From Lachnospiraceae bacterium AC2029 (GTDB lineage Bacteria; Bacillota; Clostridia; Lachnospirales; Lachnospiraceae): DNA of 64,000 bases. The translations under genes were made by a program, and so were the position numbers. The notes beneath the pieces are model-generated. The model worked only from the letters and a program-made list of their open reading frames with translations, had not been told where the DNA came from and searched no databases. Positions 1-64,000 of this stretch are shown here, in pieces. The stretch spans positions 248,001 to 312,000 of the forward strand of contig JNLK01000001.1 in the NCBI GenBank assembly GCA_000703065.1, written 5' to 3'. The first letter of the stretch is position 1, and the number at the start of each line of letters is the position of its first letter.

Positions 1-850
1 AATCCGAGCATACAAAGGGAAGGCCGGCAGCCATATACTCATACATCTTGATGGGCTGGGAATAGAAATAGTTCTCGATCGGCTTCAGGATACAGAGTCC
101 TGCCACCGATCTGCCGTAGAGTTCATTTACGCCGGGGCGGTCCAGACGACCCACATAGCTGACATTTCCCTGCTTTTCCACCGCATGATCCCCGGCGATG
201 ATCAGCTCTCCGGGTACCTTCTTCATTGCCTGCTTCATGATCTTCTCTCCGCGGTTCTCATCGATCCCGCCTGCATAGCAGACAACCGCTTCCCTTCCGG
301 AGAAGGGAGAATCGTGGAAGATCACGTCATCCAGCTTCGGATAGTTATTGACCGTAACGACCCTCTTCGCCCGGCCCTTGAACTTCTCCGCGATATGAGG
401 CGTTGCAGCCACTACTGCGTCCAGACGTTTTACCACGTGGGTCTCATATTTTCTGTACATGCCGGACACCAGCTTCCGGAGAAGCTTCGGGATCCAGTAT
501 TTATCCATGATCTGGCCGGGCACATCCTCATGGCTGTCGAAGATCACGGTCTTTCCGCGTCGCTTCAGCTTCAGTCCGTAAGGCAGAAGCTCCGGATCAT
601 GAAAATGATACACATCCGCATCCAGCTTCAGCGCCACAAGGTACACCTTCCTCGAGGTTCCCAGCATGCGCTTCAGGCGTCCCGTGGCAGGCTCTCCGAT
701 GCCCACCTGTCTTACGCCGAATTTCTTATATCTTGTTCCGCAGGCGATCTGATATGTCTTATAGCCTGCGGCAGCCAGCGATGCACATTCCTTATGAAAG
801 ATCCGAATATCCTCCTGCGGATGCGCACTTGTCAGATGACAAACCTTCAT
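1..850 (-). CDS. GT4-type glycosyltransferase, 3' end beyond the window
   Basis: About 283 residues are visible, beginning MKVCHLTSAHPQEDIRIFHK; the C-terminus runs off the left edge. The start, with its early Leu-Thr-Ser-xHis segment, is typical of GT4/GT-B enzymes that move a sugar from a nucleotide donor to a lipid-linked acceptor at the inner face of the membrane. Further in are HFHDPELLPYGLKLK and, near the visible end, PIKMYEYMAAGLPFVCSD, which matches the GT4 donor-binding region (E-x7-E type). The ATG has a good AAGGGG ribosome binding site and lies inside the preceding polymerase gene, giving a 59-bp overlap. Acceptor and donor cannot be read from sequence. It is probably one of several transferases for the repeat unit, with more genes likely to the left. 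Confidence 0.88.
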   Translation of the reverse strand, partial: MKVCHLTSAHPQEDIRIFHKECASLAAAGYKTYQIACGTRYKKFGVRQVGIGEPATGRLKRMLGTSRKVYLVALKLDADVYHFHDPELLPYGLKLKRRGKTVIFDSHEDVPGQIMDKYWIPKLLRKLVSGMYRKYETHVVKRLDAVVAATPHIAEKFKGRAKRVVTVNNYPKLDDVIFHDSPFSGREAVVCYAGGIDENRGEKIMKQAMKKVPGELIIAGDHAVEKQGNVSYVGRLDRPGVNELYGRSVAGLCILKPIENYFYSQPIKMYEYMAAGLPFVCSD

Positions 851-2186
851 AGAATTCCCCTTCCATTCGATCATTCGATATCGAGCCTTTTGCATCAAAG
901 CCATATCTCTCCCTTACCGTCTCCAGCATCAGACAGATCAGCGCGATCAGTGTCCAGTGGAAGCTGTTGGGAAGGTAGGAGCTGGATGCAAAGGATGTGA
1001 TCAGGTATGATGCGATCCAGATCACGCCCATTCTGCCCCACTCACGGATTTTTTCCTGCTCAAACTCATGATACATCCTGATCATTCTCCGGATCAGATA
1101 GATCAGAAGTCCAAGGAACAGAACAAGTATCACCAGTCCGTACTGGGACAGGATCTCCATCAGAAGACTGTGGGGGTTGATCAGATCCGTATCCTCCGGA
1201 TTCTCCGTGTAAAATGTGGAGAAGCCGCCGGGACCCAGTCCCAGGAAGCCGGAACGCCAGCCCGCCAGGATCGCATTCCGGTACAGGATCATACGGGAAT
1301 GCAGGGAGCCGTGGCCCTCCGAGGAATCCTTCACCAGCTCCATCGTACGGGATACCAGCATTCCGTCACTTTCCTTGTTGGTGAAATAAAGAACCAGAAG
1401 CAGCGCCACCGCCACCAGGGCGAACGCGATCAGCAGTCCCTTCTTTCTCCGGTCATAGTTCACCTGGAACAGTACATACAGGAACATGCCGAACAGGATC
1501 GCCAGATTACAGGTATTTGCATCATTTACACGGTTGATGTATACAACACAGAAGATCAGGATCCAGCCCGGATCGATATAGGTCCTGCGAAGCCGGATCC
1601 GGTATCGTCCGATCAACACCGGAAGCATCAGGGTGATCAGTGCCGAGAAATCATTTACATTGTACATGATACCGGTCGCCGAGTGCGGATCCACACGCCA
1701 TGCCACCTCGTTCTCCGGATCCTCAAACATGGAGGAGGACAGATGATTTGCCGTGATGATCTCATAGAATCCGAGAATGATCATCGCCACCAGTACCCAG
1801 AACAGGACCCGGAATACCTTTTCGATCTCCTCCTCCGTCAGACGGAGATTCGAAAGAATATAGAAGCTGAACAGTCCGCAGAGGATCGAAAAGAGCTCCC
1901 TGGATCCACGATTGATATCCGCATAGGGAGAAAGCCCCAGAAGGACCACGCCGTAAATGAGCCACGCCAGCAGAAATCCCATCCAGAGCACAAAACTCCG
2001 CCGTCCCGAGATCCGTACCTCGCCGCGGTAAATGATCAGCGTGAAAAGCGCAAGGATCACCACCGCAAGCCGGTAGAAGTTCAGGACGGAGCTGAATTTA
2101 TTTATTGAATTTCCAAGATTGGGCACAGCAGAAGCCGCCACCAGCAGTCCTGCCATGATCAGTCTGAGCCGAACCGGTTGTCTCAC
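792..2186 (-). CDS. O-antigen ligase / Wzy-like polymerase membrane protein
   Basis: This 464-residue protein is almost entirely hydrophobic, with about 10-12 membrane segments. It has a large loop and a C-terminal half carrying NPHSLLMEILSQYGL, which matches the His-containing signature of the Wzy_C/WaaL family. Such proteins polymerise lipid-linked repeat units or ligate finished glycans on the outer face of the membrane. Its start overlaps the stop of the upstream aminotransferase by 4 bp (ATGA), showing translational coupling. The last 20 or so codons overlap the next glycosyltransferase. A second polymerase-like protein is encoded at 22428-23600, so one of the two may act as a ligase or serve a separate polymer. 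Specificity is not predictable. Confidence 0.85.
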   Translation of the reverse strand: MRQPVRLRLIMAGLLVAASAVPNLGNSINKFSSVLNFYRLAVVILALFTLIIYRGEVRISGRRSFVLWMGFLLAWLIYGVVLLGLSPYADINRGSRELFSILCGLFSFYILSNLRLTEEEIEKVFRVLFWVLVAMIILGFYEIITANHLSSSMFEDPENEVAWRVDPHSATGIMYNVNDFSALITLMLPVLIGRYRIRLRRTYIDPGWILIFCVVYINRVNDANTCNLAILFGMFLYVLFQVNYDRRKKGLLIAFALVAVALLLVLYFTNKESDGMLVSRTMELVKDSSEGHGSLHSRMILYRNAILAGWRSGFLGLGPGGFSTFYTENPEDTDLINPHSLLMEILSQYGLVILVLFLGLLIYLIRRMIRMYHEFEQEKIREWGRMGVIWIASYLITSFASSSYLPNSFHWTLIALICLMLETVRERYGFDAKGSISNDRMEGEFYEGLSSDKCASAGGYSDLS

Positions 2187-3313
2187 TTCAAACTCCTTAA
2201 CACATCAGTTACTTTCTTTACTTCCTCTTCCGTCATATACGGATGCATCGGAAGACTGAGCACACACTGACAGAGCTGCTCCGTCACCGGACAATCTGCC
2301 CTGGCACTGTCCGTACCGGCGAAGGCCTCCTGCATATGCATGGGCTTCATATAGTATACCATGGAGGGGATCCCTGCCTCCTTAAGAGCAGCCTGAACCC
2401 CGTCTCTCGAAAGCCGCTCCGGAACCCGGATGGTAAACTGGGCCCAGCTGCTGACGAAGCCGTCCCGGATCGTCGGCAGAGCAAAATCCGTTCCTTTCAG
2501 CGCTGCGTCATACCATGCAGCCACCCGATTCACGGCATCCACCTCGGACGCCTCAAAGGCTTCCAGCTTCGGAAGCAGGATCGCGGCCTGCAGAGTATCC
2601 AGACGACTGTTCATGCCGAGACGGAGATTGTCATATTTACTCTCCCGGCTCTTTCCATGCACGCAAAGACTCCTGAGAAGAGCGTTGGTCTCATCACTGT
2701 CCGTGAAGATCGCGCCGCCGTCCCCGTAACAGCCCAGCGGCTTCGCCGGGAAGAAGCTTGTTGTTGAAATATCACCGAAGCTGCAGGCCTTACGTCCGCG
2801 GATCTCTCCGCCGAAGCCCTGCGCTCCGTCCTCCAGAAGCAGGAGCCCGTACTTCTCGCAGATCGGGCAGATCCTGTCATAATCCGCCGGCTGTCCGAAA
2901 AGGTCCACCGCCACCACGACACGGGGACGGTATACGCCCTCCTGCAGCACCGCTTCAACGGCCTGCTCCAGACGATCCGGATCCATATTGAAGGTATCCT
3001 TCTCCACATCCACAAATACCACCTGTGCCCCTACGGAAGCAGGTGACTCTCCGCTGGAGAAAAATGTAAAGTCCGGAACAAAGACCGCATCCTCCGGTCC
3101 CAGATCCCATGCCATGCATGCCAGGGTCAGCGCATCGGTCCCGTTTGCACAGGTCACACAATGCTTCACGCCCACATACGCAGCCAGCTTCTCCTCCAGC
3201 TCCCGAACCTCCGGTCCGGAAATAAACCGGGATGCGCCGATCACCTCCGCCATCCGCGCGTCGATCGAATCCTTAAGTACCTCATACTGCCGTTTCAGAT
3301 CTCGAAATTCCAC
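2183..3313 (-). CDS. wbpE: WbpE-like UDP-3-keto-uronate aminotransferase (DegT/DnrJ/EryC1/StrS family)
   Basis: This 376-residue PLP enzyme has the full DegT fold. CANGTDAL binds the cofactor phosphate, LLLEDGAQGFGG carries the Asp that contacts the pyridine nitrogen, and TSFFPAKPLGCYGDGGA carries the Schiff-base Lys. The last motif, plus GMNSRLDTLQAAILLPKLE and VLSLPMHPYM, is strikingly close to what I recall of Pseudomonas WbpE/Bordetella WlbC. Those enzymes aminate UDP-2-acetamido-3-keto-glucuronate using glutamate. The WbpA-, WbpB- and WbpD-like partners are at 10997-13963 in the same operon, so the pathway call rests on both motif and context. It is unusual that it sits about 8 kb from its partners, separated by wall-binding protein genes. 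Confidence 0.85.
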   Translation of the reverse strand: MEFRDLKRQYEVLKDSIDARMAEVIGASRFISGPEVRELEEKLAAYVGVKHCVTCANGTDALTLACMAWDLGPEDAVFVPDFTFFSSGESPASVGAQVVFVDVEKDTFNMDPDRLEQAVEAVLQEGVYRPRVVVAVDLFGQPADYDRICPICEKYGLLLLEDGAQGFGGEIRGRKACSFGDISTTSFFPAKPLGCYGDGGAIFTDSDETNALLRSLCVHGKSRESKYDNLRLGMNSRLDTLQAAILLPKLEAFEASEVDAVNRVAAWYDAALKGTDFALPTIRDGFVSSWAQFTIRVPERLSRDGVQAALKEAGIPSMVYYMKPMHMQEAFAGTDSARADCPVTEQLCQCVLSLPMHPYMTEEEVKKVTDVLRSLK

Positions 3314-3331
3314 TTGTCCTGTCCTCTTCCA

Positions 3332-6300
3332 TCAATTTGTTTCACCGATCCAGACTCCGTTGGACCGGAAGCTGTATTCCTTTCCTCCGATGGTCACCTT
3401 TCCGACTGCCATCCGGCCGTCCGGCATCAGGTAATACCATTTTCCGTCCAGCTTTCTCCAGCCCGTGACCATACGTCCGTCGGTATCAAAATAATACCAC
3501 CTGCCGGCGATGCTCTTCCATCCGCTGATCATATTTCCGGAGGAAGTAAAATAATACCAGTCACTTCCGCTGCTCACCCAGCCGGTGCTCATGGCACCCT
3601 CCGAAGAGAAGCAGTACCATTTTCCGTCGATCTTCTTCCAGCCGGTCTGCATCTGACCGCCGGAAGCGAAGTAATACCATTTTCCTCCGAGCTTTTTCCA
3701 TCCGGTCTGCATGATCCCGTCTGAATCCAGATAATACCAGGAACCTCCCTGTTTCTTCCAGCCCGTATAGGCACTTCCGTCTGAGGAAGCCAGATACCAT
3801 ATGGGTCCGGTATGATACCATCCGCCGGTGGAAAGCTTTCCGTTCGTCAGGAAAATGTACTGCTTTCCGCCGATCCTTCTCGGGGCAGTGACCATAACAC
3901 CTTTCCCGTCCAGATAGTACCAGGACGTTCCGTAATAAGCCCAGCCGGTCAGCATCCATCCGTCCGGAAGATAGTAATACTGATCCTCCCATTTGAGCCA
4001 GCCGGTGACCATCCTTCCGTCTTCTCCGAAATAATAGTCGGAGCCGTTGATATTCTTCCATCCACTGAACATGGATCCGTTTGCATCGAAATAATATCCG
4101 TCTTTTCCGATCTTCATAAAACCGGTACACATGATACCGGTGAAGGCATCCATGTAGTACTTCTTTCCATCATATTCCACCCAGCCCATTACCATGGCGC
4201 CGGAATTCTGATCGAAGAAGTAGGAATAGCCCTCCATCAGCAGCCAGCCGGTCAGCATCTCTCCTGTCTGCTTCAGGAAATACTTCTTTCCGTCCAGTTC
4301 CAGCAGTCCCCTGTACATGAAGCCGTCTTCCTGCAGATAATACTTCTCTCCGTCCACCTCAAGCCAGCCGGTGACCGGAACACCGTCTCTGAAATAATAA
4401 TAGTCCGCATAGGAAGTGCCAACGCCCACATTCTGTTTCCACATGACCCAGCCTTCCTTCTTCTTCTGCACACGGTTGATGCATTCCTCCGCGGATACAA
4501 GAGCTGCAGAAGTACCGGCTCCCGTCAGCTGGCTGACTGTCACGTCGTCTCCGAACTCAACTACGATTCCCTTATCGGCCGCACCTACCTCATAGGCGAT
4601 CGTGCCGAAATGAAGTCCGGTATAGTAAAGCGCCGCGAAATAGCCGCCGGTAGTGTCCATATTGGTGACGCTTTCTCTCTTACAGGTGGTGATAAAGCTT
4701 CCGGGCTGGAACAGATCCAGCATTTCCCTGGAGAAACCGAAGCTCGCGCCATGGTCACAGGACTTCATGATATCAATATTGCCGAAATCCCTGTATACCG
4801 CTCTGGCAACCTTCTGCTGCGTCTCAAACATGACATTCAGGTCTCCCGCGGTAAAAAGATTCCGGATCCCGTTGGAGATCACCGCCGCGATGGAGTTCGG
4901 ATTTTCATCCTTGGTATTGCCGTCGATCGGATAAAGATTGTATAAACGGATCTGAAAATTTCCGAAATAGAATTCCAGATAATCGTCATAATAATCATTC
5001 AGATCTCCGGGATTATAATCAGCATTGCTGATAAAATCTCTCTTTTCAAGCTCGGCAAGGACTTCATCATAATCTGCGACCGTCTGCGGTCCGTCCGTTG
5101 CCTTCTGTCCCTGACTGACATCGATCACGGTACCGCCGCGATCCAGGATCGCCTGCCTTGCCGCATAATCGTAAGCCTGGGTATGCCAGGAATCTTCCAT
5201 AACGATATCACCCAGGTCATCATGCTGGGTATTGATATGATAATAAGCCTTCTTCAGGTAGACCGTATTCTCATCGATCAGATAGTGTATACCGGTTTCG
5301 TCCTCAACAAGAAGCTCCGCGATGTCCGGAATACCTCCGCTGTGGTCGGAATGAGCATGGGACGTTACGATAAAGTCAACATGCGTCACGCCCAGTGTTT
5401 CGATCATATAGATGGCCGCGTCTCTTCCGTTCCGGTCCTGAACCTGACAGGAATATGCGGCAATGCTGCCGTCGTCGTAAAGATAAGGCAGATCATACAC
5501 CGTTCCGTCCTCATCCACAATGGTGTCCGTATACCGGTTTCCCGTATCGATCAGGCCCCAGTGACCGTCAGATTCCACGATCAGAAGATCGGAATTGGCA
5601 ACTCCGCCGGCCGCATCCCAGAACCAGACACGGTCTCCCTTTGTGAATACGGATTGTCCAAGGGGGATCACACGTCCGGAAAGCTCTGTGGCATATCCTT
5701 CGGAATCAAACTCCCACCAGATCTCATCGATCTTACGGAATTCATCCGTCACACGTTCACCGTCTTCAATGTAATAAACCCTTCCGGTTTCTTCCTCCGT
5801 ATGCCAGCCGTCTTCCTCCGGCTCCTCGGTCTCCTCGTCCGGATCCCCGGGATCCTCGTCCGACTTCACCGATGTCTGAGACGGTGCCGTTTCCTTCAGA
5901 CTGCTGTTCTTCTCATCGGAACCGCCCTCTTCCCGAGCGTCCTCCTCCGGAAGCTTCTCCTCCGTCTCCGTCAGGCCCTGATCCCCGTTTTCCGCGTCAG
6001 GATCTGTAATATCCTGATCATCGCTCTTTGCGTCAGGATCCGTAAGCTCCTGCTCATCGACCTTTGCATCGGGATCCGTAAGCCCCTGTTCATTTCCGTC
6101 TTGGTCAGAACCGGAGATTCCCTGATCCCCGTTCTCAGGATCGTCAGGACCCTGTTCATTGCCATCCGTCACCGGATCCGAGCAGCTCTCATCCGTATCG
6201 TCAGATGTCAGATCGACCGGTTCCAAACCTTCTCTGTTCCGATCCGTCTCTCCCGAACCCCCTTCGGACACACCAAGGGAATCGGATGGCATAACGCCAT

Positions 6301-6400
6301 CCGACCCGGGAGTCTCTGCGTACACTCTTCCGCCGAACATCAGCGTGCATACGCAGATCGCGATCAGAATGATCCAGTTTTTCCTACTGCTGTTTCGCAT
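3332..6400 (-). CDS. Secreted metallo-beta-lactamase-fold protein with choline-binding-type repeats (Pce/CbpE-like)
   Basis: This 1022-residue secreted protein has four parts. Residues 1-29 are a signal peptide (cleavage near VYAE). Residues about 30-200 are an acidic low-complexity linker with Asp-Pro-Asp and Gln-Gly repeats. Residues about 245-640 are a metallo-beta-lactamase fold with the metal motif HAHSDH at 348-353, then AGDLN and a later CDHGAS His. From about 650 to the end are tandem aromatic repeats of the form GWxxxxGxWYYFxxxGxMxTG (CW_binding_1). An MBL domain with choline-binding repeats is the architecture of pneumococcal Pce, which removes phosphocholine from teichoic acid. Here the repeats are C-terminal and the linker N-terminal. 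The LicD gene in the same operon makes an opposing esterase role attractive, but this is inference; another phosphodiesterase or nuclease activity is possible. Confidence 0.82.
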   Translation of the reverse strand: MRNSSRKNWIILIAICVCTLMFGGRVYAETPGSDGVMPSDSLGVSEGGSGETDRNREGLEPVDLTSDDTDESCSDPVTDGNEQGPDDPENGDQGISGSDQDGNEQGLTDPDAKVDEQELTDPDAKSDDQDITDPDAENGDQGLTETEEKLPEEDAREEGGSDEKNSSLKETAPSQTSVKSDEDPGDPDEETEEPEEDGWHTEEETGRVYYIEDGERVTDEFRKIDEIWWEFDSEGYATELSGRVIPLGQSVFTKGDRVWFWDAAGGVANSDLLIVESDGHWGLIDTGNRYTDTIVDEDGTVYDLPYLYDDGSIAAYSCQVQDRNGRDAAIYMIETLGVTHVDFIVTSHAHSDHSGGIPDIAELLVEDETGIHYLIDENTVYLKKAYYHINTQHDDLGDIVMEDSWHTQAYDYAARQAILDRGGTVIDVSQGQKATDGPQTVADYDEVLAELEKRDFISNADYNPGDLNDYYDDYLEFYFGNFQIRLYNLYPIDGNTKDENPNSIAAVISNGIRNLFTAGDLNVMFETQQKVARAVYRDFGNIDIMKSCDHGASFGFSREMLDLFQPGSFITTCKRESVTNMDTTGGYFAALYYTGLHFGTIAYEVGAADKGIVVEFGDDVTVSQLTGAGTSAALVSAEECINRVQKKKEGWVMWKQNVGVGTSYADYYYFRDGVPVTGWLEVDGEKYYLQEDGFMYRGLLELDGKKYFLKQTGEMLTGWLLMEGYSYFFDQNSGAMVMGWVEYDGKKYYMDAFTGIMCTGFMKIGKDGYYFDANGSMFSGWKNINGSDYYFGEDGRMVTGWLKWEDQYYYLPDGWMLTGWAYYGTSWYYLDGKGVMVTAPRRIGGKQYIFLTNGKLSTGGWYHTGPIWYLASSDGSAYTGWKKQGGSWYYLDSDGIMQTGWKKLGGKWYYFASGGQMQTGWKKIDGKWYCFSSEGAMSTGWVSSGSDWYYFTSSGNMISGWKSIAGRWYYFDTDGRMVTGWRKLDGKWYYLMPDGRMAVGKVTIGGKEYSFRSNGVWIGETN

Positions 6401-6433
6401 AATCCTACCTGTTATTTTATAATCTTATAACAA

Positions 6434-8785
6434 TCAATGTACCAGATACCAGATGTTGCAGTCCACCTTGCCGCGGATCCCGTCTACGGTACCGCTGTCG
6501 GAATACTGCCAGATCTGGTAGGGAACGCCGTAATCATCACACTGGTTTCTGATCCAGTACTGTGCACACCAGTGCATATACTCTGTCAGCTGTGTTACAT
6601 CCACATATCCGTCCACGCACCATGCCATACCTGCATAATACATCGGTTCATAACCAGCTTCCTTCACGGTATCGCAGAACGCCTTGATGATGGCCGTCCG
6701 TTCCTTCGGAGTGATCTTTCCGTGACGTCCGCCGGACATATTCTCGGAATCGATGACCACCGGAAGAGTTACATTCAGACCCTTGATCTTGTTCAGTGTA
6801 TACTTTGCCTCCTCGATGGCCTCATCCACGGTAACCGCCTGGGTAAAGAAATATACGCCCACGGGAATTCCCGCTTCCGTTGCCTTCTTGATATTCTCCA
6901 CTCCGAGACTGTCATCATAGATCTCACCGATCTTTCCGAAGCGTCCGCCCACACGAATGAACGCAAAATCAACACCATCAGCCTTAACCTTCTTCCAGTC
7001 GATATCATCCTGCCATGCAGAGACGTCGATACCGAACAGAGAGTCAACGTTACCGTTCTTATCCACATGATATCTCCGTCCGTTGATCTCGGTCCAGGAG
7101 GTGTCCGTTACCGCCGTGGGATCGTAGTAATCCGCATTCTCCTTCAGGCTTCCGTCCTCGAAGAAGAAATACTTGGTGCCCTTGATGGTCTTTGCCGTAT
7201 TTCGATAGAATACGCCGGAGAGATTCGAGAAATACCAGTGCCCGTCCACCTGGAACCATCCGGATTTTCTGCGGACCTCACCTCCCTTATTTGCATAATA
7301 CAGATCGGTACCATGATAGAAGAAGCAGCCGTCCTGCATAACGCCGTAAATGTCAAAGAAATACTCGATACCACCCTTCTTCAGGAACTTGTTCTTCACA
7401 AGCCTTGCCTTGGTATCGGAATAATACCAGAGTCCGCCGGACTTCACCCAGCCGGACTTGTACGTACATACGCCGTCCTTATCCGCATGATAGGCATAAC
7501 CGTCGGAGACCACGCCGTCATTTACCACCATGGCTCCGTCGTCTCCCAGGAAATACTTCTTGCCCTGATAGACCTGGAACTCATTTCTCTTCAGTTCCCC
7601 GCCGCCTTTCGCGTAGTACCATTTCTTTCCGATCTCCATCCAGCCCTTGCTGATACTCACAAGACCGCTCTTCTGAACATAGTATACACAGTCCTTATGC
7701 ATGATGACCTTATCGGTCACCATCTTTCCGTCCTCGCCAAGATAGTACATGGACTTAACGGAGGGAGCCACGAATTTATTTGCACGGAACACTCCGCCTG
7801 CATCCGAATAATACCAGTCACCATGGATCTTGATCCAGCCCCCGGTAGTCCGGAATGCGCCTTCCTTGGTCGCATAGTAGATCTTCTCATCGATGACCAC
7901 GATCTGATCCGTCACCATCTCTCCGTCGGCATTCAGATAGTAGGTCTGCTTCGATGCCGAAAGCGCTGTGGCGCTGCACCGGAGGGAACCGTCCTCCTCG
8001 CAGAAATACCACTTGTCATTGCATGTCACCCAGCCTCTGCTCTTCCGGAGGGCGCCGGTTGAAGTGATATAATATTTCTTCTCGTTCATCACGATGATCT
8101 GATTCGTCAGCATCCGGCCTTCCACGTCCAGGAAGTAGGTCTTCCCGCCGTCCTCGACCATTCCGCCCATCTGGATGAAGCCGTCCTCCTTGATGTAATA
8201 CCAGTATTTTCCGACCTTGACCCAGCCGGCAGTTCTCTGCCATGCTCCGTCGGCTCCGAGATAATACTTCTCCTCTTCCCACTCAATGAGGGTGGAGGTC
8301 AGCATCTTTCCGTCCTTGCCCATGTAGTAGATACCGCTGATCCAGCGGTTCTTGAACAGGGCACCTTCCTTATCCGAATAATACCAGTCATCTCCGATCT
8401 GGAACCATCCGGCCCGGGTGGAAAGGACCCCGGTTTTGGAAGCATGATAAGCCACGTCCTTGTAGATCATGCAGGCGTTCTCAAACCGAACCCCCTTCTT
8501 GTCCAGATAATAGTTCTTTCCGTTCACCGTGACGATCTGATCCTTCACAATGACTCCGTCCGCATTTTTGTAATACGTCTTTCCGTCCTTACCGGTGAAG
8601 AAGCCCTCTGTGACCTCGGTTGATTCCAACTCATTCACGGCCGCCACACCCATCAGCTTCTCTGAAACAGCCACCTTCTCTTCTGCTTCGGTCTCAGCGG
8701 CATAGGCCGCTGTTCCGACGGACAGGACCGACACCAGCCCTACCGTGAATACAGCATGTTTCATCTTGTTAAAAAACTTTCGCAT
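6434..8785 (-). CDS. GH25 lysozyme with N-terminal wall-binding repeats
   Basis: This 783-residue exported protein has a signal peptide ending near residue 30 (TAAYAA). Aromatic wall-binding repeats run from about 55 to 570, and a C-terminal glycoside hydrolase family 25 domain covers about 584-783. GH25 hallmarks are visible: GIDVSAWQDDIDW with the first catalytic-site Asp near 586, VIDSEN with the Asp679/Glu681 pair, and QIWQYSDSG near the end. GH25 enzymes cut the MurNAc-GlcNAc bond of peptidoglycan. The repeat array is unusually long compared with phage and autolysin relatives, and many units read as WxxxxGxWYYSDxxG rather than strictly WYYF. It lies between the second chain-length gene and the Pce-like gene with short gaps, so it is probably co-transcribed with the polysaccharide genes. 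A role in wall remodelling during coat assembly is inferred. Confidence 0.9.
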   Translation of the reverse strand: MRKFFNKMKHAVFTVGLVSVLSVGTAAYAAETEAEEKVAVSEKLMGVAAVNELESTEVTEGFFTGKDGKTYYKNADGVIVKDQIVTVNGKNYYLDKKGVRFENACMIYKDVAYHASKTGVLSTRAGWFQIGDDWYYSDKEGALFKNRWISGIYYMGKDGKMLTSTLIEWEEEKYYLGADGAWQRTAGWVKVGKYWYYIKEDGFIQMGGMVEDGGKTYFLDVEGRMLTNQIIVMNEKKYYITSTGALRKSRGWVTCNDKWYFCEEDGSLRCSATALSASKQTYYLNADGEMVTDQIVVIDEKIYYATKEGAFRTTGGWIKIHGDWYYSDAGGVFRANKFVAPSVKSMYYLGEDGKMVTDKVIMHKDCVYYVQKSGLVSISKGWMEIGKKWYYAKGGGELKRNEFQVYQGKKYFLGDDGAMVVNDGVVSDGYAYHADKDGVCTYKSGWVKSGGLWYYSDTKARLVKNKFLKKGGIEYFFDIYGVMQDGCFFYHGTDLYYANKGGEVRRKSGWFQVDGHWYFSNLSGVFYRNTAKTIKGTKYFFFEDGSLKENADYYDPTAVTDTSWTEINGRRYHVDKNGNVDSLFGIDVSAWQDDIDWKKVKADGVDFAFIRVGGRFGKIGEIYDDSLGVENIKKATEAGIPVGVYFFTQAVTVDEAIEEAKYTLNKIKGLNVTLPVVIDSENMSGGRHGKITPKERTAIIKAFCDTVKEAGYEPMYYAGMAWCVDGYVDVTQLTEYMHWCAQYWIRNQCDDYGVPYQIWQYSDSGTVDGIRGKVDCNIWYLVH

Positions 8786-8824
8786 GCGTTCTTCCTTTCG
8801 TGTTGTCTGTCTCTGGTTTATATC

Positions 8825-10312
8825 CTACAGATCAGCGCCTACCGCGCCGATGATCTTCACATTATTCTCACGGCAGAAATGAACCACCTTGTCGATCTCG
8901 GAAAGTCTGGACTTATGCATTCTCTCCACAAGGAGTACGGTTCCCTTCTCCAGAACCGTCTCAGCTGATGCAAGCTCGCCCGGGAAGCCTTCCTCCACCG
9001 AAAGGGTGATCCCGTCCTTCTTTGCCATAGTCACCAGAGAATCCACACTCTTCAGTCCGTCCAGGGATCCGGTTCCCACCAGGACCGCCTCCTTGCAGTC
9101 TGCGGCCTTCATCGCCTCGCGAAGCTGCAGATAGTAGATGGCCGGTTCTTCGGCATCCTCCGCATCCGGGAACTCCGCCCGCTGCAGCATGCCCGAGATC
9201 CCCTTCTTGTTCCGCTCGCGGACGATCCCGCAGGAACGGATGCCGTAAAGATTCTGAAGGTCCTTCCGGAACAGAAGACGTCCGGACAGGAGATTCGCAA
9301 GGAACAGGACAAGGACTGCAAGGACACCGCCTGCTGCTGCTCCGAGCGAAGTCATGATCCAGAGTCTCTTCTTGGTGGGAAGTACCTCTTCCTCTTCCTT
9401 TGCAGCCGTCTTCTTCGCTGCTACACCCGGAAGAACCACCTCTTCAATGGTTTCCTTCTCGGTTCCGTTCACCAGCATATTGTAATATGCCTGCTGCATG
9501 CTGCTGAATTTCTTCATGGCAGCTTCGATCTTCGTTCCGTCACTTGAGATATTACCGCGATGTGTCTCGATGGAAGAATTCAGTCCGCCGTTGTAGTAAT
9601 TCGCCTGATACTGGGACATGAATTCCACCTTGTATCCCGGATAGGTTTCCGCCATCTTATCGCCGTATGCGATAAAGGAATTCCGGATCCGGTCAACCAT
9701 CCCCTCCGTCTCCGGTGCCTTCATGACCGTGATCAGAAGGAGATCGTCATACTTGTCCTTTCCTCCGTCGCTGATGGATACCAGTTCACTCAGGTTCCGG
9801 GCTGCCGTAATGTCATTCGGATAGAACTCATCCACCATTCCGTTATAGATCACATAATTCTTCAGACCATGGATATAGGAATTGAAATTCTTCTCGCTCC
9901 AGCTCTCTCCTTCGTAAACCACCCGGAACTGAAGGTAGGTACTTGTAAAGTCATAGGGATCCAGCTTCATATAGGGAGAGGACTCCAGGTACTCCCGACG
10001 CCGGCTACGATCCTGATACCAACCATAGGCCTCCAGCACATCCGCCATGGCATCCTTGGAAAGCTTCTTCTCACACTGTGCCTTGGTAAATGTGACTTCC
10101 TCCACATCATCCTTTGTCAGTTCGATCGCAGCCTCTTCTTCCTTCGCCTTCTTCTCTTCGGCCTCGGCCCATTGCTTATCCACATTCTTGTTATAGGCAA
10201 TGCCGGCTCTCCAGCCTCCCAGCGTACCGAGGATCATGAAAAGCACCAGCAGATACCAGAACCTTACGCAATCGATCAGTATTTTCTTGATTCCTACACT
10301 TCTCTTATCCAT
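8825..10312 (-). CDS. Polysaccharide chain-length determinant (Wzz/Wzc-like) with degenerate kinase-like C-terminus
   Basis: This 495-residue protein has an N-terminal membrane segment (about 17-38), an extracytoplasmic region of about 280 residues with charged helices, and a second membrane segment near 325-348. It then has a cytoplasmic tail of about 145 residues. This is the PCP (Wzz) layout that sets polymer length with a Wzy polymerase. The tail ends in GTVLLVERMHKSRLSEI and VKIIGAVG, which resemble the last beta strands of a tyrosine autokinase domain. I see no Walker A GxxxxGKS and no Tyr cluster, so kinase activity looks lost. A paralogue with the same architecture lies at 21052-22431. 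The gap to the sugar transferase upstream is only 8 bp. Confidence 0.8.
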   Translation of the reverse strand: MDKRSVGIKKILIDCVRFWYLLVLFMILGTLGGWRAGIAYNKNVDKQWAEAEEKKAKEEEAAIELTKDDVEEVTFTKAQCEKKLSKDAMADVLEAYGWYQDRSRRREYLESSPYMKLDPYDFTSTYLQFRVVYEGESWSEKNFNSYIHGLKNYVIYNGMVDEFYPNDITAARNLSELVSISDGGKDKYDDLLLITVMKAPETEGMVDRIRNSFIAYGDKMAETYPGYKVEFMSQYQANYYNGGLNSSIETHRGNISSDGTKIEAAMKKFSSMQQAYYNMLVNGTEKETIEEVVLPGVAAKKTAAKEEEEVLPTKKRLWIMTSLGAAAGGVLAVLVLFLANLLSGRLLFRKDLQNLYGIRSCGIVRERNKKGISGMLQRAEFPDAEDAEEPAIYYLQLREAMKAADCKEAVLVGTGSLDGLKSVDSLVTMAKKDGITLSVEEGFPGELASAETVLEKGTVLLVERMHKSRLSEIDKVVHFCRENNVKIIGAVGADL

Positions 10313-10320
10313 GTGTCCTC

Positions 10321-11016
10321 CTAATGAATCACTGCAATGACGGTTTTGATCATTACCTTAAAGTCATTCCACAGTGAAAAGCTCTTCAGTTCCTGCATAT
10401 TATATTTCATCTTCTCCGGCAGAATATACCGAAGATAGATCTCATCCACTTCCATTCCCTGTTCCCGGTAGGTCTGCATGACGGAATCCTCATCCCGATA
10501 TGCCACACTGGCGCGGGAGGTGACTCCCGCCGGAAGCAGCAGGGTCGCCATCCACTCCGGCCTGTAATGATCCACATACTTCAGGACCTCGGGTCGGGTT
10601 CCCACAAAGGTCATATCTCCCGACAGGATGTTCAGCAGCTGCGGAAGCTCGTCCAGCCGAAAAGAACGGATCCTTCTTCCGACTCCCGTGATCCTGGGAT
10701 CCTCCTCCACAGTGACCAGGGTTCCCTTCTTGTCGGCATCCACCACCATGGTCCGGAATTTGAAGATCCGGAATCTCTTTCCATACTGTGTGATGCGCTC
10801 CTGCCGGTAAAATACCGGGCCCTTCGAATCGGTCTTGATCCAGACCGCGATCCCGATCATCACCGGTGCCAGAAGGACCAGAAGGAGAAAGGACGCCGCC
10901 ACATCAAAGGCACGCTTCAGCAGAAGGCTGCCGCGCTTCCTGTATAATCGTTTATAGATCTTCGCCACTTCCGGAGTATGATACTCCGAAGGCAGTTCAT
11001 TCCACCTTTTTATCAT
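10321..11016 (-). CDS. Initiating undecaprenyl-phosphate sugar-1-phosphate transferase (WcaJ/PglC family)
   Basis: This 231-residue phosphoglycosyltransferase has a single re-entrant hydrophobic helix (about 34-60, [18 protein letters not shown]). This is followed by the family core [20 protein letters not shown], the catalytic Asp-Glu region [10 protein letters not shown], and [10 protein letters not shown]. It transfers a sugar-1-phosphate from a UDP-sugar to undecaprenyl phosphate, the first membrane step of repeat-unit assembly. It lacks the four-helix N-terminus of WbaP/WcaJ and so is the short PglC-like form with about 30 extra N-terminal residues. Its start overlaps the end of the acetyltransferase gene by 20 bp. 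It is the only initiating transferase in the window, so it may prime both putative polymers. Confidence 0.9.
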
Positions 11017-11518
11017 CCCGATACCACTCCACTATATTTCCGTACATATCCACCCGTCCGATCACCCTGGCAGGCACTCCTGCCACCAGCGCATAGTCCG
11101 GCACATCACTGGTAACCACCGCACCGGCAGCGATCAGCGCATAGCTGCCAACCGTATGACCGCAGACGATGGTGGCGTTTGCACCGATGGAAGCACCCCG
11201 CCTCACCAGCGTCTTCTTATAATTCTCCCTTCCCTTCGGGTACTCGGCCCGCGGGGTAAGGTCATTGGTAAATACACAGGAGGGTCCGCAGAACACTCCG
11301 TCCTCAAGGATCACTCCTTCATATACGGAGACATTGTTCTGGAGCTTGCAGCGGTCACCGATCACGACTCCGCCTGCCACATTTACATTCTGTCCGAGAG
11401 AACAGTTCTCACCAATCCTCGCTCCGGACTGTATATGGCAGAAATGCCATATCTTCGTTCCCGCTCCGATCTCTGCCCCCTCGTCTATATAACTGCTTTC
11501 ATGTACAAAATAATCCAT
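10997..11518 (-). CDS. wbpD: WbpD-like UDP-3-amino-uronate N-acetyltransferase (left-handed beta-helix)
   Basis: The 173 residues are dominated by hexapeptide repeats ([39 protein letters not shown]). They then show [14 protein letters not shown] and a C-terminal [12 protein letters not shown], as in trimeric acetyl-CoA-dependent acetyltransferases. The particular pattern, with IWHFCHI near the start and [12 protein letters not shown] in the middle, matches the WbpD/WlbB group. That group acetylates the 3-amino group of UDP-2-acetamido-3-amino-2,3-dideoxy-glucuronate. It lies next to the WbpB- and WbpA-like genes, so the three consecutive steps are adjacent. The pathway assignment is strong; the exact stereochemistry of the final sugar is not. 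Confidence 0.88.
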
Positions 11519-11541
11519 GCTTCCGATCCCGTCCCGTGCTC

Positions 11542-12630
11542 TTACTGCTTATCGTCATCAAAGGTTCCGGCCATATCCAGGCTGGAGAAGTCTCCCAGCG
11601 GAAGCTTCACCGGACGGCCTTCCTTTCTGCTCTTGTATATGGCCAGCACCATTTCCAGTGCATTCCGTCCTGCGACCGCATCCACATAGGGATCCCGGTC
11701 CTCTTTGATGGCTTCGATCACATCCCGGAACAGACTGGTGTGTCCGTTTCCGTAAACATTGCTGGTAGCCTCCTTAAGGCCCTTGTTCTCCGTGTCCTGA
11801 TCGGTCTCATCCGCAAAATCCCACACGTCGATATTGTTCGTGGAGGTTCCTCCGATCTTCACGGTTCCGTTCTCACCGAAGATATACAGGGTCTCCTCCA
11901 GGTTCTTCGGGTATACATTTACGGTTCCCTCGATGGTGGCGATAGCTCCGTTCTTAAACTTCACCACTGCCATTCCCACATCCTCGGCCTCCAGATAGGG
12001 GTGCTGCACCTGGCGTGTGGCTCCGTATACCTCATCCACCTCATCACCGAAGGTCCAGCGCAGCAGGTCGATCCCGTGGATGCACTGATTCATCAGTGTC
12101 CCTCCGTCCTCTGCCCAGGTTCCTCTCCAGGGAGCCTGATCATAATATGCCTTATTCCGGTTCCAGCGCACGTGGATCGATCCGTGGGACAGTCTTCCGA
12201 ACCGTCCTGCTTCAAGGGCGTTGCGCATCTTCTGGACCGCCACATTGAAACGGTTCTGATGACACGCGGATACCTTGACCCCCTTCTCACGGGAGCGGCG
12301 GATGATCTCCTCCGCATCTGCCATGGACATGGCCATGGGCTTCTCGATGATCACGGGGATTCCCAGGTCGATGGCGTCCAGTGCGATCCTCGCATGGCTT
12401 CCGCTTTCCGTAGCGATACTTACCAGCTCCGGCTTCTGCTCCTCCAGAAGCTTCTTATAGTCCGTGTATCTGGCGATGCTCTCGTCCTTCTCCAGCTCAT
12501 GCTTCTTCAGAAGCTCCTCCATGTGCTCCGGAACGATATCACATACCGCCACGATCTCCAGGTTATTGTTTAACGCTGCCTTTATGTGGTTTGTGGAAAT
12601 GCGTCCACAACCGATCAACGCATACTTCAT
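11542..12630 (-). CDS. wbpB: WbpB-like UDP-N-acetylglucosaminuronate 3-dehydrogenase (Gfo/Idh/MocA family)
   Basis: This 362-residue oxidoreductase has an N-terminal Rossmann motif ([18 protein letters not shown]) and the family [14 protein letters not shown] with its catalytic Lys near 97. The C-terminal substrate domain includes [21 protein letters not shown], here quoted only in outline: Asp-Gly-Gly-Thr-Leu-Met-Asn-Gln with a conserved His-Gly-Ile-Asp. It oxidises C3 of the UDP-uronic acid made by the WbpA-like enzyme, giving the 3-keto substrate for the WbpE-like aminotransferase. In known WbpB enzymes the NADH is recycled with 2-oxoglutarate. It is 16 bp from the WbpA-like gene and about 23 bp from the WbpD-like gene, consistent with one operon. 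Confidence 0.87.
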
Positions 12631-12646
12631 CCGTCTTCCGTCTCCT

Positions 12647-13963
12647 TTACAGTACCTCGATATTATCTCTCGGTGAAATGTCCTTCATTACATTCTTGGT
12701 ATCGAAAATGGCCTTTGCATGCTTCTGTACCATTTCATAATCCACATTGTGATGTGCGCAGGTGACCATGACCAGATCGTACTGCTCCACAACCTCCGGC
12801 GTCAGCTCCGGAATGGAGGTTCCGCTCTCACCGTACATGTTCCTGAATTCCGGTACCCAGGGATCGAAGTAGGACACATCCGCTCCCACCTTCCGAAGCT
12901 CCTTATAGACACGGATGGCCGGACTCTCTCTGTAATCGTCGATATCATTCTTATAGGACACACCCAGCAGGAGAACCTTCGCACCGTTGATCGCCTTCTT
13001 GTGACGGTTCAGGATATGCATGGCACGATCCACGCAGTATTCCGGCTGTCCGTCATTGATGACCATACTGTTCTCGATCAGCGTGGTATGGAAGCCGTAC
13101 TCTCTCGCCTTCCAGGTAAGATAATAGGGATCCAGCGGGATGCAGTGTCCGCCGAGACCCGGTCCCGGATAGAAGGCCTGGAAGCCGTAGGGCTTGGTCT
13201 TGGCCGCATCGATGACCTCCCATACGGAAATGCCCATTTCATGGCAGAGACGTCCGATCTCGTTGATCAGACCGATATTGATATTCCGGTAGGTATTCTC
13301 CAGGATCTTCTCCATTTCCGCAACTGCCGGAGAAGAAACCGTAAAGACATCTCCCTCAAGCACCGCACGGTACATGGCGGAGATCACCTCGCCGCCGTCC
13401 TTGGATACGGCACCTACTACCTTCGGGGTATTCTTGGTCTTGTAGATCAGGTTGCCCGGATCCACACGCTCGGGACTGAAGCCCAGGTAGAAGTCCTCAC
13501 CGCAGCGAAGACCGCTTCCCTCTTCCAGGAGAGGACGGATCAGTTCTTCTGTTGTTCCCGGATAGGTGGTGGATTCCAGAACCACCATGGTACCCTTCTT
13601 CAGATATTTTGAGATCGCGATCGTCGAATCCCGGACATAGCTGATATCCGGCTCCTGATGGCTGTCCAGCGGTGTCGGCACACAGATGGCGATGAAATCC
13701 ACATCCTTGATAAAGGAGAAATCCGATGTTGCACGGAGCTTTCCTTCCTTTACCAGCTTCTCCAGATCGGAGTCCACCACATCACCGATGTAGTTGTGGC
13801 CTGCATTTACCATATCCACCTTGGCGCTCTGTACATCAAAGCCGATGGTGGTAAAGCCTGCCTTTGCCTTCTCCACGGCCAGGGGAAGTCCCACATAGCC
13901 CAGTCCGACCACACCTGCAACCAGGGTACGGTCCTCAATCTTCTTCAACAGTTCTTCTTTCAT
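12647..13963 (-). CDS. wbpA: WbpA-like UDP-N-acetylglucosamine 6-dehydrogenase
   Basis: This 438-residue UDP-sugar dehydrogenase has an N-terminal NAD fold GVVGLGYVGLPLA and the central STTYPGTTEE. The catalytic Cys is in GPGLGGHCIPLDPYYL (about residue 265), and a C-terminal UDP-binding domain carries LLGVSYKNDIDDYRESPA. Enzymes with this GGHCIPLDP signature oxidise UDP-N-acetylhexosamines at C6 to the uronic acid (WbpA/WecC group) rather than UDP-glucose. Placed directly before WbpB- and WbpD-like genes it fits UDP-GlcNAc as substrate, and with the WbpE-like gene it completes UDP-2,3-diacetamido-2,3-dideoxy-glucuronate synthesis. No WbpI-type 2-epimerase is in the window. Confidence 0.9.
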   Translation of the reverse strand: MKEELLKKIEDRTLVAGVVGLGYVGLPLAVEKAKAGFTTIGFDVQSAKVDMVNAGHNYIGDVVDSDLEKLVKEGKLRATSDFSFIKDVDFIAICVPTPLDSHQEPDISYVRDSTIAISKYLKKGTMVVLESTTYPGTTEELIRPLLEEGSGLRCGEDFYLGFSPERVDPGNLIYKTKNTPKVVGAVSKDGGEVISAMYRAVLEGDVFTVSSPAVAEMEKILENTYRNINIGLINEIGRLCHEMGISVWEVIDAAKTKPYGFQAFYPGPGLGGHCIPLDPYYLTWKAREYGFHTTLIENSMVINDGQPEYCVDRAMHILNRHKKAINGAKVLLLGVSYKNDIDDYRESPAIRVYKELRKVGADVSYFDPWVPEFRNMYGESGTSIPELTPEVVEQYDLVMVTCAHHNVDYEMVQKHAKAIFDTKNVMKDISPRDNIEVL

Positions 13964-14030
13964 TTTCCGTTATCTCCTTGTTCTACCCGTTCCTTTCCGG
14001 CTGCGGGTTTATGATTCTTGATTTGTATTC

Positions 14031-15311
14031 TTAACCGAACAGTCCGGCAAATTCCTTCGCCAGCTTCCGGTAGGTGTAGTGCTCCAAAGCCGCTCTGTGT
14101 CCCGCTTCTCCCATCTTCCTCAGTTCATCCGGCGACAGCCGTTCCCAGGCTTCCACGGCCGCATCGATCTCCTCCGGCGCTTCCGACGGAACCATGACAC
14201 CCGCCCCGTGCTTCGTTACGATCGTATCCGGCGTTGTGATGGCGCAAAGGATCGGAAGTCCCGCCATCATGGAATCGAAGATCTTGTTCATACAGAGTCC
14301 GAAGCGATACAGCGTGGAGTCCTTGGCACCCACGTAGGTGCAGTCAAACTGCTTCGTGAGGGAGGGTACCGCTCTCTTTGTCACCTTCGGAAGGAAGTAA
14401 ACCTCCGAAAGGCCCATACTCTTCGCCCGCTTCATAAGCTCCGGCTTCTCGACTCCGTCTCCCACCAGGACATAGGAGGCGCGTCCGCCCCGTTCCTCTG
14501 TCTTTTTCGCCGCATCCAGAAGGGAATCCAGAGAATTGGACAGGGCGTGTCCGCCGAAGTATCCAACCACCAGTCTGCCTCTTCCGTGAAGCTCCGACAG
14601 AAGCTTCTCATGCTCCTCCGGCAGGGGTTCCGGATTCTCCCATTCCTCCTCCACGATACCGTTGGGAATGTGATGCCATTTTCCTTCCGCCAGCCCGTGC
14701 TCCTTCATGTAGGGCTCCGTCAGCGGAAGAAGGGATACCACCAGATCCGACTTTTTATAGGCCGAGTTCTCACCGATCTGCATGGCCACCGTAAAGGGAT
14801 TCCGCTTTGACATTCCTCCCACCTCGATCAGGGTGGCAGGCCACATATCATGTACCTCATGGATCAGCCGGACCTCTTCATGACCGGTCCCCTTCTTTGC
14901 CCTTCGCGCATACTTTCTGAGTCTCTGTCCCACGAAGGTGTCCAGCGGATAGGTGGACGAGGTGATGATCACGTCCGGCTTCAGCCTTCCGGCGATCTCC
15001 TTTGCCGCAAACCAGTTCTTACGGATGAACTGCTCCATGGTAATGGCCCTGGCAGCCCCATTTCCGTCATAGGTCCGGGTATGGACCCAGTGATACCGGA
15101 TCCCGTCTATGTTCGTGCACTGAAAGTCATGCCGGATCACAGGGTTCTCCATCCGCAGGTGGGAATAGTCGGCCGCGATGATATCCACGCGATAACCCAT
15201 CCGGACCCATTCCCTCGCCATATAATACGGGCGGAACTCCATTCCCATGGTTGGAGAACCTGCGTAATGCTCAAGCATCAGTATTCTTTTTCTTCGTTTC
15301 TTCTCAGTCAT
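14031..15311 (-). CDS. GT4-type glycosyltransferase (WbuB-like)
   Basis: This 426-residue GT-B transferase begins with KRRKRILMLEHYAGSPTMGM and EFRPYYMAREWVRMGYRVDI, characteristic of the WbuB/WcaI-like branch of GT4. The C-terminal half has LVVGYFGGHALSNSLDSLLD and FDSMMAGLPILCAI, where the GT4 E-x7-E motif is expected; the first Glu is replaced by Asp in this segment. It should add a sugar to the lipid-linked repeat unit in the cytoplasm. The gene start overlaps the long repeat-protein gene upstream by 8 bp, so a secreted wall-binding protein and a transferase are translationally coupled, which is an odd pairing. Confidence 0.87.
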   Translation of the reverse strand: MTEKKRRKRILMLEHYAGSPTMGMEFRPYYMAREWVRMGYRVDIIAADYSHLRMENPVIRHDFQCTNIDGIRYHWVHTRTYDGNGAARAITMEQFIRKNWFAAKEIAGRLKPDVIITSSTYPLDTFVGQRLRKYARRAKKGTGHEEVRLIHEVHDMWPATLIEVGGMSKRNPFTVAMQIGENSAYKKSDLVVSLLPLTEPYMKEHGLAEGKWHHIPNGIVEEEWENPEPLPEEHEKLLSELHGRGRLVVGYFGGHALSNSLDSLLDAAKKTEERGGRASYVLVGDGVEKPELMKRAKSMGLSEVYFLPKVTKRAVPSLTKQFDCTYVGAKDSTLYRFGLCMNKIFDSMMAGLPILCAITTPDTIVTKHGAGVMVPSEAPEEIDAAVEAWERLSPDELRKMGEAGHRAALEHYTYRKLAKEFAGLFG

Positions 15312-18300
15312 CCAGGTAGTAAACCTTTCCTCCGATCTTCCATACGCCGGTCAGCTTTGTTCCGTCAGCTCCGTAATATACGTAAACGCCGTCGATCTTC
15401 TTCCATGCACTTCTGACCATCTGACCGTCAGCATCCGCATACCAGTAATTTACGGCTTTATTCGATGCCAGTGTACCGTCCCAGTCAAGGACATAGGTCT
15501 TTCCCTTGTCCGTGACAACGTCTCCGCACACTGCATAACCATTTTTGAAATAGTACCATTTTCCGCCTACCTGCTTCCATCCGTTCTGATGGTTGTAGGT
15601 GGTGGTAAGCACGCCGTTGTTTGCGAAGTAGTAAAGCATTCCGTCGATCACATGATAGCCGGTGACCATACCTTCCGCTTCATCGATATAATACTGCTTT
15701 CCGCCCTGCTGGATCCAGCCAAACAGAGCCGCACGTCCGTCCACTCCGAAGTAGAACCAGTGTCCGTCGATTTTCTGCCAGCCGTACTGTGCCACGACCT
15801 GACCGCTTTTAGCAGTATAGTAGGATGTGCCGTATTCGTTGGAAACGGCGAATCCGCCGGCCTGCATCCTGCTGTCCCAGAAGGTGTAGGTCTTTCCGCT
15901 GATCTTAAGAGAACCGTTGATCAGTGTGTCATCCTTGAAATAATACCAGTCGTTTCCGTCCTGTACCCAGCCCTCGGGAAGTGCATTTCCCAGCTGCTTC
16001 TTATAGACACCGTTCGTATCGAAAATGTACCAGATCTTACCGATCCGGTTCACACCCGTTACCCGGTAATGACCGCTGAAATAGTACCACTTTCCTCCAA
16101 TCTGAAGCCATTCGTCGGAAGCAAGGCGTCCGCCCTTCTTCACATACTGTCCGGTCTCATAGGTGGTGCTTCCGTTGGTCCTCTTTACCCAACCCACCTT
16201 GCTCTGGTAGGTTCCGGTCTTGGTCACATAGTATCCGTCGGGGGTTTCCGCATCCCGGAGCATGATCCCGTTCATCACGTAGAATTTATTTACCCATCCG
16301 GTGAAGGGCGCTCCGTTCTTGTAGTAAAGATACATGCCACCGAACAGATTCCAGCCGTCTCCGGTCTTCGTCTCACTTGTAATGGCACCGGAGGCGTTGA
16401 TGGTATAAAGCACTCCGTCCACCACCTTATCGGTCTGGGCCATCATGCCGATCTCATCAAAGTAATAATTCACCTTGCCGACCTTATACTTGCGGTCCTG
16501 AACGATACATCCGGTTCCCGGATCCACATAGTACCATCTTCCGTCGATCTGGTACCAGCCGCTCTTTACCTCTGCTCCCTCTTTACCGAAGATCTTGTTC
16601 TTACCGTATACATCGATCACACAACCGGTCTTCATGATTCCGGTGGGCGCAAAATAGTAGGACACGCCGTTAATGGTCTGATAACCGGTCTGCACCTCTC
16701 CTCCGGAGAGATAATACCAGTCACCGCGGATCTGGCTCCAGCCGTTTGCCTTTGCCTTTCCGATATAGACACCGTCGCTTCCGTACAGATAGGATCCGCC
16801 TGATGCAGTCACAAGTCCGGTCTGCATATTTCCGTTTTCATCGAAATAATACCACTTGTCACCGATCTGACGGTCGCCGGTGGCCAGCGCTCCGCTGTTC
16901 AGGACGAAGTGCTTACTTCCTCCATATTCCACCCAGCCCTTTTCCACCATGGTCGCATCCTCACGGAACAGGTAATACTTCCCCTTGATCTCCTGAATGC
17001 CGTCATGGACCGCATAGCCTTCGGAATCGAAATAATAATAATGTCCCTTCGACTCCTTCCATGCGTTCCGAAGAGCCTTTCCGCCTTCGATATAGCAGAG
17101 ATTCTTATGATCTGCATCCTCATAGCAGAAGCCTTCCGTTGTCATCTCTGTCAGGACGCCCTTGTCATCCGCATGGTAAAGAGTTCCGTCGATCTCCTTA
17201 AACTGATCGGATACTGCACAACCCTTATCATCAAAGAAGTACTTCTTTCCACCGATCGTCTGAAGTCCCTGGTCAGCCCTTCCCTCCGCACCGTAATGAT
17301 AACGGCCGTACCAGGAATTCACATACAGCTGACCGCCGTTCTTTGCACGGTAATTGGAAAGGTTCGCGATCGTATCATCCCATGCCGTAAATGCGGTTTT
17401 ATCGAACATGGCTCCGTCATAACCGAATCCGTAATATGCCGATCCGATCTTTCGGACCGTATCACGCAGACCCCGTCCGTCCACGGCGTAGTAATACTTT
17501 CCGTTGATGGCTGTCCAGGTGTTGTTCGGAACCTTTGTCACCTTTCCGGCAGCATCCGCATAGTAGGCACAGTCCTTTCCATCCAGGTACGCCTCCCTCA
17601 TCATCATTCCCGAGCCGTCAAAGAGATAGGTCGTTCCCTTCAGCGTCAGTGCGCCTTCGGCCGCACTGCTGTCGGCCTTGTAAAAATACCATTCCGAACC
17701 GTCCTGCACCCATTCGCTTGCATAAAGTTTTCCTCCGGCCTTTGCCCGGTGCCAGAGATCATTTCCGGTCTTCATGTCATACACCGAAAATGTCGTGTTA
17801 TCAAACATATATCCGTCGTAGGCAAAACCGTAATAGGCGGTTCCGATCCTTGCCACCCGGTTTCTGAGAAGAGTTCCGTTCTGAACGTAATAGAATCTTC
17901 TCTTCCCGTTTACCGTGACGGTCGACCAGACATTGTCCTTCAGAGCGGTGGCATATCCGTTCTCGTCAACCACATAATAGGTGCCTTCCTGCTCATAGAT
18001 ATTGTCGGTGATCATCTGACCTCCGTACACGAAGCAGTAGGTCTTTCCGCCGATCTGCTTTACTCCCACGGCAGCCGCACCGGCCGTACCGTAGTAGTAA
18101 TAATATGCTCCGTCCCTGTACCAGGAATTCACATACAGTGTTCCGTCCGCTTTGGCACGGAACATCCCGTCCTCCTTCAGTTCCTCACTGTAAGCATCGA
18201 AGTCACAGCCCGCCTGCATCAGACCGTCCGATCCGAAACCGTAATACTGAGTGCCGATCTTTCTTACCGTATGTGTCAGATAGGTTCCATCCACATAGAA

Positions 18301-18438
18301 ACGGTATCCGCCGTCCTCCTTGACCCATCCGTTCTTACCCGGAGCCGCCCATGCAGCGTCGGAGTATAGCGGGAGCATGATCAAAAATGCCAGCAGAACA
18401 ACGATCGTTTTCCAGATATTTCTTCTACTCATTCCCAT
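15304..18438 (-). CDS. Very long secreted protein made only of wall-binding aromatic repeats
   Basis: This 1044-residue protein is read from the ATG at 18438, which has AAAGGAGG seven bases upstream. A GTG 14 codons earlier is open but has no such site. A signal peptide (to about AAWAAPG) is followed by roughly 1000 residues of WxxxxGxWYYFxxxGxMxxG-type repeats. Some units are longer and carry RAKADGTLYVNSWY-like or IGTAYYGFGYDG-like blocks. No catalytic domain is visible. Such arrays bind choline or other wall-glycan groups in aromatic cages. The irregular longer units recur about five times and may form a different sub-fold or ligand site. It probably acts as a structural coat or adhesin, but this is inference. 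It sits inside the glycosyltransferase operon. Confidence 0.85.
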   Translation of the reverse strand: MGMSRRNIWKTIVVLLAFLIMLPLYSDAAWAAPGKNGWVKEDGGYRFYVDGTYLTHTVRKIGTQYYGFGSDGLMQAGCDFDAYSEELKEDGMFRAKADGTLYVNSWYRDGAYYYYYGTAGAAAVGVKQIGGKTYCFVYGGQMITDNIYEQEGTYYVVDENGYATALKDNVWSTVTVNGKRRFYYVQNGTLLRNRVARIGTAYYGFAYDGYMFDNTTFSVYDMKTGNDLWHRAKAGGKLYASEWVQDGSEWYFYKADSSAAEGALTLKGTTYLFDGSGMMMREAYLDGKDCAYYADAAGKVTKVPNNTWTAINGKYYYAVDGRGLRDTVRKIGSAYYGFGYDGAMFDKTAFTAWDDTIANLSNYRAKNGGQLYVNSWYGRYHYGAEGRADQGLQTIGGKKYFFDDKGCAVSDQFKEIDGTLYHADDKGVLTEMTTEGFCYEDADHKNLCYIEGGKALRNAWKESKGHYYYFDSEGYAVHDGIQEIKGKYYLFREDATMVEKGWVEYGGSKHFVLNSGALATGDRQIGDKWYYFDENGNMQTGLVTASGGSYLYGSDGVYIGKAKANGWSQIRGDWYYLSGGEVQTGYQTINGVSYYFAPTGIMKTGCVIDVYGKNKIFGKEGAEVKSGWYQIDGRWYYVDPGTGCIVQDRKYKVGKVNYYFDEIGMMAQTDKVVDGVLYTINASGAITSETKTGDGWNLFGGMYLYYKNGAPFTGWVNKFYVMNGIMLRDAETPDGYYVTKTGTYQSKVGWVKRTNGSTTYETGQYVKKGGRLASDEWLQIGGKWYYFSGHYRVTGVNRIGKIWYIFDTNGVYKKQLGNALPEGWVQDGNDWYYFKDDTLINGSLKISGKTYTFWDSRMQAGGFAVSNEYGTSYYTAKSGQVVAQYGWQKIDGHWFYFGVDGRAALFGWIQQGGKQYYIDEAEGMVTGYHVIDGMLYYFANNGVLTTTYNHQNGWKQVGGKWYYFKNGYAVCGDVVTDKGKTYVLDWDGTLASNKAVNYWYADADGQMVRSAWKKIDGVYVYYGADGTKLTGVWKIGGKVYYLDD

Positions 18439-18479
18439 TACTGACCTCCTTTTGCTTACATCACAAAAGATATTTCTCA

Positions 18480-19559
18480 CTATGGATTCAGGCAGATCCC
18501 GTCAGCCGAAAAACGGTATGTGGTCCCGTCGATCTTCCTGGTTCCCGTTGTCATGATTCCGTCATTTCCGAAATAATACCAGTATCCGCCGGTCTTCAGC
18601 CAGCCGGTCTTCATTATGCCTCCGCCCGTGAAGTAATACCAGGCCTTTCCGACCTTCTTCCAGCCGGTGACCATGATCCCGCTGTTCAGCAGGTAATACC
18701 ACTTCCCGCCGGACTTCAGCCAGCCGGTCTTCATACTGCCGTTACTGTTAAAATAGTACCATTTCTTTCCGATCTGCTTCCATCCGGTCACCATGTATCC
18801 CCTCGTATCGAAGTAATACCATTTTCCGGCGTCCGGCATCCACTGATCCTTCGCGTACCCATTCGGAGTCTGTCCCCACCAGCCCGTGGAGTCCTTCTTC
18901 CATCGGAAGAACCGGATGATGCCGCTGTAGGCTGTTGCATTCTGTGCCTTTTCATAAAGGCTCTTTTTCATTGACACTGCGATGGTCCGATTCCCGTCGT
19001 TCTTCCGGCTTCCGGTCTTCGGAGTGTCATAACCGAATTCCTGCGCCCAGTAGAAATCATAACTGTCATCCACCATGACGCAGCCGATGCCGATACAGGT
19101 ATATCCGTTTCCCAGGATTGCCTCCCGATGGCCCGCCTTCGATTCCATCCAGGCCGTAACCACTTCCTCGGGACTTTGCTGGCCTGCCGCCAGATTCTCT
19201 CCCCAGGTTCTACTGGAAACCGTATCAAAGCTGTCCCCGTTGGGACGGGTATGACTGATCGATCCGGCCGTCGCCTTCATCACGATATTTTCCGCCGCGC
19301 GAAGCATGGCCGCCTCTGTCAGCTCCACATCCAGTACAAGTGTCGGAAGTCCGGCCTCCCTGCGTATGGTATTCACACGATTCAGGACCTCATACGCATA
19401 ACTGTACATCGCCTTCACTTCCACGTAAACGCTGTTGCTCTCCGCCGCTTCCACCTGAGCTCCGGTCATACCGGGGAGAAACGGCACCATGGATACGATC
19501 AGGAGTAACACCAGCACTCCCGAAAGCATCCTCCTACCTGATCCTCGTGTTTTATCCAT
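18480..19559 (-). CDS. CAP/SCP-domain protein with C-terminal wall-binding repeats
   Basis: This 359-residue exported protein has a signal peptide (about 1-38), a CAP (YkwD/SCP-like) domain at about 50-190, and wall-binding repeats from about 225 to the end. CAP hallmarks are visible: LNRVNTIRREAGLPTLVLD, the first His in HTRPNGDSF, WGENLAAGQQSPEEVVTAWM, and the second His in GHREAILG followed by YWAQEFG. Bacterial CAP proteins are extracellular with mostly unknown function; some bind lipids or wall polymers. The repeats here are very regular (GWKQIGKKWYYFNSNGSMKTG type, cut to its pattern). It is 11 bp from the GH5 gene upstream and 41 bp from the long repeat-protein gene downstream. Confidence 0.9.
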   Translation of the reverse strand: MDKTRGSGRRMLSGVLVLLLIVSMVPFLPGMTGAQVEAAESNSVYVEVKAMYSYAYEVLNRVNTIRREAGLPTLVLDVELTEAAMLRAAENIVMKATAGSISHTRPNGDSFDTVSSRTWGENLAAGQQSPEEVVTAWMESKAGHREAILGNGYTCIGIGCVMVDDSYDFYWAQEFGYDTPKTGSRKNDGNRTIAVSMKKSLYEKAQNATAYSGIIRFFRWKKDSTGWWGQTPNGYAKDQWMPDAGKWYYFDTRGYMVTGWKQIGKKWYYFNSNGSMKTGWLKSGGKWYYLLNSGIMVTGWKKVGKAWYYFTGGGIMKTGWLKTGGYWYYFGNDGIMTTGTRKIDGTTYRFSADGICLNP

Positions 19560-19570
19560 AGGCAGTTACC

Positions 19571-20962
19571 TCATTTTCCCTGGAACCACTTCTTATAGTA
19601 CAGTCCTGTCTCTGTGAGATCGGAATCTGTCCAGCCGCTGTGTTTTGAACAGGAGTTTTTAATGAATGCAGCCTTCTCGTTTTTGTTGCAGAGACTCCAT
19701 CCCACAAAGGATATGTTGTTGTCGTTGATCAGTTTCTTCCATGCAGCGGCGGAATTGGAATCGATCCATCCATCACCGCTTGCATCACAGATATTACTCT
19801 CGGTCACAAAGACCGGGGTTCCTGCGGAGCGTGCCGTCTTCAGCTTATTCCGGAGCCAGTCTCCGTGAGTTGCCGCATAAAAATGCAGCGAGTACATCAC
19901 GTTCTTCTTCTGTTTTACCGGATTTGCAGCCACCTCATCCACATTCTGTGAATAATTGGGAGTCCCCACCAGAATGACTGCGTCATCATCATTCTCCCGG
20001 ATGATCGGAATAATGGTATCCGCATAGGACTTGATATCCGCCCAGCTTACATTTCCTCTTTCGTTATTGGGCTCGTTGCAGATCTCATAAAGCACATTGT
20101 CATAATTCGAATACTTGTAGGACATATCTGCAAAGAACTGTTTTGCCTCGGTCAGATGGGTCTTCGGATTTCCGTCACGGAGGATGTGCCAGTCAATGAT
20201 CACATACATCCCCAGATTTGACGCATAGGAAACCGCATTTGCAACGGTAGCGTCCAGAGTCGCCTTATTTCCGTCACTGCAATAGCCGCCGCTCTCCTCA
20301 GTATAGACCGCGATCCGGATCAGATTTCCGCCCCAGCCCTTAATGGTCTTGAAGGCATCCTGATTGATGTTGTAGACACCCTCGGACCATGTGATCCCGA
20401 AGGTGCTGACACCCTTTAACTGAACCTTGGCTCCGGAGGCGGAACAAAGATCCGTTCCCTTCACCTGAAGAGCTCCCCACTTTGCCGCCGGAGAGCCGGA
20501 CGGATACGTCGGCGTCTTCAGCTGTGTGGTCTTCGGGGTTACGATGGGCTTTGTGCTTGAGCGCTTCTTCGTGTATACGCCGTCTTTATTCACGTAATAC
20601 TGACCGATCCAGCGATTGGTGACCATATAGCCCTTCGCATCAAAGTAGTACTCCTTACGGCTGATCTTCAGCCACTGGTTCTTGGGATACCAGCTTCCCG
20701 CCTGGAACCACCAGCCGGTCTTGTTCTTCTTCCAGACTCCGTCCCATTTTTTATCCCAGTAGCCCTTCTTGTTCAGGTAATGTCCCTGGATCCACTCGTC
20801 CTTTGCGTAGCTTCCGTCGGCGAACTGGTACCACCAGCCCTTACTGTCCTGTTTCCAGCCTGCGGTCGCAGCCTCCGAGTCAAAGGAGAACTGCAGTGTG
20901 CTGACAATGAATACCACAAGCATCAGCCATACGATACTCTTTTTTGCTTTCCTACCGGTCAT
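19571..20962 (-). CDS. GH5 endoglucanase-like enzyme with N-terminal wall-binding repeats
   Basis: This 463-residue exported protein has a signal peptide (about 1-32), a short set of wall-binding-type repeats (about 33-135) and a proline/threonine linker. A glycoside hydrolase family 5 domain covers about 160-463. The GH5 acid/base Glu is in YEICNEPN (Glu297) and the nucleophile in FVTESN (Glu388); GVSTFGITW, IIDWHIL and SLHFYAATHGDW are further family motifs. The layout resembles subfamily GH5_2 cellulases. Inside a polysaccharide operon it is more likely to trim or release the locus polymer, or to act on beta-glucan at the cell surface, than to be a free digestive cellulase. That role is inference. 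Confidence 0.88.
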   Translation of the reverse strand: MTGRKAKKSIVWLMLVVFIVSTLQFSFDSEAATAGWKQDSKGWWYQFADGSYAKDEWIQGHYLNKKGYWDKKWDGVWKKNKTGWWFQAGSWYPKNQWLKISRKEYYFDAKGYMVTNRWIGQYYVNKDGVYTKKRSSTKPIVTPKTTQLKTPTYPSGSPAAKWGALQVKGTDLCSASGAKVQLKGVSTFGITWSEGVYNINQDAFKTIKGWGGNLIRIAVYTEESGGYCSDGNKATLDATVANAVSYASNLGMYVIIDWHILRDGNPKTHLTEAKQFFADMSYKYSNYDNVLYEICNEPNNERGNVSWADIKSYADTIIPIIRENDDDAVILVGTPNYSQNVDEVAANPVKQKKNVMYSLHFYAATHGDWLRNKLKTARSAGTPVFVTESNICDASGDGWIDSNSAAAWKKLINDNNISFVGWSLCNKNEKAAFIKNSCSKHSGWTDSDLTETGLYYKKWFQGK

Positions 20963-21051
20963 ACTGTCCCTCCGTCACAAAATACATCCTCTCCCGGTTC
21001 ACCCTGCATTTTCGTGCCACCCCCTGCGGCACATGTCATGCATGGTGTTCC

Positions 21052-22431
21052 TTACTGTGAAAGCTCTATCACGCCAAGTGCGCCGATCACTTCCACGTCA
21101 TTCTCCCGGCAGAACTTCAGCAGATCCGCCGCCTTCTGACGATTTCCTCCCTGAAGCTGCTCCACCAGGATGCTCTTTCCTGCTGCGATCATCTGCTCCA
21201 GTGCCTTACTGTCGGTTCCGACCTTTTCCGTCTCAAGTAATCTGATATCCTGCTTTGCAAGTGCTGCTTTCAGATTCTCCACTGCATCCGCAACGGCATC
21301 ACCGCCGGTGGAGGAAAGCACGGCCAGCTCGGAGATCTCATGATTCTTACAATATGCGCCGATCCGTACCGCCGCATAATTGACGCTCTCCTCACCGGAT
21401 CCAAACAGGGAATCCTTCAGTTCCATCCTCAGGAAGAAGCTGCGGATCGGATGCTTCTTCTTGCCCTCCGTCATTACCAGGCCAAGATCGCGAAGTCCGA
21501 GATTGTCGCTGTAATCCAGCGGCGTACGGTTCTTCAGGGAAATGTAGAGAAGCAGGAAGCAGATTCCCACGCCGGCTACCAGTCCCACCATCCAGCCTGC
21601 CACCAGCAGACGCTTGGAGATCTTCACCTTTGTTGTCTTTGCGTCCGAGGTTTCGTCCTTCAGATAGCCTGTCAGTTTCCGGAAATATGCCTGCTGCGCT
21701 TCCGAGAATCCCGTGTAGGCATTCATATATGCCTTACGGTAGGTAACCATGTTGGTGTATACGGATTTCTGTGTGCTGTCCGTGGTGGAATCATACAGGT
21801 TGACGGTTCCTTCCTTCATGGCCTTGATGTGGAGCCGGGACTCCGCCTTCATCAGCTGATCCATATACGCTTCCGTAACCGTCCGCACATCCTTCGGAAG
21901 ATCCGGATACTCACTGTAGCTGATCACTCCCAGAGTGAACTCACCGCCGCCGGAGTTGTTGCACCAAACCAGCTCCTTCATGAAGGCATGTTCGGCATAA
22001 TCCGCCCGGATCTCAGCCAGATCACGGATATAAAGTCCGTCGTTGATATAAGCTCTGAGCATCTGAAGGTAGCTGTTCTCCACCGTTCCGTTGGAGGTAT
22101 CCGAAGCTCCCGTATCCAGCAGGATCTGATACTCAACGATCACCTGCTCCTCACTCTTCGAATTCAGCTTAAGGAGCGGAGAAGAATTCAGGTAGGCTTC
22201 CAGCTCCGTTGCATTCCGATACTGAAGCGCCGCATTTTCCACATCCGCGCGTTCCGCCTCGGAAAGAGATGTTCCGTCATCCTTTACGGCTGTTTTTGCC
22301 GCCTTTCTGTCACTGTAGTATTTGTAGCCGGCCAGCGCGGCTCCGAAAAGAACTGCCGTAAGGAGAATGATCCAGATCCTCCTCACCATGAAAAATATCA
22401 GGCTGCGCATGCCGATCCTTCTTGTGTTCAT
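21052..22431 (-). CDS. Second Wzz/Wzc-like chain-length determinant with degenerate kinase-like tail
   Basis: This 459-residue protein has the same plan as the protein at 8825-10312. It has a membrane segment at about 15-38, a long extracytoplasmic helical region, a second membrane segment near 275-300, and a cytoplasmic tail. The tail ends in GKSILVEQLQGGNRQKAADL and VEVIGALGVIELSQ. The tail resembles the final strands of BY-kinase folds but I see no Walker A motif or Tyr-rich end. It overlaps the polymerase gene upstream by 4 bp (ATGA), which supports a Wzz-Wzy pair. Having two such pairs in one locus suggests two polymers or two length classes. Confidence 0.8.
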   Translation of the reverse strand: MNTRRIGMRSLIFFMVRRIWIILLTAVLFGAALAGYKYYSDRKAAKTAVKDDGTSLSEAERADVENAALQYRNATELEAYLNSSPLLKLNSKSEEQVIVEYQILLDTGASDTSNGTVENSYLQMLRAYINDGLYIRDLAEIRADYAEHAFMKELVWCNNSGGGEFTLGVISYSEYPDLPKDVRTVTEAYMDQLMKAESRLHIKAMKEGTVNLYDSTTDSTQKSVYTNMVTYRKAYMNAYTGFSEAQQAYFRKLTGYLKDETSDAKTTKVKISKRLLVAGWMVGLVAGVGICFLLLYISLKNRTPLDYSDNLGLRDLGLVMTEGKKKHPIRSFFLRMELKDSLFGSGEESVNYAAVRIGAYCKNHEISELAVLSSTGGDAVADAVENLKAALAKQDIRLLETEKVGTDSKALEQMIAAGKSILVEQLQGGNRQKAADLLKFCRENDVEVIGALGVIELSQ

Positions 22432-23600
22432 CTATAAACTCCTCTCTCTGTTTCCTTAAAATGATCCGTATCCTTCACCTGATCCGTAACAAAATCCGAC
22501 AGGATCAGTAACGCGATCAGAACCGCGGATAAACGGTTTCCGCCAAACATATGATCCGTCATTCCACGGAAGCATATGGTGATGATACAGCAAAGGTACA
22601 GGCCCTTTCTCAAACGTATGGCGCGTACACATGCCCTTACGATCAGAACCAGCAGGCCGAGAAGCCCCAGGATCCCCATATAGGCATGCACGAACAGGAA
22701 CGAGTTGTGCAGGTTTCCGCTGTAATGCTGTACCCACCATAACTGACTCAGATCCGCGCCGAACAGGAATCCCGTAGTTGATTTCCAGGCCGCCGTTATA
22801 TACTCTATCCAACAGTCGATCCGTCCTCCGCCGTCCAGCCCCTTGTTCAGGAACCGGTCCACCGCATAAAGCGACGATCCGTTCTTCGATACCGCCAGAA
22901 AGGCGATCAGCGCCACCGGTATCATGATGATCACCAGCAGGATCATCAGCAGCACCCTGTCTCTTCTGGACGCCTTATCCGCAAAGAACCGGTTCAGGAT
23001 CACTCCTGCCAGAAGCAGCGTGCAGGCAAGCACTCCGCCCCGGCCTCCCATCAGGAAGCTCAGAAGCCAGATGACGATCGCCGGATGCAGGGCACATTTC
23101 TTCCCTCTCACATTCATCAGCGAATAGTACAGAAGCCCCGGCGCCATCAGGAAGATGGACACGTAGTTGTTGGATGACGTCACATAGACTCTCGAGCTTA
23201 CTCCGAACCTCACCATGTGGATCAGGACCACCAAAGCATTCATGTATACGGAAATGATGTAGGCCCGTTCATCCACCTGCTCGCTGATCATCAGCACCGC
23301 CAGGAAGAAGGACGCCATCATGATCATTGCCTTAAGAGGCGTCTGATTTCCCACCAGCAGCCAGTTGGCGAAGCTGAGCACTCCCGCTGCCACCGCAAGG
23401 ATGGTGACCCGGTAGATCCCCAGCGGCTTTCTCATACAAAACAGCGCCACGACTCCCACCAGGATCGACAGATAGTAGATCGCACTGGACGCGCTCCCCG
23501 GATAAAGGTTCACGGCTATGATGGCTGTAAAGAACAGAACAACTGCGACGGAAGGTCCCAACCGATAGAGATCGATATATCTGCATTTACTCTCCGTCAT
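22428..23600 (-). CDS. Wzy-like oligosaccharide repeat-unit polymerase
   Basis: This 390-residue polytopic protein has about 10-11 hydrophobic segments and little else. Residues around 300-330 read HYSGNLHNSFLFVHAYMGIL, which fits the His-Asn-Ser signature of O-antigen polymerase/ligase proteins, followed by another run of membrane helices. It would link repeat units on the outer membrane leaflet. It is 4 bp downstream of the GT52-like gene and coupled by ATGA to the chain-length gene. Sequence divergence in this class makes the call depend on topology, the short motif and context. Confidence 0.8.
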   Translation of the reverse strand: MTESKCRYIDLYRLGPSVAVVLFFTAIIAVNLYPGSASSAIYYLSILVGVVALFCMRKPLGIYRVTILAVAAGVLSFANWLLVGNQTPLKAMIMMASFFLAVLMISEQVDERAYIISVYMNALVVLIHMVRFGVSSRVYVTSSNNYVSIFLMAPGLLYYSLMNVRGKKCALHPAIVIWLLSFLMGGRGGVLACTLLLAGVILNRFFADKASRRDRVLLMILLVIIMIPVALIAFLAVSKNGSSLYAVDRFLNKGLDGGGRIDCWIEYITAAWKSTTGFLFGADLSQLWWVQHYSGNLHNSFLFVHAYMGILGLLGLLVLIVRACVRAIRLRKGLYLCCIITICFRGMTDHMFGGNRLSAVLIALLILSDFVTDQVKDTDHFKETERGVYR

Positions 23601-23604
23601 GGGA

Positions 23605-24747
23605 TCACATTTCCTCCTCTTTTCCGGACTCCAGCTCGGTCCGGATCGTCCGGATCAGCTCTTTCAGCTCCTCTTCATTCTCCGGAATACACACCCGGTC
23701 GGGATCACGGTACTCCTCCCGGATCAGGGTGAAGAAACGGTCGGAAGCAGCGTCATCTCTTCCTTCTCTCCGGAACAGATGATGCAGGAGAACGATCCTC
23801 GGCTCCTGATCCATAAGCAGCTTCGGCATAAATGTCGCCGTGGAATTCAGGGTGATCAGTGTCATCCGGTCAGGTTCGGATGCCAGAGAAATGATCTCGA
23901 AGGGCATCGTTGAAAACGGATATTCACGGATCCCCGTTTTATTCTCGCTCTTGTCACGCGGATGACGCTTGATCATCACCCGGTCGGAACCGAACTCCTC
24001 CTTTATTTCGTTGAAGAGACGGACCATGGCGTCACAGTCCTTCTGTGAAACGCCTTCCTTCATTCCGTCCAGGATCACCACAGGTTCGCGGATCCCCTTC
24101 TCCTCACTGATCTCGAAGATCTCCCGGAGATGCTCTCTCACCTTTTCGTTATCACGGAATTTCGGCAGGTGATAAACCGGGATCTCATTTTCCGGATGCA
24201 TCTTCATGAACATATCCGGTGCATACATGTAGATCCTTCTCGGGCTCCGCTGCTTTCTCGAACCAAGCATGAGCCGTCTGCTCATCCGGTCCGGAATGCT
24301 GCTCTCATACAGCGACTTGTCGTCGTAGCTTCCTTCTCCGTCATCGAAGAAATCCACCCGGGTACGGATCTCCTTCTTCGAATAATAGAATCTCAGCAGA
24401 TTTGCGATAAAAACATTATGGGTGGCATATAATGTCCTGTACAGCCGGTCCGGCATAAGGATCTCCGCAGCCGCATCCTCTATATGCCTGTAAAGGTACA
24501 GGATGTTCCTGTATCTGGCGACCTTGTTCGTCACCTCCCGGACCATCCGGACCGATTTCAGATTGTTCAGAACACGGACCGTGTCAAAGATCTCTCTCTT
24601 CCGGATCTTCTCAGCCAGCTCCTCCGCGCCCTCAAACTGCGGATCAATATACAGATCTGCAAGTTCCTTCCGGTTCACGGCCAGGCTGATCGCCGACATG
24701 ATCTGAAACGGGGTCGTACACACGTACATGGCATCCATTTTCTTCAT
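23605..24747 (-). CDS. GT52-like glycosyltransferase
   Basis: This 380-residue protein opens with DAMYVCTTPFQIMSAISLAV, the Thr-Pro-Phe-Gln start typical of the GT52/polysialyltransferase-like group. That group uses a GT-B fold and often CMP-activated donors. Other segments compatible with the fold are RTRVDFFDDGEGSYDD (an Asp-Asp-Gly-Glu motif common in this group), VILDGMKEGVSQKD and MIKRHPRDK, where the His-Pro is conserved in sialyltransferase-like families. No CMP-sialic-acid synthesis gene is visible, so the donor is unknown. It lies between the LicD and polymerase genes with gaps of 18 and 4 bp and presumably modifies or extends the repeat unit. Confidence 0.72.
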   Translation of the reverse strand: MKKMDAMYVCTTPFQIMSAISLAVNRKELADLYIDPQFEGAEELAEKIRKREIFDTVRVLNNLKSVRMVREVTNKVARYRNILYLYRHIEDAAAEILMPDRLYRTLYATHNVFIANLLRFYYSKKEIRTRVDFFDDGEGSYDDKSLYESSIPDRMSRRLMLGSRKQRSPRRIYMYAPDMFMKMHPENEIPVYHLPKFRDNEKVREHLREIFEISEEKGIREPVVILDGMKEGVSQKDCDAMVRLFNEIKEEFGSDRVMIKRHPRDKSENKTGIREYPFSTMPFEIISLASEPDRMTLITLNSTATFMPKLLMDQEPRIVLLHHLFRREGRDDAASDRFFTLIREEYRDPDRVCIPENEEELKELIRTIRTELESGKEEEM

Positions 24748-24765
24748 CGTTCCAACCGTCCTTCA

Positions 24766-25593
24766 TCAGTCTAATTCGAGATATTCCCGATAACTCTTTG
24801 TGGTATCTATGATCACACCCGCATCCAGATTCGGATCCACCTGCTTCTCCTTCGGGGGAAGCTTCATAAAATCACCGTACCTCCTGGTCAGGTACTTCTC
24901 AGGCTGCTCGGGCCCGTAGAAATAATGGCCTTCGAACTCGATGGGTGTCGGCTTTCCGAACCACTCTCTCGGATAGGTGATCGCGGAGAACAGCGAAACG
25001 TCTTCGCCGTAGTAGTCAAGGATCTCCTTTCCCTTCGGCACTGCCCGCAGCTTGTGATCCATACGCCGGATCATCTTATCACGGTACTTTCCCTTGAAGA
25101 TCGTAAGCAGGACCTTCGACATGATCTTGGTTGCCTTCCCGTGATTCTGTGGGATGTACCCTGCCACAAGCACCTTGTAGATATGGGACCGCCAGATGTT
25201 CAGCAGCAGCCCCGCCCTGGTCTCCGGCGCATTGTAGAAGGGATAGATGTCCATCGCGATCCCCTGATTGAAATCGAGATGCTTGTATTCCTCCCACACG
25301 TAGGCGGTTTCCGAATCCCGCAGCTTATATGCGATGGATACGTAATTGGGATCCGTTCTTCTGGACTGTACGAAGTATCTGGGTCCGAATTCCTTCTGGT
25401 ACTTCGTAAGCTTGATGGCATCCTCCACCGGCATGGCCACGTCGATGTCATGGTCCCAGGGAATGAAGCCCTTGTGCCGCACCGCGCCGATGCAGGTACC
25501 GAAGGCCAGATAATACCGAAGATGGTGCCTCCGGCAGACCTCGTCAAATTTTATCAGGAGGTTCATCAGAACCTCTTTTCCGTCATCCTTCAT
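24766..25593 (-). CDS. LicD-family phosphotransferase
   Basis: This 275-residue protein has the LicD/fukutin nucleotidyltransferase-like core: RYYLAFGTCIGAVRHKGFIP, then WDHDIDVAMP. The paired metal-binding Asp residues of DID are kept; many relatives read WDDDID, so the His is a small deviation. Pneumococcal LicD1/LicD2 and Haemophilus LicD move phosphocholine from CDP-choline to a cell-surface glycan. Other LicD relatives transfer other phospho-groups, so the substrate is open. The locus also encodes eight choline-binding-type repeat proteins and a Pce-like esterase, which favours a phosphocholine-like decoration. No LicA/LicB/LicC genes for choline uptake and activation are in the window. 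Gaps are 16 bp upstream and 18 bp downstream, so it is in the operon. Confidence 0.87.
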   Translation of the reverse strand: MKDDGKEVLMNLLIKFDEVCRRHHLRYYLAFGTCIGAVRHKGFIPWDHDIDVAMPVEDAIKLTKYQKEFGPRYFVQSRRTDPNYVSIAYKLRDSETAYVWEEYKHLDFNQGIAMDIYPFYNAPETRAGLLLNIWRSHIYKVLVAGYIPQNHGKATKIMSKVLLTIFKGKYRDKMIRRMDHKLRAVPKGKEILDYYGEDVSLFSAITYPREWFGKPTPIEFEGHYFYGPEQPEKYLTRRYGDFMKLPPKEKQVDPNLDAGVIIDTTKSYREYLELD

Positions 25594-25609
25594 TTCTTCC
25601 TCCGTCTGA

Positions 25610-28096
25610 TCACTCGAAACATCTGTGGATCAGTTCAATGATAATGTCCTGCTCTTCCCGGGTCATCTTGTTATCACTCGGCAGGCAGAGTCCGCGTTCG
25701 AAAATATCCGTTCCCACATCCTGTGCGATTCCCTCATCGATATAGGCGTTGCTTCTCGCACGACCGTTTCCGGTAGCGGTGATATACGGGTGGGTCTGGT
25801 AAATGGGCTGCATATGCATGGGCTTCCAGATGGGACGCCCCTCTGCGTTGTACGCAGCCAGAGTATCCAGGATCTCCGACGGACAGCTCTTGCCGGGCTC
25901 CGACTGATACAGCACCGTCTTATCACTCCGCACCTGTTTGCACATGGCCTCGGGACGGATGGTGATGCAGGACAGCCAGAAATTCGGTTCGGAACAGCTC
26001 TCATAGGGGTTCATATCCACCGGAAGATCTGCAAGTCCTTCCCTGTACCGCTGATAGATGGCCTTCTTCTGTGCGATGTGCTCCTCGAGATACGGCAGCT
26101 GGCCGCGGATCACGCCTGCGATCACATTGCTCATCCGGTAGTTGTATCCCATCTCCTCGTGCTGATACCAGGGTGCATCCTCACGGCTCTGGGTGGACCA
26201 TTTCCGGACCTTATTTGCGATCTCCTCATCGTCGGTCAGCAGCATGCCGCCGCAGGAACCGGTGATGATCTTATTTCCGTTTGCGGAAAGGACGCCGGCC
26301 GGCATTCCGAAATTACCGGTCTGTACTCCCTTGTAGCTTGCGCCGAAGGACTCGGCCGCATCCTCAATGATCAGTGCATTGTGGCGGTCGCAGACGGCTC
26401 TGATCTCATCCATCTTGGCGGGAGTGCCGTACAAATGCGCCAGCATCACGATCTTTACATCCGGGTACATCTCAAATGCCTTTTCCAGGGCGACCGGATC
26501 CATGTTCCAGGTATCGTACTCCGAATCCACGAAGATTGCCTCGCCGCCCTCATAGGCGATGGGGTTGACCGTCGCATCGAAGGTCATGTCGCTGCAGAAG
26601 ACCTTTCTGCCTGCCAGCGCTCCCCGGATGGGATCCGGCTGGCCGTAGAGCTGCTCTGCCGCAAGCTTGACTGCCAGATGCAGTGCCGCGGTTCCCGCAG
26701 ACAGTCCGACACAGTATTTTCGTCCGACCTTCTCCGCCGTCATCCGTTCCACCTCGTCGATATTCTCACCGACGGTGGACATCCAGTTGGTGGCGAAGGC
26801 TTCCTGCATGTAGGTCATCTCAGGACCGTGCATGGTGGGGGAAGACAGCCATACCTTCTTCTCGAAGGGCCGGATCTCCGGCTTCTTCTTCGGCTTCGGG
26901 GTAACTCCCAGAACAGCACCGAAGCTTTCAATCACGTACTCCAGCTGTTCGTCCGTCATACAGGTATTCAGCGGAAGTGTCAGTTCGTTCTGATACTGGC
27001 CGAAGGCATTCGGGAAATTCTCGATGGAGAATCCCATATTCCGGTAAGCCGTGTACATGGGCAGCGGCTTGTAATGCACATTCAGGGCCACACCGTATCC
27101 GGACATCTTCCGGATGATCTCATTTCTCTTCTCTTCTCCGATCCCGTTCACACGGACCATGTAGAGATGCTTGCTGGAATCCGTTGCAACCTCCGGAGAC
27201 TGGATCGCCCGGATCGGGAAGTCCTCAAAGGCCTCGTTGTACCGGTCCACAAGCTGCTGTCTTCTCTTCAGCGTCTCCTCATAACGGTCCAGCTGCGTCA
27301 GACCCGCTGCCGCCATCATGTCCGTCATATTGCACTTGAAGGCCGGCTGAAGGATGTCGTATTCCCAGCCGCCCAGCTGTGATTTCTCCAGCGCATCCTT
27401 GCTCTGTCCGTGAAGGGTCAGGATCATCAGTTTCCGGTACAGCTCGTCATCAGAACATCCGGGGATGGATTTCCAGACCAGCGCGCCGCCCTCGGCGGTC
27501 GTCAGGTTCTTTACGGCATGGAAGGAAAATGTGGTAAAGTCTGCGATCTCACCGCACATCTTTCCTTTCCATCTGGCTCCGAGGGAATGTGCCGCATCCG
27601 AAACGACGGCGATCCTTCCCAGCTTGCTCTGGATCTCATTCTTCGGTTGAAAGAGGGATTTCTTTTCTTCGACGACCCGATAGATGGTGTCGTAATCACA
27701 TACGACTCCTGCCAGGTCTACAGGAATGATCGCCTTGGTCCGCTCGGTGATGGCATCCGACAGCTTATCGTAATCCATCTCGTAAGAATCCGGCTGGGTA
27801 TCCACCAAAACGATCTTGGCGCCCACGTGACAGATCACGCTGGCACTGGCGGTAAAGGTATATGCAGAGGTGATCACTTCATCTCCCTCGCCGATCCCAA
27901 GAAGGCGAAGCGCCATTTCCAGACAGGCGGTTGCGGAAGAAAGGCATGCAGCCCTGGATACGTGTACATACTCTGCGATCCTGCGTTCAAACTCCTTGGT
28001 CCTCGGGCCGGTGGTGATCCAGCCGGAACGCAGGGTTTCTGCTACGGCAACGATATCAGTCTCTCTGATATCCGGTGGTGAAAAAGGTATCTTCAT
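25610..28096 (-). CDS. Natural fusion of two complete DegT/DnrJ-family sugar aminotransferases
   Basis: The 828 residues comprise two full PLP aminotransferases in one frame. Domain 1 (about 1-395) has SAYTFTASA, VVSDAAHSLGA with the pyridine-binding Asp167, and FHAVKNLTTAEGG with the Schiff-base Lys196. A Lys/Pro-rich linker (about 398-412, TPKPKKKPE) follows. Domain 2 (about 413-828) has LSAGTAALHL, LIIEDAAESFGA with Asp579, and SANGNKIITGSCGG with Lys609. Both copies keep the key residues, so both should be active. They differ strongly from each other and are not a recent duplication. Members of the family aminate 4-keto or 3-keto nucleotide sugars. The PglF-like dehydratase upstream suggests UDP-4-keto-6-deoxy-HexNAc as one substrate. 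It is the first gene after the locus promoter. Confidence 0.88.
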   Translation of the reverse strand: MKIPFSPPDIRETDIVAVAETLRSGWITTGPRTKEFERRIAEYVHVSRAACLSSATACLEMALRLLGIGEGDEVITSAYTFTASASVICHVGAKIVLVDTQPDSYEMDYDKLSDAITERTKAIIPVDLAGVVCDYDTIYRVVEEKKSLFQPKNEIQSKLGRIAVVSDAAHSLGARWKGKMCGEIADFTTFSFHAVKNLTTAEGGALVWKSIPGCSDDELYRKLMILTLHGQSKDALEKSQLGGWEYDILQPAFKCNMTDMMAAAGLTQLDRYEETLKRRQQLVDRYNEAFEDFPIRAIQSPEVATDSSKHLYMVRVNGIGEEKRNEIIRKMSGYGVALNVHYKPLPMYTAYRNMGFSIENFPNAFGQYQNELTLPLNTCMTDEQLEYVIESFGAVLGVTPKPKKKPEIRPFEKKVWLSSPTMHGPEMTYMQEAFATNWMSTVGENIDEVERMTAEKVGRKYCVGLSAGTAALHLAVKLAAEQLYGQPDPIRGALAGRKVFCSDMTFDATVNPIAYEGGEAIFVDSEYDTWNMDPVALEKAFEMYPDVKIVMLAHLYGTPAKMDEIRAVCDRHNALIIEDAAESFGASYKGVQTGNFGMPAGVLSANGNKIITGSCGGMLLTDDEEIANKVRKWSTQSREDAPWYQHEEMGYNYRMSNVIAGVIRGQLPYLEEHIAQKKAIYQRYREGLADLPVDMNPYESCSEPNFWLSCITIRPEAMCKQVRSDKTVLYQSEPGKSCPSEILDTLAAYNAEGRPIWKPMHMQPIYQTHPYITATGNGRARSNAYIDEGIAQDVGTDIFERGLCLPSDNKMTREEQDIIIELIHRCFE

Positions 28097-28203
28097 TCGA
28101 CGTTCCTTCTTTCTGACATCTTTGTGAAATCCATCTGACAGGGCACATTCGGCGTCGCCGTCCGGCCCCCTTATCCGTCTACGACCCGTCAGATTGCATA
28201 CTT

Positions 28204-28240
28204 AGGAACGATTATATCATATTTATATGTATTTTGCACT
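28204..28240 (-). promoter_or_regulatory. Promoter of the polysaccharide operon (extended -10)
   Basis: On the minus strand TGATATAAT (hexamer at 28211-28216) is a textbook extended -10 element in an AT-rich patch. The -35 region is weak, which extended -10 promoters tolerate. It lies downstream of the capD terminator and 115 bp from the fused aminotransferase start. The untranslated leader of about 105 bases contains GC-rich self-complementary stretches (around 28150-28175) but no riboswitch I recognise. Confidence 0.65.
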
Positions 28241-28292
28241 AAAAAAATGCCGAAATTCCTCATAAATTCAAGGTTTTTTTGTTAATCCGGCA

Positions 28293-28326
28293 CAAAAAAC
28301 AGCCGCTTTGGAAAGCAGCTGTTTTT
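28293..28326 (-). terminator. Rho-independent terminator after capD
   Basis: Arms 28299-28309 and 28312-28322 pair (ACAGCYGCTTT type, one mismatch) around a two-base loop, flanked by a T-tract on the minus strand. It begins 8 bp past the capD stop and separates that gene from the operon below. A run of T on the other side may let it act in both directions. Confidence 0.8.
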
Positions 28327-28333
28327 AATGATT

Positions 28334-30208
28334 TCAGTTATTCGTTTCATTCTCCTGCGGGTGATATGTGGGCACCAGCTTCTGAACGTAATCCCGGATA
28401 TCCGACGGCTCATTTACCACGTAATTTCCGAGCTTGGTCAGCTTCTCCAGGAACTGTCCCTCATCCATCTCGATGGGCTTACCGATGTGGATCAGCTTGT
28501 TCTCCGTCTCCTGCATGCCCTCTTCCTTCATGAGCATCTCTTCATAGAGCTTCTCACCGGGACGAAGGCCCGTGAATTCGATCTTGATATCCTCATCCGG
28601 TTTATGTCCCGAAAGAAGGATCAGGTTTTTGGCAAGATCCAGGATCCGGACAGGCTCACCCATATCCAGAACGAAGATCTCCCCGCCCTTTGCATAGGCA
28701 CCGGCCTGAAGCACCAGAGATACCGCCTCCGGAATGGTCATGAAATACCGGATGATATCCGGATGCGTAACCGTGACCGGTCCACCCTCTGCGATCTGCT
28801 TCTTGAACAGCGGGATAACACTTCCGTTGGAACCCAGCACATTTCCGAAACGCACTGCTACAAAGGAGGTTTCGGACATCTTGTCATAGGTCTGGATGAT
28901 CATCTCACAGAGACGCTTGGACGCACCCATGATATTCGTGGGGTTCACGGCCTTATCCGTGGAGATCATGACAAAGCGTTTTACATGCCACTTATCGGAA
29001 GCCTGAACGATCTTCCAGGTTCCCAGCACATTATTCTTGATCGCCTCATTCGGGCTGTCCTCCATCAGCGGTACATGCTTATGTGCCGCCGCATGATAGA
29101 CGATATCCGGGCGATAGGTCTGGAAGATCTGGTCGATCCTCTTGGTATTACGAACAGACGCGATCAGCACCACCAGGTCCAGATCCGGAAATTTCTTCTT
29201 CAGCTCGTTCTGCACATCATAGGTGGTGTTCTCGTAGATATCCACGATGATCAACTGCTTCGGATTATGCCCTGCGATCTGACGGCAGAGCTCGCTTCCG
29301 ATGGATCCGCCGCCACCGGTGACCATGATGACCTTGTCGCTGACATAGTCCATGATGGAATCGATATTTACCTCGATCGGCTCACGTCCCAAAAGGTCAT
29401 TTACATCCACCTCACGAAGGTCGGTCACATTTACCTCGCCGTTTACCAGCTGGTACAGACCGGGCATCTTCTTAAGCTCACATCCGGTCACCTTACAGAT
29501 GTCCAGGATATCGTGGATCTCCTTCGGCTTTGCGGAAGGCATGGCGAGAATGATCTCGTCGGCACGCAGCTTCTCCGCCATCTTCGGAATGTCATGGCGG
29601 TTTCCGACAACCTTCACGCCGTGGATATAGTTTCCTACCTTCCCGGCGTTATCATCGATCACGCCCACGACCTTCATGGGCAGATATTCACTGTTCTTGA
29701 TCTCGCGGATCAGGTCGTTACCGCCGCTGCCGGCACCGACCACCAGCACTCTCCGTCTCTCGACCTTCGCCTTCGTTTCCGTCATCTGTTTCTTCACAGA
29801 GAACACGGTACGATAGAAGAACCGGCTGATCACGGTCAGGATCAGCAGGAACACGAAATACATAACGTAGTAACTTCTGGGCAGAGGAACCGTCTTCTCG
29901 GCGTTGATCGCCATGATGATACCCATGTTCAGAAGACTGGACAGTCCGCAGGCGATCACGATGTTCTTGAACTCCGTCGCACCTACATAGGAAAGCAGTG
30001 TGGAATAGAGACGGCACACCGCAAAGACAACCACGGTACATACCATTCCGATCCACAGATTACTCTTCATCAGGTCCATGTACTCGGCCGGAACCTTATC
30101 CGCCTGCAGGTCAAAACGAACCAGCAGAGAAAGGAAGCTGGCCGCAAGAACCGCTCCGAGATCATAGATGATCAATATGCATTTTGATATTATTTTTCGT
30201 TTACTCAT
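28334..30208 (-). CDS. Membrane UDP-HexNAc 4,6-dehydratase (PglF/CapD/FlaA1-like)
   Basis: This 624-residue protein is read from the ATG at 30208 (MSKRKIISK); an in-frame TTG 7 codons upstream overlaps the GGAGG site and is less likely. Four N-terminal membrane helices span about 10-130. They are followed by a CoA_binding_3-like Rossmann domain (LVVGAGSGGNDLIREI) and a short-chain dehydrogenase domain with VTGGGGSIGSELCRQI. AAHKHVPLMEDSPNEAIKNN carries the Met-Glu-Asp of the PglF type in place of the usual catalytic Tyr, and TDKAVNPTNIMGASKR has the Lys. Such enzymes make UDP-4-keto-6-deoxy-GlcNAc, the substrate for 4-aminotransferases that give bacillosamine or AATGal. A terminator and its own promoter separate it from the operon, but the fused aminotransferase is the next gene. 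Confidence 0.9.
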   Translation of the reverse strand: MSKRKIISKCILIIYDLGAVLAASFLSLLVRFDLQADKVPAEYMDLMKSNLWIGMVCTVVVFAVCRLYSTLLSYVGATEFKNIVIACGLSSLLNMGIIMAINAEKTVPLPRSYYVMYFVFLLILTVISRFFYRTVFSVKKQMTETKAKVERRRVLVVGAGSGGNDLIREIKNSEYLPMKVVGVIDDNAGKVGNYIHGVKVVGNRHDIPKMAEKLRADEIILAMPSAKPKEIHDILDICKVTGCELKKMPGLYQLVNGEVNVTDLREVDVNDLLGREPIEVNIDSIMDYVSDKVIMVTGGGGSIGSELCRQIAGHNPKQLIIVDIYENTTYDVQNELKKKFPDLDLVVLIASVRNTKRIDQIFQTYRPDIVYHAAAHKHVPLMEDSPNEAIKNNVLGTWKIVQASDKWHVKRFVMISTDKAVNPTNIMGASKRLCEMIIQTYDKMSETSFVAVRFGNVLGSNGSVIPLFKKQIAEGGPVTVTHPDIIRYFMTIPEAVSLVLQAGAYAKGGEIFVLDMGEPVRILDLAKNLILLSGHKPDEDIKIEFTGLRPGEKLYEEMLMKEEGMQETENKLIHIGKPIEMDEGQFLEKLTKLGNYVVNEPSDIRDYVQKLVPTYHPQENETNN

Positions 30209-30244
30209 GTCGAAATAAGCAGCCTCCAAAATGACACTTGCGAC

Positions 30245-30273
30245 ATTCTATCACTTTCAGATGAAAAATACAA
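30245..30273 (-). promoter_or_regulatory. capD promoter
   Basis: TTGTAT (30268-30273), a 17-bp spacer and TAGAAT (30245-30250) form a good sigma-A promoter. The -35 box lies just past the stop of the DUF5711 gene, so capD can be transcribed on its own as well as by read-through. Confidence 0.6.
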
Positions 30274-30276
30274 TCT

Positions 30277-31656
30277 TTAATTATCTTCGTATGTGAGACT
30301 GATCTTCTCGGTCTTTCCTTCAAAGGTGATGATATATTCATCTCCCGAGGATGTGGGGATCATATTGCGCACCATCTCGTCAAAGGAATAACGGAACTTG
30401 TTCCTACCCTTGCTGGTGACGATCATACACTGATTTCCGCCGGTCAGAATGATCTCGTCGTCGGATGCATGGATATTGTCGTAGACCATGTTGAAGGGAT
30501 ACCGGAAGGTCTCATTTCCGGACAGGTCATACACACGCATCAGATAATCCGTGCTGTCCTCCGCGCTGGAGGAACGCTCGATGGTACCGATATAGGTGGA
30601 GGAACAGAAAATGCTCTGGATCTGTTCCTGCTGATAGGCGATCCTTGCACGCTCCGAAGGAATCTCCTTCATGTCATACAGAATGATCTCCGTATCCGAA
30701 AACGCAGCCACCAGATTATTGTTCAGGAATTCCACTCTGGTCACAAGCTCATCATCCAGGCTGAAGCCACCCACCATACGGTCGGCATTGGCATTCTGTC
30801 CCACGGAGCCGAAGTTGTATGCCGCCAGGTTGTTGCGGTTCTGGATCCCCTCCATGTAGTAATAGCTGGTAAAAAGCTTCTGGCCGTCATCGGAGATGGC
30901 GATCGCCAGCGGATACCCGCTCTTGTCGATGGACGTCTGCATCTCGTAGACCGGATTCCCCTTCTTGTCGTACATATTGACGTAATTGGTCACGTCGCTT
31001 TCCAGCACAACGGTAAACGCTCCCTGGGACGCAACATCCACGTCCAGGATCTTATAGGGCATGACCAGATCGCTGACCGCACCCTCCGTACTGAAGACAC
31101 GGACCGCATTTCCGCCCTTGTCCGCAACCACCGCGTAATCCCCGTTGGTGCTGGCGATGGGGATCTTCATGTCCGCACCCGCGGTCCATACCACATCCCC
31201 GTTGGCGTTGATATAGGACACGCCCTCCGGAGTGTACTTCAGCAGATTCCCGCCGAACTCCGTATATTCCGCATTTGCCTCGTAAATGATATCCGTGCTG
31301 CTGAGCACCTTGTAGCCCTGGTACTCACGGTTTCTTGTATAAACAAAATAGACCACGCCTGCCGAGATCAGAAGGATCACAAGAATCACAAAGAGGCGTG
31401 TCTTCTTAACACGCCGTGCCGTTCGACGGGATTCATTCTCCTCCGCAAGCTCCGGATCCCCGCCGACCTGTATGATATTCCCTTTTTTCCTCCGAAGGGA
31501 GGTGGTCCTTCGATCGGGGACACGGAGACCGTCTCCGTCCGCATCGTCAGCCGGAATGGTCTCCGGCTCCGTGCCCTCCGTGTCGAAGCTCTCCGGAGTT
31601 TCATCGAACAGCTCCGGTTCCCTCTTCCTTCTTGGTTTTCTTCTTCTAGTTGCCAT
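30277..31656 (-). CDS. DUF5711-type single-pass membrane protein
   Basis: This 459-residue protein has a very basic start (MATRRRKPRRKRE), an acidic disordered stretch and one membrane helix at about 87-107. A large outside domain rich in beta strands resembles a WD40/PQQ-like propeller: repeated short blocks such as GDYAVVADKGGNAVRVFSTEG, here given only as a pattern, occur every 40 or so residues. This layout matches my memory of DUF5711 proteins, found in Lachnospiraceae and of unknown role. It forms a likely operon with the coiled-coil membrane protein upstream (15-bp gap). The position beside capD hints at an envelope role, but nothing in the sequence gives a reaction. Confidence 0.7.
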   Translation of the reverse strand: MATRRRKPRRKREPELFDETPESFDTEGTEPETIPADDADGDGLRVPDRRTTSLRRKKGNIIQVGGDPELAEENESRRTARRVKKTRLFVILVILLISAGVVYFVYTRNREYQGYKVLSSTDIIYEANAEYTEFGGNLLKYTPEGVSYINANGDVVWTAGADMKIPIASTNGDYAVVADKGGNAVRVFSTEGAVSDLVMPYKILDVDVASQGAFTVVLESDVTNYVNMYDKKGNPVYEMQTSIDKSGYPLAIAISDDGQKLFTSYYYMEGIQNRNNLAAYNFGSVGQNANADRMVGGFSLDDELVTRVEFLNNNLVAAFSDTEIILYDMKEIPSERARIAYQQEQIQSIFCSSTYIGTIERSSSAEDSTDYLMRVYDLSGNETFRYPFNMVYDNIHASDDEIILTGGNQCMIVTSKGRNKFRYSFDEMVRNMIPTSSGDEYIITFEGKTEKISLTYEDN

Positions 31657-31671
31657 TTATCTTTTCCAATT

Positions 31672-32814
31672 CTACAGATTTTCGGACATTTCATCCCTGT
31701 TGGGATTCCTGTAATACGCGATCGCACCCGAGATCGTTTCCACTTCTCCCGACTGCAGTATCGAGATCAGATCCTCTATCTTATCCGGTCTCAGGAATTC
31801 CTCGCCCACCCGGGGCAGATAATCCCGGGTGATCTCCAGACTCTTGTCCTGGAGTGCCTTCTCCGTAGCTTCCAGCTCCGCCTCGGTATCTTCCTTCGCC
31901 CGGATCAGCTCGGAAAGGTGCGGATTTCTGTGTTCCTCGATCTCCTGCCTCAGAGCAGCCGCCGTCTCCTCATCAAATTTCTTCAGAGCATCGCTCTTCT
32001 GCTCCCGGATCTCCTCTTCCTCACTGACGACCGTCACCAGACGTTCGTTAATGTCTCCCAGATCGTACTGGCTTTCATCCGTATCCTTTTCCACATCCCT
32101 CTTGATCTCACGGATCCTGCGGTCATTCTTCCGTACCATGTTCCGGTATTTTCTTCCAAGACGAATGGTATCGATATGTTTGGACTTCACCTTCACATAG
32201 ATCAGGAAAATGATACCCAGGAACAAAACGATCAGAACCGCCGGGATCACAATACTCATAACCGTCTTCGTATTCTCCGAAGCATCCGCAAGACATAGCC
32301 AGTTGACAAGGAAGGTCACCAGTACGGGAATTCCCACAAAGATGATGGCATAGCAGCCCAGCATCATTCCAAACTCCGCAATGCCGTCCGGCATAAAAAG
32401 CACATAAAACAGCTTCGTCCTTGCAAACCCGGGTACGCCTTCCTTACGGAAGAGCTTCTTCAGCTCCCTCTCGGCCTCCTCGGAATCCTCCACATGCTCC
32501 CTGGACTGTTCCTTAATACGGGAAGCCTTTCCCGCATCTACCAGTCTCTCCTTTTCGGCTTCCACCTTTTTACGCTTGCTCTTTACCGCATCGATCTGTG
32601 TGTCGAAGCTGTCCTCCACCTCGCCGCGGCGCTTTCTGATGGTGGAATCGATCTCATCCTGAATGGACTTTCCTTCAGTCTGCACGTCCTTTTCCTGAGC
32701 CTTTAACGTGCTGTTCAGTTCGGAAACCCTGGCTGTCAGACGGTCTTTCTCCGCTACCGCGTCACGGACACGGGCCAGAAATGCACCATCCTCATTGAAA
32801 ACACCTTCTGCCAT
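31672..32814 (-). CDS. Coiled-coil membrane protein of unknown function
   Basis: This 380-residue protein has a long charged coiled coil (about 10-125), two closely spaced membrane helices (about 150-175 and 188-210), and a second charged coiled coil (about 225-345). Both coils would lie on the same side, probably the cytoplasm. I do not recognise a family. The start at 32814 is supported by GGAGGTTACT directly upstream. It lies between leuA (58-bp gap) and the DUF5711 gene (15-bp gap), and the pair probably forms one transcript. A scaffold or secretion-related role is possible but not shown. Confidence 0.65.
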   Translation of the reverse strand: MAEGVFNEDGAFLARVRDAVAEKDRLTARVSELNSTLKAQEKDVQTEGKSIQDEIDSTIRKRRGEVEDSFDTQIDAVKSKRKKVEAEKERLVDAGKASRIKEQSREHVEDSEEAERELKKLFRKEGVPGFARTKLFYVLFMPDGIAEFGMMLGCYAIIFVGIPVLVTFLVNWLCLADASENTKTVMSIVIPAVLIVLFLGIIFLIYVKVKSKHIDTIRLGRKYRNMVRKNDRRIREIKRDVEKDTDESQYDLGDINERLVTVVSEEEEIREQKSDALKKFDEETAAALRQEIEEHRNPHLSELIRAKEDTEAELEATEKALQDKSLEITRDYLPRVGEEFLRPDKIEDLISILQSGEVETISGAIAYYRNPNRDEMSENL

Positions 32815-32872
32815 AGTAACCTCCTCACCTCCGCCTGTCCGCGGAATCCCCCATAATTCCCATAACGCTTTG

Positions 32873-34549
32873 TTATGATTCTGCCTGAAGTGACCGGTTT
32901 ACCGCACTGATCAGCGCATATGCCGAAGCCACGATGATATCATCCTGGATGCCGGCGCCCCAATATACCTTGCCGGACTCCTTCCTCTGAATCCCTACAT
33001 ATGCACACGCCTGGGAATTGGATCCCCGGGTGATGGCACGCTCCTCGTAGCTGATCAGAGTATAATCGATATGGAAATGCCGTTTCAGCGCATTACTGAT
33101 GGCGTCCAGACGGCCGTTACCCTGTCCGTGATATACCTTATGCACGCCGTCGCGCTCCATGGTAAGCTCACATTTGATACCGTCGATCTGCTGGAAATGA
33201 CACTCGATATAGTTGATCGGTGTCGATACATTTACATAGTCCTGCTTAAAGAGCGCCAGCACTTCATCCGGCTGCAGTTCCTTATGCTGATGATCGGAAT
33301 AGCCCTTGATGGTATAGCCCACATCCTCCTTCATATCCTTCGGAAGAACGAAGCCGTACTTGGTCTCCAGAAGGAAACCGATACCACCCTTACCGGACTG
33401 GCTGTTGATACGGATCACGTCACCGTCATAGGTACGTCCGATATCCTCCGGATTCAGCGGAAGGTAGGGAACCGTCCACATCTGGTCCGGATCTGCCTCA
33501 CGATGCTTCATGCCCTTTGCGATGGCATCCTGATGGGAACCGGAGAAGGCAGCGAATACCAGCTTGCCGCAGTACGGCTCTCTCGGATAGATCTCCATAC
33601 CGGTGAGGCGCTCGTAGGTTGCCTGGATCCGTGGCATATCGGAGAAGTCCAGCTCGGGATCCACTCCATGGGTATACATGTTCATGGCAAGAGTGATCAC
33701 GTCCACATTTCCGGTCCGCTCTCCGTTTCCGAAGAGGGTTCCTTCGATCCTGTCGGCACCGGCCAGGAGTCCGAGCTCCGCATCGGCCACGCCGCATCCT
33801 CTGTCATTGTGAGGATGAAGGGACAGAACCACATTGTCCCTGTATTTCATGTTCTTATGCAGATACTCGATCTGGCTTGCATAGACATGCGGCATGGACA
33901 TCTCCACCGTTGCGGGAAGGTTGATGATCGCCTTCCGGTCCGGTGTGGGCTGCCATACATCCAGAACGGCATTGCAGACCTCAAGCGCATATTCCGGCTC
34001 TGTTCCTGTAAAGGATTCCGGACTGTACTCGAAACGATAAGGTGCACCGTCCTCGTCGGCAAGACGCTTCAGAAGCTCGGCACCATCCGTTGCTATTTTC
34101 TTGATCTCTTCCTTGGATTTTCTGAACACCTGCTCCCGCTGTGCCACGGAAGTGGAGTTATAGACATGTACGATGACATTCTTCGGATTTGCTCCCCGGA
34201 CTGCTTCGAAGGTCTTACGGATGATATGCTCTCTGGCCTGTGTGAGCACCTGGATCGTCACATCCTCCGGGATCAGATTCTCCTCGATCAGTCTGCGGCA
34301 GAATTCATATTCTGTTTCGCTGGCTGCGGGGAAACCGATCTCGATCTCCTTGAAGCCGACACGGATCAGCTCTTTATAGAATTCGATCTTCTCATCCAGA
34401 CTCATGGGAACCACCAATGCCTGGTTACCGTCCCGAAGGTCTACGGAGCACCATATCGGTGCATGATCGACATACTCCTTATGTACCCAGTCGGTCGACT
34501 CGACCGGCGGCATAAAATAGCCTCTTCTGTAGTGATTGTAATTTTTCAT
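32873..34549 (-). CDS. leuA: 2-isopropylmalate synthase, long (LeuA2) form
   Basis: This 558-residue enzyme condenses acetyl-CoA with 2-oxoisovalerate, the first committed step of leucine synthesis. Visible are the metal-binding IWCSVDLRDGNQALVVPM, then EIGFPAASETEYEFCR and LHPHNDRGCGVADAELGL with its His-x-His/Asn, and the C-terminal regulatory domain. The ATG at 34549 begins MKNYNHYRRGYFMPP and has TGGAGG nine bases before it. An in-frame ATG 68 codons upstream lies inside the T-box leader and is not a start. It is isolated from other leu or ilv genes and is controlled by the leucine T-box and its own promoter. Confidence 0.95.
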   Translation of the reverse strand: MKNYNHYRRGYFMPPVESTDWVHKEYVDHAPIWCSVDLRDGNQALVVPMSLDEKIEFYKELIRVGFKEIEIGFPAASETEYEFCRRLIEENLIPEDVTIQVLTQAREHIIRKTFEAVRGANPKNVIVHVYNSTSVAQREQVFRKSKEEIKKIATDGAELLKRLADEDGAPYRFEYSPESFTGTEPEYALEVCNAVLDVWQPTPDRKAIINLPATVEMSMPHVYASQIEYLHKNMKYRDNVVLSLHPHNDRGCGVADAELGLLAGADRIEGTLFGNGERTGNVDVITLAMNMYTHGVDPELDFSDMPRIQATYERLTGMEIYPREPYCGKLVFAAFSGSHQDAIAKGMKHREADPDQMWTVPYLPLNPEDIGRTYDGDVIRINSQSGKGGIGFLLETKYGFVLPKDMKEDVGYTIKGYSDHQHKELQPDEVLALFKQDYVNVSTPINYIECHFQQIDGIKCELTMERDGVHKVYHGQGNGRLDAISNALKRHFHIDYTLISYEERAITRGSNSQACAYVGIQRKESGKVYWGAGIQDDIIVASAYALISAVNRSLQAES

Positions 34550-34699
34550 GGTGTCATTCCTCCAATCTCCTATTTTACTATAAACGACCAAAGTTTTCAA
34601 CCTGCGCATATGCCACGACTCAGTCAAGTAATCGTTGGCACGATTCCTATCACATATATTTTCCTCGTCGATATCGCGGAAGCGTATATCTATTTCACG

Positions 34700-35000
34700 C
34701 ACAAGACGCCTCCACAGGTTTCCCTGTAGAGGCGTCGTTATACGCTGTACCACTCTACTTCACTCTGCATGTCCTGCAGAGCCTCATTACAGATACGGAC
34801 CTTCCGGAAAGGTCTTATATCCTTCCGATATCACGGTCGGAACCCGTCCTCGACTACTGGGGTCTCCCCTTTCGCCTCAGCCGCTCAGAGGTCAGTTCGT
34901 GAGACTCTCCTCCGCTGCCTCGCACCACCCGGCAGTTCTCTGCATGGATTCCTGACTCCTACTACTCCTCGTCATCGCATTTGTCCATATGGATTTGTTG
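34700..35000 (-). promoter_or_regulatory. Leucine T-box riboswitch upstream of leuA
   Basis: The minus-strand leader of about 300 bases has the T-box parts in order. Stem I carries GAACTGACCTCTGAG, whose specifier codon CTG (34893-34895) reads leucine, and GGTGGTGCGAGGCAGC. Near the 3' end is the T-box sequence AGAGTGGTACAGCG (34741-34757), a slightly altered AGGGTGGNACCGCG. Then comes a hairpin GACGCCTC.../GAGGCGTC at 34705-34736. Uncharged tRNA-Leu should stabilise the antiterminator. The tract after the hairpin (TTGTGCGTG) is T-poor, so termination may be weak. Confidence 0.9.
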
Positions 35001-35006
35001 TGGCTT

Positions 35007-35035
35007 ACTCTATCACAGCCCGCTGTGGATGTCAA
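35007..35035 (-). promoter_or_regulatory. leuA promoter
   Basis: TTGACA (35030-35035), a 17-bp spacer and TAGAGT (35007-35012) form a near-consensus sigma-A promoter. Predicted initiation near 35000 matches the start of the T-box leader. Confidence 0.85.
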
Positions 35036-35096
35036 GCCCTTTGTCGGCCGATCCGGACTCTTTGCAGGTTGCTCCGCACCACGCCGTTTTGTCGTG

Positions 35097-36449
35097 TCAG
35101 TTCATCCGCTTGATGTAGTCGTACATGTAGGTCCCCTTCTGACCATAGCGGAACATGTATGCATTGCTGGTTCCCAGACGCAGTGCACAGGCCGGATCGC
35201 AGACATAGGTCTCACCGTCCTTATCGATCTCAACCCAGGAATGTGTTCCCCAGCCCTCGGCCAGGCGGACCTTTCCGTATACCTGATGTGCATCGTAGCC
35301 CATGCATACGGCGATCTCACGCAGGATAGCCGCATACACGAAGCAGTTACCTCTGCGGTTCCTGATCCCGTACTCACCCAGCTTCTGGCTTCCCCAGGTC
35401 TGGTCAAAGAGATCTCTTCCGTAGTAGGTCGTGCTGGAGGCATACTTCATGGCCGAATAAAGGTTCCCGTTCATGCTGTAGGCAACGCCTGCGGCCACCT
35501 GGTTATCCAGCTTCTTTCCGCTTCCGTCGCTCTGCATGAAGTAATATACACCGTCATACTTTGTAAGGCCGCTGTTCCGAAGCTTTCCGCCCTCATCGGC
35601 GATGTAAACCTTATCTCCCGATGTGATGAGCTTCTGTTCCTTGTTCAGCTCACCTGTGGAAAGGATATAGTAATAAGCTCCGTCCAGCAAGACCGTGGTA
35701 TCTGCGGCCATGGATCCGTCCTTGGACAGATAGTATCTTCCGCCCCTGTAGTCGATCCACTGATCGGAATACATTTCTCCGGATTCGTTCATGTAATACC
35801 ACTTGCTCTTATGCTCAACCCAGCCGGTCTTCATGGCTCCGTTCGCATCAAAGTAGTACCACTTGTTCTTCCACTGCATCCAGCCGGTCTTCATGGCTCC
35901 GTCCTGGCCCATGTAATACCACTTCTTATTACACTTCAGCCAACCGACATACATGCGTCCGTTTGCAGGGAAATAATACCACTTGCCCTTGCAGGAGAGC
36001 CACCCTCTCTGTCTCACGCCCTCTGAATTGAAATAATACCAGAAGTCGCCGATCTGCTTCCAGCCGGTCACGGCAGCGCCGTCATCACCCATGTAGTACC
36101 ATTTGTTATCCACGTTGGTCCAGCTGCTGGGCTTCATGGTTCCGTTCTTCCGGAAATAATACACCTTCCTGCCGATCTTCTGCAGGCCCGTCTGCATTAC
36201 GCCTTCCGAATCGAAGAAATACCACTCATTATCGATCTGCTTCCAGCTGGTGGCGGGATTTCCGTTCTCATCGTAGTAATACTTCTTTCCGTCCACCTCA
36301 TTCCAGCCCGGAACGATTTCCTGCTGATCCTCGCCCAGCACGACCGGGTTTTTGTCCTTCGCATAGGCCATGATCCCCGGCAGGGCAACTGCGCCCGCAG
36401 CCATAAGCGTCAGGCCTATGATCCGGTTTCGGTTTTTCCAATTCACCAT
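35097..36449 (-). CDS. Secreted transglutaminase-like protein with wall-binding repeats
   Basis: This 450-residue exported protein has a signal peptide (about 1-30), aromatic wall-binding repeats at about 45-310 and a C-terminal transglutaminase-like domain. The predicted triad is Cys369 (RGNCFVYAA), His403 (GWGTHSWVEI) and Asp418 (YVCDPA). Such domains act as cysteine peptidases or cross-link or hydrolyse amide bonds, often in the wall. It is not in the polysaccharide operon but shares its repeat type, so it could dock on the same polymer. It has its own promoter (36594-36623) and a structured leader. Confidence 0.87.
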   Translation of the reverse strand: MVNWKNRNRIIGLTLMAAGAVALPGIMAYAKDKNPVVLGEDQQEIVPGWNEVDGKKYYYDENGNPATSWKQIDNEWYFFDSEGVMQTGLQKIGRKVYYFRKNGTMKPSSWTNVDNKWYYMGDDGAAVTGWKQIGDFWYYFNSEGVRQRGWLSCKGKWYYFPANGRMYVGWLKCNKKWYYMGQDGAMKTGWMQWKNKWYYFDANGAMKTGWVEHKSKWYYMNESGEMYSDQWIDYRGGRYYLSKDGSMAADTTVLLDGAYYYILSTGELNKEQKLITSGDKVYIADEGGKLRNSGLTKYDGVYYFMQSDGSGKKLDNQVAAGVAYSMNGNLYSAMKYASSTTYYGRDLFDQTWGSQKLGEYGIRNRRGNCFVYAAILREIAVCMGYDAHQVYGKVRLAEGWGTHSWVEIDKDGETYVCDPACALRLGTSNAYMFRYGQKGTYMYDYIKRMN

Positions 36450-36479
36450 TTTCGTCCTCCCGACTAAATCCTTTTCTTT

Positions 36480-36593
36480 TATATCCGTTCATCACCCACG
36501 GAAATGTGGGTACTCCGTTCTTCGTTGCTTCCGGTTCGGCAGATCACCTCCGATCTGTCACCCACCGGTGACGGTCTTCTCCCGCCAGTCATT
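36480..36593 (-). promoter_or_regulatory. Structured leader of the transglutaminase gene, possible riboswitch
   Basis: Three consecutive perfect hairpins are predicted on the minus strand: GTCACC/GGTGAC (36557-36562 with 36567-36572), CAGATC/GATCTG (36540-36545 with 36552-36557) and CCCAC/GTGGG (36495-36499 with 36506-36510). The first two share base 36557, so they may compete. The bases TGCCGAACCGG ... ACGGAGTACCCAC ... GTGGGTGAT resemble the 5' half of c-di-AMP (ydaO) riboswitches, but I cannot find the 3' half before the start codon. A novel or truncated element, or a simple structured leader, are alternatives. Confidence 0.35.
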
Positions 36594-36623
36594 ATCATAC
36601 CACCTGTCATCGCCACGTGTCCA
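36594..36623 (-). promoter_or_regulatory. Promoter of the transglutaminase gene
   Basis: TGGACA (36618-36623), an 18-bp spacer and an extended -10 TGGTATGAT (hexamer 36594-36599) lie between the acyltransferase stop and the structured leader. Confidence 0.6.
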
Positions 36624-36632
36624 CCCCGGGGC

Positions 36633-37691
36633 TCAGATCAGCTTCTTCAATCCGGGGATCAGTCTCAGTAAAAATGTAACGAGCAGAGATGCTGCAAACA
36701 CTCCGATCGCTACGGGGATCAGCATCCAGAAGCTGCCGGTCTCAAAGGGATTCCATTTTACCACCTTGATCAGCCATCGAAGGAAGAAAAGGTGGGTCAG
36801 ATAGATCCCGAAGGAATTCCTGTCCAGGAAGCTCCATAGCTTCTCCGCCCTCGGAGAGGCGGTATTCTTCCCGCTGCCCCGAAGCAGAAGGAAGCAACCG
36901 ATGCTCAGAATGATCACCGGAAGAAATGCATAGTTCCCCAGAAGACTGTCCATGTCATCCTGATGCTCACCGAAATCGATCATCGTCAGTCCGACGATAC
37001 TGATCGCTCCCAGTGCAGCCAGCCCCCATGCCACGCCCTTTTTCACGGAAAACCGTCCGGTGTGGATCAGATGTCCGAGAACAAAGAATCCGGGGAAGAC
37101 GGATGATGTACAAAGATAAAAACCAATTGATGCATCCGTCAGCCGTTCCAGCATCGGGGTCAGGGACAGGAAGATCACATACAGGATCCCCAGATAGATC
37201 AGAACTTCTCTTGTGGCATGCTTCGCCACCAGCCGATAGACCGGCAGCATAAGGTAAAGGCCGATCAGCAGGTATAAATACCAGAGATGCGCCCAGCTTC
37301 CGTCCGTGAAGAATTTTCCCAGGATCGTGATGACGCTTTCGGAAGACCATTCATCCGCGTTCATCCACAGGTCCAGCAGATAGAAAACCGTTGTAAAGAG
37401 AAGAAGGACCAGCACCATGCGGAGAACATATTTCCGAAGGATCCGCGAGACCGTGATCTCCCTCTTCTCATCCAGGAGCAGCGCTCCGGAAACCATTACA
37501 AAACAGGGGACAGCCCACATCATCAGATAAGGAACCACTCGCGTGGCAAATTCCTCACTGTCAGACATCGTCCCCTGCTCTGCCATTCCAAATATGGTAA
37601 ACGTATGCAGGATCACAATGGCAAAACTTGCCACCACCCGGATCCTGGTAAGGTACTGAACTCTTTCCTTCATACACGCTCTTTCATACAT
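36633..37691 (-). CDS. Membrane acyltransferase (acyltransferase-3 / OatA-WecH type)
   Basis: This 352-residue protein has about ten membrane helices. It opens with RIRVVASFAIVILHTFTIFG, whose Arg and His match the start of the acyltransferase-3 family. SWAHLWYLYLLIGLYLMLPV and FGIYLTHLFFLRWLIKV are further family blocks. Members move acetyl or other acyl groups across the membrane onto surface sugars or peptidoglycan. There is no extracellular SGNH domain, so it is the short form. A second in-frame ATG six codons inside (37673) is equally plausible as the start. It may acylate the surface polysaccharide, though it is well outside that operon. Confidence 0.82.
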   Translation of the reverse strand: MYERACMKERVQYLTRIRVVASFAIVILHTFTIFGMAEQGTMSDSEEFATRVVPYLMMWAVPCFVMVSGALLLDEKREITVSRILRKYVLRMVLVLLLFTTVFYLLDLWMNADEWSSESVITILGKFFTDGSWAHLWYLYLLIGLYLMLPVYRLVAKHATREVLIYLGILYVIFLSLTPMLERLTDASIGFYLCTSSVFPGFFVLGHLIHTGRFSVKKGVAWGLAALGAISIVGLTMIDFGEHQDDMDSLLGNYAFLPVIILSIGCFLLLRGSGKNTASPRAEKLWSFLDRNSFGIYLTHLFFLRWLIKVVKWNPFETGSFWMLIPVAIGVFAASLLVTFLLRLIPGLKKLI

Positions 37692-37707
37692 GTTCTTTCA
37701 AAACGGA

Positions 37708-38085
37708 TTAGTTAAGAAGCGCATCATCACCGATGCAGGACTCGTCATCCTGCGGTGTATCAACCTGAGGTTCCTCATACTGCGGTTCTTCCTGCTGAGG
37801 AGTTTCCGGCTGCGGAGCCTCCGTCGCCTTTTCCGTCGGTTTCTCCGTCGGCTTCTCCGTCGGCTTTTCTGTCGGCTTCTCCGTAACCGCTTCCGTAGTA
37901 GCCACGGTCGTTGCTTTCGTGGTTGCTTCCGTTGTCACCTGCTCCGTAGTCGGAGCCTCTGTCTTTGCCTCTGTGGTAACAGCCTCTGTAGATGCGGACG
38001 TCTCCGTGGAAGCCCCGTCCGACTTGCCGCAGGCACAGAGTCCGAAAGCAAGGATCACAAATCCAAGAGTTATTTTACGTTTCAC
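37708..38085 (-). CDS. Small Thr/Glu/Pro-rich lipoprotein
   Basis: The 125-residue product has a signal peptide and lipobox FGLCAC with the modified Cys at about 19. The rest is low-complexity: Thr-Thr-Glu-Ala blocks, then four EKPT units (12-bp DNA repeats around 37826-37880) and a Pro-Gln-Glu tail ending DDESCIGDDALLN. No folded domain is visible. It could be a surface stalk, spacer or mucin-like decoy. It is 17 bp upstream of the acyltransferase and 18 bp downstream of the MATE gene, so it may be co-transcribed with both. No function can be assigned. Confidence 0.7.
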   Translation of the reverse strand: MKRKITLGFVILAFGLCACGKSDGASTETSASTEAVTTEAKTEAPTTEQVTTEATTKATTVATTEAVTEKPTEKPTEKPTEKPTEKATEAPQPETPQQEEPQYEEPQVDTPQDDESCIGDDALLN

Positions 38086-38103
38086 TGATAATTCCTCCCA
38101 AAG

Positions 38104-39852
38104 TTAAATCTTCATGGTCAAGCTGTTCAGGCCAAGGGAATTGACATATTTTACATCCTTGGTCATCTTAAATACCATACGGATCCCGATATGCTTGGTC
38201 GGGTCATCCATACTGGCTTTATGAAGTTCGAAATAGTTTACGGGATCAAAGCCCCGGCAGTTATCACGGATCCGGATGATCAGCTCGTCCGGCTTGTGAA
38301 CAAGACGTATATCGATCCGATTGTCCTTACCCTCCTCGAAACCATGCTTCACAATGTTATTCGCCATCTCCTCGATACAGAGCGCTGTATACATGGCTCT
38401 CCGCTTCGACTCGCCCTTTTCCATGCAGAATTCGGTTGCTTCGATCGCCGCCTCCGGGATGTCCTGCACGGAGGTGATCTCCATCTCGACGGCTTCTCCC
38501 GGCCCGGCGCCGAAGCCGTCCGGCAGACATACATAGCTGGCATGACTGCCGAACTTCCGCTTGCTCTTGATCCATACAACGATCGTGATATAGATCAGGG
38601 ACAGAATCTCACCCAGGATATAATAGCACCATACACCGGATACTCCGAACAGCGCACCGAAGCTGATAACGATGACGGCCGGGAAGACCAGATTCTGAGC
38701 AATGGCGATGGACTCCGAGAAACGGATCAGACCGATGGACTGATAGTACTTCTTAAATGCGGCGTTGATGGAGCTCAGGATCAGACAGGTGGCAAACAGC
38801 CGCACTCCCACCACCGCATCATGCTCGGCCGCCGGATTGGTATTCACGAAAAGCCGTACCAGCGGAACCGCAAGAACCAGGAACGCGACGGTGACAAAAA
38901 AATTGATCACAACAGAGAAAATGGTCTGCTGTTTGACGATCTCACTGAGGGACTTCTCATCCTCCTCATTATACGAGATACCCGTCAGCATCAGGGATAC
39001 CTCGGAGATACCGTTTCCAATACAGTATCCGATATTTGCTATGGTGGAAATGATCGCGTAAGCCGCAACCGCAACGTCCTTTCCGGTACGCTCCAGAGTA
39101 CGATTGACCAGGAACACCAGAAGCACCAGACTCAGCTGATTTACAAGAGTCGGAATACCGCCCTGTACGATCTCCTTTCCGAGACCGTTTCCAAGACCCT
39201 TCCAACGGAATTTATAGACACAGTCTTTTTTGAAGAAATAGACCAGTCCGATGAAGACCGCTACGATATAGCTGATGGTGGAGGCAAGCCCCATTCCGAG
39301 GGTCTCCTGCTTAACCACGAACACATTCAGAAGATCACATGCGATATCCATGATCGTCATACTGAGAACCGCCACAACCAGACGGATTCTCTGTCCTGAC
39401 ATCTGAAGGAACGGAACCAGGATCTGTGCCATGATGAAGAATGGCGCACCGAAGATAAATCCGGTCAGGTAATCCTTTGTCAGACGGAAGGCCTCGGTTC
39501 CCTCCTTTGCTCCAAGAAGACGGCAGAGGGGCTCAAGGAAAATCAGCACCAGAACAACTCCCAGAACCGAAAAGCCGATTGCAACGATAATGGACAGGGA
39601 ATAACACCGGTTGACCTTATCCTCGTCACCGGTACCCATGGCCTTACTGCAGACCACCTGAATACCGCTGGAAAGAAGACTTCCGAACGCAGCAAAACCA
39701 AGCAGTACCGGATTTGCAAATCCGTATGCTGCCATCGCTTCGACTCCAAGGAACCGACTGATCATGATACTGTCAACAACAAGGCAGAGCATAACCGCCA
39801 TGGCGGAAATGATCTGCGAAATCACCATCTGTTTAAAGAGCCTCTGAATCAT
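38104..39852 (-). CDS. MATE-family transporter fused to a C-terminal HATPase (anti-sigma-kinase-like) domain
   Basis: This 582-residue protein is read from the ATG at 39852 (MIQRLFKQM), with AAAGGTG upstream; an open extension of 38 codons has no good site. Residues about 1-445 form a 12-helix MATE/MOP transporter (SRFLGVEAMAAYGFANPVLL, GNGISEVSLMLTGI). Residues about 465-582 are a GHKL ATPase of the RsbW/SpoIIAB type with N-box EEMANNIVKHGF, G1 RDNCRGFDP and G2 HIGIRMV. Such kinase domains usually phosphorylate anti-sigma antagonists. On a transporter it may sense ATP or gate export; this is inference. MATE proteins export drugs or lipid-linked compounds by cation antiport. Confidence 0.88.
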   Translation of the reverse strand: MIQRLFKQMVISQIISAMAVMLCLVVDSIMISRFLGVEAMAAYGFANPVLLGFAAFGSLLSSGIQVVCSKAMGTGDEDKVNRCYSLSIIVAIGFSVLGVVLVLIFLEPLCRLLGAKEGTEAFRLTKDYLTGFIFGAPFFIMAQILVPFLQMSGQRIRLVVAVLSMTIMDIACDLLNVFVVKQETLGMGLASTISYIVAVFIGLVYFFKKDCVYKFRWKGLGNGLGKEIVQGGIPTLVNQLSLVLLVFLVNRTLERTGKDVAVAAYAIISTIANIGYCIGNGISEVSLMLTGISYNEEDEKSLSEIVKQQTIFSVVINFFVTVAFLVLAVPLVRLFVNTNPAAEHDAVVGVRLFATCLILSSINAAFKKYYQSIGLIRFSESIAIAQNLVFPAVIVISFGALFGVSGVWCYYILGEILSLIYITIVVWIKSKRKFGSHASYVCLPDGFGAGPGEAVEMEITSVQDIPEAAIEATEFCMEKGESKRRAMYTALCIEEMANNIVKHGFEEGKDNRIDIRLVHKPDELIIRIRDNCRGFDPVNYFELHKASMDDPTKHIGIRMVFKMTKDVKYVNSLGLNSLTMKI

Positions 39853-39991
39853 GTTGATAACACCTTTCGTCTTACCCCTAAAGTGGTATTTTACCACGAA
39901 CCTATCTCGTAGACAAGTAAATGAAACGGAAAATCCCTTCCAAAAAAAGACGAAAAATCCACGCAAAACTATCCAATATCACGGGCAGTGA

Positions 39992-40020
39992 TTGAAAGCT
40001 TCCACGATTTGCGGTAAGAT
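39992..40020 (+). promoter_or_regulatory. ung promoter
   Basis: TTGAAA (39992-39997), a 17-bp spacer and TAAGAT (40015-40020) precede ung by 36 bp, with AGGAGG close to its ATG. Confidence 0.75.
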
Positions 40021-40056
40021 GGAAAACGACAGTTACAAAGACAGGAGGTTTCCTCT

Positions 40057-40725
40057 ATGGCACAGATCACAAATGACTGGGCGCCGGTCCTGAAGCAGGA
40101 ATACGCCAAGTCCTATTACAGGAAGCTCTACGATTTCATCCATCAGGAATATGCGACCCGGGAGATCTATCCTCCCGCCGGAGACATCTTCAACGCCCTT
40201 CATCTCACCCCACTTTCCAAAGTAAAGGTGGTGATCATAGGACAGGATCCCTATCACGAACCGGGACAGGCCCACGGACTCTGCTTCTCCGTTCAGAAGG
40301 GCGTGGAGATCCCGCCTTCTCTTCAGAACATTTACAAGGAAATGCATGACGATATCGGCTTTGAGATCCCGAACCACGGCTGCCTCACCCACTGGGCCGA
40401 GCAGGGCGTTCTTCTGTTAAATGCAGTTCTGACCGTCCGGGCACACGCCGCCGCATCCCATCGGGGAAAAGGATGGGAGGAATTCACGGATGCCATCATC
40501 CGGGAGGTCAATCTGCTGGACCGTCCTGTGGTATTCCTTCTCTGGGGAGGCTTTGCACGGTCGAAGGCCCCAATGCTGACGAATCCGAAGCATCTGGTAC
40601 TGGAGGCTCCGCATCCCAGTCCGCTCTCCGCCTACCGTGGCTTCTTCGGGTGTAAGCATTTCTCGCAGGCCAATGCGTTTCTTGAAGAAAATGGCGTCGC
40701 GCCTGTGGATTGGACGATCACCTAG
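40057..40725 (+). CDS. ung: Uracil-DNA glycosylase, family 1
   Basis: This 222-residue enzyme removes uracil from DNA, starting base excision repair. The catalytic water-activating motif GQDPYHEPGQAHGLCFSV is present with its Asp. LLLNAVLTVRAHAAASH is the uracil-binding block, and APHPSPLSAYRGFFG has the catalytic His and the Leu-loop. Length is normal for the family. It is a single-gene unit on the plus strand with its own promoter and an AGGAGG ribosome site, convergent with the PutP gene. Confidence 0.97.
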   Translation: MAQITNDWAPVLKQEYAKSYYRKLYDFIHQEYATREIYPPAGDIFNALHLTPLSKVKVVIIGQDPYHEPGQAHGLCFSVQKGVEIPPSLQNIYKEMHDDIGFEIPNHGCLTHWAEQGVLLLNAVLTVRAHAAASHRGKGWEEFTDAIIREVNLLDRPVVFLLWGGFARSKAPMLTNPKHLVLEAPHPSPLSAYRGFFGCKHFSQANAFLEENGVAPVDWTIT

Positions 40726-40772
40726 TTATTCGTGTCGGCAGAAAACTATATTCACATTGATCCAACAAAAAA

Positions 40773-40799
40773 GCGCCGACACTCGAACTGTGTCGGCAC
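40773..40799 (-). terminator. Terminator between putP and ung
   Basis: A nine-base-pair stem, TGCCGACAC/GTGTCGGCG type, is followed by six T on the minus strand, just past the putP stop. In the plus direction the T-tract is weaker but may serve ung. Confidence 0.85.
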
Positions 40800-40807
40800 T
40801 TCTTCGT

Positions 40808-42352
40808 TTACATACTTTTAACTTCATCGAACTCGGCCTGGATCTCTTCGCTCGGTGCCTTCGTGATCAAGCTTATGACCACGATGAAGATGGAGGACAC
40901 CAGGAAGGCCGGTGCCAGCTCGTACAGATCCCAGGCGCCGCCCATGGGGCGAACCAGGTACTTCCAGATGAAGACCATGGCCCCGCCGGTAACCATACCT
41001 GCGATGGCGCCTTCGGTATTGGTCCTCTTCCAGAACAGCGAGAACAGCATGACGGGTCCGAACACGGCGCCGAAGCCGGCCCACGCGAAGGACACGATAC
41101 TGAAGACGGAGTTATCCGGATCCCATGCAAGGATAACTGCCAGAACCGCAACTACGATCAGCGTCAGACGTGCGGTCAGCATGGAAGCCTTCTCGCTCAT
41201 CTTGATCTTGAAGGTGTCACGGAAGATATTCTCGGACACGGCGCTGCTGGCTGCGATAAGCTGGGAGTCCGCCGTGGACATGGTGGACGCCAGAATACCT
41301 GCAATGATCAGACCTCCGATCAGGGCGTAGCCGAATCCATTTTCGGCAATATGTCTTGCAAGAACTACGATCAGAGTCTCTGCCTTGGAAGAACTGGTGG
41401 GATCCTCGATAAGGGAATCCAGCGCACCCGTCTCGGTCATTGCACGACCGACGATACCAAGGAAGATGGCAACTGCCAGTGAGATCACAACCCATACGGA
41501 TGCGACACGACGGGACAGCTTCAGCTGCTTTGCATCCTTCGCTGCCATGAAACGCAGCAGGATGTGGGGCATACCGAAGTAACCGAGACCCCAGCAGAAC
41601 ATGGTGATCTTGTTGAAGATACCATAGGCATCCGCACCTCCGGTCACATTGTTGTGAGTTGCGGAAAGGTCCAGGAAACCTGCCAGGTTATTTGCATTTT
41701 CAACCACTGCACCGAAGCCGCCGGCATGGTAGATACCGTAGCCAAGTACGATGAACAGTGCGATGGTCATGACGATGGACTGAACGAAGTCGGTCCGGGA
41801 CGCTGCCAGGAAACCTCCGGTGGTGGTGTATGCGATGATGACAATGGCGGAAATGACCATGGCCACTTCATACTTCACATCAAAAAGGTTCATAAACAGC
41901 TTGCCGCAGGCGGAGAAACCGGATGCGGTATAAGGTACAAAGAATACGATGATGGCGATGGCGCCGACCAGAAGTGTAATGTTGCTCTTGTCGCGGAAAC
42001 GATTCTTGAAGTACTCCGGAATGGTGATCGCCTTCACCTTCTCGGAATAGTTACGGAGCCGCTTTGCCGTAAAGAGCCAGTTCAGGTAGGTACCTACCGC
42101 CAGGCCGAAGACAGTCCAGCCTGCATCTGCGATACCTGAAAAGTACGCGAGTCCGGGAACGCCCATCAGCAGGTAGGAGCTCATATCCGACGCCTCTGCA
42201 CTCATGGCAGTGACGAAGGGACCGAGCTTCCGGCCTCCGAGATAGAAATCCCCGACATCATTTGTACTCTTGGATGCCATGAAGCCGATGATCAGCATGC
42301 CGATCAGGTAAACGCCGATGGCAACCAGAATACCGATTTGTGCCGTTGTCAT
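40808..42352 (-). CDS. putP: Sodium/proline symporter (PutP, SSS family)
   Basis: This 514-residue solute:sodium symporter has about 13 membrane helices. It has FYLGGRKLGPFVTAMSAEAS near the start, ASDMSSYLLMGVPG in helix 2 with residues of the sodium and proline sites, and LIIAGILASTMSTADSQLI in helix 8 with the second sodium-site Ser/Thr pair. It imports proline with sodium. AAAGGGGAG precedes the ATG. It has its own sigma-A promoter with short tandem repeats next to the -35, and a strong terminator, so it is a single-gene unit. Confidence 0.93.
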   Translation of the reverse strand: MTTAQIGILVAIGVYLIGMLIIGFMASKSTNDVGDFYLGGRKLGPFVTAMSAEASDMSSYLLMGVPGLAYFSGIADAGWTVFGLAVGTYLNWLFTAKRLRNYSEKVKAITIPEYFKNRFRDKSNITLLVGAIAIIVFFVPYTASGFSACGKLFMNLFDVKYEVAMVISAIVIIAYTTTGGFLAASRTDFVQSIVMTIALFIVLGYGIYHAGGFGAVVENANNLAGFLDLSATHNNVTGGADAYGIFNKITMFCWGLGYFGMPHILLRFMAAKDAKQLKLSRRVASVWVVISLAVAIFLGIVGRAMTETGALDSLIEDPTSSSKAETLIVVLARHIAENGFGYALIGGLIIAGILASTMSTADSQLIAASSAVSENIFRDTFKIKMSEKASMLTARLTLIVVAVLAVILAWDPDNSVFSIVSFAWAGFGAVFGPVMLFSLFWKRTNTEGAIAGMVTGGAMVFIWKYLVRPMGGAWDLYELAPAFLVSSIFIVVISLITKAPSEEIQAEFDEVKSM

Positions 42353-42415
42353 TTTAATATCTCCCCTTTACCAAATTGTTATACATCGAGCAGATCTGCC
42401 CGACATACCTTGGAA

Positions 42416-42444
42416 AGTATACCCCAAAACCCTCTGTAATTCAA
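42416..42444 (-). promoter_or_regulatory. putP promoter
   Basis: TTGAAT (42439-42444), a 17-bp spacer and TATACT (42416-42421) give a good promoter. The 24-bp repeats begin 9 bp upstream of its -35. Confidence 0.7.
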
Positions 42445-42452
42445 GAAAAACC

Positions 42453-42524
42453 ATGGAAGTTCGTAACAAAAATCCCTGGAGATTCGTAACAGAAAAGCCT
42501 TGAAAGTTTGTGATCGAATACCAC
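42453..42524. repeat. Three imperfect 24-bp tandem repeats upstream of the putP promoter
   Basis: Units at 42453-42476, 42477-42500 and 42501-42524 share a GGARRTTCGTAACARAAA-like core. The third is degenerate and a weaker fourth copy may occupy 42429-42452, across the -35 box. The repeats could be regulator sites. They also keep a reading frame on the minus strand, but that frame has no ribosome site and is probably not a gene. Confidence 0.6.
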
Positions 42525-42548
42525 TTTGTACGAACCACCACAAAAAAA

Positions 42549-42582
42549 AGATGAACCGGTCCTAAAAACACAGTTCATCTTC
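42549..42582 (-). terminator. Terminator after glgB
   Basis: AAGATGAAC/GTTCATCTT (nine pairs) with a loop of about 16 bases is followed by eight T on the minus strand. It sits 22 bp past the glgB stop. Confidence 0.85.
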
Positions 42583-42604
42583 TTTTTGAAATCCTATATT
42601 TCTA

Positions 42605-44839
42605 CTACTTACCCGACTCTTTGAAATCGTACTTCATAACGGTTACGGACAGCGGCGGAACATCCAGCACGATGGAATTCTTCATGCGGTCGCACTCCAC
42701 TGCCTCTGCCTTGATGGCCTTCTTGTTATTCCGTCCCAGTCCGCCGTACTTCGGATCATCCGAGGAAAGGATCTCCTTGTAGGAGGTAAGGCACGGAACG
42801 CCCACGCGATACTCCTTGCGCTCCACCGGTACGAAGTTGCATATGAAGAGCAGCTGATCCTTGGCTGTCTTGCCGCGACGCACGAAAGCCACGATGCCGG
42901 AATCCGCATCATCCACCTTCGTCCACTCGAAGCCCATGACATCATTGTCATTGTAGTACAGCGCATCGTACTTCGTGTACATGTGGTTCAGATCCTTCAC
43001 GAATTCCTGCATGCCCTTATGCTTCGGATCATCCAACAGGAACCAGTCCAGAGAACGTGCCTCGGACCACTCCCGGAGCTGTGCGAATTCCTGTCCCATG
43101 AACAGAAGCTTCTTGCCCGGATGACCGCACATGAAGCCATAGGCCGCACGCAGGTTTGCGAACTTATCGAATTCCAGACCCGGCATCTTGTTCAGCATGG
43201 AGCACTTCAGATGCACCACCTCGTCATGGGAAATGACAAGGATGTAGTTCTCGGAATAGGTATAGGAAAGGCTGAAGGTCAGCCGGTTATGGTTGAACTT
43301 ACGGAAATACGGATCCAGCTTCATGTACTCCAGGAAGTCGTTCATCCATCCCATGTTCCACTTGAAGAGGAAGCCCAGTCCCTTCATATCCGCAGGAGCC
43401 GTAACTCCCGGCCATGCTGTGGACTCCTCGGCGATCAGATAAGCGCCCGGATTCCGTTCCTCCATGGTCTTGTTGATATTCTGCAGTAACGCGATTGCTT
43501 CCAGATTCTCCTTGCCGCCGTCCTTGTTGGCAACCCACTCTCCGTCTCTCTTGCCGTAATCCAGATACAGCATGGACGCAACCGCATCCACACGGAGCGC
43601 ATCGATATGATACTTCTCCACCCAGAACAGCGCATTTGCCGTCAGGAAGTTGCTGACCTCATTTCTGCCGTAATCGAAAATGTAGGTTCCCCAGTCCGGA
43701 TGCTCTCCCTTTCTCGGATCTGCATTTTCATACAGCGGCATACCGTCGAAACGTCCCAGGCCATGGGCATCTCTCGGGAAATGTGCCGGTACCCAGTCCA
43801 GGATCACGCCGATGCCGCGACGATGCATCTCATCCACGAAATACATGAAGTCGGTGGGCACGCCGTACCGGGAGGTGGGTGCGAAATAGTTGGTTACCTG
43901 ATAACCCCAGGAGCCGTCAAAGGGATACTCTGCGATACCCATCAGCTCGATATGGGTGTAACCCATTTCCGTCACATAATCTCCGAGCATTTTCGCCAGT
44001 TCGCGATAGTTATAGAATCCGAAATCCGAATCCTCGATCTTCTTCTTCCAGGAGCCCAGATGACATTCATAGATGGACATGGGCTGCTTCATGCGGGACA
44101 CACGGTCCTGCTTCTTCCGGTTCTCGATCCACTCCGCATCCTTCCAGTTATAGGTAAGATCCGCAACGATATTCGCATTGTCCGGACGAACCTGATCCTG
44201 ATTTCCGTAGGGATCCGCCTTGTAGAGGATCTCGCCGTAGCGTGTCAGGATCTGGAACTTGTAGACCGCACCCGGAAGCACATCCGGAATGAAGAGCTCA
44301 TAGATCCCGGAAGACGGATGGATCTGCATGGGATTCAGCGCACCGTCCCACATGTTGAAATCACCGACTACGGATACTCTCCGCGCATCCGGAGCCCAGA
44401 CTGCAAAGTAGGTACCCTTCACGCCGTCGAGGGTCATGAAATGCGCACCCATTTTATTATAAATGTCGTAGTTCTTTCCTTCTGCAAAGAGGTATGCGTC
44501 ATACTCCGTGATCTGACCGTCAAAGCTATAGCAGTCTGCGGTCTCCACGGAGGTTCCGTCATAGTACTCCGTTACAAAATGATACTTATTACCTTTGAAC
44601 TTTTTCTTCGGGAAATAGATTCCATAGAAGCCGTCCTCCCCGATCTTCTCCATGGGAGTCAGGGTCTTGCCGGCCGGTGTCTTAACCGATACGGAAGAAG
44701 AATGGGGCTTGTAGCAGGTGATCACCTGTCCGTCCCCGAAATCATGATTGCCAAGAATATGCTTCGGCGCATTGATCTTGCCGTCAATCAACTCATCATA
44801 CAGGATCCAATTGACCCAGTGGTGTAATCTTTCATCCAT
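42605..44839 (-). CDS. glgB: 1,4-alpha-glucan branching enzyme
   Basis: This 744-residue enzyme is read from the ATG at 44839 (MDERLHHWVNWIL), with GGAGGGG upstream; an earlier in-frame ATG at 44884 is inside the leader. It moves alpha-1,4 chain segments to O6 to make alpha-1,6 branches in glycogen. An N-terminal CBM48-like domain (about 60-200) precedes the GH13 barrel. The nucleophile Asp is in DALRVDAVASML, the acid Glu in IAEESTAWPGV and the third Asp in VISHDEVVH. GSWGYQVTNYFAPTSRYG is typical of GlgB. No other glycogen genes are adjacent. It is transcribed from a promoter divergent to holA. Confidence 0.95.
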   Translation of the reverse strand: MDERLHHWVNWILYDELIDGKINAPKHILGNHDFGDGQVITCYKPHSSSVSVKTPAGKTLTPMEKIGEDGFYGIYFPKKKFKGNKYHFVTEYYDGTSVETADCYSFDGQITEYDAYLFAEGKNYDIYNKMGAHFMTLDGVKGTYFAVWAPDARRVSVVGDFNMWDGALNPMQIHPSSGIYELFIPDVLPGAVYKFQILTRYGEILYKADPYGNQDQVRPDNANIVADLTYNWKDAEWIENRKKQDRVSRMKQPMSIYECHLGSWKKKIEDSDFGFYNYRELAKMLGDYVTEMGYTHIELMGIAEYPFDGSWGYQVTNYFAPTSRYGVPTDFMYFVDEMHRRGIGVILDWVPAHFPRDAHGLGRFDGMPLYENADPRKGEHPDWGTYIFDYGRNEVSNFLTANALFWVEKYHIDALRVDAVASMLYLDYGKRDGEWVANKDGGKENLEAIALLQNINKTMEERNPGAYLIAEESTAWPGVTAPADMKGLGFLFKWNMGWMNDFLEYMKLDPYFRKFNHNRLTFSLSYTYSENYILVISHDEVVHLKCSMLNKMPGLEFDKFANLRAAYGFMCGHPGKKLLFMGQEFAQLREWSEARSLDWFLLDDPKHKGMQEFVKDLNHMYTKYDALYYNDNDVMGFEWTKVDDADSGIVAFVRRGKTAKDQLLFICNFVPVERKEYRVGVPCLTSYKEILSSDDPKYGGLGRNNKKAIKAEAVECDRMKNSIVLDVPPLSVTVMKYDFKESGK

Positions 44840-44911
44840 TTTGCTGCCCCTCCGTTTTCGTCGGCAGAAGGCTCTGCCGCGCATTATTACTGACCTTCTC
44901 AGTACTCACTT

Positions 44912-44963
44912 ATTTTATCATCTGACATACATTTTTGCAACACCGCGAGGGTTGTGATACAAT
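44912..44963. promoter_or_regulatory. Divergent glgB/holA promoters sharing one palindromic -35 box
   Basis: TTGCAA at 44935-44940 is its own reverse complement. On the plus strand it is followed after 17 bp by TACAAT (44958-44963, with TG before it) for holA. On the minus strand it is followed after 17 bp by TAAAAT (44912-44917, also TGA-extended) for glgB. Both are near-consensus sigma-A promoters, so the two -10 elements compete for a single -35 site. Confidence 0.7.
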
Positions 44964-45003
44964 ACGTCATGTATGAAAATGATCCAACTCCGGAGGCTTA
45001 CCG

Positions 45004-46044
45004 ATGGCACCTAAAAAAACCGCGACCCGCGGCCTGCAACAACTGAAGAAGGAACTGGAGGAAGGCACCTTCCGGAAGCTCTATCTGCTCTACGGAAGTG
45101 AGCGCTATCTGATCCGGCAGTACAGGGACACCCTGCTCTCAAAGCTGGTAAATGACGGCGATTCCATGAACTTCTCCACCTATCGGGGAGCCGCCGTCGA
45201 TATTCCCACCATACTCAGCGACGCGGGCACCATGCCCTTCCTTGCGGAGCGCCGGGTGGTCCTGGTGGAGGACAGCGGATTCTTCACAAAGTCCGTGGAT
45301 GAACTGACCGACGCGCTGGACAGTCTTCCGGATACGGCGGTACTGATCTTCGTTGAACCGGACATCGAAAAGAGGGACGGTTTTGCAAAAGGGGTAGATA
45401 AGAGGGGCCGTCTCTTCAAGGCCTTCGACAAGGCGGAATCCGCCTTCTGCTTTGATGCGCCGGATGAGAGCACTCTCACTGCATGGATCAGCAGCAAACT
45501 GATGGAGACCGGAAAGCCGGTGGAGAAGGCAGTTCCCACCAGCCTTCTCAACGCTGTCGGAACGGACATGCAGACCATAAGCTCCGAGCTGGAGAAGCTG
45601 ATCGGGTATACCATGGAGAAGGATGCGATCCGGGTCTCGGACGTGGAGAAGATCTCACTCTCCGTTGTGGAGGACAAGGTGTTCGATATGATCGACGCCA
45701 TTTCACTGAAGAACACGGAGACCGCTCTCTATCTGTACAATGACCTTCTGTCCCTCCGGGAGCCCGCCATGAAGATCCTCTACCTCGTGGCAAGACAGTA
45801 TCAGATCCTGCTTGCGGTGGCACAGATGAGGACCGACAATACCCCGAGGGAATCCATGTGGAAGCTGGGCGGTTTCAAGCCCTTCCTTGTGAATAAATAT
45901 CTGAAAATGGCCGAAGCCTATACGAAGAAACAGCTTCTGGCCGCCAATGAAGCCTGCCTGGATGCAGACGGCGCCATCAAATCCGGCGCCCTCTCGGACC
46001 AGAACGCACTGGAGCGGCTGATCCTGGAGCTGCTGGCACTGTAG
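45004..46044 (+). CDS. holA: DNA polymerase III delta subunit
   Basis: This 346-residue clamp-loader subunit has the HolA layout. The N-terminal AAA+-like domain begins TFRKLYLLYGSERYLIRQYR, a central lid domain follows, and a C-terminal helical collar includes DLLSLREPAMKILYLVARQY and QKQL-like helices. It opens the sliding clamp during replication loading. Spacing from rpsT (convergent) matches the holA-rpsT neighbourhood common in Firmicutes. It begins with CGGAGG nine bases before ATG. Confidence 0.95.
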   Translation: MAPKKTATRGLQQLKKELEEGTFRKLYLLYGSERYLIRQYRDTLLSKLVNDGDSMNFSTYRGAAVDIPTILSDAGTMPFLAERRVVLVEDSGFFTKSVDELTDALDSLPDTAVLIFVEPDIEKRDGFAKGVDKRGRLFKAFDKAESAFCFDAPDESTLTAWISSKLMETGKPVEKAVPTSLLNAVGTDMQTISSELEKLIGYTMEKDAIRVSDVEKISLSVVEDKVFDMIDAISLKNTETALYLYNDLLSLREPAMKILYLVARQYQILLAVAQMRTDNTPRESMWKLGGFKPFLVNKYLKMAEAYTKKQLLAANEACLDADGAIKSGALSDQNALERLILELLAL

Positions 46045-46139
46045 CAGCATTTCGTCAGATGAACAATCGTGACATGGCCGCATGGTTCATCACCCATGCA
46101 AACGGACATCCGTGCAGGTTCGAGTCCGCCTGCTACCCA
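46041..46139 (+). ncRNA. Structured, tRNA-like element after holA (unassigned)
   Basis: About 99 bases have strong pairing. GTAGCAG (46041-46047) pairs perfectly with CTGCTAC (46130-46136), which is followed by CCA. GATGAAC (46058-46064) pairs with GTTCATC (46085-46091), and CGGAC (46103-46107) pairs with GTCCG (46124-46128). GGTTCGAGTCC (46117-46127) looks like a T-loop. GCATGG/CCATGC is a competing stem. Canonical tRNA folding fails: the T stem has two mismatches and the D arm is poor. The first strand overlaps the holA stop codon. It may be a degenerate tRNA or an unknown RNA; transcription is unproved. Confidence 0.35.
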
Positions 46140-46153
46140 TATTGCACAAAAAC

Positions 46154-46195
46154 AAGACCGACAGCAATACATTTTCATGTACCGCTGTCGGTCTT
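46154..46195 (-). terminator. Terminator of rpsT (and possibly holA)
   Basis: Twelve perfect pairs, AAGACCGACAGC with GCTGTCGGTCTT, flank an 18-base loop. TTGTTTTTG follows on the minus strand, 25 bp past the rpsT stop. The plus-strand side has TTATTTCGCTTT and may terminate holA. Confidence 0.85.
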
Positions 46196-46220
46196 ATTTC
46201 GCTTTAAGTATTGATAATAC

Positions 46221-46484
46221 TTACGCCATCTTGTTAACAGCAAGCGTCAGTCTGGAAATCTTACGTGCTGCAGTATTCTTGTGATAAATGCCCTTGGATG
46301 CAGCCTTGCTGAGCTCAGAAGTCACTACACGAAGTGCCTCTTCTGCCTCTGCCTTGTTACCTGCCTCGATCGCAGCCTCAACCTTCTTTACGAGGGTCTT
46401 GATCTTGGACTTGGTAGACTTGTTTCTCAGTTCTTTCTTCTTTGTTACAAGAATTCTCTTCTTTGCTGATTTGATGTTAGCCAA
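46221..46484 (-). CDS. rpsT: 30S ribosomal protein S20, TTG start
   Basis: The 87-residue small basic protein binds 16S rRNA (MANIKSAKKRILVTKKKELR). The family start Met-Ala-Asn-Ile-Lys-Ser is encoded here by a TTG at 46484, with GGAGGT nine bases upstream. A longer open frame in front has no ribosome site. A non-ATG start fits S20 in many bacteria, where it helps autoregulation. It ends HKNTAARKISRLTLAVNKMA. It has a long leader of about 120 bases from its own promoter. Confidence 0.97.
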   Translation of the reverse strand: MANIKSAKKRILVTKKKELRNKSTKSKIKTLVKKVEAAIEAGNKAEAEEALRVVTSELSKAASKGIYHKNTAARKISRLTLAVNKMA

Positions 46485-46606
46485 AGCTCTGTACCTCCAT
46501 AAAACATGAATAAGTAGATTATGTAATGGATTCCATTTAGCCAAGACACGGTCAGCTTCGAAAAGCCGGGCATGTGGAATCAATCATTCAAATAACGCAC
46601 CAAGTA

Positions 46607-46635
46607 ATATTAGCATTCCGCGCGTGGTTCGTCAA
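46607..46635 (-). promoter_or_regulatory. rpsT promoter
   Basis: TTGACG (46630-46635), a 17-bp spacer and TAATAT (46607-46612) sit just past the stop of the wall-binding protein gene at 46641. The resulting leader of about 120 bases has a TTTTCGAAG/GCTGACC-type segment of low complexity but no clear riboswitch. Confidence 0.8.
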
Positions 46636-46640
46636 GCATT

Positions 46641-47636
46641 TTATTTCAGGTAACCCTTTGCATTGAAGCTGTACTTCTTTCCGTCGATGGTCAGGGTCGT
46701 ATTCTTCGCATACCAGCCCTTGGTGTCGATGAAGTACCAGCCCACCTTGTCCTTCTTCCAGGAAGCCTTGTACTTGTAGGTCCAGGTGCCGTCCTTGTTC
46801 AGGTAATAGCCTCCGCAGTACTCATTGGACGCCATGATCCCGCTGCTCTTGAAGAAGTACCATTTTCCGCCGAGCTGTGCCCAGCCGGTCAGCATGGCAC
46901 CCTTCTTGCTGAAGAAGTACCATTTGCCGGAGATACATTTCCATCCGGTCACCATGTTGCCCTTGGCATCATAGTAATACCAGTTGCTTCCGGACTTCTT
47001 CCATCCGGTCTTCACGGTCTTCCCGCCGCCGCCTTCGCTTCCACCGCCGGGAACGGTTCCCTCGATCAGGACCCCGTTGGAATCAAATGTATAGCTCTTG
47101 CCGTCAATGCTCTGCTTGCCCGTAACCATGGCTCCGGTTGCAGGAGTGAAATAATACCACTTATCTCCGATCTGGGTAAAGCCGGAAGCACGCTTTCCGT
47201 CAGCCCCCAGATAATACTTTATGGTCCCTGATGTAAGCCATTCACTCTTCACCATGAGATTCTGATCATCGAAATAGTAAACGGCATTGTCGATCCTCTG
47301 CCAGCTGTGCTGGGCAAACCGTTCCTCGGGGACATTTGACGGACGGAAATACCGTGTTCTTCCTCCGTAGGTGATCAGTCCTGTCTTCTGCTCTCCGGTC
47401 TCACTGTCGAAGAAATACTGCTTTCCTCCGACCGAGTACAGATTATACTTCTTCTGACCGTTCACATAGTAATAGGTCACGCCGTTAAAGGTCTGGAAGC
47501 CGTTCAGGGTATCCGCCTCACAAACCTCTGCTGTCCGTTCCGGCAGGATCGCATTTCCAAGCGAGGTGAACATCAGACCCGCAGAGAGCACTGCCCCTGC
47601 CATCACATATCCCAGAGTTCTGATTCCTTTTTTCAT
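46641..47636 (-). CDS. Secreted wall-binding repeat protein, short paralogue
   Basis: This 331-residue exported protein is read from the ATG at 47636 (MKKGIRTLGYVMAGAVLSAG), with AAAGGA upstream. A signal peptide and a conserved N-block LNGFQTFNGVTYYYVNGQKK and YFFDSETG are followed by about seven aromatic repeats and a Gly/Ser-rich linker (GGGSEGGGGK). A C-block resembles DGTWTYKYKASWKKDKVGWY. No enzyme domain is seen. Its N- and C-terminal blocks are nearly identical to those of the larger upstream protein, so the pair are tandem paralogues that differ in repeat number and linker. It would coat the cell by binding a wall glycan. Confidence 0.82.
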   Translation of the reverse strand: MKKGIRTLGYVMAGAVLSAGLMFTSLGNAILPERTAEVCEADTLNGFQTFNGVTYYYVNGQKKYNLYSVGGKQYFFDSETGEQKTGLITYGGRTRYFRPSNVPEERFAQHSWQRIDNAVYYFDDQNLMVKSEWLTSGTIKYYLGADGKRASGFTQIGDKWYYFTPATGAMVTGKQSIDGKSYTFDSNGVLIEGTVPGGGSEGGGGKTVKTGWKKSGSNWYYYDAKGNMVTGWKCISGKWYFFSKKGAMLTGWAQLGGKWYFFKSSGIMASNEYCGGYYLNKDGTWTYKYKASWKKDKVGWYFIDTKGWYAKNTTLTIDGKKYSFNAKGYLK

Positions 47637-47703
47637 CCTATGGTCCTTTCCTGTTTCTTCGTAGTTCACAGTTTCATGATCTCTCGGTGTTCATGATGAA
47701 GGA

Positions 47704-50223
47704 TCATTTCACCAGATAGCCCTTGGAGTTGAATTTATACTTCACTCCGTCGATGGTGAGCGTCGTGTTCTTCGCATACCAGCCCTTGGTATCGATGAAA
47801 TACCAGCCGGTCTTGTCCTGCTTCCAGGAAGCCTTTGCCTTGTAGGTCCAGGTACCGTCCTTGTTCAGGAAGTAGCCCTGGCAATACTCATTTGCCGCCA
47901 TGGAGCCATCCTTCTTGAAGAAGTACCATTTCTTTGCGATCTCCTGCCAGCCGGTACGCATCACTCCGTCTGTACCGAAGTAAAACCACTTCTTGCTGAT
48001 CTCCTGCCAGCCGGTGCGCATCACGCCGTCCGTTCCCAGATAGTACCACTTCTTGCTGATCTGCTGCCAGCCGGTCTGCTTTACGCCGTCTGTTCCCAGA
48101 TAGTACCACTTCTTGCTGATCTGCTGCCAGCTCTTCTGCATCACACCGGCCGTACTGAAGTAATACGTCTTCTTGCTGATGGTCTTCCAGCCCTTCTGCA
48201 TCACACCGGCTGTACTGAAGTAATACTTGTTCTTGCCGATGGTCTTCCAGCCCTTCTGCATTACGCCGTCAGTACCGAAATAATACTTTCCGGAACCGAT
48301 GGTCTTCCAGCCGGTGGTCATGGTCCCGTCTGTCAGGAAATAATACTTTCCGGAACCGATGGTCTTCCAGCCGGTCACCACATTTCCGTCTACATAATAG
48401 CAGGTCTTTCCGCTTTCCGTCTTCCAGCCGGTGTAGAGGGTGTCTCCACCGGGGGTGTCTCCGGGGTTATCTCCCGGGTTATCTCCCGGATTGTCTCCCG
48501 GGTTATCTCCCGGGTTATCTCCCGGATTGTCTCCCGGGTTATCTCCCGGGTTATCTCCCGGATTGTCTCCCGGGTTATCTCCCGGATTGTCTCCCGGATT
48601 GTCTCCCGGATTGTCTCCCGGGTTGTCTCCCGGGTTATCTCCCGGGTTGTCTCCCGGGTTATCTCCCGGATTCTGGTTTACCGGTTCGCTGGAGATCAGC
48701 GTTCCCGCCTCACTGAAGGTATAGATCATATCATCCAGCTGCAGGGTACCGGTCACACACGCTCCTGTGGAATCCATGTAGTAGGTATCCCCGTTATTCG
48801 TAAACCAGCCGATATGTCTCTTGCCGTTTTCATTGTAATAGGTCTTACCGTCACGGCTGAACCATCCGGTCACAGGCTCCTCATAGAGCTCTTCTCCCGT
48901 TTCCGCGAAGCAGTAAATGGTTCCGTCGATGGTGATAATACCTGTCTGCATGACTCCGTTTGCATCGAAATAATACCACTTATTATCAATTCGCTTCAAT
49001 CCGGTATACGGCACGCCGCTGCTTCCCAGATAGTACCTCTTGTTCGTATCCGGATCCGTGAACCATTCGGAGCTCTTAAGAACCCCGTCGCTGCCCATAT
49101 AGTATCTCTCATTTGCAATCGTATTCCAGCCGGTGGCCATAAGGCCGGTGGTCTTGAAATAATAGATCTTACCCGAGATCTCCTGCCAGCCGGTCTGCCG
49201 GATCCCGCTGGTCGGATGCAGGTAGTAGATCCCTTCGCCGGTCTGAAGCCATCCCGTCTGCATGACCCCGTCGGCATCAAAGTAATAGTATGCCGAGGAA
49301 ATGGTCTGCCATCCGCTGCAGCGCTTACCGTCCACGCCGAGATAATACTTCTTTCCGCCGATGGTCTGCAGACCTGTCTGCATGATGCCGTCCGCATCGA
49401 AATAGTAGCTTGCTCCTTCGATGGTAACCCATCCGGTCATGGGATAACCGTCATTGTCATAGTAATAAATGTGTCCGTTCTCTTCGTACCAGCCTGTGAT
49501 CTTTACCAGCGGCTCACTGGAAATGATCACTCCGTCCGTTCCGATCTCGTAATGCCATCCGCCGAAATCCACAGAACCTGTCTGCATGGATCCGTCCGCA
49601 CCGAAGAGATATTTTTTATTATCAATGGTAGTCTGGCCGATCGCCATCACCCCGTCCGTACCCAGGTAGTACTTCTTCCCGCTCAGGGTCAGCCATCCCG
49701 TCTGCATGGCACCGGTACCGGTGGCAAAGTAGTACCAGGAGCTGCCGATCTGCGTAAAGCCGGAAGCACGCTTTCCGTCTTCACAGAAATAGTATTTCAT
49801 GGTTCCACTGATAAACCAGTCACTCTTTACCATGAGATTCTGACTGTCAAAATAGTAGACCGCACCGTCGATCTGTATATATCCGCTCTTCGCGTATCGC
49901 GACGCAGGATCTGTCGAAGGCTGGAAATATCTTGTTCTTCCGCCGTAGGTGATCAGTCCCGTCTGCTGCGCTCCTGTCTCACTGTCGAAGAAATATTGCT
50001 TTCCTCCGACCGAGTACAGATTGTACTGCTTCTGACCATTCACATAGTAGTAGGTCACACCGTTAAAGGTCTGAAATCCGTTCAGGGTCTCGGCCCTTAC
50101 CACCGACACGCCTTCTCCTGCCAGGAGATCCGGCATCGGTGTAAAGAGCATCCCGCCGGCAAGTATCACACCGGTCGTTCCGATCGCCCATCTCTTCCAG
50201 CTGCTGACTCTTCCTTCTGCCAT
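47704..50223 (-). CDS. Secreted wall-binding repeat protein with Asn-Pro-Gly-Asp stalk, long paralogue
   Basis: This 839-residue exported protein has an N-terminal signal peptide (MAEGRVSSWKRWAIGTTGVI...), then the shared block LNGFQTFNGVTYYYVNGQ. About 430 residues of aromatic repeats follow. A pure NPGD stalk of about 17 copies (about 516-590) separates these from a second array of very regular WQQISKKWYYLGTDGVMRTG-like units, and the shared C-block ends it. The stalk is probably a flexible spacer that holds two binding arrays apart, so the protein may bridge two glycans. No catalytic domain is visible. It has its own promoter at 50283-50311, and the shorter paralogue follows 67 bp later. 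Confidence 0.84.
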   Translation of the reverse strand: MAEGRVSSWKRWAIGTTGVILAGGMLFTPMPDLLAGEGVSVVRAETLNGFQTFNGVTYYYVNGQKQYNLYSVGGKQYFFDSETGAQQTGLITYGGRTRYFQPSTDPASRYAKSGYIQIDGAVYYFDSQNLMVKSDWFISGTMKYYFCEDGKRASGFTQIGSSWYYFATGTGAMQTGWLTLSGKKYYLGTDGVMAIGQTTIDNKKYLFGADGSMQTGSVDFGGWHYEIGTDGVIISSEPLVKITGWYEENGHIYYYDNDGYPMTGWVTIEGASYYFDADGIMQTGLQTIGGKKYYLGVDGKRCSGWQTISSAYYYFDADGVMQTGWLQTGEGIYYLHPTSGIRQTGWQEISGKIYYFKTTGLMATGWNTIANERYYMGSDGVLKSSEWFTDPDTNKRYYLGSSGVPYTGLKRIDNKWYYFDANGVMQTGIITIDGTIYCFAETGEELYEEPVTGWFSRDGKTYYNENGKRHIGWFTNNGDTYYMDSTGACVTGTLQLDDMIYTFSEAGTLISSEPVNQNPGDNPGDNPGDNPGDNPGDNPGDNPGDNPGDNPGDNPGDNPGDNPGDNPGDNPGDNPGDNPGDNPGDNPGDTPGGDTLYTGWKTESGKTCYYVDGNVVTGWKTIGSGKYYFLTDGTMTTGWKTIGSGKYYFGTDGVMQKGWKTIGKNKYYFSTAGVMQKGWKTISKKTYYFSTAGVMQKSWQQISKKWYYLGTDGVKQTGWQQISKKWYYLGTDGVMRTGWQEISKKWFYFGTDGVMRTGWQEIAKKWYFFKKDGSMAANEYCQGYFLNKDGTWTYKAKASWKQDKTGWYFIDTKGWYAKNTTLTIDGVKYKFNSKGYLVK
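48446..48672. repeat. 12-bp tandem repeats encoding the NPGD stalk
   Basis: About 17 copies of a unit reading ATCTCCCGGGTT or GTCTCCCGGATT on the plus strand. Third-position changes (GG/GA, A/G) alternate among copies while the peptide is unchanged, which implies selection on the peptide. Copy number may vary by slippage. Confidence 0.9.
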
Positions 50224-50282
50224 TCATTCCTCCCCGGCCCTTCCGTAGTCTCCCCTGTCAACCCCCGGGCCGCACTTATCCC

Positions 50283-50311
50283 ATTCTACACTTTTCCCGG
50301 GCAGAAAACAA
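50283..50311 (-). promoter_or_regulatory. Promoter of the long wall-binding paralogue
   Basis: TTGTTT (50306-50311), 17 bp, TAGAAT (50283-50288) with a TG at the -15 side. It lies between the comEC stop and the start codon, with a leader of about 55 bases. Confidence 0.65.
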
Positions 50312-50354
50312 TTGAGTTTCATGACAAAAGAATGAACGTTTTGTAAACTTTCGG

Positions 50355-52943
50355 CTATGGCAGCTCCAGTACCACAGCCCCCTGCCGGTCGGTCCGGTAC
50401 ACCGTAAATCCGGCCTCCTCCAGACGTTCCAGTGTCTCCTTCGCAGGATGCCCGTACAGATTCCTCTTCCCGCAGGAAATGACCGCCGCCGGACGCTCCG
50501 CTCCCTCTGCAGCGGACCATCCCTCATACCTCAGAAGCAGTTCCGAGGAAGAGTATCGGGAGCCGTGATGAGGCACCTTCAGGATCTCCGGAGTGATCCT
50601 CCTTTCTTCCATGACACTGACCAGCTCCTTCTCCGTCTCAGCTCCGACATCCCCGGTGAAAAGGATCTCACATCCGGACGCCTTCAGCAGAAGGACCAGA
50701 GAGTGCTCATTTCCCTCTCCCTCTGTCCCCCGGAGCGGGAGCAGGATCTCGGCACAGACGTCGCTTAGCTCTGCCACATTTCCTTCTGCCAGATACTCCA
50801 CGGCAGTTCCGGCCTGCTCCGCGGCTGCAAGCAAATGTTCCAGTCCCTCATCCCACAGGGTTCCGGCCGCAAGGTACAGGCGCCTTACGGAAATGCCGCT
50901 TTCCTCCCGTTCCTGAAGCAGCGTGATGATCCCTCCGATATGATCGGAATCCGTATGCGAAACAAAGATGCCGTCCAGCTCGGTGATCCCGTAATACCTG
51001 AGGGCCGGCACCAAAACGTCATCTCCCACATCCTCTTCGGAGGAGGAGCCGCAGTCCACAAGAAGATCTGCTCCACCCCTGGTATGAATGAGGCAACCGT
51101 CTCCCTGTCCCACATCCAGGAAGGTCACCTGTCCCTCCGTCCGGTTGCGGAGCATGGCATACCCTCCGGCCGCAGTCAGCAGTCCCAGCAGAGCTGCAAT
51201 AACGAAGAGGTAACTTCTCCAGATCCGGTCCTTCCTTCTCCGTCCTCTGAGCCGGCAGACCAGCAGCACCATGACCGCCGAAATGATCAGGAGAAGCAGC
51301 AGCATTTCCGCTGTTGTGATGTGTCCCGTCACCACCTCATGTCCCGGCACACGGAGCATCAGCCTGCACAGCCACTCATAGAACTGCAGGATCCATTTGC
51401 ATGGAAGCGCCGCCACCTCTGCCACCGGAATGCATCCCGGGATCAGACTGATCAGAAGTCCCGCCACCCCGCTGCAGACAGCGACCGTAAGAAGGGGAAT
51501 GACCAGAAGATTCAGGAAAATGCTGTAGGGGGTCATCTCATAATAGTCTCTCAGCAGGACCGGCTGGAGAAAGCATTGCAGCGTGATGCCGAAGAGCAGC
51601 ATCCCGGTCAGACGCTTCACCGGAGACCGGAGGCGTGACGGAATACTGAGAAACCGTTCATGCCCGAAAATGGCCCGAAAGAGTTCTCCGTTGGCGATCA
51701 CACCCACCGCCGAAAGAAAGCTCATCAGTGTTCCGGCGGAAGTGATCCGGTACGGTTTTTGGACAAGGATCAGAAAGAGCGATCCTCCCGTTGCTGTCGG
51801 AAGATCTCCCGTCCGCCGGAACAGAAACGCCAGATTCACTGCCGTCAGCATCCAGACTGCACGGGCTGTGGCAGGCGCGAAGCCGGTCAGAAGGCCGTAG
51901 AAGAAAAGAAAAATGATGACGATCAGCGACGCCTTCCTTCGGGACAGTCCCAGGAAGGCAAGAAGAGCCATAAGCCCTGCACCGATCAGGGACACGTGAA
52001 GTCCGGAGATCGCCAGGATATGCGCGATCCCATTTCTCCTGTAGAGCTCCTTCAACTCCTCGTCCATCCCTGTCCGTTCCCCCAGCAGCATGGCGGAGAG
52101 GACTCCCGCCTCCTTTTCAGGAAGGATCTGTTGCAGCCTCTCGCAACAGTTCTTCCGGATCCGTCCCAGGAAGGCCGTCATGGTGTCCGCGTTCTTCTCC
52201 AGGATCTGCACCTGCTCTGACCTCAGCTGCCAGAGGACTCCCTCACTCTCGTAATACTCTCCGGAATCAAAACCGCCGGGATTCGTGGATGAGGGGATCC
52301 GCTCCGGAACGCCGCTGACACGCACCCGATCACCAACCTCCGGATCGTCGGAATGTTCTGCCACCCCCACCTGTCCCGCCGGCTCTGTCTGACCTTCCCG
52401 ACCCACCTCCTCCGCCTGCTCCGTCTGTCCTGCCGGGCCTGTCTGACCCGCCTGGCCTGCCTGGTCTGTCTGACCCGCCTGCCCTGCCGGGCCTGTCTGC
52501 CCCGCCTGGCCTGCCTGGTCTGTCTGACCCGCCTGCCCTGCCGGGCCTGTCTGCTCTGCCCATCCCTTCTGCGCTTTCCATCCCGTCAGCACGCGGAGCT
52601 TCCCCTCCTCGGAATTTAGGATGAAGCTCTTCGCCTTCTTCTCGGAGATGATCCCCTCCACCGGAATTTCCTCTCCCCTCTGCTCTGCCTCCGCAATCCT
52701 TTCCTGCAATGCCGTAGCATGTTGCCGCACCCCGTAGCTCCAGGCCAGACCGAGGACAAAAAGAAAGAGAAGCAACATGCTATATCGCTTTTTTTTATTC
52801 GCGATACGCCTGCTGCTTCTCCAGATGATCCCCGCAAGGGCTGCCAACGCCCCGATAGGATACCATATTATTTTTTCCATCAGCCATCCTGCCAGTTCTC
52901 CCCAAAGGAAGACACACAGGACCGTAAGCAATGGTCGTTTCAT
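50355..52943 (-). CDS. comEC: ComEC/Rec2 DNA-uptake channel with a collagen-like insert
   Basis: This 862-residue protein has the ComEC order. Two N-terminal helices come first, then an extracytoplasmic OB-like region. The Competence membrane domain of about 8-10 helices follows (GIAHILAISGLHVSLIGAGL is the family signature), with a C-terminal metallo-beta-lactamase domain (about 610-862) carrying DVGQGDGCLIHTR, HTDSDHIGG near 660, and FTGDVGAETEKEL. It moves single-stranded DNA inward, possibly degrading the other strand. Between about 128 and 172 it has two copies of an 18-residue Gly-Gln-Thr-x-Gln-Ala-Gly unit with Gly-Pro-Ala, in the OB-like region; ComEC does not normally have this. Whether this strain is competent is unknown. 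Confidence 0.92.
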   Translation of the reverse strand: MKRPLLTVLCVFLWGELAGWLMEKIIWYPIGALAALAGIIWRSSRRIANKKKRYSMLLLFLFVLGLAWSYGVRQHATALQERIAEAEQRGEEIPVEGIISEKKAKSFILNSEEGKLRVLTGWKAQKGWAEQTGPAGQAGQTDQAGQAGQTGPAGQAGQTDQAGQAGQTGPAGQTEQAEEVGREGQTEPAGQVGVAEHSDDPEVGDRVRVSGVPERIPSSTNPGGFDSGEYYESEGVLWQLRSEQVQILEKNADTMTAFLGRIRKNCCERLQQILPEKEAGVLSAMLLGERTGMDEELKELYRRNGIAHILAISGLHVSLIGAGLMALLAFLGLSRRKASLIVIIFLFFYGLLTGFAPATARAVWMLTAVNLAFLFRRTGDLPTATGGSLFLILVQKPYRITSAGTLMSFLSAVGVIANGELFRAIFGHERFLSIPSRLRSPVKRLTGMLLFGITLQCFLQPVLLRDYYEMTPYSIFLNLLVIPLLTVAVCSGVAGLLISLIPGCIPVAEVAALPCKWILQFYEWLCRLMLRVPGHEVVTGHITTAEMLLLLLIISAVMVLLVCRLRGRRRKDRIWRSYLFVIAALLGLLTAAGGYAMLRNRTEGQVTFLDVGQGDGCLIHTRGGADLLVDCGSSSEEDVGDDVLVPALRYYGITELDGIFVSHTDSDHIGGIITLLQEREESGISVRRLYLAAGTLWDEGLEHLLAAAEQAGTAVEYLAEGNVAELSDVCAEILLPLRGTEGEGNEHSLVLLLKASGCEILFTGDVGAETEKELVSVMEERRITPEILKVPHHGSRYSSSELLLRYEGWSAAEGAERPAAVISCGKRNLYGHPAKETLERLEEAGFTVYRTDRQGAVVLELP
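52427..52560. repeat. 54-bp tandem repeats inside comEC
   Basis: Unit 1 at 52427-52480, unit 2 at 52481-52534 and a partial third from 52535 are nearly identical. They encode a Gly-rich GPAGQAGQTDQAGQAGQ segment in the minus frame. The unit is a multiple of three, so copy changes would not break the frame. Confidence 0.9.
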
Positions 52944-53040
52944 ATTAACTTTTCCTTTTCTGTTTAATTATCGTTCTGTCCGGCAACCATTCCATGTCCC
53001 GGTCGGTATCTCTCCGGCGTCCCGCTCCCGTACTGCAGTT

Positions 53041-53931
53041 CTACGGCCGCGTATAGGTCATGGGAACATGGGTATCCAGCGTTCCGATCTTGTCCTGCTT
53101 TTCGCCGTCGATCAGGATCTGTACTGCCGTTACATGAGGCAGATTGCAGATGCTGTCCACCAGGGAATACACTGCCATATCATCCGCCTCCAAGAATTCA
53201 CGGCTGAGATCCACATAAGCCACCTTCTGGGTCACGGAAAGGCTGATCAGCTGCGTATTGCCCGGAAGCGCTCCTCTTTCGATCAGCTGCCGCACCACCT
53301 CTTCCTCCACAGAGGAATCCAGCTGCAGAGTCACCTTCAGCGAAACCGGTGTCAGTCCCTTCCTGTTCTCGTCCGGAACGAAAATGTCGATCTGACCGGT
53401 GTTCTGTCCGGTAGGAACCACATCGTCGTAGTAGTAGAAGGACTTGCTGGAATACACGCCCTCATCTACGGTTTCTCCGTCCTTATCATGGATCAGCAGA
53501 GTGATCACGCCGATATTCCGGATCTGCTCAATGGTGCTCACAACCGCCGCCTTCTCCAGAAGAAGCGACTCCTTGCTGACACCGTCATCCACCTGGAAGA
53601 TCAGGGACACGGAATTACCGCTTCCCATGGTATAGGTCTGAAAATGTACTCCTCCCGTCAGTGGAAGGATCCCCATGGTCTCCTCCAGCGCATTTGCAAC
53701 CGAATCCGGCTGCTTCGGCTGGAAGGGTTCTCCCTCGGCAACCACGGAACGGCCCTGGACACGGTAGATCGTGATGCCCTGGTCATTCGACAGATTGGAA
53801 TCCACAGTATCGATCACAGTTTCCGTAATGGTGGTCTCATTCGATCCGCACCCACCTGCCGCAAGCAGCATGGATCCGCACAGAGCCGCTGCCAGCATCG
53901 TATGCAGTTTTCTCCGGATCGAATCTCTCAT
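53041..53931 (-). CDS. GerMN-domain lipoprotein
   Basis: This 296-residue lipoprotein has lipobox LLAAGGC (Cys about 28). Two GerMN-like repeats follow, in the ranges about 55-155 and 190-290, with LPLTGGVHFQTYTMGSGN and YVDLSREFLEADDMAVYSLV as the clearest matches to the family. The domain was named for GerM of spores but occurs on many surface lipoproteins. It is only 4 bp downstream of the histidine kinase gene. That order recalls actinobacterial MtrB-LpqB, where a GerMN lipoprotein modulates the kinase. Function here is inferred from that analogy. Confidence 0.85.
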   Translation of the reverse strand: MRDSIRRKLHTMLAAALCGSMLLAAGGCGSNETTITETVIDTVDSNLSNDQGITIYRVQGRSVVAEGEPFQPKQPDSVANALEETMGILPLTGGVHFQTYTMGSGNSVSLIFQVDDGVSKESLLLEKAAVVSTIEQIRNIGVITLLIHDKDGETVDEGVYSSKSFYYYDDVVPTGQNTGQIDIFVPDENRKGLTPVSLKVTLQLDSSVEEEVVRQLIERGALPGNTQLISLSVTQKVAYVDLSREFLEADDMAVYSLVDSICNLPHVTAVQILIDGEKQDKIGTLDTHVPMTYTRP

Positions 53932-53935
53932 CGAA

Positions 53936-55450
53936 CTACTCTCCTGTTTCCTTGTCCTTCCTGTCCGTTGAACCGTATTCCTTATCCTCGGACATTACCT
54001 CGTCGATCAGTTCATCCGCCGAGGTGATGTCCTCCTGATGGATCGGAAGTCTGACCGTAAATGTGGTCCCTTTTCCGGACTCACTGTAAAGCTTGATGGT
54101 ACCGCCATGGGCATTGATCGCCGATCGGGCGATGGCCAGACCCAGTCCGGTTCCGCCCGTATCTCTGCTTCGGTCCTTTCCCACACGATAGAACCGTTCA
54201 AAGACCTTATCCTTGGCATCCTCCGGAATCCCCACGCCGGAATCCGCCACCTTGATGTAGAAGAACTTGTGGTCGGCGTTCAGGGTGATCCGAACCCAGC
54301 CGCTGTCCACATTGTACTTGATCGCATTTTCAACCAGATTGGAAATGACCAGCGACAGCTTCACCTCGTCCACCTCGGCCATAACCTGCTTGTAGCTCTC
54401 ATAGGTCAGTTCGATATTTCTTGCCTTTGCCAGCGGTGTTACCCGGCGCATGATCACGTCGATCAGCTCGTTGATATTTGTCTCCGCATAGTTCATCACC
54501 GCATTCTGCTTATCTGTCTTGACCAGTGCCAGAAGGTCGTTGATGATCTTCGTCTCCCGGTCGATCTCATTTACGATATCCGACATGAACTCCCGGTAAT
54601 CCTCGGTGGTCGCACCCTCATTCTGAAGCAGGGACTCTGCCAGGACCTTCATGGAGGTAATGGGAGTCTTCAGCTCGTGGGACACATCCGAAACGAACTC
54701 CTGACGGGTCGAGTCGATGTCCGCCAGCTGTGAGATGACCCCGTTATAGTTCTTTGCGAGATACCGGGTCTCGCTGAAGCCCTTCTCCGGAAGCTTCGCT
54801 TCAAGATTTCCCTCGGAAATGTAAGCGATCCTCCTGTTCATATCCCGAAGTCCGCGCACGGACATCCGTGAGATCAGGAATGCCGCGATCAGAACGCCCA
54901 CCAGAACGATCCCATCCAGGATCAGGGTGTTTCGTACGATCAGATCATACCGCTGCTCGATAGGCTTCGTCGTTGCCGTTGAAACGATGACACCGATGAT
55001 TTCCCCCTTCTCATCCTTGATGGGGAGGATCACCTCGGCATAGGAATTGCGGATCCATCTCTGCCGTTCCTTCTCCCCGCTCATGACTGCCATGATATTT
55101 TCACTGATGATATATGCGTCCTGCTGGAACGAGAAGGTATCCTTCTGGATCCTGTAATTCTGGTCAATGACGAGAATCCGTCCTCCCGCCAGGAACGCCG
55201 TCTCGCTGAGATCCGCGTCCAGTGTATTCTGTGAGGACTGGATCCGGAAATGATGGAGCGCGATCTGGTCCGCCAGACGCTCCGCCTGCTCCTCCGTCTG
55301 ATCCAGCAGACTGTTGGCGGCGGTCTGTCCGGAGAAATAAATGACGCCGGTACTGATCCCGGCCACCACGATCAGGACCAGGGAAGAAATGGCGATGAGG
55401 AGGAAGGTCCTCATGCTCATATGATGTTTTTTCTTCTTCTTTTCTTCCAT
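53936..55450 (-). CDS. Membrane sensor histidine kinase, no response regulator adjacent
   Basis: This 504-residue kinase has a signal-anchor helix (about 12-38), an outside sensor domain to about 170, and a second helix with a HAMP domain (about 175-245). The HisKA domain has phospho-His at about 257 (FVSDVSHELKTPITSMK), and the HATPase has N-box SNLVENAIKYN, G1 VADSGVGIPEDAKD and G2 RDTGGTGLGLAIA. A regulator gene is not next to it in this window; ppk precedes it and the GerMN lipoprotein follows. It lacks the PAS domain of WalK. Its stimulus is unknown; envelope or phosphate signals are possible given the ppk neighbour. Confidence 0.93.
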   Translation of the reverse strand: MEEKKKKKHHMSMRTFLLIAISSLVLIVVAGISTGVIYFSGQTAANSLLDQTEEQAERLADQIALHHFRIQSSQNTLDADLSETAFLAGGRILVIDQNYRIQKDTFSFQQDAYIISENIMAVMSGEKERQRWIRNSYAEVILPIKDEKGEIIGVIVSTATTKPIEQRYDLIVRNTLILDGIVLVGVLIAAFLISRMSVRGLRDMNRRIAYISEGNLEAKLPEKGFSETRYLAKNYNGVISQLADIDSTRQEFVSDVSHELKTPITSMKVLAESLLQNEGATTEDYREFMSDIVNEIDRETKIINDLLALVKTDKQNAVMNYAETNINELIDVIMRRVTPLAKARNIELTYESYKQVMAEVDEVKLSLVISNLVENAIKYNVDSGWVRITLNADHKFFYIKVADSGVGIPEDAKDKVFERFYRVGKDRSRDTGGTGLGLAIARSAINAHGGTIKLYSESGKGTTFTVRLPIHQEDITSADELIDEVMSEDKEYGSTDRKDKETGE

Positions 55451-55522
55451 GCTTCCTTCCGGTCCCGCAGGTCCTTCTTTCGCTTCCTATATTCTCCGTA
55501 CAGGCTCCGTCAATTTGCCTTC

Positions 55523-55620
55523 CTGCACTTCAGGCTCTGTGCAGTCTTCGGCGCTTCACCGTCCTGCATTTCAGGCTGTGCGCAGTCTTCGGCGCTTCAC
55601 CGTCCCGCATTCCGGGCTTG
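55523..55620. repeat. 41-bp tandem repeat between ppk and the kinase gene
   Basis: Copies at 55523-55563 and 55564-55604 differ at three positions; a partial third copy (55605-55620) ends directly at the ppk stop codon. It lies between ppk and the histidine kinase and carries no obvious gene. Confidence 0.85.
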
Positions 55621-57720
55621 TCACTCCTCCGGCGCCTGCGAATCTGCGCCGGGAAGCGCCGCTCCCACAGCCGCATACGCCTCTGCATAGAGGATCTCCT
55701 GTGCATTTACTGCCGGTTCTTCATGCTCCACATAGGTGTAGCTTCCGTCCGGCTGCTGTTCCCTTGCCTTCACATTATCCGCCAGCTGGGTCCGGAACAT
55801 GGACCGGATCTGATCCTTCAGGTTGGTTTCGCGGATCGGAACCGCAACCTCAACACGGCGTACCGTATTTCTTGTCATAAAGTCAGCCGAAGAGATGTAC
55901 ATTTCCTCTCTGGCTCCCTTGCCGAAAATGTATACGCGCGAATGCTCCAGATACCTTCCCACGATGGAAACCACCCGGATATGATCCGTCTTTCCGGGGA
56001 TCTGCGTCCGGAGACAGTTGATGCCCCGGATGACCATCTCGATCTTCACGCCCGCCTTGGAAGCCTCGATCAGCTTGTCGATGATCTTCTTGTCCGTCAG
56101 GGAATTCAGTTTGAAGCCGAGATATCCTTCTCCACCGTCCTTGGCGATCTGGATCTCACGCTCGATCTTCTCGATCACATTGTTTTGCAGACATTTGGGT
56201 GCCACCATCAAATGCTCCGTGGTTTTCATCACCTCACCGAGAGACAGAGCCTGGAAGACTCTTGCCGCCTCCGCACCGATACTCTCGTCTGCAGTCATAA
56301 GGCAGAGGTCCGTATAAAGTCGTGCCGTTTTCTCATTGTAATTTCCGGTACCGATCTGGGTGATATACTGCACGCCGTCGTCGGTCTTCCGGGTGATCAG
56401 GCACAGCTTCGAGTGCACCTTCAGGCCGTCCAGTCCGTAAATGACATGGCAGCCCGCAGCCTCCAGCATTCTGGACCACTCGATATTGTTCTCCTCATCG
56501 AAGCGGGCCTTCAGTTCCACCAGAACGTCCACCTGCTTCCCATTTTCGGCTGCCTCCACAAGCGCCTCAACCACCTTGCTGTGCTTTGCCAGACGGTACA
56601 GGGTCATCTTGATGGATACCACATCCGGATCATTTGCGGCCTCGCTCAGCATGTTCAGGAACGGACGGATGCTCTCATAGGGATAGGACAGCAGCTTGTC
56701 CTGCTCTGCGATCTGCGGCAGAAGCGGCTTCGTCTCATCCAGCATCGGGGAACGCTGCGGGATCCTTCTCTCGAAGAAAAGCTCCGACTTATGTCTCAGG
56801 ATATCCTGGATATCAAATACGAAGGACAGATCCAGAGGGGACTTCGACTTGAAGATCATATCCTTGTCGATCTTCAGGAAATTCTTCATCTGGGTCAGCA
56901 CCTGCTTGTCCAGATCTCTGGTATATTCCATCCGGACCGGAGTCAGCTTCCGGCGCTGTTTGATCACCTCGGCCATATGGTCACGGTAGTTCAGTTCTTC
57001 ATCATAAACCTTGTCCGCGTCGATATCCGCATTACGCGTTACACGGATCAGGGACTTGCTCACGATATTGTAGCCCTGGAATACACTGGGCAGGAAATGA
57101 AGGATCAGTTCCTCTGCCAGCATGAAGAAGCCCTTGGTTCCGGGGATCTGGATCAGGCGACGGAACATGCCGTTGTTACAGGGCACGATACCGATCCTGG
57201 ACTTCGGATTCTTCGCCTTGCTGTTCTTCGGGGTCAGTACGGCTACCGCACAGATCTCATTGTTTTTGATGAACGGGAACGGCTGCTTCTTGCTGACCGT
57301 GATGGGTGACAGCAGCGGCATGATCTCCTGTTCGAAGTAGGTCTGGAGGTACGCTCCCTGCCTTTCATCCAGCTTCTGGAAATTGATGAGATGGATATCC
57401 TCGGATTCCATACGCCCCATCAGATTCGCATAGGATACATCCTTCCGCTTGATCAGTTCCTTTACACGCTCACGGATGGCCTCCAGCTGCTCCTCTGCGG
57501 TCATCTTCGTCTTATTCTCCTTCGTGCCGTCCTTCAGAAGCATTTCATCATGAAGTGAACCGACGCGCACCATAAAGAACTCGTCCAGGTTTGTCTGAAA
57601 GATGGAAATGAAACTGAGACGTTCACAGAGAGGTGTTCTCTCGTCCTCGGACTCTTCAAGAACACGTTCGTTGAATCGCAGCCAGGAAAGCTCCCGGTTT
57701 TCATAGAGTTGTACCGCCAT
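55621..57720 (-). CDS. ppk: Polyphosphate kinase 1
   Basis: This 699-residue enzyme makes polyphosphate from ATP. The N-domain begins ENRELSWLRFNERVLEESED, and the C-terminal PLD-like halves carry the autophosphorylated His region GLKVHSKLCLITR (about 437) and LEHSRVYIFGKG (about 595). These positions are close to the E. coli His435 and His592. Length is typical. An extended -10 promoter lies at 57782-57787 and a strong AAGGAGGAG site is before the ATG. It is the first gene of a run into the histidine kinase. Confidence 0.96.
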   Translation of the reverse strand: MAVQLYENRELSWLRFNERVLEESEDERTPLCERLSFISIFQTNLDEFFMVRVGSLHDEMLLKDGTKENKTKMTAEEQLEAIRERVKELIKRKDVSYANLMGRMESEDIHLINFQKLDERQGAYLQTYFEQEIMPLLSPITVSKKQPFPFIKNNEICAVAVLTPKNSKAKNPKSRIGIVPCNNGMFRRLIQIPGTKGFFMLAEELILHFLPSVFQGYNIVSKSLIRVTRNADIDADKVYDEELNYRDHMAEVIKQRRKLTPVRMEYTRDLDKQVLTQMKNFLKIDKDMIFKSKSPLDLSFVFDIQDILRHKSELFFERRIPQRSPMLDETKPLLPQIAEQDKLLSYPYESIRPFLNMLSEAANDPDVVSIKMTLYRLAKHSKVVEALVEAAENGKQVDVLVELKARFDEENNIEWSRMLEAAGCHVIYGLDGLKVHSKLCLITRKTDDGVQYITQIGTGNYNEKTARLYTDLCLMTADESIGAEAARVFQALSLGEVMKTTEHLMVAPKCLQNNVIEKIEREIQIAKDGGEGYLGFKLNSLTDKKIIDKLIEASKAGVKIEMVIRGINCLRTQIPGKTDHIRVVSIVGRYLEHSRVYIFGKGAREEMYISSADFMTRNTVRRVEVAVPIRETNLKDQIRSMFRTQLADNVKAREQQPDGSYTYVEHEEPAVNAQEILYAEAYAAVGAALPGADSQAPEE

Positions 57721-57781
57721 AATGCCTTCTCCTCCTTAACATCGTGCTACTGTTCCCCATTACAGTAAAAAACTCCCGAAT

Positions 57782-57787
57782 ATTATA
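57782..57787 (-). promoter_or_regulatory. ppk promoter -10 (extended)
   Basis: TGGTATAAT on the minus strand, with only a weak -35 (TTTCGT) 17 bp upstream; predicted leader of about 55 bases. Confidence 0.6.
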
Positions 57788-57835
57788 CCACAAATTGCCG
57801 GTCAACGAAACTCCCAATCTGCCAAAGACGGAACT

Positions 57836-57867
57836 GCCCGCAGTCACATGTTGGTGTGACTGCGGGC
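57836..57867 (-). terminator. Strong hairpin after the heptad-repeat gene
   Basis: Thirteen perfect pairs, GCCCGCAGTCACA with TGTGACTGCGGGC, with a six-base loop, 40 bp past the stop of the gene at 57907. The following tract (GTTCCGTCTTT) is only partly T-rich. Confidence 0.65.
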
Positions 57868-57906
57868 AACCCATCTCACTTTGTATGATACGAACCTCGT
57901 GCGCGA

Positions 57907-60375
57907 TTACTCGGCTGAGATTCCGTCTGTCTTGATGATGTACTTCACGTTGCAGGTCATATCATCGGCAACGCCACCGTAGGTTCTGTAGGCTTCGCCG
58001 GCCTTGCGGATGGATTCGAACTTGTCCATGATCTCTTCGCCCTTGTTGAAGGCCTTGTCGATTCCGTCCATGATCTGGGAGGTTCCGCTGTTCAGCTGGT
58101 TAGCACCGCTGACCAGCTTGGAGCTGTTTGCCGTCAGCTGGGATGCTCCGCTTCGAAGCTGAGAGGTTCCGCCGGACAGCTGGGACGCTCCGCGGGAAAC
58201 CTGTCCTGTTCCGTCCGCCAGGGATCCGATTCCCTGATTCAGCTGGCTGCTTCCATCGGCCAGTGCCTTGGTTGCCGCCTTCAGTTCCTTGATCTTCGGC
58301 TCGAATACTGCAAGCTTCTGATTAACTGCTGCCAGTGTCTGATCGATACCGTAGTTCACACCTGCTGCTGCATATGCCTGGCACATAGCCGTGAGGATCG
58401 GTGTCAGATTATTATCCAGGTTCTTGGACATGCTGTCGGTAAATGACTTGAATTCCTTTGCCAGCTTACCGTATTCGGTACCATAGCCGGTACCGTAGCC
58501 TGTGCCGTAGCCTGTGCCGTAGCCAACACCGTAGCCGTTACCGTAACCATTGCCGTAGCCATAGCAGTAACCGGTACCATAGCCGGTACCATAAGCCTTT
58601 CCGTAGCCGGCGGTATATGAATAAACCAGCGCCTGTTCCATCTCGTTCATCTGGTGGTCAATGAACGGTTCAACCTGCGAAGATACAGCACCCTTGTAAA
58701 CTTCTTTTTGTGAATCACTAAGTAAATCATAGGACAGGTTTGCCGTCGCAGGGTCCGACCTTAAGACCTTGTTGATTGCTTCCCGATAGGCTGCTTCCGA
58801 AACCGTAGGTCGAACCGAAGCCTCAAATTGAGCTACGATCTGCTGAAAATTGGGATCGCTCGTAATCTTGGAGGGATCTGACTGAAGCTCGGCAACAGCC
58901 TGTCCTGCTGCCGTTGTTGCATCCTGTGTAGCCTTCTGCTTTACTTCGTCTGTTACGGACTTCGCTGCTTCTTCCTTTGCCTTCTGGGCAATATCCTTCT
59001 TCAGATCATCCGTAACGGATGCCGCACCTGCCTTGGCTGCTTCCTGCTGAATGATCTCTGCCTGCTTTGCCTCGGTCCCTGCCTTGGACAGTGCTGCGAA
59101 GGACGGTGCAGACGGAAGGGAATCCGTCACGCCCTTGGTCATTGCCTTCTTAACCTTATCGGAGGTGAAGCCCTGAGACTCAACCTCTTTCTGGATTGCC
59201 TCGGTTGCTGCCTTCTTCTGCTCTGCTGTTGTTTCCTTGGATGCATCGTCTGTGCTGGGCAGTGTCAGATCCTTAACTGCATCATTCAGCTTATTTGCAC
59301 CGTCAGCCAGCTTGGAAGCGCCGTCCTTTGCACTCTTTGCGCCCTCATCCAGCTTCTTTGCACCCTGGGAGAGCTGCTGTGCGCCGCTGTCAACCTGATT
59401 GATACCGCCTGCCAGCTTTCCGACGCCGTCGGTATAAGCTGCCACGCCTTCAGCCAGCTGATTCATACCATCCTCAAACTGGTCTGCCTTATCATGTACC
59501 TTTGTCTTCAGATCATCCAGATTCAGTTCGATCGCATCCTCGGAAAGAACAAAGGGTGTCGCAAATGTCAGAGCCATATCCATGGAGAAGTTTGTAGCCT
59601 GGGCTGTAACCTCTACATAAGACGGGATGGAAACCTGTGAATCCTCCGAAAGATTCAGACTGTCCTGCAGCCCCGGCATAGCCAGACCGACCACGATGAA
59701 CCGGGTTCCGTCTGCGATGACCTTTCCGCTGGACACCTCAACCTCCGAGAAGTTCTCACCGTCCAAAAGCATTCCCGATACACAGAGGAACGGAGCATAT
59801 ACGTCTCCTTCCTTTGCTTTGTTTTCATAATCAAAGCGGATCTTTACAGTACCCTTGGCTCCTGCCAGTTCTTCCGCCTTCACGGTCTTTCCGTCCAGAG
59901 TATAGCTTACCTTTACGGAGATCGGAAGCTCCTTCTCGGATGTTCCCTGATAGTAAATGGGCTTTCCGTCTGCCTGCCAGGTCAGGTTCTGACCGTCCCG
60001 GGTAAATGTCTCGTCGCCCTTTACATTTTCAATACCCGAAAGTTCACTCTTATCCTTGATCTCAGCAGCTCCGGCTGTATTCTTCAGCCACTCGCTGACT
60101 ACGACGGATTTCTTCTCACCGTAAGCATCCGCCATGACGTATACGGTCTCTTCCTTCTCGCCGTCCAGAGCGCCGTCCAGATTCAGGGATACATCCAGCA
60201 GATCGGACAGATCCTCATCCTGCTCAGTGATCACAGCCTCAGTATCCTGCTCCTGGGGTTCTGCAGCCTTATTCTTTTCCACCTGTCTTGTCTCCGAACC
60301 TCCGACAGCAAGTCCCACCAGCATGGATGCTGACAGAACTCCTGCCAGGACTCTCTTCTTTAAGACTTTTTTCAT
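57907..60375 (-). CDS. Exported heptad-repeat (YhgE/Pip-like) protein with Gly-Tyr tract
   Basis: This 822-residue protein has a signal peptide (about 1-26) and a beta-rich N-terminal region to about 300. Repeated heptads of the form GxxxLxxGxxxL (LAEGVAAYTDGVGKLAGG, LSQGAKKLDEGAKSAKDGAS) follow, then an Ala/Lys/Glu-rich helix and a short tract of Gly-Tyr-Gly-Asn/Thr units (about 590-635). More heptads end it. Such X-X heptad proteins accompany MMPL/RND-like transporters or type VII-related systems. It overlaps the MMPL gene by ATGA and is probably part of its complex. The function is unknown. The Gly-Tyr tract is not typical of the family. Confidence 0.75.
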   Translation of the reverse strand: MKKVLKKRVLAGVLSASMLVGLAVGGSETRQVEKNKAAEPQEQDTEAVITEQDEDLSDLLDVSLNLDGALDGEKEETVYVMADAYGEKKSVVVSEWLKNTAGAAEIKDKSELSGIENVKGDETFTRDGQNLTWQADGKPIYYQGTSEKELPISVKVSYTLDGKTVKAEELAGAKGTVKIRFDYENKAKEGDVYAPFLCVSGMLLDGENFSEVEVSSGKVIADGTRFIVVGLAMPGLQDSLNLSEDSQVSIPSYVEVTAQATNFSMDMALTFATPFVLSEDAIELNLDDLKTKVHDKADQFEDGMNQLAEGVAAYTDGVGKLAGGINQVDSGAQQLSQGAKKLDEGAKSAKDGASKLADGANKLNDAVKDLTLPSTDDASKETTAEQKKAATEAIQKEVESQGFTSDKVKKAMTKGVTDSLPSAPSFAALSKAGTEAKQAEIIQQEAAKAGAASVTDDLKKDIAQKAKEEAAKSVTDEVKQKATQDATTAAGQAVAELQSDPSKITSDPNFQQIVAQFEASVRPTVSEAAYREAINKVLRSDPATANLSYDLLSDSQKEVYKGAVSSQVEPFIDHQMNEMEQALVYSYTAGYGKAYGTGYGTGYCYGYGNGYGNGYGVGYGTGYGTGYGTGYGTEYGKLAKEFKSFTDSMSKNLDNNLTPILTAMCQAYAAAGVNYGIDQTLAAVNQKLAVFEPKIKELKAATKALADGSSQLNQGIGSLADGTGQVSRGASQLSGGTSQLRSGASQLTANSSKLVSGANQLNSGTSQIMDGIDKAFNKGEEIMDKFESIRKAGEAYRTYGGVADDMTCNVKYIIKTDGISAE
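58470..58612. repeat. 12-bp repeats encoding a Gly-Tyr-Gly-Thr/Asn tract
   Basis: About 11 copies of a 12-bp unit (GCCGGTACCGTA-like on the plus strand) encode GTGY/GNGY repeats interrupted by one CYGY. Units differ mainly at synonymous positions. Confidence 0.8.
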
Positions 60376-62474
60376 AATGCTTCGCCCTGCCTTTCTTCTT
60401 TTCCTTTTCTGATCCCCCGGAATCCCATGGTGGTGCGGATGATGATCGGATCGAAGACCCGAAGCACAGCCGGAAGGAAGAAAATAACTACAAACATACT
60501 GATGATCGCGCCTCGTGCCAGAAGGGTACAGAGAGCACCGATCATATCAATATTGGAATACAATCCAACGCCGATGGTTGCCGCAAAGAAGGACAACGCA
60601 CTTACAATGATGGATGCGATGGAACTGTTGAGCGCGGAGGTTACCGCCTCCTTCTTATCCAGGCCCGACATCCGGTAGCCCTTGTATTTATTCGTCATCA
60701 GGATTGCATAGTCAACGGTGGAACCTAACTGGATCGTTCCGATTACGATGGATGCAACGAACGGAAGGACCGTTCCCATATAATACGGAATACCCATGTT
60801 GATGAAGATCGCAAATTCGATGGTCGCAACCAGAAGCACCGGAAGCGTAAGCGACCGGAACACCAGCAGCACGATAACGCCTACCAGAATGATGGATACA
60901 AGGTTAACGACCTTGAAGTCATGGTCCGTGATCTTGATCAGATCCTGGGTACAGGGCGCCTCACCGATCAGCATGCCCTTGGTATCGTATTTGTCCAGGA
61001 CCTCATTGATGGTGTCGCATTGGGCGTTGACCTCGTCCGTTGCCACCTTGTACTCCGACAGGATGAATATCAGCTGATACTCTCCGTTATCCAGGATCTT
61101 CGTCAGCATCTTGGGTATGAGCTCTTTCGGAAGAAGGGGTCCGATGATGGAGTTCAGTCCTACAACGGCCTTAACTCCCTGCACCTGCTTTACCTCTTCC
61201 ACGAACTTATTTACCGTCTTGGAATCCAGCTTGCTGTCCATCAGCACCAGATGGGTGGATGCCATATCAAAGCTCTGTTCCAGCTTCTCTCCCGCCACGA
61301 TACACGGCAGATCCTTCGGAAGCGAGGAGTCCAGATTATAGTATACCTCATTTTTTGACTGACCGATATAGGCCGGAACGATCAGGATCGCAAAAAGGAT
61401 CAGACCGATATAGAAATGATTTACGACCCATTTGCTTAGCTTTGAAAAGTTCGGCATGATCGGCCGGTGTACGGTCTTCTCGATTGCCTTGTCGAAGACG
61501 AGGATCATGGACGGAAGGATGGTCACGCAGCAGATAACACCGAACACAACGCCCTTCGCCATAACGATACCCATATCCAGACCCATGGTGTAACTCATGA
61601 ACATCAGCGCTACGAATCCGGCCACGGTGGTGATGGAACTTCCGACTACGGAAGAAAGCGTGCTGTTGATGGCATTTGCCATGGCCACCTTTTTGTCGCC
61701 CTGGGCCTCCTTCTTCTCCTCTTCATAGCTGTGCCAGAGGAAAATGGAATAGTCCATGGTGACCGCAAGTTGCAGGATCGCCGCCAGCGCTTTGGTCATA
61801 TAGGAGATCTCTCCCTGAATGAAGTTCGATCCCATATTGTAAATGACCGCGAAGCCGATGCTGAGCAGGAAGAACAGCGGGATCAGGAAGGAATCCATGG
61901 TGATCATCAGAACCACCAGACAGAGTGCAACGGCTACAACGACATACATGGGAACCTCCCGGTCGGACAGGTCCTTTGTGTCAACAACGATAGCCGACAT
62001 TCCGCTGATATACACCTGATTATCCGTTACTTCTCTCAGGTCCGCAATGGCCTTCATGGTCTCATCCGAGGACATGGTGGAGTCATATACGGCGATCATC
62101 AGTGTGGCGTCCCCGTTCTTCAGCATGTCCGTATACTTGGACGGAAGAAGCTCCACGGGAATGGACACATCGAGAAGAGTTCCGTACCAGATGACCTTCG
62201 TCACATGGTCCACAGCTTCCATCTTCTCTGCCATGGCCTTGATGTCTTTCTCCTTCATCCCCTCAACGACGATCAGGGAGAATGCCCCGGTTCCGAAGTC
62301 CTCCGCAAGAATATCCTGGCCCTGCATGGTCTCGATCTCCTTCGGAAGGTACGTCAGAATGTCATAATTGGTTCTGGTATTCAGGTACCCGATCGCAGCG
62401 GGGATCAGAAGGATGACCGCCAGGATCAGGATCGGAATCCGCAGTCTTACGACCGCTCGTCCAAAGCCTTTCAT
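60372..62474 (-). CDS. MMPL/RND-family transporter
   Basis: This 700-residue transporter is read from the ATG at 62474 (MKGFGRAVVRLRI), with TTGGAGGTG before it; an earlier frame extension has no site. It has the usual RND pattern: a helix, an extracytoplasmic loop, then six helices, repeated. Family Asp residues appear within the helices at LQLAVTMDYSIFLWHSYEE and IQLGSTVDYAILMTNKYKGY. MMPL proteins export lipids or other hydrophobic envelope molecules. The gene is coupled to the heptad-repeat gene and controlled by the TetR gene upstream. Confidence 0.92.
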   Translation of the reverse strand: MKGFGRAVVRLRIPILILAVILLIPAAIGYLNTRTNYDILTYLPKEIETMQGQDILAEDFGTGAFSLIVVEGMKEKDIKAMAEKMEAVDHVTKVIWYGTLLDVSIPVELLPSKYTDMLKNGDATLMIAVYDSTMSSDETMKAIADLREVTDNQVYISGMSAIVVDTKDLSDREVPMYVVVAVALCLVVLMITMDSFLIPLFFLLSIGFAVIYNMGSNFIQGEISYMTKALAAILQLAVTMDYSIFLWHSYEEEKKEAQGDKKVAMANAINSTLSSVVGSSITTVAGFVALMFMSYTMGLDMGIVMAKGVVFGVICCVTILPSMILVFDKAIEKTVHRPIMPNFSKLSKWVVNHFYIGLILFAILIVPAYIGQSKNEVYYNLDSSLPKDLPCIVAGEKLEQSFDMASTHLVLMDSKLDSKTVNKFVEEVKQVQGVKAVVGLNSIIGPLLPKELIPKMLTKILDNGEYQLIFILSEYKVATDEVNAQCDTINEVLDKYDTKGMLIGEAPCTQDLIKITDHDFKVVNLVSIILVGVIVLLVFRSLTLPVLLVATIEFAIFINMGIPYYMGTVLPFVASIVIGTIQLGSTVDYAILMTNKYKGYRMSGLDKKEAVTSALNSSIASIIVSALSFFAATIGVGLYSNIDMIGALCTLLARGAIISMFVVIFFLPAVLRVFDPIIIRTTMGFRGIRKGKEERQGEAL

Positions 62475-62506
62475 ACAAAAACACCTCCAATTTAAACAAA
62501 CATTCA

Positions 62507-62590
62507 GCCGAAACAATGATTATTTCGGCTCATGTATACTATAAATCCGGAGGTGTATTTATTCATTATACAATTGTCGGGAAATGACAA
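62507..62590. promoter_or_regulatory. MMPL promoter with two inverted repeats, likely TetR operator region
   Basis: On the minus strand TATAAT lies at 62565-62570. TTGTC/GACAA (62574-62578 with 62586-62590, 7-bp gap) overlaps the -35 zone, and GCCGAAA/TTTCGGC (62507-62513 with 62523-62529) lies in the leader. The first is well placed for repression by the neighbouring TetR protein; the second may be a hairpin. Confidence 0.5.
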
Positions 62591-62618
62591 GATTTTTTAC
62601 ATTTTTAGAAAATTGTCG

Positions 62619-63218
62619 TTATAAATTCTCGTTCCGCTGACGGGAAACCTGCTTATATGCCAGTTCCTTACAGGTATCCAGCAGCATCCGCATCCGGGTT
62701 GCAACCGTCCGGGAGTCTTCCTTCATCCCCCGTTCGATCCATTCGATCAGCATTCCGCAGACGCCATACGCAAAGAATCTGGCGATAAACCGCTGCTCCT
62801 CCTCTTCTACCAGGCTCAGGGTTCTTTCATTATCCACGGACTGCACCCGGAGATACTCGATGGCCGAGGTAAAGATTGCTTCCGTATCCTGCAGAAAGAT
62901 CTCCTTTACGTCCGCTTCCGTATGGCGGATGGTATTGATACTGAAGGCGCGCTCCCTGCTGATGGCATCCAGGAGCCCCTCCAGACAGGTATCCCAGTTA
63001 TCCATGGAGATATCCGTCAAGTAGGGAAGAAAAAAATCCTCCTTGTAGATCCATTTTAAAAGGTCGTATTTATCCTGAAAATGATAGTAAAATGTCTGAC
63101 GGTTCACATTGCTTTTTGCGGCGATCTCTCCTACCGATATTTTATCGAAAGGTTTTGTTTCCGAAAGTTCCTTCAGACTCTGAGCTATGATCCTTTTTGT
63201 ATTTAAAACCTCTGACAT
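62619..63218 (-). CDS. TetR/AcrR-family regulator
   Basis: This 199-residue protein is read from the ATG at 63218 (MSEVLNTKRIIAQSLKEL); an ATG five codons upstream is possible. The DNA-binding helix-turn-helix is KISVGEIAAKSNVNRQTFYYHF (in outline Ile-Ser-Val-x-Glu-Ile-Ala then Asn-Arg-Gln-Thr-Phe-Tyr-Tyr). The C-terminal ligand domain is divergent, similar to the TetR_C_8 group. It lies 144 bp upstream of the MMPL gene on the same strand and probably regulates it, sensing a lipid or drug. Confidence 0.9.
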   Translation of the reverse strand: MSEVLNTKRIIAQSLKELSETKPFDKISVGEIAAKSNVNRQTFYYHFQDKYDLLKWIYKEDFFLPYLTDISMDNWDTCLEGLLDAISRERAFSINTIRHTEADVKEIFLQDTEAIFTSAIEYLRVQSVDNERTLSLVEEEEQRFIARFFAYGVCGMLIEWIERGMKEDSRTVATRMRMLLDTCKELAYKQVSRQRNENL

Positions 63219-63254
63219 GGGTTTCCCTCTCATCGTTGTAATTTATATATCATC

Positions 63255-63333
63255 ACTATTCACGTACCTGCCTATTCGATCACGAACCTTCCGCGCGCCG
63301 CGCGTAAGCATTTTTATGATATACGTGAATAGT
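63255..63333. promoter_or_regulatory. 12-bp perfect inverted pair between tetR and the LemA gene
   Basis: ACTATTCACGTA at 63255-63266 is matched by TACGTGAATAGT at 63322-63333, centred in the divergent region, with 55 bp between. TATCAT-like extensions follow both copies. It could be a pair of binding sites for looping or a shared regulator of the divergent genes. Confidence 0.55.
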
Positions 63334-63409
63334 TGCCAAAAATCTATTCTATTCTACCGAAATATGTGTTAAAATTCAAGGAAATAATACGTTTGAAGGA
63401 GGTATCCCC

Positions 63410-63940
63410 GTGGGTATCGCTGGTCTTATCGTTGTTTTGATCATTCTCCTGGTGGGAGGTTTCTATATTCATACCGTAAACCGCGTCAACCGGCTTGACG
63501 GTTCCGCGCGGACTCTGGCCGGAGATATCGATACGATCATCTGGGACAGGAACCATGTCTGGGAGATGATCGTCGCATTTCTGGAGAAGAAGGGCATCAC
63601 ACTGGACGAAGAAATGACGAAGAAGCTCCCTCTCTCCCTGGGGATGCCGGTGTCTCTGCAGATGTCCAATCATACGATCCTGCAGACACGCAGTAAAGCT
63701 CTGGAAGGGATCCTGGAGGAGCATCCGGAGCTGAAGGAGGACGAGGAGCTCAAGTCTCTGACCACACGGCTTGAACAGCTTCGGGTGGACATCATTTCCG
63801 CATCCTCCAAATACAACGCCTCCGCGCGTGTATTCAACGGATACGTGGAAGGCGGTTTTGCCAGCTTTGTAGCAGCCCGTAAGAATAAGATCGCGCGGCC
63901 TTATTTCAGTCATGAACTTGCGGAGGTAGGTATCAAATGA
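63410..63940 (+). CDS. LemA-family membrane protein, GTG start
   Basis: This 176-residue protein has one N-terminal membrane helix (GLIVVLIILLVGGFYIH, about 4-22) followed by a helical domain. It begins at a GTG with AAGGAGG seven bases upstream. Segments such as NRVNRLDGSARTLAGDIDTI and ISASSKYNASARVFNGYVE match LemA proteins, including the late Asn-x-x-Val-x-x-Tyr-Asn-like helix. The function of LemA is unknown; it is often near envelope stress or protease genes. It overlaps the response regulator start by ATGA. Confidence 0.8.
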   Translation: MGIAGLIVVLIILLVGGFYIHTVNRVNRLDGSARTLAGDIDTIIWDRNHVWEMIVAFLEKKGITLDEEMTKKLPLSLGMPVSLQMSNHTILQTRSKALEGILEEHPELKEDEELKSLTTRLEQLRVDIISASSKYNASARVFNGYVEGGFASFVAARKNKIARPYFSHELAEVGIK

Positions 63941-64000
63941 GAATTCTTGTGGTTGAGGACGAAAAACGCCTGGCGGAGACCATCGCCGACATTATCGAAG
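63937..64000 (+). CDS. Response regulator, N-terminus only
   Basis: The first 21 residues, MRILVVEDEKRLAETIADII, match the receiver-domain start with the acidic pair Glu-Asp that binds Mg. The start ATG overlaps the LemA stop (ATGA). The C-terminal output domain is outside the window; OmpR type is likely from the sequence. A paired kinase may follow to the right. Confidence 0.85.
   Translation, partial: MRILVVEDEKRLAETIADIIE

What the first reader, a model, noticed from the sequence alone, without database searches (positions are those of the whole stretch)
1..28300. Candidate coat system: glycan synthesis, LicD, Pce-like esterase and repeat-carrying wall proteins in one locus
Seen: a LicD enzyme (24766-25593), an MBL protein with choline-binding-type repeats (3332-6400), and four more repeat proteins (GH25, long repeat-only, CAP, GH5), interleaved on one strand with Wzy/Wzz, sugar and transferase genes. 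Known: in pneumococcus LicD adds phosphocholine to teichoic acid, choline-binding proteins dock on it and Pce removes it, but those genes are scattered. Inference: here synthesis, decoration, removal and the binding proteome are packaged together, possibly in a commensal clostridium. The polymer group may be phosphocholine or another phospho-group.
Basis: partly seen in the sequence, partly recalled or inferred. Interest (0 to 1): 0.85.

Follow-up and report, generated by a model that had tools for sequence, protein, structure and literature searches.

The report
Phosphocholine-type coat locus, rumen Lachnospiraceae
A rumen-type bacterium carries one conserved gene block that appears to build a surface sugar polymer, tag it with phosphocholine, trim the tags, and make proteins that dock on them, a pneumococcus-like scheme whose choline-activating genes lie elsewhere in the genome.

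Summary
Minus-strand genes at window 792-30229 include LicD, a metallo-beta-lactamase protein whose catalytic and C-terminal repeat models each match pneumococcal Pce best among solved structures, four more choline-repeat proteins, and a Wzy-type glycan cluster.

Packaging is only partly right. Those choline genes lie about 0.55 and 1.64 Mb away, and at least 81 repeat-protein ORFs are spread over the genome.

Still, the block is conserved in 10 of 61 same-genus genomes, one clade. In one further genome, RUG13615, Pce-like, LicC-LicA, BCCT, LicC, dehydratase, aminotransferase, LicD, GT52-like and Wzy-like genes lie in one array.

Most likely LicD decorates a Wzy-made glycan with phosphocholine, the repeat proteins dock on it, and the Pce-like enzyme trims it. 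Untested: the group LicD transfers, esterase activity, choline binding. Phylogeny-aware tests were not significant. A new variant of a known kind.

The parts
792..2186 (-). Wzy-1 / O-antigen-ligase family membrane protein
   Evidence: Pfam Wzy_C 3.5e-11, over cut-off
2183..3313 (-). DegT-type sugar aminotransferase, next gene after the Pce-like one in 10 of 10 block-bearing genomes
   Evidence: Pfam 9.9e-100; synteny
3332..6400 (-). Pce-like protein: N-terminal hydrophobic signal-like segment, acidic stretch, MBL catalytic domain (about aa 245-640), C-terminal choline-binding repeats
   Evidence: phmmer Pce 1wra 6.6e-11; Foldseek ranks 1-3 are Pce; 8 of 16 regex-defined repeats with two Trp; repeat model best match 2bib 4.2e-22
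6434..8785 (-). choline-repeat protein with C-terminal GH25 lysozyme domain
   Evidence: Pfam GH25 2.9e-33 plus Choline_bind_1/2/3; next to the Pce-like gene in 9 of 9 genomes whose contig reaches
8825..10312 (-). Wzz-like chain-length protein 1 (label inferred)
   Evidence: no Pfam match; 24% identical to 21052-22431
10321..11016 (-). initiating sugar-phosphate transferase (PGT)
   Evidence: Pfam Bac_transf 1.1e-56
10997..11518 (-). hexapeptide sugar acetyltransferase
   Evidence: Pfam Hexapep 1.8e-20; NeuD/PglB/VioB family 6.7e-25, under cut-off
11542..12630 (-). GFO/IDH/MocA-type dehydrogenase
   Evidence: Pfam 6.2e-32
12647..13963 (-). nucleotide-sugar dehydrogenase
   Evidence: NCBIfam TIGR03026 over cut-off
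14031..15311 (-). GT4-type glycosyltransferase
   Evidence: Pfam
15304..18480 (-). long repeat-only choline-binding-type protein
   Evidence: Pfam Choline_bind_3 4.6e-41
18480..19559 (-). CAP-domain choline-repeat protein
   Evidence: Pfam CAP 1.1e-16 plus repeats
19571..20962 (-). GH5 choline-repeat protein
   Evidence: Pfam Cellulase 6.3e-61, Choline_bind_2 7.2e-10
21052..22431 (-). Wzz-like chain-length protein 2 (label inferred)
   Evidence: no Pfam match; similar to 8825-10312
22428..23600 (-). Wzy-2 polymerase/ligase family
   Evidence: Pfam Wzy_C 3.5e-7, 30.6 bits against cut-off 31.7
23605..24747 (-). GT52-family glycosyltransferase
   Evidence: Pfam 9e-9
24766..25593 (-). LicD phosphotransferase, one of two Pfam LicD matches in the genome
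   Evidence: Pfam 9.1e-37; genome search; orthologs 71-82% in 9 congeners, next tier 60-63% in 3
25610..28096 (-). double DegT aminotransferase (two domains fused)
   Evidence: Pfam, two stretches; PseC and LegC-family whole-protein scores, summed over two stretches, exceed the cut-offs
28334..30229 (-). CapD/PglF-type nucleotide-sugar dehydratase
   Evidence: Pfam Polysacc_synt_2 3.8e-124

Best explanation
The block is a Wzx/Wzy-type surface-glycan locus of a rumen-type Lachnospiraceae. Choline is taken up by a BCCT-family transporter, phosphorylated and CDP-activated by the LicC-LicA fusions and LicC, all encoded elsewhere in the chromosome. The locus LicD moves phosphocholine onto the repeat unit that starts with a CapD/DegT-made amino sugar; Wzy-2, with the Wzz-like protein, polymerises it. 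The secreted repeat proteins of the locus (lysozyme, CAP, GH5, repeat-only) and many others dock on the phosphocholine. The Pce-like MBL enzyme, itself docked, removes some of it and so sets how much is displayed. Shown here: homology, conserved gene order, presence of choline-route homologs. Inferred: substrate, chemistry, docking.
For: Catalytic domain: best sequence and fold matches are Pce; HxHSDH, Asp and His invariant in alignments of 15 and of 20. Repeats: two-Trp motif in all five proteins; C-terminal repeats of the Pce-like protein match Pce, then CbpJ/CbpF. Choline route: LicC best PDB hit 1jyk 6.4e-34; two LicC-LicA fusions hit 1jyk and choline kinase 4r77; one keeps Tyr197, Trp251, Trp254, Tyr268, Val178 and Thr29 of LicA but not Glu213 (alignment, residues from PMC4364537 passages); the genome's only BCCT match begins 65 bases past the end of that fusion's match. 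Linkage elsewhere: G210 (RUG13615) has Pce-CBP, LicC-LicA, BCCT, LicC, CapD, DegT, PGT, LicD, GT52-like and Wzy-2-like genes in one array. L143 has a Pce-like CBP with LicC-like and BCCT genes (on the other strand) within 12.7 kb. Congeners G153 and G190 have a LicC-LicA, LicC, BCCT, LicD run. Block kept in 10 genomes.
Against: No choline gene lies in the locus. LicD enzymes also move other groups: LicD3 adds ribitol-phosphate (PMC4649388 passage). The window LicD reads WDHDID, as do the other 9 of the 10 printed of 13 given, where several other LicDs read WDDDID. In G169 and G172 its ortholog is tandem with the second LicD, with no repeat protein in the 5 and 12 kb read. In G210 a CTP_transf_like gene lies 2 kb from LicD, so another CDP group is possible. 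Around the second-group Pce-like genes of five congeners (G153, G161, G190, G177, G189) no LicC, LicA or LicD match was seen in the stretches read (BCCT not tested there); likewise L138, L140-L142, L145, L148 and L151. One of the 10 block carriers, G197 (74% complete), has only a weak LicC-LicA match, 1.1e-28. Pce and LicD orthologs each changed once on the RecA tree, so their match is one event; choline genes against repeat abundance gave 7 independent pairs, 3.8 the same way, 0 opposite, median p 0.125. Half the repeats of the Pce-like protein lack the second Trp and resemble glucan-binding/CROP repeats.
Confidence: 0.64

Rival explanations
1. The locus LicD transfers another phospho-group (ribitol-, glycerol-, ethanolamine- or aminoethyl-phosphate), and the genome's second LicD puts phosphocholine on another polymer; the Pce-like protein sits in this locus but acts on that other polymer or on both.
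For: LicD3 is a ribitol-phosphate transferase (PMC4649388 passage). The window LicD's only PDB match at E up to 1 is fukutin-related protein, 3.7e-5. Variant WDHDID motif. CTP_transf_like gene near LicD in G210. LicC's second-best PDB hit is 6pd1, a nucleotidyl transferase/aminotransferase class V.
Against: In G210 a LicD whose best match among 8 LicDs tried is the window's is in one array with a BCCT transporter, LicC-LicA and LicC. I recognised no glycerol- or ribitol-activation gene in the block by Pfam, but did not search for such genes genome-wide.
Confidence: 0.21
2. Co-location is incidental: in a genome with at least 81 repeat-protein ORFs a few sit by chance in a glycan locus, and the block is kept together only by shared ancestry.
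For: Denser repeat-protein clusters exist elsewhere. By the top-150 list the locus is not enriched, p 0.12. Pce and LicD orthologs arose once on the tree. Second-group Pce-like genes lie outside such a block.
Against: The frame is kept over 10 genomes although Wzx and the downstream GT fall to 23-34% identity in some of them and Wzy-1 varies from 47 to 62%. Pce-like genes sit near choline genes in L139/L297 and L143.
Confidence: 0.11
3. The repeats bind a carbohydrate rather than choline, as toxin CROPs or glucan-binding repeats do, and the MBL domain hydrolyses some other phosphodiester.
For: Strong matches to CROP and glucansucrase repeats; TIGR04035 glucan-binding repeat over its cut-off; half the repeats of the Pce-like protein lack the second Trp.
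Against: Best fold matches of the C-terminal repeats are Pce, CbpJ and CbpF. Repeat-rich congeners are mostly those with choline genes: 29 of 30 with strong LicC-LicA against 4 of 31 without have at least 78 first-look candidates (threshold chosen after seeing the counts, not corrected for phylogeny).
Confidence: 0.04

Closest known systems
Pneumococcal lic/teichoic-acid system with LicA/B/C/D1/D2, choline-binding proteins and Pce (CbpE)
   Same: Homologs of choline kinase, cytidylyltransferase and LicD, a choline-family transporter, repeat-docked proteins and a repeat-docked MBL esterase. The first sugar there is AATGal (PMC4649388 passages); an amino-trideoxy first sugar is plausible here from CapD and DegT (inference).
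   Different: Here LicD, the Pce-like gene and five repeat proteins sit inside a Wzy-type glycan locus; LicA and LicC are fused behind a winged-helix domain; the transporter is BCCT.
Erysipelothrix rhusiopathiae phosphocholine-modified capsule with SpaA/CbpB
   Same: Phosphocholine on a capsule and choline-binding surface proteins; modelled SpaA resembles Pce (PMC7083082 and PMC7174600 passages).
   Different: Other family. The primary paper (PMC3486058) was not held, so its gene layout was not compared.
Clostridium saccharoperbutylacetonicum choline teichoic acid with 66 choline-binding proteins
   Same: A clostridium with choline in the wall and a very large set of such proteins (PMC3593318, whole text).
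   Different: Low-G+C Clostridium; no locus with LicD, Pce-like and repeat proteins is described in that text.
Butyrivibrio cell-associated polysaccharidases with PF01473 repeats
   Same: Rumen Lachnospiraceae whose secreted enzymes end in the same repeat family (PMC2914790 and PMC5716241 passages).
   Different: Repeats are said to anchor to peptidoglycan; the word choline has 0 occurrences in the main text of either paper.

Membership tests
Pce / CbpE phosphorylcholine esterase | MBL-fold catalytic module homologous to Pce | tested here: met
   phmmer 6.6e-11; Foldseek ranks 1-3 are Pce, 1.5e-17 to 2.3e-17, next ComEC 5.4e-11; model pLDDT 84.8
Pce / CbpE phosphorylcholine esterase | binuclear-zinc ligand motifs HxHxDH, Asp, His | tested here: met
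   H133 H135 D137 H138, D305, H335 (domain numbering) invariant in alignments of 15 and 20; aligned with Pce. Which residues bind zinc is recalled.
Pce / CbpE phosphorylcholine esterase | C-terminal choline-binding module | tested here: met
   Pfam; fold best match 2bib 4.2e-22
Pce / CbpE phosphorylcholine esterase | hydrolysis of phosphocholine from the wall polymer | not testable with these tools
   needs enzyme assay
LicD phosphocholine transferase | LicD domain | tested here: met
   Pfam 9.1e-37
LicD phosphocholine transferase | linked to CDP-choline genes | tested here: inconclusive
   not linked in this genome; a homolog linked in G210; other LicDs linked in congeners
LicD phosphocholine transferase | moves phosphocholine, not another phospho-group | not testable with these tools
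   the family includes a ribitol-phosphate transferase (PMC4649388 passage)
Lic-1 CDP-choline route | choline kinase (LicA) and phosphocholine cytidylyltransferase (LicC) homologs | tested here: met
   LicA pocket residues kept except Glu213 in one fusion
Lic-1 CDP-choline route | choline transporter | tested here: inconclusive
   one BCCT (betaine/carnitine/choline family) match in the genome, 2.7e-126, right after a LicC-LicA fusion; substrate inferred; the LicB family was not searched
Choline-binding proteins | two Trp of one repeat, often with an aromatic of the next, forming the choline site (PMC4929436 passages) | tested here: met
   two-Trp motif counts among regex-defined repeats: Pce-like 8 of 16, GH25 7 of 12, long 5 of 16, CAP 4 of 4, GH5 1 of 2. 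Geometry and third aromatic not measured.
Choline-binding proteins | choline affinity | not testable with these tools
   needs choline resin
Wzx/Wzy-dependent glycan locus | initiating PGT, Wzy, Wzx, glycosyltransferases | tested here: met
   Wzx and GT in L018 just left of the window
Wzx/Wzy-dependent glycan locus | Wzz chain-length regulator | tested here: inconclusive
   two candidates without a Pfam match

The most novel reading that the evidence does not exclude
A self-contained 'tag, dock and trim' coat module: the locus makes a polymer and also its own phosphocholine tag transferase, tag-removing enzyme and dedicated docked hydrolases, so that flippase and polymerase can be exchanged between species while the docking code stays the same. 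In rumen Lachnospiraceae this phosphocholine code, not peptidoglycan, would be the ligand of the PF01473 repeats that hold secreted enzymes on the cell.
Probability: 0.34. Interest if true: 0.76.

Novelty: new variant of a known kind. Interest (0 to 1): 0.62.

Why it matters
PF01473 repeats hold large enzymes on rumen Lachnospiraceae, and the passages I read name peptidoglycan, not choline, as the anchor (PMC2914790, PMC5716241). A published survey of phosphocholine genes covers 26 species, and words beginning clostridi-, firmicutes or eubacteri- have 0 occurrences in its main text (PMC10434233, abstract and passages). If this locus works as inferred, phosphocholine decoration, docking and trimming extend to rumen Clostridia known here mostly from metagenomes. 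The wall ligand would then be directly testable with choline resin and 31P NMR, and one single-copy esterase gene would be the handle on display. Phosphocholine on a harmless gut coat would also bear on why hosts make anti-phosphocholine antibodies (recalled, not searched).

Tried and rejected
Rejected: full packaging in this genome (choline genes elsewhere). Rejected as independent evidence: Fisher tests of Pce against LicD orthologs (10/0/3/48, p 3e-9) and of any Pce match against strong LicC-LicA (23/3/7/28, p 9e-8), because on a RecA tree of 57 of 61 genomes the full Pce orthologs and the window-type LicD each changed once. Strong LicC-LicA against repeat abundance (30 vs 31 genomes, medians 245.5 and 37, Mann-Whitney p 7e-10) uses first-look counts, most of them unscored, and fell to a non-significant median p of 0.125 with independent pairs. 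One search lists 36 of 61 genomes with a LicC-LicA match; for that contrast I counted as lacking it the six with weaker matches (G159, G166, G167, G173, G185, G197). The second Pce group was defined loosely (E up to 0.001) and includes short weak matches (G169, G182). The tree left out G170, G185 and G201 (no RecA match) and G173 (short match).

Led nowhere: Pfam Lactamase_B on the window protein. The family sample of 150 genomes gave 4 weak short matches besides the window's own. Around the second-group Pce-like genes of five congeners no LicC, LicA or LicD match was seen (a sixth, G155, was fetched but not annotated). G211 and G212 showed no LicC, LicA or BCCT match in the stretches read around their LicDs; G213's LicD was not looked at. 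The scan of 49 further repeat proteins found LRR, Ig-like, lectin, CHAP, YkuD, subtilase and other domains and no Lactamase_B among the 25 families shown of 29. Literature searches (listings, open-access PMC only) listed no paper on a Pce, LicD and repeat-protein locus in Lachnospiraceae; subscription papers are not covered, and most listings were capped.

Considered: toxin CROP likeness. It is repeat homology; the catalytic part's significant PDB matches are Pce only.

Full report
WHERE IT IS. The window is G000:C1:248001-312000 of a single-contig 3.86-Mb genome, about 52% G+C in the window. No name is given. The named carriers of the block are MAGs labelled uncultured Lachnospiraceae (RUG10588, RUG14168) and Eubacterium sp. 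from goat omasum (RGIG2873).

THE OBSERVATION. Minus-strand genes from 792 to 30229 are: Wzy-1, DegT aminotransferase, Pce-like repeat protein, GH25 repeat protein, a Wzz-like protein, PGT, hexapeptide acetyltransferase, MocA-type dehydrogenase, nucleotide-sugar dehydrogenase, GT4, long repeat protein, CAP repeat protein, GH5 repeat protein, a second Wzz-like protein, Wzy-2, GT52, LicD, a double DegT protein and a CapD-type dehydratase. The cluster continues left of the window with a GT and a Wzx flippase at about G000:245200-247780, and further left lie repeat proteins including a YkuD one. All five repeat proteins begin with a hydrophobic, signal-like stretch (by eye; no signal predictor was run).

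THE PCE-LIKE PROTEIN. Pfam Lactamase_B does not ring, but the catalytic part hits Pce at 6.6e-11 by phmmer. Its AlphaFold model (pLDDT 84.8) matches Pce structures first (1.5e-17 to 2.3e-17) and the ComEC MBL domain next (5.4e-11). TM-scores of 0.52-0.55 by query length and 18% identity mark a distant, enlarged relative: 434 residues were modelled against 305-308 in 1wra. HxHSDH, Asp and His are invariant in alignments of 15 and of 20 sequences down to 26% identity. The C-terminal repeat model (pLDDT 94.7) matches Pce first (4.2e-22), then CbpJ and CbpF, with toxin CROP repeats behind (from 3.7e-19). It is the only such match in the genome.

THE REPEATS. A review puts the choline site between two Trp of one repeat and, often, a Tyr of the next (PMC4929436 passages). 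Among regex-defined repeats the two-Trp motif occurs in 8 of 16 of the Pce-like protein, 7 of 12 of GH25, 5 of 16 of the long protein, 4 of 4 of CAP and 1 of 2 of GH5. Part of the Pce-like array lacks the second Trp and resembles glucan-binding/CROP repeats, so not every repeat need bind choline.

THE CHOLINE ROUTE. LicC-like L015:11263-11982 has the pneumococcal CTP:phosphocholine cytidylyltransferase 1jyk as best PDB hit (6.4e-34). Two LicC-LicA fusions hit 1jyk and the choline kinase 4r77. The one in L014 keeps Tyr197, Trp251, Trp254, Tyr268, Val178 and Thr29 of LicA (alignment; residue roles from PMC4364537 passages; placed by eye); Glu213 is Tyr. The other keeps aromatic residues at the four aromatic positions (by eye). 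The genome's only BCCT-family match begins 65 bases past the L014 fusion's match. The genome has two Pfam LicD matches. These choline genes are at about 0.83 and 1.92 Mb; the locus is at 0.25-0.28 Mb.

CONSERVATION. Of 61 genomes of the genus (this one included), 26 have a match to the catalytic domain; 10 including this one have full orthologs, the other nine at 49-63% identity, the rest weaker or partial matches. The same 10 have the closest LicD orthologs (71-82% in nine); three more genomes have 60-63%. In all 10 LicD lies in the cluster of CapD, DegT-DegT, GT52 and Wzy-2 as far as the contigs reach (order changed in G174; the contig of G199 ends in GT52); in all 10 the DegT gene follows the Pce-like gene; GH25-CBP precedes it in 9 of 9 where the contig reaches. 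One contig holds both LicD and the Pce-like gene in the window genome, G183, G195 and G164; in the other six they lie on different contigs. The nucleotide-sugar dehydrogenase (95-96% in three) and DegT-DegT (79-84% in nine) are well kept, while Wzx is 23-24% in three and 67-78% in two of five, and the downstream GT 28-34% in five and 59-61% in two of seven. This looks like a conserved frame with exchangeable export and transfer genes (inference).

ANOTHER GENOME CLOSES THE GAP. L139/L297-L298 (contig of MAG RUG13615, handle G210; not among the 61; its kinship is not told) carries, on one strand apart from a 638-aa gene between LicC and CapD: Pce-like CBP, LicC-LicA, BCCT, LicC, CapD (50%), DegT (72% to the C half of the window's double DegT), PGT, an ATP-grasp/HAD protein, LicD (35%, 8e-55), a GT52-like protein (29%, 2e-48; no Pfam match of its own), an aminotransferase, a CTP_transf_like/MocA protein, a Wzy-2-like protein (30%, 3e-56) and a Wzx. 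The order CapD, DegT, PGT, LicD, GT52, Wzy-2 is that of G183 and G164, with extra genes in between. Among eight LicDs tried, the window's is the best match to the G210 one. L143 has a Pce-like CBP and, mostly on the other strand, repeat proteins, a Wzy_C protein below cut-off, a LicC-like and a BCCT gene in 12.7 kb. Congeners G153 and G190 have a LicC-LicA, LicC, BCCT, LicD run; G202, G194 and G158 have such genes within about 12 kb.

RESULTS AGAINST OR WEAK. Seven other Pce-homolog loci (L138, L140-L142, L145, L148, L151) showed no LicC, LicA or LicD match in the stretch fetched, nor did the surroundings of second-group Pce-like genes in five congeners; BCCT was not in those comparisons. On a RecA tree of 57 of 61 genomes the full Pce orthologs and the window-type LicD each changed once, so their perfect match is one event; the node of the ten has support 84/29, that of the thirteen 100/98. 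Genomes with strong LicC-LicA have far more repeat candidates, but independent pairs gave 3.8 of 7 the same way, none opposite, median p 0.125. Exceptions: G160, G178, G196 and G197 are repeat-rich without a strong LicC-LicA match, and G191 is the reverse. A group (G188, G166, G204, G157) nested among carriers lacks strong LicC-LicA and any Pce match and has few repeats, which fits joint loss, though three of the four are only 65-87% complete. Repeat proteins are genome-wide: at least 81 ORFs; 49 scanned with Pfam all match Choline_bind_1 and _3 and carry mixed other domains.

MECHANISM, STEP BY STEP. Uptake and CDP-activation: supported by homology. Transfer by the locus LicD to a repeat unit begun by a CapD/DegT sugar on a PGT carrier: inferred from gene order, backed by G210. 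A PGT next to LicD, present in G183, G164, G174, G209 and G198, is missing in the window and was not seen in G195, G187, G199 and G197. So either the other PGT (10321) serves or the block makes one composite polymer; two Wzy and two Wzz-like genes leave one or two polymers open. Docking: inferred from repeats. Trimming: inferred from Pce likeness; in pneumococcus Pce removes about 20% of phosphocholine (PMC4929436 passage).

AGAINST WHAT IS KNOWN. It works like the pneumococcal system (PMC13385700 and PMC4649388 passages), and like the phosphocholine-modified capsule of Erysipelothrix with its choline-binding SpaA (PMC7174600 and PMC7083082 passages). Clostridium saccharoperbutylacetonicum has choline teichoic acid and 66 such proteins (PMC3593318, whole text). 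What is different is the standing arrangement of LicD, esterase and a fixed set of docked proteins inside a Wzy-type locus across a clade, and the fused LicC-LicA with BCCT. I file the MBL protein as a Pce-family member by sequence and fold, activity untested. I do not file LicD as a proven phosphocholine transferase.

Noticed in passing
window 38104-39966 (-): A MATE-family transporter fused to a HATPase_c_2 (anti-sigma-kinase-like, recalled) domain, 72-74% identical in G164 and G199 near LeuA. An odd transporter-kinase fusion beside a polymer locus.
   Followed up: partly
window 25610-28096 (-): Two DegT aminotransferases fused in one 828-aa protein, PseC-like and LegC-like; G210 has a single-domain version 72% identical to the C half.
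   Followed up: partly
L014:8683-10533 and L015:9490-11259: LicC-LicA fusions begin with a winged-helix HTH_24 domain, so the choline-activating enzyme may also regulate.
   Followed up: no
L215 (G169) and L216 (G172): Window-type LicD and an ortholog of the second LicD stand in tandem, without a repeat protein in the stretch read; the pair seems to have been split in the window's clade.
   Followed up: partly
window 35097-36449, 46641-47669 and 47704-50223 (-): Three more choline-repeat proteins, one with a transglutaminase-like domain, outside the glycan block.
   Followed up: no
G000:C1:3718019-3732782: Densest repeat-protein cluster of the top-150 list: 6 ORFs in 28 kb.
   Followed up: partly
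G188, G166, G204, G157: A group without strong LicC-LicA, any Pce match or many repeats while its neighbours on the RecA tree have them: a candidate joint loss.
   Followed up: no
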